Source: Terramyces sp. JEL0728
Taxonomy: Eukaryota; Chytridiomycota; Chytridiomycetes; Rhizophydiales; Terramycetaceae
Assembly (NCBI GenBank): GCA_027603945.1
Contig: JADIIU010000170.1
Span: 1-24,247 of the forward strand
Length of the DNA: 24,247 nucleotides
Reading direction: 5' to 3'
Shown here: piece after piece, positions 1 to 24,247 of the stretch
Position numbering within the stretch: position 1 is the first letter of the stretch
Layout of the letters: each line of letters opens with the position of its first letter
Notes under the pieces: generated by a model
Seen by the model: the letters and a program-made list of their open reading frames with translations, nothing else
What the model was told of the DNA's origin: nothing
Databases searched by the model: none
Position numbers and translations under genes: made by a program

Positions 1-55
1 AACCTGTGACCTTGGCGTTATTAGCACCACGCTCTACCGACTAAGCTAACGAAGC
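1..55 (-). tRNA. tRNA-Ile (anticodon AAU), 3' end cut by window edge
   Basis: Read on the minus strand, the 5' end is at 55 with acceptor strand GCTTCGT, then T8 A9, a D stem GCTT/GAGC with a GG loop, an anticodon stem TGGTG/CGCCA around the loop CTAATAA, variable loop AGGTC, and the start of the T arm (ACAGG, TT). The loop gives anticodon AAT, i.e. isoleucine. No intron is seen. The 3' half of the T arm and the acceptor lie beyond position 1. Confidence 0.9.
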
Positions 56-585
56 ACCAACCTGATTTTCAATGTTGAGCTTCAAACGAAAACATATTTA
101 TGATTTGTAAACTTTAGCGTTATTGAAAGAAACTAAAAACGGCAATATTCGAAACCTCTTCATCGATGAAATCGTTGACAACTATCGGAAGAATTTGTTG
201 TCCATTTGGTGCTAGTTGAAAGTTGATCAACTCTTTCCGCAATGTCAACCAGCTGTTTGGTACCGCAATAGGTATATTCCCAAATCAAATTGATTTCGCC
301 AGCTGGCTACACTGGCATCATTTGTGAAAGTATGCATTGACAATTAGCCCCTTTCAGCTACAACCGCATATTAAGACCGGCTACACATAATCCAACAGGT
401 GGAACAAACCCGGGTCGAGAAAATAGCGTGAGTGTGATATCCGCTGTTTGCGGCAGTACTTTTCGATATAAATGTTCACCTTGGTTGTACGGTGATACAA
501 AATTATTGTGATCCTAAATTAGGCAGGACTGGGAACAGACGTGAACACATGGCCAGCCCTGCTGAAAAAAGTTGGAAACACTTCA
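56..585 (-). other. Unresolved coding-like stretch between tRNA and first gene
   Basis: No clean gene model was found, but this does not read like plain spacer. On the minus strand one open stretch (about 510-350) translates to pieces such as ADITLTLFSRPGFVPPVG, and another (about 285-120, stop at 120-122) reads ELINFQLAPNGQQILPIV before ending. They lie in different frames, separated by stops. A strong intron acceptor, CTAATTTAG, sits at 514-522 on this strand and is identical to the 3' end of an intron in the CHMP1 gene. Candidate donors would give introns of 16, 23 or 27 nt. A minus-strand gene with several ultrashort introns, starting near 553, or a decayed gene, are both possible. Confidence 0.3.
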
Positions 586-2181
586 ATGGATTACTCAAAT
601 TACAGTAAACGAAAACGCTCAGAGAGCGAGGAAGTTTACAATCCATACCCAGAATTATTCAACCTTCCTGACAAGCAACGAAGCAGAACACAAAGCAGCC
701 CAGAGAGAATACAGAAAAATCCAGCCCCTGGTAAACACAATTTAATTGTAGTTGCTCAAAAGCAGTATGTGTTCTTGAATGCACATATCAGACCTAGAGT
801 GCCTAAGGAAGGACCAAGTCTGCAGAAAATTGCAATAATGCAGTCGTACAAGCAGAAAACTCAAGAACAGTCCAAAAAACGATTTGAAATGGCATTTCGA
901 GCATCCAGAGCTTCTGATAATTCCCCACCAGCGACAATGCCAGTTATGCATCCACCACAGCAAAATCTGCAAATCCAACCGCAATTAAAGCCTGCTGAAA
1001 ACATACCAAAGGAAGCACCTAGAAAATCGAAAAAGTCGAAAAGCGATCCCAGCTTGCTTGACTTTTCCAATGACGATACTGATATATTTGGTTACAGGAT
1101 TCGTCCGGCTTCTGCCAATTTCCAATACGTATCTCCACTTTTATGCAATCCGTTTGTTGTAGCAGAAGAAAACAGGAAACTATCTCCGCAACCACCACAA
1201 GCGCTGCAGGCTGTTAAAGATTCAATAGGAAAGGTTACTGACGAGCCTCCAAATCAACATAGTATCAATGTACGCAAGATTTTGAAATCATGGAAGTACG
1301 AAACCAGTTCATTTGAACCCGTTTCAAAGAAAACCCCGATTTCACCTACAGCTAACGAAAAGAAAATACCAATTATACCCGCTTCAATGGCCAAACTTGT
1401 TCCTAGATCTAATACTCCTATCAGCGCTATGGCAGATTTGGCAATTGCAAAAGATTACATTGACTGGAAAACTGATGTTTCAAACTACTTTAGCAGACCG
1501 GTCAATTCATTATCACAAGGATACAAGCTTGATTTGTCGGCTTTAAGGGAGGGCCGCTATTCTATTGGCGCAGGTCAAGACTGCGATAGAAAATTGTCAA
1601 ACACTGATAATGGCTGCCCCTCTTGTCCCCCAATCATTGGCCATGTTACTTCAAAAGGAAAATTAGAAACCAAGATCCTGACTCTTGACAGTTCCCACGG
1701 AAGAGAGGGTGTTTTCTACGACCTTGAATATGACGGCGAAAGCTATGATCTTTGCCAAAACTTGAAGATGAAAGTAGCGCTAGACAACACACTCCGTATA
1801 TATGACATCACCAAACCAACCTTTACCAAAGTCTTGCAGGGCCCGCCAGATATGTTTTTAGATTACGACGATTCTCTTGTATGTATTGGCGAGGTTAACA
1901 ATGCCAAGCAACTTGTGATCAAAATCAAAGGAGAAGATATGGTGTTGAATCTCCACTATGCAGAGATATGGAGCATGTATGAATTATTTTATATCGACCC
2001 TCTCGCCCTAAAACAAAGAATGTACCCCCTCCGGTATTTGCAATTGCAGCACTATGAAGGCAACAAGTACATTCTCAACTTTAACTTCTCCTTGCCAATG
2101 TTTGAATTACTTGAATCCAATCCATTCCAGAATGTAATCAAGAAGCAAATGTTTGGAGGTGTAAATCCCCTATATTTTTAG
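586..2181 (+). CDS. Unrecognised protein, 531 aa, intronless
   Basis: A single open frame, starting at the first in-frame ATG (586) and ending at TAG 2179-2181. I do not recognise the family. The N-terminal two thirds is Ser/Pro/Gln-rich and probably disordered, with basic clusters that could be nuclear localisation signals (KRKR near the start; RKSKKSKS about residue 160). The last ~200 residues look folded, with hydrophobic and acidic strands, a cluster GCPSCPP, and the ending MFGGVNPLYF. No membrane segment or signal peptide is seen. It is one of only two full genes here without an intron. A nuclear scaffold or regulatory role is conceivable but purely inferred. Confidence 0.75.
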   Translation: MDYSNYSKRKRSESEEVYNPYPELFNLPDKQRSRTQSSPERIQKNPAPGKHNLIVVAQKQYVFLNAHIRPRVPKEGPSLQKIAIMQSYKQKTQEQSKKRFEMAFRASRASDNSPPATMPVMHPPQQNLQIQPQLKPAENIPKEAPRKSKKSKSDPSLLDFSNDDTDIFGYRIRPASANFQYVSPLLCNPFVVAEENRKLSPQPPQALQAVKDSIGKVTDEPPNQHSINVRKILKSWKYETSSFEPVSKKTPISPTANEKKIPIIPASMAKLVPRSNTPISAMADLAIAKDYIDWKTDVSNYFSRPVNSLSQGYKLDLSALREGRYSIGAGQDCDRKLSNTDNGCPSCPPIIGHVTSKGKLETKILTLDSSHGREGVFYDLEYDGESYDLCQNLKMKVALDNTLRIYDITKPTFTKVLQGPPDMFLDYDDSLVCIGEVNNAKQLVIKIKGEDMVLNLHYAEIWSMYELFYIDPLALKQRMYPLRYLQLQHYEGNKYILNFNFSLPMFELLESNPFQNVIKKQMFGGVNPLYF

Positions 2182-2258
2182 AATAAATAGAATTATATTT
2201 GACATGTACGCGGGCCATTCAACCAGAATGAGCAGGTGTAAATCAAAAGACATTTTAT

Positions 2259-2889
2259 TCAGTGACGTGCCTGTCTTCCACTTCTTCTAATGTCCAACAA
2301 AACATCAGCATCAATTTCATTGCCAGAAAACACTCCTCGGTACCACGCAGTGCCATCGAAAAACAATCCAATTGCCCAGGCAGCAAACAAAAAGAACAGC
2401 CAAGCAGCCAACCAATTGAAACTAGTACACCCATCAATCCAAGTTTGCAAGCTGCATCCAGTCCCAACTGAAGTCAATTCAACACCAAATCCACTGATCC
2501 ATCCAAGTGTCATAAACAAATCGCAAAACGTTTCAATAGTTAGAATTCTACGTGATGTCCAGTTCTTTCCAAACCATGGAGTAATGTACACGGCAATTAA
2601 CAGACCGCTGATAATTGGACTGACAATTGCAAAGAAACTAGGTTAATCAAGCTTACATCATGGCATTGTTTGTTGATTGTAAACCGTATTTCGATACTAG
2701 CATCGAGTTCTGGGCTCCAAGCCAGTAGTACGAAATAAGACTGAGAGCAACTTGGAAGAACCTGGCTGCAAACCTACCAGACTTGTCGATTTCGAAATTT
2801 GCAGTGTCTTTTACTTTACGAAGAGTTTGCTCGTAATCCCATTTCTTTGCCTTGTCCCATTTCTTTTGAATGTTTTTGAAACTGACCAT
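2259..2889 (-). CDS. MARVEL-domain four-pass membrane protein
   Basis: Exons 2889..2657 and 2637..2259 join across the 19-nt intron GTAAGCTTGATTAACCTAG (2638..2656) to give 203 aa, stop TGA. A basic, helical N-terminal stretch of about 45 residues (KNIQKKWDKAKKWDYEQ) is followed by four hydrophobic segments (around RFFQVALSLISYYWLG, FFAIVSPIISGLLIAVYI, FCDLFMTLGWISGFGV and FNWLAAWLFFLFAAWAIGLF) and a short tail. This order and the conserved WFG and Trp-rich last helix fit fungal MARVEL proteins of the Nce102 kind, which act in plasma-membrane domains. Two conserved-looking Cys flank the loop before the last helix. The family call rests on topology and general resemblance; the exact subfamily is uncertain. 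Confidence 0.75.
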
Positions 2890-2996
2890 TTTTGTTTGGA
2901 GAAACGCGTTCGTGAAAATTACAAGAGTAGATTAAAGAACCTGCAGATTAACCATTCGAAAGAACAGAGCAATTCTTCTTGATTATCAAAGCAAGT

Positions 2997-5900
2997 TTAT
3001 TTCAACGGGTTAATATAAACCACCAGCCCTTCTTTTTCACCACCAACGTCAAAACACTTGCTTAAATCAGTAACATCGCCGTCACGTTTTTCAAAATCAC
3101 TCTTCTTCATAATACGTAGAACTGGCACACGTCCTCTTCCGCTCTTCATTGCAATTACATTCACAACGATTCTGCTTGTTCCTAGAGGGAGAACACGCAC
3201 CAGCTTTTGTTTATAGCCAGCATAGAAAAAGTTGTCTGTTGCTTCAAAAAGCGTTACTAGTTCGGCAACATGTAGAGTTAGATTCTGGATTGTGTATTCA
3301 ATTACAAAGGGCTGCGCAATTCGCAGATTACCGGGTACCTTTGCATGTATACGCAATAGTTCACTAGGGATGTCCGGCTTGGGCAGGTCGATCAATGATA
3401 CACAATCGGCATTTCTAGGTTAATCAAGAATACTTGTTCCAGTTGATTTTCAGCTGTCCAACATCAAGTTTTGTAGCTTGGTGGAAAACGTCTACTTCCG
3501 CTTGGATTTTGTATACAACTGACTCTTTCTCATTTTTGTTCATCTCTCGAGTTTCACCACTGCCAAGTAGCACACACCTTTTATCAGAGACAATTTCTGT
3601 AGCTTTGAGAGTCACTTTGTCTGTTGAAACTAGTTTTATGCTGAATATCCATTCGAATAATTTGGTAGTTGTTTTTCCCGGACCGTATCGTTCAGGTATA
3701 GCTAAACAGCTCTGCTGTTTGTACTCGAACGACACATCAAATATATTATCCACGGTGATTGATTTCTCCTTGGACTCTTTCCATAGCCATTTGGTATCAG
3801 TTAAATCTACGGTTTCTGGGTTGCCTGGGTACGTATATGCAGTGACAATGAAATGCTTGATACCGGGTTTGTTTGATTTTAGCACCGTTTTGGATTGGAA
3901 TTCTTGTCCAGGCGCTACAAGTCCTACATCAATTTGAGAATCGACTGTGCAAGAAGGATCGATTTGCTTGTTTCCATCTCCGACAACACATTTCATCACC
4001 AAAACAACATACGCACTACCAGTTTCGTTCGATTTGCCTTTGAATGTAACTGGAATCTCTTGATCGGTGTACCCATTTTCAACCAGGGTCTCAAATTTGA
4101 TTTGCGGTTCCCGTTGTTCAACTCGCACATCTCTGCTTCCAGAAATACTGATAAACTTGCCATCTTGGTACCATCGCAGTTTCTTGTCTTGTAGTTTGAA
4201 AATCAAGGTTAATCCTTTTGAAACCACAAGGACTGTTCGAGCTTCGATGTGTAAATGGGTGGTTGGTGATAATGAGCTTTCTATAACAACAGTCTGTCCT
4301 TTTTGTGGTATCTTTGCTTCATTCTTGAAATATCCGAGTGCTGCATCACTGTATCCGTTGGGCATAATTGTAGAGTTGAATTCCGGCAGATTAAACTGCA
4401 CTTGGATTTCATCAATTTGAATTGGTTTACCCAACATTTTTAGTATAATTTGGTACTTTTGTTCGTTATTTACCTGTCCGTATCCGCTGTAAAATTGGAA
4501 ATCTACCTCAAGGAATTTTGTGATAGATTCCATATCTACCTGGAAAGAGCCTTCAGGTATTGGTAGCTCGATCCCACAGTCGGGATGTAAAAGTTCAACA
4601 GCACATTCAGCCATTGTCTTTGTATCGTTGATATTCCTAGCGCATTTGTATGTTTGGGCTAAAATATGTCCAAGCAAGCCAAACCACAACTCCTTGCGAT
4701 AGGTTTTAGATATCCGGTCGTAAAACTTGATTGACAAATCGTATTGATGGCTGTCCGAATATATCCGTGCAATTTCGGATGCAATAAACAGAGTCATTCT
4801 CGAATGTTTTTGTTTTTTGAATGCTTCATATGATTTTGACAGTAATTCAATGATGCTGCCCGGGAAATCGTAGCTTTGAAACTCTTGCATTTTCTCAATG
4901 ATGAACTCAGGCTGTCCTACCCCATCTTGCATTGTTAGAGTGCCATTGTATCTGATCCAGGCATCTTCCAAAGCTTTTGCTCCAAACAAGTAATAGAACC
5001 CACTGTGTTGCACAGTAAATAGTGTATTAACACTCGAGTACGGACCAAAAACAGTTCCGCTGGAGTTACCCATCCAATTATTTCCGCTTGTAGCAACACT
5101 ATTTAGCAACGAAAGAGCGGCATTGGCAGTACTTCCAGGCACAGGGTATGGTAACGGCAACTTTAGTTTTTCTACATATTCGCCAAAAGTTCTTGTTAGT
5201 CATCTTTTACTTGTATTGCAAGTGGATCCAATACCAGTAATAAAACGACCCCCCTCCTTGAACATTTACGAGATGCATTTGGTTGATCATATTGCCAGTA
5301 AATATGTAATTGGTAAAGAATTGCGCTTCAAAGCATGGGAAATCCTTTAAATGAAGCACATGTCTATGCAAATGATACAGGGCGTCAACAGGTTGATTCT
5401 GGATAATGAGTAACAATATAATCTACTTTAGAAACAGTTACTCTTGCACAAATAGTGTCTAGCAAAATGAAAATCTGCCTCCATCGCTTTGAAAACAAAT
5501 CCACTTGGGTTTCAGTTGGTTCTGGTATCATAATTTCCAGTAGATTCAAGTAACTGTTTTGGTAGTGCTTGATTGCTTGATCGTACTCAAACCGCGTTTC
5601 GCAGAAATATCCCAGTTTGAAATCATACCTGCGTTAGAAACACTTGCCTGGCATTCATACTGGTACCCGCCCCCATCTTTTTCTTTTTGATTTTCTTTTC
5701 CTTGTCCTTGGAATACGTGTTTGACAATTCGACCAACGGTTTTTGAAAAGTTAATTGATCTTTGTATGTAAATACTTGCGTCTTATCTAAATGGCACTGC
5801 TTTCTAAAGTTTTGCAGCCTCTCCTGGGTTTGCAGTGAATCTTGTTTGATGATAAACAGGACAGCGAATTTTGAACCTACACTGTGAGCCAAGATTCTAA

Positions 5901-6265
5901 ATTAACGAAAGGTACCGTTTCTCGTTAATTTGCTGGATTGTTAGTAAATCGTAGTCTTTTTCCATGTTGATTCCACCCAACGGATCCTTATCCTTCATCT
6001 CATACAATTCCGAAATGAAAAAACAGACATTTGCCAGGTGCTGTTCATGCTTTAAAATCCACTCGTTACTAATAACACCATCGGGGTATAGCTCAGTCCC
6101 TTCTTTATTGGGAGAAAGAGACTTGTATTTCTTGAATTGGTCGGTGATCTTGTCGATTGTGATTATGTGAAATGATTTGAGATCCTTGATTGCAGTGATG
6201 GCATCCCTGGTTAGTTGCGAATCTTTTTCTGGGAATAGGAATAGCAGTGGTTTATGAACCTCCAT
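2997..6265 (-). CDS. TRAPPC11: TRAPP complex subunit TRAPPC11 (foie gras/gryzun)
   Basis: Six exons (6265..5916, 5896..5648, 5628..5442, 5422..5211, 5191..3434, 3414..2997) joined by five 19-nt introns give 1057 aa, close to the animal length. TRAPPC11 belongs to the TRAPP tethering complex in ER-Golgi traffic. The N-terminus (KPLLFLFPEKDSQLTRD, then GVISNEWILKHEQHLANVCF) matches the start of the family. The foie gras helical repeats follow (NARYDFKLGYFCETRFEYDQ; TFGEYVEKLK; GFYYLFGAKALEDAW), then a long beta-rich gryzun region ending in a C-terminal domain (LPKPDIPSELLRIHAKVPGN onward). Start 6265 was chosen because the family homology begins there; frames upstream are closed. The second intron is GC-AG. 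The protein is not found in budding yeast but is common in other fungi. Confidence 0.92.
5629..5647 (-). other. 19-nt GC-AG intron in TRAPPC11
   Basis: The sequence on the minus strand is GCAAGTGTTTCTAACGCAG. Removing it joins MNAR to YDFKLGYFCE, which is family-conserved, whereas reading through hits TGA two codons later. The GCAAG donor, CTAAC branch motif and CAG acceptor are all in standard positions. It is the only GC donor among the introns found here. Confidence 0.88.
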
Positions 6266-6485
6266 GATTGGCTGTGAAATTTCGAAAGCAAATCTCAAAG
6301 CAATATAAAATCTGACCAATCTTTATTGGATCAACATCTGAATATTCGCTATATCCTGCATTATTAAGGATTAATAGTGATTGTTTGCTCTCTCGCCCAC
6401 AGTTTCTCTCGCTTTGCAATTATTGCCTGGAAAGAGGTCATTTACAACAAACACCACTCAGAATCAATAGTTGGAAATGTGTTTA

Positions 6486-7140
6486 TTAACCAGATCGCAG
6501 CTTGGCTAATCTCGCACCCAACTCATCATTCTCTTTCGCTGGCTGCAATTTGGCATCAGAAGCAGTTGGCATATTCATTTGCATTTCCAGTCCATTCTCT
6601 TCCGCGACCTGAGTTAAACCAAAGTACTTGTTGCATCAATTCATTCACTTGATCTCCAGGAGTAGTTATCGCAGTTGTCTGTCCCATACTATTCTCCATG
6701 TATTCTGTCTGCACATCCAAATCTTCGAATTGCTGTTCAAACTTATCCATAACTAGAGAAATCTCATTAATGAAATAGTACTTGTTCTAGGTTCATCGAT
6801 GACATTGCCTTCTCCATTCCTTTGACTACACTTGCCATTGACGAAGTAAGTTTCTTCATCGTGACTGCTGTTTGGACTCTGGAAGCAGTTGCGTCCACTC
6901 GAGATGCCAACCTAAATTAGCAAAACAAACCGAAGGAAATTCAACGATTCATTCTTTTTTCTAATAGCATTCGCTGCATAAATCCGTGCTCCATCCTGAT
7001 TCCCCTGCTGTAATGCCTTGGTTAATAAAACAAACTTTTTTCAGCTTCTGTTTTTCTGTAGCCTCATCTTTAGTTGCTTTCTTTGACATTCGCTCCAACT
7101 GCTTGGCAGTGAATTTCAAATTAAATAGTTGTTTTTCCAT
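6486..7140 (-). CDS. CHMP1: ESCRT-III subunit CHMP1 / Did2 (Vps46)
   Basis: Five exons (7140..7036, 7016..6931, 6911..6782, 6762..6628, 6608..6486) and four 19-nt introns yield 192 aa, the usual CHMP1 length. The protein starts [20 protein letters not shown], continues with the basic ESCRT-III helical core ([40 protein letters not shown]) and ends in a MIM1 motif ([13 protein letters not shown]), which binds the MIT domain of Vps4. Did2/CHMP1 regulates Vps4-driven disassembly of ESCRT-III at endosomes. Four introns in a 579-nt reading frame make this the most reliable place to see the 19-nt intron class. It lies 220 bp upstream of TRAPPC11 on the same strand. Confidence 0.96.
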
Positions 7141-7319
7141 TCAGATTGAGGCGCGAAGAATATTGAAATTCAATTATCTGTCAAGGAATTGAGAATTTGA
7201 ATAGAAACTAGAATTTGTAAATAGAGCACTACTGGATGTATTCAAGTGGAATCGTTTACGCAATGCAGATCTCATCTTGCAAGTGTAAAAGAATAGATCA
7301 GTCCGGTGAAACAATATAT

Positions 7320-9346
7320 TTAATGGTAAGATTTATCTCTCTTGATAAAAGTAACAAACTTTGGAGCGTCCAGGACTATCTGCCCAACTGCTTCGTCATC
7401 GGCAGTTTGTATGCTTTCACCTATGCGCACATTAAAGTCAAGTTTTGTCCACATATCAACTGTATCCATGGTAGTGTCAATACCAAACGCGCTTACATTT
7501 GTCTCGTTGACCATTATTGTGAAAAATGTCTTGTCTGTAACTAGTCGCACGCCTGGACCACGGATATCTGTAGAAAGTATCCATGGAATAAAGCCGCAGA
7601 TAGATAGAATTATCATTACCAGCTCAAAGGTAAAGAATACTGCAGATATTTGGAATCCAAGATCAGTAATATACAAGATCGTATATTCATCATCAATCAC
7701 ATTCTGGAGACAGCTAGTCCCACTTGAAGTGAACGTCCTTTGAACAGCACCCCGGAGAATTAATGAGAGAGTCGTCTCCATTCCAGGCTCTAATATGGAG
7801 GGATCCAGAGTAATCAGATTAGTTGTCATCCACCATAATAATGGATTCTGAGCACCAGGATATATCTGAGGCAGCGCAACGCCAGAAATTGTCCCGCCTA
7901 ATATATTTACCAATGATTCGTATATCCATGTAATATTCGCTTGGTTTCCAGTATTTACAACTGTGGCTAGCGCAGGAGCAATAGAAGCAGTAGTGCCATC
8001 TGTCATGAATTCGACCAGGATCGTCGCCTCCATGTGGTTATTGATACTAGTTACACAAACAGGGAAGGGAATATCTGCTGCAACGCGCTGTCCGCATATT
8101 TGAGTTCCAGTTAAAATACTGGTGACATTAATACTTTGCTCATCCACATATTTTACATAATTGACAAGCCCTGAAATATTGCTTAGATTTACGAATTGGG
8201 TGGCCAGTTGGCTTGTTACAGCAGGATCAACACCTGCAATTTCCATATCATCGGCAGCAATCGAGTTCGAGCAAGAGCAAGTAGACAAGAGCGAAGTCAC
8301 GAACCCGGCTCCTTCAATCGTCGTTCCATTATTGCAAGTATCCACCAGAGAAGGTCCAGCGATAAAAGTGGTGTTTTCAACGTCGTGCTCAGAACGTAAC
8401 ACACCAAACGAATTGCCAAAAACGACCTCTCCGATACCCATCTCAGTTTGAAGTGTCGGCCACAGCTTGTCAAATGGTTCTCCATCTTGGGAGTACAACG
8501 TACACCCCAAACTTGAATCCAGATATCTATAAGGAACATTGTACTCTGATGTAGCAATAATGAATATCAGCACGGGTGTAAATATCTTTATCAGCCATAA
8601 ATACGACAATTTTGAGAGAAACTTTCGGCATGGACTGCGGTACGATAAATTGCTCGTAAATGTGATTTTTTCAAATGGTGACGACTGTACAAACCCACAG
8701 GCCGCCAAACTATATCCACTCTTCCTTGTAAGCAAGTAACCAAAAATAGCTGACAGCCCATCATCCATTGCGCGAAAAGTCGCTAAATGTGTAAAGAACA
8801 TCCATAAGAGTATAAATACATCGGCGCCTTCTCTAACAATTGGCCCAAGGTATGCTATTACCAAACCAGTGGGCGAGTGAGCTTGGCAAATAAGAGAGAA
8901 AAATAGAATGTTTGAAGCCAGAGAAATGCCAACCCAAGCCATGTGTAATAACTTTCGATCTTTAAGCTCTTTCGTCACGGGTCCCCTGCTGGATGACGAT
9001 ACACTATCTCCGTATTGATTGATCGCGGTAGGTTTCTCTGGCCCTTCGTATCGATTCATCACAAGTCCTTTTCTTCCAGATTTATATGAAGTCAAGCTCT
9101 TTCTTTCATCTTTTTGAGCTTGATTAATGTAAAACAACCTTCTTCATCATCTTCATACTCTTGCTCGTATTCACCTTGAAATTGATCTTGGGTTTGAAAA
9201 TTAACTTCATTCTTAGATTTAACACTTTCGTCATCCATGGTATTTGACATTAGAACGCGTTTTTCATACTGTACCGGAATTATTGAACTTGGTGGATTAA
9301 ACTTTTTTGGCTCTGCTATTGCTGTCACGATATCTTTCTCGCTCAT
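7320..9346 (-). CDS. Large multi-pass membrane protein with Cys-containing ectodomain, family unknown
   Basis: Exons 9346..9139 and 9118..7320 join across a 20-nt intron (9119..9138, GTTGTTTTACATTAATCAAG) to give 668 aa. An acidic cytosolic N-terminus of about 120 residues (EQEYEDDEE) precedes hydrophobic segments near WVGISLASNILFFSLICQ, ADVFILLWMFFTHLATF and LWLIKIFTPVLIFIIATS. Then comes a long loop of about 270 residues with several N-glycosylation sequons and Cys (CNNGTT, CSCSNS, QICGQR), a final helix FFTFELVMIILSICGFIPWI, and a cytosolic tail of about 85 residues. I do not recognise the family; an externally exposed loop facing the environment or host is an inference from topology. The ATG at 9346 is the first in frame. 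Confidence 0.8.
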
Positions 9347-9519
9347 CCACAGAATAATTCGACGTGTAACTATTTAACGCGTCGTGTGCAATATATTGCA
9401 TGAACAGATAATTTTTCTAAAGTTCACCAAAGAATATCCAACAGATGCATTTTGCTTATACACACACTAACATTATGGAGACATTTGTTGGTACTGTCAA
9501 CAACTTTACGATAGAGGGT

Positions 9520-10751
9520 TTATTTATCAATCTTTCTACTCCTCAAGGTCATCTGAGACCGAGGAGATTCCACGACCCTTTTGGTGTACCACCTTTTTGG
9601 AGTATCTGGTAATTTTACCTCATTTCCAGGAGAATCTCCCATTGGCTTTCTAGTATTCCCACTGGATTCTAACTCTGCAGCCTCTTTTTTTACCTCTAAT
9701 GTATCGTCTCCGTCACAATCAGATTGGTACTTGAATAGTTCGGCCAGCTGATTCTTGAAAAAGGCACAGATGATTGCAGACAAGATACAAGCTGGTGAGA
9801 GATATAAAAGTGCAGGCTATGTAAAGTATAAACAACCTGAGCATGTCCAAACACATTTAGTACATACAAAGTAATAGATAATCCAATAAAGTATGAAGCC
9901 AAACACGAATAAAAATATGGTTTGGCAAAGTTCAGGCTTGTTTCTTTTGAATTGCCAAATGCATTGAACCGATCAAACCGGAGGCATAGTGCAATAAATA
10001 TTCCTGGAATAGCAATATCTCCCAGCCCTAGCAATGAAAACTGACCATTGTAAAAAACAAATTCCGAGATACTTTCCGGTAGCGTCCTAGGAAACAATAG
10101 TTTAATGGGTATATCAAGAGATTTTGCAACTGTTACCATGACATTATCTCCGAATGTTGCCTGTGACCCAAATACCCAGTAAATGTCGTAGAAAAACAAC
10201 AGCGCAAGCAGCACCATTCCCGTTTTGAATGTATTCAACTTCATCATTTCCAGACAGAATATAGCAAGCGATTCTGCAATAATATTTGACAAGATCCAGT
10301 TCCTGGTATACGCAAATAATCCTGTAATTGCAAATGAAATCAACACTGTAATCATGTGGATTGTCCCAAAACTAAATGAAAATATCTCAGTGTTGTCTGT
10401 AGTCAATTTCAAGCACAAGCTCTGGTCTAGTTCAATACCAGTAAATCCAAGTAAGTTCAACATCGCACCAAGTTAATTGAAAGTACTTGTTTACAGCATA
10501 CGCTCCAGCAACCATTATGTAAGCAGTTAAGGTGTAATTCAAGATATCGGGATCAAAATATGTAATTATCATGTACAGTGTCAGCAATGAAAGTGAACTT
10601 GCGACTGGAATCCACATTGCATCGTATGTTGTCAAGTACTCTTCTTCTTCCTGCGTTACTTTGCGCTTACTGTTTCCGTTAAGCTGACATGGCTTCCAAA
10701 GTATATTGCGACGAAGCAACTTGAAAATAATCCTGCTGTGAAAAGCAACAT
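9520..10751 (-). CDS. SPP: Signal peptide peptidase (presenilin-type aspartyl protease)
   Basis: Four exons (10751..10671, 10650..10487, 10467..9837, 9816..9520) give about 390 aa. Both catalytic aspartates are present: FFYDIYWVFG and LLGLGDIAIPG. The QPALLYLSP motif is recreated exactly at the last exon junction. SPP is an ER intramembrane protease that cleaves signal peptides left in the membrane. Exon 1 supplies the first helix (MLLFTAGLFSSCFVAIYFGS). Introns are 20, 19 and 20 nt, but the middle one ends in GG rather than AG (see separate entry). The C-terminal ~70 residues are polar and charged with Ser-rich, basic stretches. The start codon is the first Met after an in-frame stop and lies 29 bp from the WDR60 start on the other strand. 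Confidence 0.93.
10468..10486 (-). other. Apparent 19-nt GT-GG intron in SPP (or an AG-to-GG base change)
   Basis: The minus-strand sequence is GTACTTTCAATTAACTTGG. Donor, length and TTAAC position match the CHMP1 intron GTACTTTGGTTTAACTCAG, but the last dinucleotide is GG. The downstream frame has TAA inside this stretch, and no nearby AG restores it with the normal branch spacing. Removing 19 nt keeps the SPP frame. A 40-nt GT-AG alternative (10458 down to about 10419) is arithmetically possible but lacks the usual YTAAY placement. Confidence 0.6.
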
Positions 10752-10780
10752 TTTTGGAAAAAGTTGAACGCGCTTTCCCA
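10752..10780. promoter_or_regulatory. 29-bp gap between divergent SPP and WDR60 start codons
   Basis: Only 29 bp separate the two initiator ATGs. The gap contains GGAAA and TTTCC as short inverted arms around an ACGCGC core. There is no TATA box inside. Either both transcripts have minimal 5' leaders, or each promoter lies within the other gene's first exon. Confidence 0.6.
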
Positions 10781-12693
10781 ATGCTCACTCCAAAAAATCA
10801 AGAAGTAAACAGAGTTAATCCAGAATCCGTTTAAACCTGCGTTATTATCGAGAGAGAAAACCCCGGATTACTCGTACGAGCAGGATTTTGAAGTATTTTG
10901 TTCTAACTTAGGAATACAATGAGGATTTCGAAGAGTATTCAGAAACCAGTAACCACTCAGAGCTCAACCGCGCAATGTCAAGAGAGAACGACTTGGCACT
11001 GATAAGCCAGCTGAAACCAAAACGAGAAGCAACTAGCAATAGCACGGAATTACCCACACACCAGATGAAAGACCTCAAGGAACTTCAACAATCGGCTCAA
11101 AAGGAAAAAAACAAACTCAAACTAACCGACAAGCAATCTAAAAGACAAAAAGACTTATCCAACCTCGTTCAGCTAGATTTCGTAAATTATGATTTGTTTG
11201 ATCTAAACCCAATGAACGAGTATGAGCTGTATATTAGAAGCTACGGATCGCAAAGGACGAATCAAGTAAATATTCAGACAAATAACGATAACCAGAACAC
11301 TGAATGCCAAACAGATGATTGGTTGGTGGTTGATAGGTGGACACAAGCACCACCGCACCAGCTAATAGAAACAAATACCGAGTATCCGCAATTACCGTGG
11401 CTAGAAAGACCGAAATCAACAGAAAAACATAAAGTAGGAAAACGCTTGACTGGGTTTTTGGAATCAGCTGGTCAATTAGTTGAAGCTATACTACTAGAAA
11501 ACGAAACTTCCGAATACAAAGAATCAGTGCTAAATTTGAATGATGATTTATTGAAAAACTCAATCAAGTTTAAATCCCCTGAATTTATTAATGCGCCAGT
11601 TAGCCAAATCCTGTTCTTGGATTCACTATCAAAATTAGTTTGCATTGTTTACAGTAATGTCAAGACTAGTTTAAATCAGGTTAAAACTGTTATAGCGTTA
11701 TGGCGGATAGGCGATCCTAAAGTATCAAAGTAAAACTCTACTAACCAGATATCTAGTATGCTATCCAGAAATTGCATGCATTTATAATCCACCAGATTTA
11801 CCGTCAGTTATTGTTGGAGGGTCAAGGGATGGAAGCTTGCAGATCTGGGACTATAAGAATTCTGAAACGTTCCTGTTTGAAAACACTACTACAATCTGGC
11901 CAAGTGCGATTACAGACGACTTGGACGATAACCATAAACTGCCAATAATAGATTTATTACAATATTCGTGCCAGCGTAATTCATTCAGGATTTCTTCGGT
12001 AGATCAAGGAGGCATTATGCAATCTTGGGTGGTGATTATTGAAAAAAGCAAGATTGAAGTAGTGCCTAGCGATAGATGGAAGCCGCCGCCATTAAAGTAA
12101 TTCTTATTTAAAAAAGACTAGAGTTTCCTACTGAACACTATGTGAAATCTGCAAAAGTCTTGCCTTCACAAACACTGCTACTAGGAAGCGACTATGAAAC
12201 AATTTATCATTACGACAAACATCAGAGCAAACTCTTTCCACATCAATTCACCCTACACACTCACGATGCAGTTATAAACACAGTCACCTGCCTCTCCACA
12301 TCACCATTTAAACCAACCATGTTTATAGCAGGCTACGCAAACGGCACAATCGCACTGTTCAATTCAGATATAGCCGCATCTTTAGCGACATGGGAAATTG
12401 AAAATGAAATAGTAGATATTTTATGGTCAGTCCATCGACCTGCATTATTCTATGTGATTGACACAAAAGGGATACTGTATATTTACGACTTGGTAGATAA
12501 TTTTAGTGATTTTACACTTGATTTTCAGTTATTTACTACAGTTAAATGCTTTGCTTTGGCTGATCGTGAACGGAATAGTTTGGGCTTGGGATGTGTTGAT
12601 GGTGACGCTTACTTTTTTGAACTTGACTCTTCGTTAGTCGAATCTATAGCTGACGAAATCAAGGAATTCGATTATCTGATTCCAGTAGAGTAG
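10781..12693 (+). CDS. WDR60: WDR60, dynein-2 intermediate chain (intraflagellar transport)
   Basis: Five exons (10781..10804, 10824..10892, 10912..11729, 11749..12096, 12117..12693) with introns of 19, 19, 19 and 20 nt encode 611 aa. The first exon is only 24 nt. Family hallmarks: the acidic aromatic repeat DYSYEQDFEEYNEDFEEY, then the diagnostic block DFVNYDLFDLNPMNEYELYI followed by RSYGSQRTNQVNIQTNND. TQ-containing motifs (NIQTN, ECQTD, RWTQAP) occupy the region that binds LC8-type light chains in homologues. The C-terminal half holds WD repeats (VIVGGSRDGSLQIWDYKN; MFIAGYANGTIALFN). It acts in retrograde intraflagellar transport, so the organism should build a flagellum. It is shorter than the animal protein, mainly at the N-terminus. 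Confidence 0.93.
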
Positions 12694-12781
12694 TGTTTCA
12701 CTATGTTTCATTTTGTTTCACTAAGAAAATCTAAACAGCTCAGTTTGTTTTGCTGAAAAAGTAAATCTAATAAATATATAT

Positions 12782-13233
12782 TCACAAAGAATGATGAGCA
12801 TAATTTTTTTCAATGTACTCTTTAAAAGTTTCGTCGTTACATTTCGGTGTCCATCCAGTAGAAAAAGATTGGAAATCAAACCGAGATTCAAGGTCGTCCT
12901 GATAATCAACATTCAGAGTGATACTATTCTCCTTTCTGCGTTTCTGAACTCTATTTTGCTTGATCTTGAAATCGATATTTGCTATTTCTGTCAGCCCCTA
13001 CATTAGGATGAAATTACTTGGAAATGCCGCTTGACTTCAGGAGATTCGTTCTTCCACCATTCCGCAGCTATTTTACTTATTTCGCTGCTTTGCAGTAGGC
13101 CGTGCCTGTCAACAATCATTTTGTTGACATGTGCTTTGTACCTAAAGAAAGAGTTTATAGGCCGTTTAGGAGTAGCCTGTTGTTTTTTAGGAGAGTTAAT
13201 TATAAACATATCCGTTCCTGGGATTTTAGACAT
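12782..13233 (-). CDS. MATA-type HMG-box transcription factor, copy 1 (one intron)
   Basis: Exons 13233..13018 and 12997..12782 join across a 20-nt intron (GTAATTTCATCCTAATGTAG, 12998..13017) to give 143 aa, stop TGA. The HMG box (PKRPINSFFRYKAHVNKMIV, then SSEISKIAAEWWKNESPEVK) resembles the fungal MATA_HMG/Ste11 class that includes mating-type and sex-locus regulators and binds the minor groove. A basic patch (QKRRKE) follows, and the C-terminus FSTGWTPKCNDETFKEYIEK is shared with the neighbouring paralogue, probably as an interaction or activation tail. The start is the Met of MSKIPGTDMFII, aligned with copy 2. It is convergent with WDR60 at 88 bp. Confidence 0.92.
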
Positions 13234-13265
13234 TCTAGTTGTACAAGACCGCCAAGGTCGTTGGG

Positions 13266-13274
13266 CTTTATATA
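13266..13274 (-). promoter_or_regulatory. TATA box of HMG copy 1
   Basis: TATATAAAG on the minus strand, about 33 nt before the ATG at 13233, embedded in the palindrome CTTTATATAAAG. Copy 2 has a TATAAAA at a similar distance. Confidence 0.6.
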
Positions 13275-13298
13275 AAGGATTCAACCCCTTCAGAGGCA

Positions 13299-13327
13299 AT
13301 ACATTGGAGGGTAGATTAGCAGGGGTT
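13299..13327 (-). promoter_or_regulatory. Promoter block shared with HMG copy 2
   Basis: The plus strand reads ATACATTGGAGGGT (13299-13312) and CAGGGGTT (13320-13327). The promoter of HMG copy 2 has ATACTTTGGAGGGT (14321-14334) and CAGGGGTT (14351-14358) in the same order, upstream of its TATA box. These are either retained from duplication or conserved binding sites. Confidence 0.5.
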
Positions 13328-13630
13328 GTGCAGTTGCCCTTCGGGGGGATCTGCTCAAACTGAATTCTTTTTACCCCTGTGTTTCATTCCTTGCTAATGA
13401 TCCGATTATTTTTACCGCCGTGGATATTAGTACGCGAATATTCATGCAAATACTCTTTCAAAGGATGGGTGCAATACTGGACAGAGCTTGATGCATTTGC
13501 ATATTCATTGATTGTTCCTTTGATTCCATTAAGATTGATCAAGATGAACAGGGGTGATTTGACAGGTGGTAGAAATGAAACACTATAGACGTCTGCTATG
13601 GATGGTAGTGTTTCTGGGTATTTGAATATC

Positions 13631-13694
13631 TGTTACAGCTTTAATAGTATTGCTACAGCTTCATGTTAGTATTGCTACAGCTTCATGTTAGTAT
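13631..13694. repeat. Short tandem repeat, 22-bp unit
   Basis: Two identical copies of TGCTACAGCTTCATGTTAGT plus AT (13651-13672 and 13673-13694) follow a diverged 20-bp first copy (13631-13650). It lies in the spacer between the HMG genes, near the 3' end of copy 2. Confidence 0.85.
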
Positions 13695-13806
13695 TGCTTT
13701 ATATTATTACAATATGAACTCTGCCGTTAATTGAGATTTGTTTCTTAAATTAGGTAACTACGGCCAAGTCTCTTATTGAAGATAGTGGTAATGCAAATAG
13801 AATATA

Positions 13807-14268
13807 TTAAGAATAATTTTTTTCAATGTACTCCTTGAATTGTTCGTCATTCATAGTGGGAGACCAGCCCGTCGAAAACGAAGTAAAATCAAACGAATCC
13901 AGCTCATCCAGCGAGTTGGAGTTGAGAGAATAATCACCACTCTGAGTTGATTCCAGATCGAAACTCTTTCTACCAATAGATTCATTGTCAGAACTACTTT
14001 TTCTCTTTTTGTTCAACTTGCTGTTCTTGTATTCCATGTATGCGATATCGGTCAAGTCTTTAAAGTGGTTTTTGACGCTTTCAGGCTCAGATTTCCACAT
14101 TTCAGCGGCAATTTTCGATATTTCGCTACTCTGGATTTGTCCGTATTTTTGTATGATCTGGGTTTGTACATGAGATTTGTAGCGCATGAATGCATTTGGA
14201 GGTTTTTTAAGAGCAGCGGGCTTTTTAGCTGGGATTATTATAAACATCTGCGTCCCCGGTATTTTCAT
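13807..14268 (-). CDS. MATA-type HMG-box transcription factor, copy 2 (intronless)
   Basis: A single exon of 153 aa, starting MKIPGTQMFIIIPAKK. The HMG box (LKKPPNAFMRYKSHVQTQII; SSEISKIAAEMWKSEPESVK) lines up with copy 1, as does the C-terminus (FSTGWSPTMNDEQFKEYIEK). The middle contains a Lys/Arg patch (NKKRKSS) and a Ser/Asp-rich linker longer than in copy 1. Where copy 1 has its intron (HFQ/GLTEIA), this copy reads HFKDLTDIA without interruption. Same strand and tandem orientation indicate local duplication. Members of this class often specify mating type; that role is inferred here. Confidence 0.92.
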   Translation of the reverse strand: MKIPGTQMFIIIPAKKPAALKKPPNAFMRYKSHVQTQIIQKYGQIQSSEISKIAAEMWKSEPESVKNHFKDLTDIAYMEYKNSKLNKKRKSSSDNESIGRKSFDLESTQSGDYSLNSNSLDELDSFDFTSFSTGWSPTMNDEQFKEYIEKNYS

Positions 14269-14293
14269 TTGTATTTTGCTCTGTTGTCTGCGG

Positions 14294-14300
14294 TTTTATA
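14294..14300 (-). promoter_or_regulatory. TATA box of HMG copy 2
   Basis: TATAAAA on the minus strand, about 26 nt before the ATG at 14268, at a spacing similar to that in HMG copy 1. Confidence 0.55.
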
Positions 14301-14320
14301 CATTGGGGGCGAAATTGGAT

Positions 14321-14358
14321 ATACTTTGGAGGGTTGAGCAAGCCATCTGCCAGGGGTT
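14321..14358 (-). promoter_or_regulatory. Promoter block shared with HMG copy 1
   Basis: ATACTTTGGAGGGT and CAGGGGTT on the plus strand occur in the same order as upstream of HMG copy 1, with 16 bp between the two parts here against 7 bp there. Confidence 0.5.
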
Positions 14359-14849
14359 CTACTTGGAACTGAAAAAAAGATAAACTCCCTGGGTCCTTAT
14401 CGCTGTCGCATGAAATTGACTGAAAAGAGCGACTCTGTCGATTCGGAAGATATAGCAACACCATACTGTATGATTACAACCAATCCATTCCTTGGCAGTG
14501 CACTGTTGCCATTATGAAAATATGGTGATGAATCTGTCACACAGATCTTAAGAGGGGGTGTATCTACATTGTCCTTGGGGGATCACAAAAAGAATTATTT
14601 CCAGTTGGGAATGCACAGGGGATTCAAATTAATTTGAGTGACTCGCCAAGTGAGGGGAGAGTTTAATGGTGGTGTACTAGTCATTGAGAGGCTGTTATTA
14701 GGCGTATCGTGTCATGATTTCGGGAATCGCTACCAGTCATGAATCAAAGCATGAAAAGTCAGTTCTTGCAGAGTATCGCTTTGAATCGAGGGCAATCCTA
14801 CTCTTGCGCGTGTATGTAAGCAGCCACAGTGGAAAATGGGTTCACTTTT
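14359..14849. other. Intergenic region between divergent HMG copy 2 and FKBP
   Basis: No gene was supported. The most notable element is a perfect 14-bp palindrome TCAAATTAATTTGA at 14624-14637, a possible site for a dimeric DNA-binding protein. An open frame running from 14714 into the FKBP gene is a shadow in a different frame. Confidence 0.55.
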
Positions 14850-15383
14850 ATGAAAGCAAAAAACCAAAGATCATACACATTACCAATTATTGGTCTGGTA
14901 GCACTCCTAGGTACACTCCACTAACAAAGCCCTCTACTTTTTATTTGTCCCATCGTCAAAACCAATCGAACCAGTACAGACTAAACACTGGACAAAAAAA
15001 GTACTAAAGGAAGGAGACGGAAAGACGTTTCCTGTAATAGGAGATGTAATTGTAATGGATTATACCGGAACATTAGAAAATGGCGACGTATTTGATTCGT
15101 CTAGAGCGGCTGGTAGATCGCCAATCAAAGGAGCTATAGGAGTAGGACGTAAGTAGACGTTAATCATAGGGTTTATTAGAGGTTGGGATGAAGGTTAATT
15201 TCAATTAATGCAGGTGTGCTTTCAATGTCACTTAATGAGCATGCGGTTCTTACTATTGGGGCTGAATTTGGATATGGAAAGAAGGGATTTGGGAAAGTTA
15301 TACCACCGAATTCCACTTTGATATTTGATGTAAACTACCGTTAATTTCAGGTTGAATTGTTGGAAATAAATCCGCAGTTTTAG
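14850..15383 (+). CDS. Membrane-anchored FKBP-type peptidyl-prolyl isomerase
   Basis: Five exons (14850..14910, 14930..15148, 15170..15193, 15214..15329, 15351..15383) with introns of 19, 21, 20 and 21 nt encode 150 aa. The N-terminus MKAKNQRSYTL followed by PIIGLVALLALYFLFVP is a signal anchor or signal peptide, and the rest is one complete FKBP domain. Active-site residues of FKBP12 are visible: DYTGTLENGDVFDSS, the GRFIRGWDEG loop with its Trp, FGYG, and IPPNSTLIFDVELLEI. It should assist prolyl isomerisation in the secretory pathway. No ER retention signal is seen at the C-terminus (INPQF). Exon 3 is only 24 nt, and the signal-anchor helix spans the first junction, supporting that splice. 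Confidence 0.93.
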
Positions 15384-15526
15384 TTTAATTTTGTAATTAC
15401 TGGTTTGCTGGTTGACAACTCAATTAATCAGACTATCTTAATGGAGATCTTGCAGAGATAAATCACAAAATTCCAGTTTGAATTTAATAAATCACAGACT
15501 GGAATCAGATTTCAGAGTATAAATAA

Positions 15527-15581
15527 TCCAACTGAATAATCTCCAAAATAATTATTACTGAAATCTATTGTTTCAGTTGGA
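15527..15581. repeat. Inverted repeat, 10-bp arms
   Basis: TCCAACTGAA (15527-15536) and TTCAGTTGGA (15572-15581) are perfect reverse complements separated by 35 bp, in the 268-bp gap between FKBP and the peroxidase. It could be a transcript hairpin or a promoter element of the peroxidase, 71 bp upstream of its ATG. The rest of the gap holds nothing I recognise. Confidence 0.5.
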
Positions 15582-15651
15582 GAAACTTTGGAAATCAGCT
15601 GATCCAGCATGTGAAGGTCTAAAATCAGCAAAAAAGTTTGAATCATAAAAA

Positions 15652-16570
15652 ATGGCTCAAAATTACGACGCTGTAAGAAAAGAGATTGTAGCAATGTAAT
15701 ATACTTTAATCGTAGCTTAAACAAACCAGATTGGGATGACGGCTCTCTTGGTCCAGTTTTCGTCCGTTTGGCATGGGTAATGATTTATTAATTCTAGGTA
15801 ATAAATAATTAATAAATAGCATGCTTCTGGAACTTATGATTCCAAGACTAAAACCGGTGGTTCAAACGGGGCCACAATGAGATTCAAACCAGAATCATCT
15901 GATGGTGCCAATGCTGGTTTGGAACATGCTAGGTAATTGAAATTAATGAAAGAGCGTTCTTGGAGCCAATTAAACAAAAACATTCTTGGATTTCTTATGC
16001 TGATTTATGGACTTTGGCTGGTGTTGTTGCTATCGAAGCAATGAATGGCCCAAAAGTTCCATGGAAGGGAGGAAGAAGCGACGTTCCGCCTAAGGTAGCT
16101 CAAACTCAAGCTGCCAAAGTTATTCCACCTAGTAATCCATGTTTAACGTAGATGGAAGATTGCCTGATGCAGCTCAAGGTGCGCAGCATATCAGAGATGT
16201 CTTTTACAGAATGGGTTTCAATGACCAAGACATTGTAGCTTTATCAGGTGCACACTCTCTTGGAAGATGCCATACTGACAGATCTGGATACTCTGGGCCA
16301 TGGACCCACACTCCAAACCGTTTCAGTAACCAATTCTACAGATTATTACTAAATATTGATTGGAGAGAAAAGAAATGGGATGGGCCAAAGCAATACGTTG
16401 ATCCTAATGATGAATTAATGATGCTTCCATCCGATATGGCTCTGATTTGGGATCCTAAGCTCAAGCCGTATGTTGAATTGTATGCCAAGGACAAGGAAGC
16501 GTTCTATAAAGATTTCGCAGCTGCCTTTGCCAAGATGTTGGAATTGGGAGTTACCAGACAAAAATTATAA
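15652..16570 (+). CDS. CCP1: Cytochrome c peroxidase-like class I haem peroxidase
   Basis: Five exons (15652..15695, 15716..15776, 15820..15932, 15953..16131, 16152..16570) encode 271 aa. Distal-side Arg, Trp and His are in FVRLAWHASGTYD (rebuilt across the tandem intron), the proximal His is in [12 protein letters not shown], and the Trp of [17 protein letters not shown] occupies the position of the radical Trp in cytochrome c peroxidase. The ending ([25 protein letters not shown]) is typical of fungal enzymes. It removes hydrogen peroxide. It starts [12 protein letters not shown] with no mitochondrial presequence, so a cytosolic form is likelier than the classical intermembrane-space enzyme. 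Introns are 20, 43, 20 and 20 nt. Confidence 0.95.
15777..15819 (+). other. Tandem intron: two complete ultrashort introns back to back
   Basis: The intron between the LAW and HASG codons is 43 nt. It splits exactly into a 21-nt unit (15777-15797: GTAATG, then TTAAT, then TCTAG) and a 22-nt unit (15798-15819: GTAATA, then TTAAT, then AAATAG). The join CTAG|GTAAT is a perfect acceptor followed by a perfect donor with no exon between them. It may be removed in one step or by two successive splicing events through a zero-length exon. Confidence 0.85.
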
Positions 16571-16913
16571 AGATGTTTTCTTTAAAATTCTCGTTGAGTT
16601 TAAAGTTTCAAATATCCTAAACTGTCTCAATGCCACGTCCACGTAGCTCGGATCAAACCAACTCCGAAAAATAACCGTAAAGCTGGGCCGAAGCGAAAAA
16701 TCTATACATGGATCAAAAAGCACAAAACCAAGGTCGTTAAAAGGGTGGATTAGCGTTGATTTTAAACTGAAAATCAACCGACTCAGGCTCGTTCCCCAAG
16801 CGATGAATCGACACTGTTTTCACCTTGTCCGCCAAAGCACGCAGTAATGAGTCCCTGCTGGCGACCAGCCACACCCTGATATAAAAGTAAATATCAAAAA
16901 GCCAAAGCCAAAA
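16571..16913. other. Intergenic region upstream of ABC transporter, with unresolved minus-strand coding-like pieces
   Basis: The minus strand has two open stretches that read like protein (RALADKVKTVSIHRLGNE, and downstream NDLGFVLFDPCIDFSLR, stop at 16565). They are in different frames, and a 16-nt GT-AG segment at 16767-16782 (GTCGGTTGATTTTCAG) would join them. No start codon is evident, and the piece would overlap the ABC gene's 5' end. It may be a decayed gene, a chance frame, or a real small gene. Confidence 0.3.
16880..16887 (+). promoter_or_regulatory. TATA box of the ABCC transporter
   Basis: TATAAAAG lies 34 nt before the ATG at 16914, comparable to the TATA spacing of the two HMG genes. 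Confidence 0.55.
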
Positions 16914-19900
16914 ATGTCCAAGAAACAGCAAATAAATCCTGGCCCTCTTAGTTTTATAACAATAAGCTGGCTAACACCACTGCTCCGCCAGGGAAAACAA
17001 AAGCCTCTCACCAAAGACGATTTATACGAATTGAACGAACATGATAAATCAGAGCCATTGTCGCAGCAATTCGAACCGTTCATGAAGCAGTATAAGCTGA
17101 AGCGGGAAGGCAAAGGACCAGAGCCATCGTTATTTCGGGCAGTCGCAAAGATCATGTCAAAAGAACTGCTCTTTTCTGTAATTTGTCTCTCAATTACCAT
17201 CGCATTAGGTCTGTATATCCCAAAAGCTCTTGAGCAGGTACATTTTACTAATCCAGGTTGTAAATTCAATCGACCCGTTCAATGTGGACCCGCTATGGAT
17301 AAACAGCGGTGTCGGGCTTGCATTCATTTACTTTGGAATGCTACTATTCAATACCATATTTACATCCCTCAACAACAATATCAACAGAAAAATCTCTCAG
17401 AAATCTAATGCGATCATGACTGGTGCAATCTACCAGAAATCATTCACGCTTTCCTCAAAAGCAAAGACAGTAACATTGATTTAATTTAGAAATTTAATGA
17501 AGGAAGGATCATGAACATGGTTAATGAAGATGTACAATCAGTCACTAATGGGTTGCTGATTATTGGTCAAGTTGTACTATTGCCTATTCAATTTGGGCTG
17601 AATATCTATTTTATTTGGGGATTGGTTGGATCTGCATTCTTGGCTGGCGCTGGTATCTTGGGTGCCATCGCACTGTCGACAGCTGTCCTGATCCCATTCC
17701 TAAACAAGTACATTGGCAGAATGATCAAAGCAAATGATGCCAGACTGGCAGCAATGCGCGAATTGTTTTATGGGATCAAAATCATCAAATTGCAAGCTTT
17801 GGAAGGTTATTTTAGAGACAAAGTTGCCAAATTCAGAGGAGAAGAAATTGAAAACTTGAAAAAGTTTATTTCAATCTTGTGTATCTTTATTGCTCTGCTC
17901 TTTTCCTCACAGACTTTGCTTACAGTCGCTACTTTTGCTGTCTATGCTGTCAGAGATGGAAACAAGATGAATCCAGGCCGTATCTTTGCAGCATTGTCGT
18001 ATATCAATGCAATTGTAGGAAGCTTAAACCAACTATCATTCACCCTCAGCTCCGTTGTGCGTGTCCGCAAATCTCTGCTTCGTATCCATGAATTCTTGTT
18101 GGCTGACGAATTGGACGAAAAAGATGCATTATTATTCAACAATGCTGTAGACTCAAACTTGCCAGCTATCAAGTTGGACAATGTAACTTGGAAATGGGAA
18201 GACTTGGATGTCATCAAGGAAGAAATTCGTAAAGAAAAGGAACGAAAAGGCGGTCCGCCAAAGGAAAAGAAAGAAGAAAAGCCAAAAGGCAATGTTCAAT
18301 CCAGTGAACCTCCAAAGAAGTCCATGTTTAGTTTTGGCAAGAAACCTGTGCCAGAAGAACCCAAAGAGGAAAAAGAAGAACGAAAACCTCCGTTCCATCT
18401 AAGAAATATTACGCTAGAAATCCCAACCGGTAAATTGGTAGGGATCGTTGGTCAGATTGGAAGCGGTAAATCTTCATTCTTTTCTGGGTTAATCAACGAA
18501 TCTGAAAGAATTGAAGGTGACTTGAAAATCAATGGGTCAATCGCCTTTTGTTCTCAACAACCTTGGATCTTGACTGGTACAATTGAAAAGAACATTATTT
18601 TTGACCAAGCAGTTGATGAAAAGAAACTACAAAATGCTGTTGCAGTATCTGGATTAAGAGATGATTTGAAATTGTTTAAAGATGGACTTAAAACTGAAAT
18701 TGGTGAAAACGGAATCAACTTATCCGGTGGCCAAAAGACCAGATTATCATTAGGTGACCTTGTACTAATCTTAGCTCGCGCTATTTACGCAAATGCCGAT
18801 ATTTATTTGCTAGATGATCCTCTTGCTGCATTAGACTCTCAAGTCGGCAAATATGTCTTTGAAAATGCCGTAAAGACTCAATTATCACAAAAGACCGTGT
18901 TCCTTGCTACACACCAGCTTCACTACATGCAACAGGTGGACCACGTACTGGTTTTCAATGACGGTTACATTGTTGAGTCTGGGTCGTTTGATGATTTGAT
19001 CAACAAACCAGACGGTAAACTAAAAGAAATGCTGGAATCGTACAAGTTTGATGAAAAGGAAGGAAACGACGAAGAAAAAAAAGTAATTGAAAAGCAGATT
19101 GCGTCTGGCGGGGCAGTTGTTGACGAAACTCAAGATTTCATTGAAGCTGAAGATAAGAGACAAGGGCAGGTTAAGGCATCTGTGTACTTTACTTATCTGA
19201 AAGGGTACAATGGGCTTGGCAAACCAATTGCTATAGCCATTGCTGTTTGTGTTACTATTGCTGCCCAAACTTTGAATCCGTGGTGGCTGTCTAGATGGAC
19301 TACAGACGCTTCTCTACCTGGATTCCATGACACCACAATGTACCTGACTGTGTACACTGGAATTGGGCTTGCAAATACTATCGCGAATATCCTCTTTATC
19401 TCCTTGTTCTTTTTTGCTGCAATCACTGCTTCATGCTACTTTCACGATCAAGCACTGGATGGACTTTTGAAAGCGCCAATGGCGTTCTATGATCGCAATC
19501 CAATTGGAAGAATCATCAATAGAATGAGCACTGACGTTGAGGCTCTGGATAACGGAATTGTTGGTGTATTCATGACTACTATTTTCACTGTTGCTTCAAT
19601 TGTTTCTTCTACTGTGTTGATTGTACAAGGAAGTTGGTACTTGTTAAGTAAGCTTGTAGCTAATGATAGTCGGCCTCGTTGTCCTGCCAGTATTGTTTAT
19701 TGGACTGTTTAATATGTACAAGCCGGCCAACATTGAATTGAAAAGATTGACATCCACTTCCAAATCCCCACTAGACTCGCACATTTCTGAAACCCTGACT
19801 GGATTAGCAACAATTAGGGCTTACAGGGTAGAAACTTCATTTATTGCCAAACAGCGATTATTGATGGATGACGCTCAAGCACCATCTTATATTTTCCAAT

Positions 19901-20991
19901 CTGCTCAAATATGGTTCCAGCTCCGCGTCTCTGTTCTCACCTCCTTTCTTTCTTTGGGGATGGCACTAATTGCAGTTCTGACAACCAGTTCCTCCATTGC
20001 ATTTGCATCTAAAGTTGCACTCTCACTTTCATCTGCCACCCAAATTTCTGAAAGCATTACTGCCTTGTTGAGCACTCTCGCTACTGCTGAAGCAGAAATG
20101 AATGCGGTGGAGCGTATGGATTATTATGGCACATGTCTTCCAAAAGAAGATGAAAACACAAAACCATCGGATCCAGATAGCACTCAGTGGCCAGTTGAAG
20201 GAAAGATTGAAATCAAAGAATTGGAATTACGGTATCCAAACAGACCTGATTCGGCCATCATTAAAGGGATATCTGCTTTGATCAAGCCTGGCGAAAAAGT
20301 CGGAGTTGTTGGAAGAACCGGATCCGGAAAGAGTACCCTTCTGACTGCATTCTTTAGAATCATGGAACCAACGCAAGGGACTATTTTCATTGACGGCCAA
20401 GATATACAAAAACTCGGCCTTTCAACTCTTCGTTCTCGAATCCAAATCATATCGCAAGAACCAGTGCTCTTTGACGGCACTTTCAGATCAAACCTGGACC
20501 ACACAAACCAGCATACCGACGACGAGCTATGGAAAGCACTCGAGTACTCTGGGCTTAAAGATTACGTTTCTGACCTGCCTGAAAAGCTTGATGCATCCAT
20601 TACAATGAACGGTGAAAACTTGTCGGTTGGTCAAAGACAGCTAGTTTGTCTCTCTCGCTCTATTCTGCAAAAACCAAAGATTCTCATGATGGACGAGGCT
20701 ACTTCTTCAATCGACGGTGATTCAGATAAACTAGTGCAACAAGCAATCCAGCAACACTTTGAAGCAACCACTGTTATTAGTATTGCTCACAGGTTAAACA
20801 CAATTGCAGGGTTTGACAGAGTTATCGTGCTGGACAAGGGCAAGATTGCAGAATTCAACACTCCACACGAATTGCTACAAAACAGGGACTCTATCTTTTC
20901 CCAAATGACTGATGCTTCAGGGCAAGCTAATGCGCAGTTGATTAGAGAATTGGCTCAGCAGCACTACGAGTCAGTGGATAATAATAAATAG
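16914..20991 (+). CDS. ABCC/MRP-type full-length ABC transporter
   Basis: Five exons (16914..17237, 17257..17469, 17490..18753, 18775..19647, 19670..20991) with introns of 19, 20, 21 and 22 nt encode about 1331 aa in the order TMD1-NBD1-TMD2-NBD2, without the extra N-terminal membrane domain of long MRPs. NBD1 has Walker A GIVGQIGSGKSS (about residue 497), signature LSGGQKTRLSLARAIYA and Walker B IYLLDDP. NBD2 has GVVGRTGSGKSTL, LSVGQRQLVCLSRS and ILMMDEATSSID. TMD1 residues LQALEGYFRDKV and TMD2 DVEALDNGI fit the family. It exports organic anions, conjugates or drugs; the substrate cannot be told. A Lys/Glu/Pro-rich insert of about 60 residues precedes NBD1's Walker A. The third intron is stop-free. 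Confidence 0.95.
18754..18774 (+). other. Stop-free 21-nt intron inside the NBD1 signature helix
   Basis: The segment GTGACCTTGTACTAATCTTA plus G is a multiple of three and has no stop. Read through, it would insert seven residues (GDLVLIL in place of a single L) between RLS and ARAIY, where ABC proteins are contiguous. Donor GTGA, CTAAT and CTTAG are in the standard intron positions. Splicing restores RLSLARAIYANADIYLLDDP. Confidence 0.88.
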
Positions 20992-21123
20992 ATTAATTTC
21001 TCGTGCGCTTTATTTTACTTGTTGAATTTGGATTCTAATAAATAATTCTGCAAACAAACCAGATCAAGTGTGAGTATATACAGTGCTGCTGAATTAAAAT
21101 AAAGCAGGAAATAGAACACTAGT

Positions 21124-22306
21124 TTATTGAATGGCACAATCCTTCTTTTTATCTTTGCTGCTACTGGTTGATTCAGTACCAACACGCTCATGCCCACGAG
21201 CAGTCCTCTCCCGCTCATCAATCTGCTCACTACGCTGAATCTGTGCTTCCTCGTAATCAAACTGCTGTTGCAGCTGTCTCGCAAGTAAATCGTCATTCCC
21301 AGTCCCATACTCTTGAAAATCATAGTTGTAGAATTTACAGTCCCCGTCAAGTACTAAATCCTGCCATACTATATCTTCGTCAATGTATCCTTCGTCAGTT
21401 ACTAGGCAGTATAGTTTGTTTTCGTTTCTTGTCAATACACTGAAATGGTTGTTGTAGAAAAAGACACATGGTTCGTGGATTGTTACCAGTAAAGCCTCCA
21501 TGCCCGCAAGTGTCAGTTGGCCTTGTTGCAAAAACTCTCTGCACACCAATCCCTCGACCGAATCTTTAATTCCTTCTTCGACAACCTGAATCAAGTATAA
21601 TTACCTTGTTGTAGCATTTAAGATTGCTGATGACTTTATAATATTGCTCCTGTGGGTCTATTACCCATCCGTGGTAGATTTGTATTCGAAGCAATTCAAA
21701 CGGCGATAACAAATCAGTATATTCTATATGTATACCGTCAAAGTAGATATTTACATCCATTCCATACTTTAATTTCGGCAGTACTTGTAGTGTATCATCC
21801 AGTATCTTTTCATCATTCGCGTTTGTTATTTCTATTGATAGAATGTACTGACAGAGTAGATTTAAAAGATCTTCTAGTGACAGGTCTCGGTTGATGTCAA
21901 TACGGTTTGCTAGTGAGAGTAAGTTTGCCAGTGCTAGTAGTGGACATGGGCCGTTTTCATTTTGCAGCAATATACACTTGTTTGGTGCAATTTGCTTGCA
22001 CTTGAATTTCTCAGTGTCCTTATTTGCTGTACATTCCGTGGATTGGGCAGGAGCAGTATTTACAGTATCTGTTTGGATTTCAGCTGGTTGAGAGGGTGCT
22101 TGTACTCCAGGCTGATCTTTGACTGCCGATCCATTAACTGTAGGCTGCGTTTCCGTTAGTTGACCTGGTCCTGTATTTGCCGCCAAAGATTGTTCGGTAT
22201 GCTGAAATTCTGCGAGTGGTTCTGGAACGGCATTTTCCGTGTTATCGCTTTGCTCTCTAGGCAATTCCTGGATAACTTTCTGGACATTTTGGTTTTCAGA
22301 TTGCAT
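21124..22306 (-). CDS. MINDY-family deubiquitinase (FAM63) with C-terminal CaaX
   Basis: Exons 22306..21605 and 21585..21124 join across a 19-nt intron (GTAATTATACTTGATTCAG) to give 387 aa. The catalytic Cys is in CILLQNENGPCPLLALANLL and the catalytic His in CVFFYNNHFSVL, as in MINDY-1/2, cysteine proteases that trim Lys48-linked ubiquitin chains. About 110 N-terminal residues are Gln/Thr/Pro/Asn-rich and probably disordered. After the domain, the region LLARQLQQQFDYEEAQIQRS resembles the ubiquitin-binding helix of the family. The protein ends KKKDCAIQ, a basic stretch plus a CaaX box with X=Q, which would favour farnesylation and membrane attachment. Start 22306 is the first in-frame ATG; an upstream exon is possible. 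Confidence 0.92.
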
Positions 22307-22620
22307 CTCGAATGGATAAACTTTACTTGATAGAGCTGCAAGGACAGCTTCTGCTTGAACAATCAAATACTAAGACCAAGTTGGGCGAATTTGTTTATCC
22401 GTATCTGTATATAGGGTAGGAAATATTTTAATCTCAGGTAAATATTAGCTGATCAAGAAACCACAAGATTCAAGGCAAGAAGGAGCAATTAAAAGATCCA
22501 ATAGTAGTCTTGCCATCAAGAACAGTAATTTATGAAAAAATAATCTTTAAATCCAGACCAGAATTCATAATAAACAAGTAGAATTTTTTACCTTACGTAA
22601 GCAAAAAAGTTTAACAAAAA
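22307..22620. other. Divergent intergenic region, MINDY / methyltransferase
   Basis: It is AT-rich and has no supported gene. It contains a 23-nt candidate intron next to the MINDY frame (minus strand, donor GTCTTAG, acceptor TTCAAG near 22354-22376), which would extend the N-terminus, but no upstream ATG accompanies it. Confidence 0.45.
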
Positions 22621-23500
22621 ATGATGCACAGTGTCAATTACACTAGAGTTAAATCACACTACCATTCACTGTTATCTCAGCATTACACTTGGACGTTTGG
22701 TGGGTCAAATAAGCAGAGTAACAACTACAAGGTGCTTTCGCAGTACTTGCAAGATGGGCAAGGCAAGGTAGCTGTTGACTTGGGATGTGGGTCAGGCTTC
22801 CAATCAGTCCCTCTAATGCAGCTAGGTACTCTGTAATTAAACCAGGCTACCATGTATTCTGTGTAGATTCATCTACTCAACTATTGGAAGAATTGCAAGA
22901 GCATGCACCGACAAAAAATTACACTCTGGTAGAAACAGACATGCTATCGTACAAGCACAAAGCAGATGTGGTTGTTTGCATGGGAGATTCAATTACGCAC
23001 TTGGCTAATCTGGATGAAGTGGAATTATTATTAAGGAATGTATACGATATGCTCGATGGCTTGTTTTTTATTTCGTTTAGGGATTTAACTGTGGAAATGT
23101 TTGACTGTGATAGGTATGTAATTTTCATCTCAAATCACGTCATTTTCGGTTGTTTTGCAAGCATTCCCGATTGATTGGGAAATGAGTAATGTCTAGAGAC
23201 AGAACACATCTAATGCTAGGTTTATTCCAGTAAGGTCAGACGAACGCACGGTATTCACCTGTTTCCTAGAATGGAAGAGTAGTGGTAATGGCTGCCTCGT
23301 AAAAATAACAGACTTGGTCCACGTCAAAAAAGGGATTGGTAACTAAACCTAACCAAGGCGCGTGGGAACTGTGTACTAGTTGGTATGAGAAGCTGGGTAT
23401 TTCTATGGAATGGCTGAAGCAGAAAGGGTTGGAGATTGGGTTTACTGTTCTGGATGAAGGGCAGGACCAAGGAATGGAAATGATAATATTCAAGAAATAA
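22621..23500 (+). CDS. Class I SAM-dependent methyltransferase
   Basis: Four exons (22621..22825, 22846..23113, 23220..23338, 23358..23500) with introns of 20, 106 and 19 nt encode 244 aa. SAM-binding motif I is VAVDLGCGSGFQSVPLMQLG, motif II VFCVDSSTQLLEELQEH, and the strand-4 region is ADVVVCMGDSITHL. The later region, DRFIPVRSDERTVFTCFLEW, is a pattern I associate with small-molecule or unassigned methyltransferases of this fold; the substrate is unknown. The exon joins are supported by the conserved motif continuing across each intron (LG/YHVFCVD; CDR/FIPVRS; KGIG/AWELC). Two Met codons in tandem open the frame; the first is used here. Confidence 0.9.
23114..23219 (+). other. 106-nt outlier intron in the methyltransferase gene
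   Basis: It begins GTATGT and ends CTAATGCTAG, with the standard branch-to-acceptor spacing, but is five times longer than its neighbours. The interior can fold: CATTCCC (from 23161) pairs with GGGAAATG around GATTGATT, allowing one bulge. No C/D or H/ACA snoRNA boxes were found. Confidence 0.8.
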
Positions 23501-23609
23501 TGCCCTTTTTCTTTTTGATTCCGAGTCTGTGAATTGTCAAAAGTGTTATGTGTAACGCTCATCAAAAATTGCTTCAAGAACAATTCCATTTATATACAAG
23601 TACAACATT

Positions 23610-24247
23610 CTAAGTACGCCTTGCTTCTGAACAAACACCAGCAGCGCAAGCGCAACACAAGTCTTCTCTATGTGGAGCAGTTATCTGAGCTTTTTCTTCT
23701 GGTTTTCCAGGCAGTCGTAGCCCCAAATGCAAAAGTAGAAAATATTTCACTCTTTGAATGTAAATATCTGTATCCAATTCTGCAATATTGATCTTGTTGC
23801 AAACTCTGCATTTTTGATTCCATACTCTTACACAAAACTCGTTCTTGTTTGTGTATATTTCTATGCAAATCTTTCCACTCTTCCAGCTGATTTTCTTTTT
23901 CTTGTGTTTACAAGTGAATGTTCCAACAACGCATCTTTGCACAGGTCGAGCATTTTCAAATACCTTGTAATTCAATGATATCGGTTGATCCTGTTCTATT
24001 ATCAATTCCATGGCGGCTTGAATACTCAAAGAATGGTAAAACGTATATTCTCGATTAGGGCCTGTTTCTGTTTCTGGTCCATTCCATTTCTCCAATTTTG
24101 CAATATTATTTTCAATTTCTTTTTGGATTCTCTCTCTTTTTTTGATCTCTAGACGTTAACTTTTACTTTTTACCTTCTTGCTTTCTTCTATCATTCTCAA
24201 TACGCTGACTTTCTCTTTCCTGCTGTTGCGCTATCCTGTTATTCTCA
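23610..24247 (-). CDS. 3CxxC-type zinc-finger protein, 5' part beyond the window
   Basis: Exons 24247..24167 (open at the edge) and 24148..23610 are joined by an 18-nt intron, GTAAAAGTTAACGTCTAG, the shortest in the window; only this join keeps the single open upstream frame. The N-terminal visible part is a highly charged helix (AQQQERESQRIEN; KKRERIQKEIENNIAKLEKW), probably coiled coil. Then comes a zf-3CxxC/RTP-like domain: ISWKSGKICIEIYTNKNEF, QKCRVCNK, and the closing CCACAAGVCSE. The first knuckle reads FTCKHKKKK, so its usual second Cys is missing or replaced by His. Related domains occur in receptor-transporting proteins and in many fungal proteins of unknown role. Confidence 0.85.

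Follow-up and report, generated by a model that had tools for sequence, protein, structure and literature searches.

The window, that is, the whole stretch of 24,247 nt from the chytrid Terramyces sp. JEL0728, carries 35 predicted introns across 13 genes, as recounted from a gene finder and hand models. Thirty-four of them measure 19–22 nt (17 of 19 nt, 11 of 20 nt, 3 of 21 nt, and 3 of 22 nt) and one measures 106 nt, in good agreement with an earlier note on this DNA that had reported 34 of 36 introns at 18–22 nt and half of them at 19 nt. Twenty-four were called by the gene finder when lengths of 18–22 nt received a bonus (13 of 19 nt, 9 of 20 nt, 1 of 21 nt, and 1 of 22 nt), and 11 were placed by hand (three in CHMP1, one in FKBP, three in the peroxidase, two in CTF8, and two in the methyltransferase). 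The same note held that removal of each segment restores a conserved motif or an open frame; 21 of the 35 junctions fall within the alignment of a Pfam family, of a solved structure or of a deposited peroxidase, and for the other 14 the basis is the reading frame and the motif. The introns are listed below with strand, length, gene, origin, and basis.

2638..2656, minus: 19 nt, membrane protein gene 2259-2889; gene finder; frame and motif
3415..3433, minus: 19 nt, TRAPPC11; gene finder; inside Gryzun match (27 bits, barely above cut-off)
5192..5210, minus: 19 nt, TRAPPC11; gene finder; inside Foie-gras_1 match
5423..5441, minus: 19 nt, TRAPPC11; gene finder; inside Foie-gras_1 match
5629..5647, minus: 19 nt, GC-AG, TRAPPC11; gene finder; frame and motif
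5897..5915, minus: 19 nt, TRAPPC11; gene finder; frame and motif
6609..6627, minus: 19 nt, CHMP1; gene finder and hand model; gapless CHMP1B alignment over junction
6763..6781, minus: 19 nt, CHMP1; hand model; gapless CHMP1B alignment
6912..6930, minus: 19 nt, CHMP1; hand model; gapless CHMP1B alignment
7017..7035, minus: 19 nt, CHMP1; hand model; gapless CHMP1B alignment
9119..9138, minus: 20 nt, membrane protein gene 7320-9346; gene finder; frame and motif
9817..9836, minus: 20 nt, signal peptide peptidase, yields HAQPALLYL; gene finder; inside Peptidase_A22B match (217 bits)
10805..10823, plus: 19 nt, WD40 protein gene 10781-12693; gene finder; frame and motif
10893..10911, plus: 19 nt, same WD40 gene; gene finder; frame and motif
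11730..11748, plus: 19 nt, same WD40 gene; gene finder; frame and motif
12097..12116, plus: 20 nt, same WD40 gene; gene finder; frame and motif
12998..13017, minus: 20 nt, HMG-box gene 12782-13233; gene finder; junction at extreme end of HMG_box match
14911..14929, plus: 19 nt, FKBP, upstream of domain; gene finder; frame and motif
15149..15169, plus: 21 nt, FKBP; gene finder; inside FKBP alignment
15194..15213, plus: 20 nt, FKBP; gene finder; inside FKBP alignment
15330..15350, plus: 21 nt, FKBP; hand model; inside FKBP alignment
15696..15715, plus: 20 nt, cytochrome c peroxidase; hand model; spliced protein equals deposited P0241
15777..15797, plus: 21 nt, peroxidase, abuts 15798..15819; hand model; matches P0241
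15798..15819, plus: 22 nt, peroxidase, follows 15777..15797 directly with no exon in between; hand model; matches P0241
15933..15952, plus: 20 nt, peroxidase; gene finder; peroxidase alignment and P0241
16132..16151, plus: 20 nt, peroxidase; gene finder; peroxidase alignment and P0241
17238..17256, plus: 19 nt, ABC transporter; gene finder; outside ABC_membrane stretch displayed
17470..17489, plus: 20 nt, ABC transporter; gene finder; outside ABC_membrane stretch displayed
19648..19669, plus: 22 nt, ABC transporter; gene finder; inside ABC_membrane match
21586..21604, minus: 19 nt, MINDY deubiquitinase; gene finder; inside MINDY_DUB match
22416..22437, plus: 22 nt, CTF8-like gene starting 22312; hand model; inside weak match to Ctf8 (26 bits vs. 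a cut-off of 22)
22438..22457, plus: 20 nt, CTF8-like gene, abuts 22416..22437; hand model; inside weak Ctf8 match
22826..22845, plus: 20 nt, methyltransferase; gene finder; inside Methyltransf_25 match
23114..23219, plus: 106 nt, methyltransferase, the exception of the window; hand model; frame only
23339..23357, plus: 19 nt, methyltransferase; hand model; frame and motif

In the alignment of spliced CHMP1 with CHMP1B (1.1e-60), all four junctions are gap-free, and the spliced peroxidase is identical at 271 of 271 residues to the deposited Terramyces sp. JEL0728 protein P0241, from which the five predicted introns are absent (the best 120 of 6878 peroxidase relatives were listed). Predicted splicing also restores stretches of the signal peptide peptidase, FKBP, peroxidase, Foie-gras_1, and ABC_membrane. 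In two places introns would directly abut: positions 15777-15819 of the peroxidase may hold two back-to-back introns or, alternatively, one of 43 nt, and positions 22416-22457 of the CTF8-like gene two such introns or one of 42 nt; the gene finder was unable to predict zero-length exons. An 18-nt intron ending at 24166, presumably among those of the earlier note, was excluded from the count because its acceptor is equally compatible with an intron of 25 nt. The GC-AG intron of TRAPPC11 at 5629..5647 replaced a 13-nt GT-AG piece chosen by the model before GC donors were allowed. In the signal peptide peptidase gene the reading frame is interrupted near 10473-10491, and no GT-AG solution was found there.

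The assembly comprises 15,016,339 bases in 231 contigs. Intron length was primarily tested on 224 kb, made of the window and ten 20-kb stretches of other contigs chosen by place, with the gene finder given a flat prior of 12–250 nt for length and no splice-site model. The GT-AG predictions peaked sharply at 19–20 nt, and six controls with wrong dinucleotides were devoid of such a peak: 90 of 220 predicted GT-AG introns measured 19–22 nt, and 97 of 220 fell in the 15–24 nt bins vs. 12–22 of 196–231 in the six controls. Longer predictions of this run spread like those of the controls, and each of the ten other contigs contributed 3 to 15 introns of 16–24 nt per 20 kb. With the splice-site model added to the flat prior, 146 of 201 introns measured 19–22 nt and the remaining 55 measured 29–250 nt. 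A sample of 269 kb was composed of the window, the ten 20-kb stretches, and 14 of 24 loci obtained from searches, of which six (L002, L004-L008) were found by an intron-like pattern and eight via searches for splicing parts; overlapping or near-duplicate loci (L001, L003, L034, L036, L038, L039, L041, L044) and U6-like repeats (L030, L031) were excluded. In this sample, 220 of 239 introns measured 18–22 nt when the splice-site model was used and length was capped at 40 nt; no two of these 220 sequences are alike and their AT content is 70%. Overall, 258 introns were predicted in 153 complete genes of the 269-kb sample, a density of 1.47 per kb of CDS. A predicted 39-nt GC-AG intron (C5 4827-4865, GCTATT) was off-pattern and was set aside as not credible.

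A count of motif spacings in the 269-kb sample that uses no gene model gave a similar picture, as GTAA followed by YTAAY and YAG occurred 96 vs. 6 times at 6–8 nt and stayed at background level, with no excess, from 9 to 300 nt. An early pattern, GTAW...TGAYTAAC, yielded 8 matches vs. 12 in the reversed control; this motif, built from two window introns, was too narrow. Candidates for hidden stop-free introns of 21 nt numbered 7 in the predicted CDS vs. 11 in the reversed CDS of the 269-kb sample, so that at most a few introns would be hidden in this way. Intron-like sequence in exons was found 55 times at a loose cut-off, compared to 75.5 ± 8.4 in synonymous shuffles, and at stricter cut-offs 23 times vs. 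26.6 and 8 times vs. 5.8; avoidance is not claimed.

Each intron presents the same minimal yet complete set of signals, namely an initial GTA followed by weakly preferred letters, a branch site YTAAY, and a final YAG. In the 269-kb sample, a YTRAY-like site occurs in 219 of 220 introns, and the branch A lies at nucleotide 14 (n = 109) or 15 (n = 89) in 198 of the 219 scored introns, with 5 (n = 128) or 6 (n = 72) nucleotides after it in 200 of 219. The distance from donor G to branch A is therefore 13 or 14 nt in these 198 introns, consistent with the spacing of about 13 nt proposed earlier. The splice-site model spans the last 8 nt, and independent support for the motif comes from the gene-finder run without this model and the spacing test; likewise, GT-AG or GC-AG ends were required by the 269-kb search, and the specificity for GT-AG is shown by the length test with six controls. 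In TRAPPC11, Prp18, and SF1, the GC-AG introns (19, 20, and 21 nt) start with GCAAGT, which in such variants is a trait of donors read by U1.

Among the spliceosomal parts singled out in the earlier note, U2 snRNA is canonical (140 bits) with an unchanged branch-recognition sequence, GUGUAGUAUCUG, and both Prp8 and SF1 are encoded. The genome search gave no match for U1, a limited test whose empty answer is uninformative, and for U6 equally limited tests gave only two repeats below cut-off (27 bits) by covariance search and none by pattern or DNA match. All six proteins searched (Prp8, Slu7, Prp18, Isy1, Cir_N of Cwc25, and SF1-HH) were above cut-off, and the GGG plug of Cwc25 is intact (MGGGDLNLKKSWHP). 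Slu7 and Prp18 are not known to be needed when branch and acceptor lie close together, but the expected loss of both failed to appear. The Slu7 alignment used the gene-finder version with a 35-nt intron; an alternative 20-nt reading would add five residues and would probably fit the human protein better.

Judging from sequence and homology, these segments are almost certainly genuine introns of the U2-type spliceosome, and this chytrid would have had nearly all of its introns shrink to a common 19–22 nt. Frameshift errors, or insertions made in sequencing or assembly, that were mistaken for introns would fit the frame break at 10473-10491. Yet errors would not place a donor, a branch site, and an acceptor at constant distances from one another on each of the eleven contigs chosen by place, nor does such an origin sit well with 220 segments that are all distinct; we consider it scarcely conceivable. 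Uniform, short, AT-rich segments that restore frames could also be expected from a ciliate-like elimination from DNA or from translational bypass. Practically no weight can be given to this scenario in view of the GT/GC-AG ends, the branch-site motif, the intact U2, and the encoded factors of the first and second splicing steps; moreover, we know of no germline/soma split in chytrids. Fungal spliceosomes are usually thought unable to handle introns this small, and a size under that presumed reach is what speaks for a non-spliceosomal RNA endonuclease and ligase route of the kind that acts on HAC1 and on tRNA introns. However, the consensus, with its branch A in a constant place, and the GC-AG variants with GCAAGT make this route very improbable.

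The introns might all be spliceosomal and still form two classes, with a sizeable ordinary class of longer introns poorly handled by the gene finder. The 106-nt intron and a 62-nt intron in Isy1, both with GTATGT donors, point in this direction, as do the 55 of 201 predictions of at least 29 nt in the 250-nt run. At 9–140 nt, GTATTT (90 vs. 27) and GTAATT (57 vs. 28) exceed their reversed controls, but these two hexamers are commoner than their own reversals (364 vs. 143 and 298 vs. 222, respectively), which explains part or all of the excess. GTATGT followed by branch site and YAG at 9–140 nt was observed 19 times vs. 22 in the control, and both the background-level spacing of GTAA-type motifs at 9–300 nt and the control-like distribution of longer model-free predictions argue against such a class, which we regard as unlikely. 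Under the preferred reading of shrunken U2-type introns, the major spliceosome would recognize them by intron definition and remove them as lariats whose loop is just 14–15 nt, and the minimum length would be set by how closely donor and branch point fit in the active site.

Ultra-short introns have been discussed as genome erosion in parasites and relict nuclei, and for ciliates; the better-known members of the phylum Chytridiomycota have, so far as is known, ordinary introns. Introns below 20–30 nt are often rejected by gene finders and read mappers, and the annotation of genes in genomes of this kind may be wrong as a result. The earlier note stated that introns this short are known from a few protists and nucleomorphs and not from fungi. 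This view is supported, as none of the ultra-short sets described in the sources consulted is fungal, the organism is a fungus (the Prp8 tree agrees), and no report of such introns in a fungus was found in the open-access literature searched. Nearly all introns of a fungus being ultra-short would be a new case of this kind.

Chlorarachniophyte nucleomorph introns (18–21 nt, >800 in about 300 genes; PMC10245619) have nearly the same narrow length range and are likewise abundant, but belong to a relict, highly reduced endosymbiont genome, whereas the present genome is a 15-Mb fungal one with second-step factors. Stentor coeruleus (PMC9505925) shares with Terramyces uniform tiny AT-rich introns, GUA donors, a conserved U2 branch-recognition site, Prp8, and an Isy1 N-terminus that is not conserved. 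Its introns measure 15–16 nt with the branch A mostly at nucleotide 10 or 11, compared to 19–22 nt and 14–15 here. In addition, Slu7 and Prp18 are encoded here and listed as not found in Stentor, Terramyces retains the GGG plug of Cwc25 that Stentor has lost, and the branch motif is strong here and without strong consensus there (PMC9505925). Mikrocytids, parasites with introns of 16–17 nt and 17–19 spliceosomal proteins identified (PMC10245619), present a similarly narrow length and conserved motifs; however, they have 224 introns, vs. 258 predicted in the complete genes of our small sample alone. Paramecium (20–33 nt) and Nyctotherus (21–29 nt; PMC2633312) also have short introns throughout, but these are ciliates with a broader range, and a few Trichomonas introns measure 23 nt and up. 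Other fungal introns share GT-AG ends and a branch site, but those of Cryptococcus (mean 63 nt) are about three times longer, and the density of 3.93 per kb in two chytrid species (PMC8476143), compared to that found here, suggests that introns may have been lost as well as shortened in this lineage.

Isy1, which the earlier note did not name, is the one clear oddity among the splicing parts. It begins with MAPKTLAQKQ where MARNxEKA is usual, and Boothiomyces Isy1 has the same start. Among the best 120 of 374 relatives, the MARNxEKA tip is near-invariant in most and also altered in Globomyces, Kappamyces, and Gorgonomyces. In other species, this N-terminus reaches the active site and contacts the intron, and its replacement might make room for the tight loop. 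A fungus with six of six searched splicing proteins and relatives with varied Isy1 tips lends itself to comparisons that ask what determines the smallest possible intron. Tentatively, and with more doubt than confidence, we propose that the Isy1 tip was replaced within one branch of the Rhizophydiales as introns shrank to about 20 nt, convergently with Stentor, and that loop size and Isy1 tip constrain each other in a graded response. If so, a loop of 14–15 nt would change Isy1 only and a 10-nt loop would cost the Cwc25 plug too; ultra-short introns would be expected in Globomyces, Kappamyces, and Gorgonomyces and none in chytrids with MARNEEKA; and neighboring introns separated by an exon of zero or one letter would be spliced out successively. 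The intact Cwc25 plug, lost in Stentor, is evidence that the active site need not be cleared in every such case. The joint left by the 62-nt Isy1 intron is identical in the Boothiomyces protein, and the first eleven Isy1 residues are followed by a 70-nt stretch with two readings: either two or three tiny introns that leave exons of 1 and 3 nt, or a single intron of 70 nt, as the Boothiomyces protein would imply.

The window holds 35 introns in 13 genes, 24 placed by a gene finder that gave a bonus to introns of 18–22 nt and 11 by hand models. Seventeen measure exactly 19 nt, 11 measure 20 nt, three 21 nt, three 22 nt and one 106 nt; thus 34 of 35 fall at 19–22 nt, which re-derives the near-uniform length of 18–22 nt claimed in an earlier note. 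That note had also claimed that each removal restores either a conserved motif or an open frame; 21 of the 35 junctions lie inside an aligned stretch. The strongest cases are CHMP1, FKBP, cytochrome c peroxidase and signal peptide peptidase. CHMP1 has four introns, each of 19 nt, and its spliced protein matches CHMP1B (1.1e-60) gaplessly at every junction, while FKBP has three intron junctions inside its domain. Splicing yields LAWH in the peroxidase, as in yeast peroxidase, and HAQPALLYL in signal peptide peptidase (junction at residue 209; Peptidase_A22B, 217 bits, residues 27–241). In the latter gene, a GT-AG solution was sought for a frame break at about 10473–10491 and none was found; the break may be an unusual intron or an error in the sequence. 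Two introns, one in the window and one in Isy1, are long exceptions:

23114–23219, intron of 106 nt
Isy1 gene, intron of 62 nt

The spliced peroxidase is identical over 271/271 residues to the deposited Terramyces sp. JEL0728 protein P0241, and therefore the depositors' model of this gene was already without these segments; its identity to the Boothiomyces macroporosus protein is 95%. Terramyces belongs to the Rhizophydiales (Chytridiomycota). In a Prp8 tree, the query lies inside a fully supported (SH-aLRT) group of 21 rows, whose named members are all fungi, and adjoins the chytrid Phlyctochytrium (support 93).

The assembly containing the window contig comprises 15,016,339 bases in 231 contigs. 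A custom gene finder, its coding statistics trained on long open frames, was applied to the window plus ten stretches of 20 kb each, chosen by place on contigs C1–C10. The first run required a GT start and an AG end, with lengths of 12–250 nt equally likely a priori, and placed 90 of 220 predicted introns at 19–22 nt (28, 46, 11 and 5, respectively). The bins of 15–24 nt held 97/220 GT-AG introns, versus 16/225, 22/217, 17/231, 12/201, 19/222 and 14/196 in the wrong-dinucleotide controls TG-GA, CT-AC, GA-TG, GC-AC, GT-CA and GG-AG. Without a splice-site model, short introns (16–24 nt) were predicted on all ten outside contigs, 3 to 15 on each. Once a donor and acceptor position model was added, the length prior remaining flat, 146 of 201 introns measured 19–22 nt and the other 55 were spread over 29–250 nt. 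The length peak is genuine, and the tiny introns are real and occur on every one of the eleven contigs chosen by place.

A count made independently of gene models agrees with this peak. The motif GTAA, k free bases, YTAAY, 1–2 bases, YAG was counted on both strands of 269 kb, with the reversed motif as control. At k = 6–8 it gave 96 matches versus 6 reversed, in a sample that takes in six loci brought in by an intron-like pattern. Elsewhere the counts were 5 versus 7 (k = 0–5), 40 versus 34 (9–40), 64 versus 78 (41–100), 122 versus 132 (101–200) and 142 versus 150 (201–300), with no sign, for GTAA donors in these 269 kb, of a second, ordinary-sized intron class.

A run over the same 269 kb, with the splice-site model on and a 40-nt ceiling, predicted 239 introns, 220 of them of 18–22 nt (3, 70, 109, 26 and 12, respectively) and 19 of other lengths. 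Of 219 introns, 109 have the branch A at nt 14, 89 at nt 15, 17 at nt 16 and 4 at another position, in line with the donor-to-branch-point distance of about 13 nt proposed earlier; this A is followed by 5 nt in 128 introns and by 6 in 72. As the splice-site model spans the last 8 nt, the branch motif is partly selected for in this run; it is also visible in introns predicted without that model and in the spacing count. Among the 146 introns of 19–22 nt from the flat-prior run that used this model, 140 have a GTA donor, but just 28 keep the usual G at position 5. The AT content of the tiny introns is 70%. Three GC-AG introns were predicted in the 269-kb run; those of TRAPPC11 (19 nt) and SF1 (21 nt) both start GCAAGT, and the third, of 39 nt and starting GCTATT, is not believed. 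A further one (20 nt, GCAAGT) was located by hand in Prp18. With the GC-AG intron spliced out, Prp18 shows GNAAWPIGVDSVGIHER and SF1 shows KIIETATSVPEG, stretches that we recognise as those of the human counterparts. The tiny introns are, with high probability, spliceosomal.

Two pairs of introns stand back to back:

15777–15797 and 15798–15819, peroxidase gene, zero exon between
22416–22437 and 22438–22457, CTF8 gene, zero exon between

Each member is a complete intron, and the protein requires the loss of both. On the simple reading, the two are removed one after the other, the first removal recreating the second donor; alternatively, each pair may form one intron of 42–43 nt. A fixed-score scan of 362 candidates found one zero-gap pair (peroxidase) and one pair with a 1-nt exon (Isy1), missing the CTF8 pair; its reversed control gave no pair at gaps of 0–6 among 162 candidates. 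In the Isy1 gene (contig C35, about 112,250–112,400), the stretch directly after the first 34 coding bases can be read as two or three tiny introns whose intervening exons measure 1 and 3 nt, or else as a single 70-nt intron.

The six splicing proteins searched (Prp8, one domain of which scores 774 bits, Slu7, Prp18, SF1, Isy1 and Cwc25) are all encoded, and several of their loci themselves carry predicted tiny introns. U2 is canonical, its branch-recognition region unchanged. The genome gave no Rfam match for U1 and no pattern or DNA match for U6, empty answers that are no proof of absence. The only U6-like matches were two repeats under the cut-off (27 bits) with a partial U6-like core, ACAGAGAA:

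L030 (contig C199) and L031 (contig C111), from 1501, U6-like repeats

Because both copies are nearly identical, they are probably a repeat and not U6. Two copies of the Cwc25 gene region, L040 (C30:109075) and L041 (C33:23034), predict an identical protein and may be haplotypes that were not merged in the assembly.

The passages on Stentor in PMC9505925 give introns of 15–16 nt, in most of which the branch A lies at nt 10 or 11, list Slu7 and Prp18 as not found, and describe a lost Cwc25 GGG motif and a non-conserved Isy1 N-terminus, which outside Stentor reaches the active site and touches the intron backbone. In contrast, Slu7 and Prp18 are present in Terramyces and its Cwc25 starts MGGGDLNLKKSWHP, whereas its Isy1 N-terminus similarly departs from the usual. 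This protein starts MAPKTLAQKQ, as does that of Boothiomyces sp. JEL0838, the best among the matches listed, and the usual motif had no match in six frames of three Isy1 loci. When 120 listed relatives, of 374 matches, were sorted with our own patterns, [RK][NS]x(1-2)EKA was present in 72 and a close variant in 3; 36 start at or near an internal Met, so that their tip is not judgeable, and nine fall outside these classes. Four of the nine (P0131, P0136, P0145 and P0151) look truncated in our judgement. The N-terminus differs in five: Boothiomyces, Globomyces sp. JEL0801 (the mildest change), Kappamyces sp. JEL0680, Gorgonomyces haynaldii and P0178. The four named are all Rhizophydiales, and the motif is kept in six chytrids from outside this order among the matches listed (P0128, P0129, P0130, P0133, P0134 and P0140); Batrachochytrium salamandrivorans, also of the Rhizophydiales, is in the not-judgeable group. 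Altered Isy1 tips may accompany short introns, a conjecture on which the main intron claim does not depend.

Ultra-short introns are already known, with lengths, in the passages concerned, of 16–17 nt in mikrocytids, 18–21 in nucleomorphs and 15–16 in heterotrichs (PMC10245619), 21–29 in Nyctotherus and 20–33 in Paramecium (PMC2633312), and a shortest intron of 23 nt in Trichomonas (PMC12316389). Fungal intron lengths and densities are given in PMC8476143, and mean lengths across eukaryotes are treated in PMC11649378. The intron passages of PMC13391722, PMC5364385 and PMC7466969 are silent on ultra-short fungal introns, and no report of them was found among titles and abstract beginnings in one open-access library; within that scope, what is new is the kingdom. 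The earlier note's statement that such introns were unknown from fungi is in keeping with the sets found described in these passages, which are those of mikrocytids, nucleomorphs, ciliates and Trichomonas. The Terramyces introns offer a direct comparative test for what determines the minimum intron.

Several minor observations were made. At a loose cut-off, weak intron-like sequences were scarcer in the predicted coding sequences of the 269-kb sample (55) than in their synonymous shuffles (75.5; none of 60 shuffles was as low), a depletion that was absent at stricter cut-offs. A tRNA match at 1–55 (minus strand; Rfam tRNA, 33.8 bits) is interrupted by the contig end; ARAGORN with bacterial settings found no tRNA. 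The WD40 protein encoded at 10781–12693 has a long N-terminal region and by eye resembles the dynein-2 intermediate chain WDR60, although no family model names it so; if true, this would suit a flagellated zoospore. Two adjacent HMG-box genes (12782–13233 and 13807–14268, minus strand) have one start motif, IPGTxMFII, in common, resemble each other at the C-terminal end and are possibly a mating-type-like pair; a short direct repeat, TAGTATTGCTACAGCTTCATGT, was seen by eye between them at about 13650–13700.
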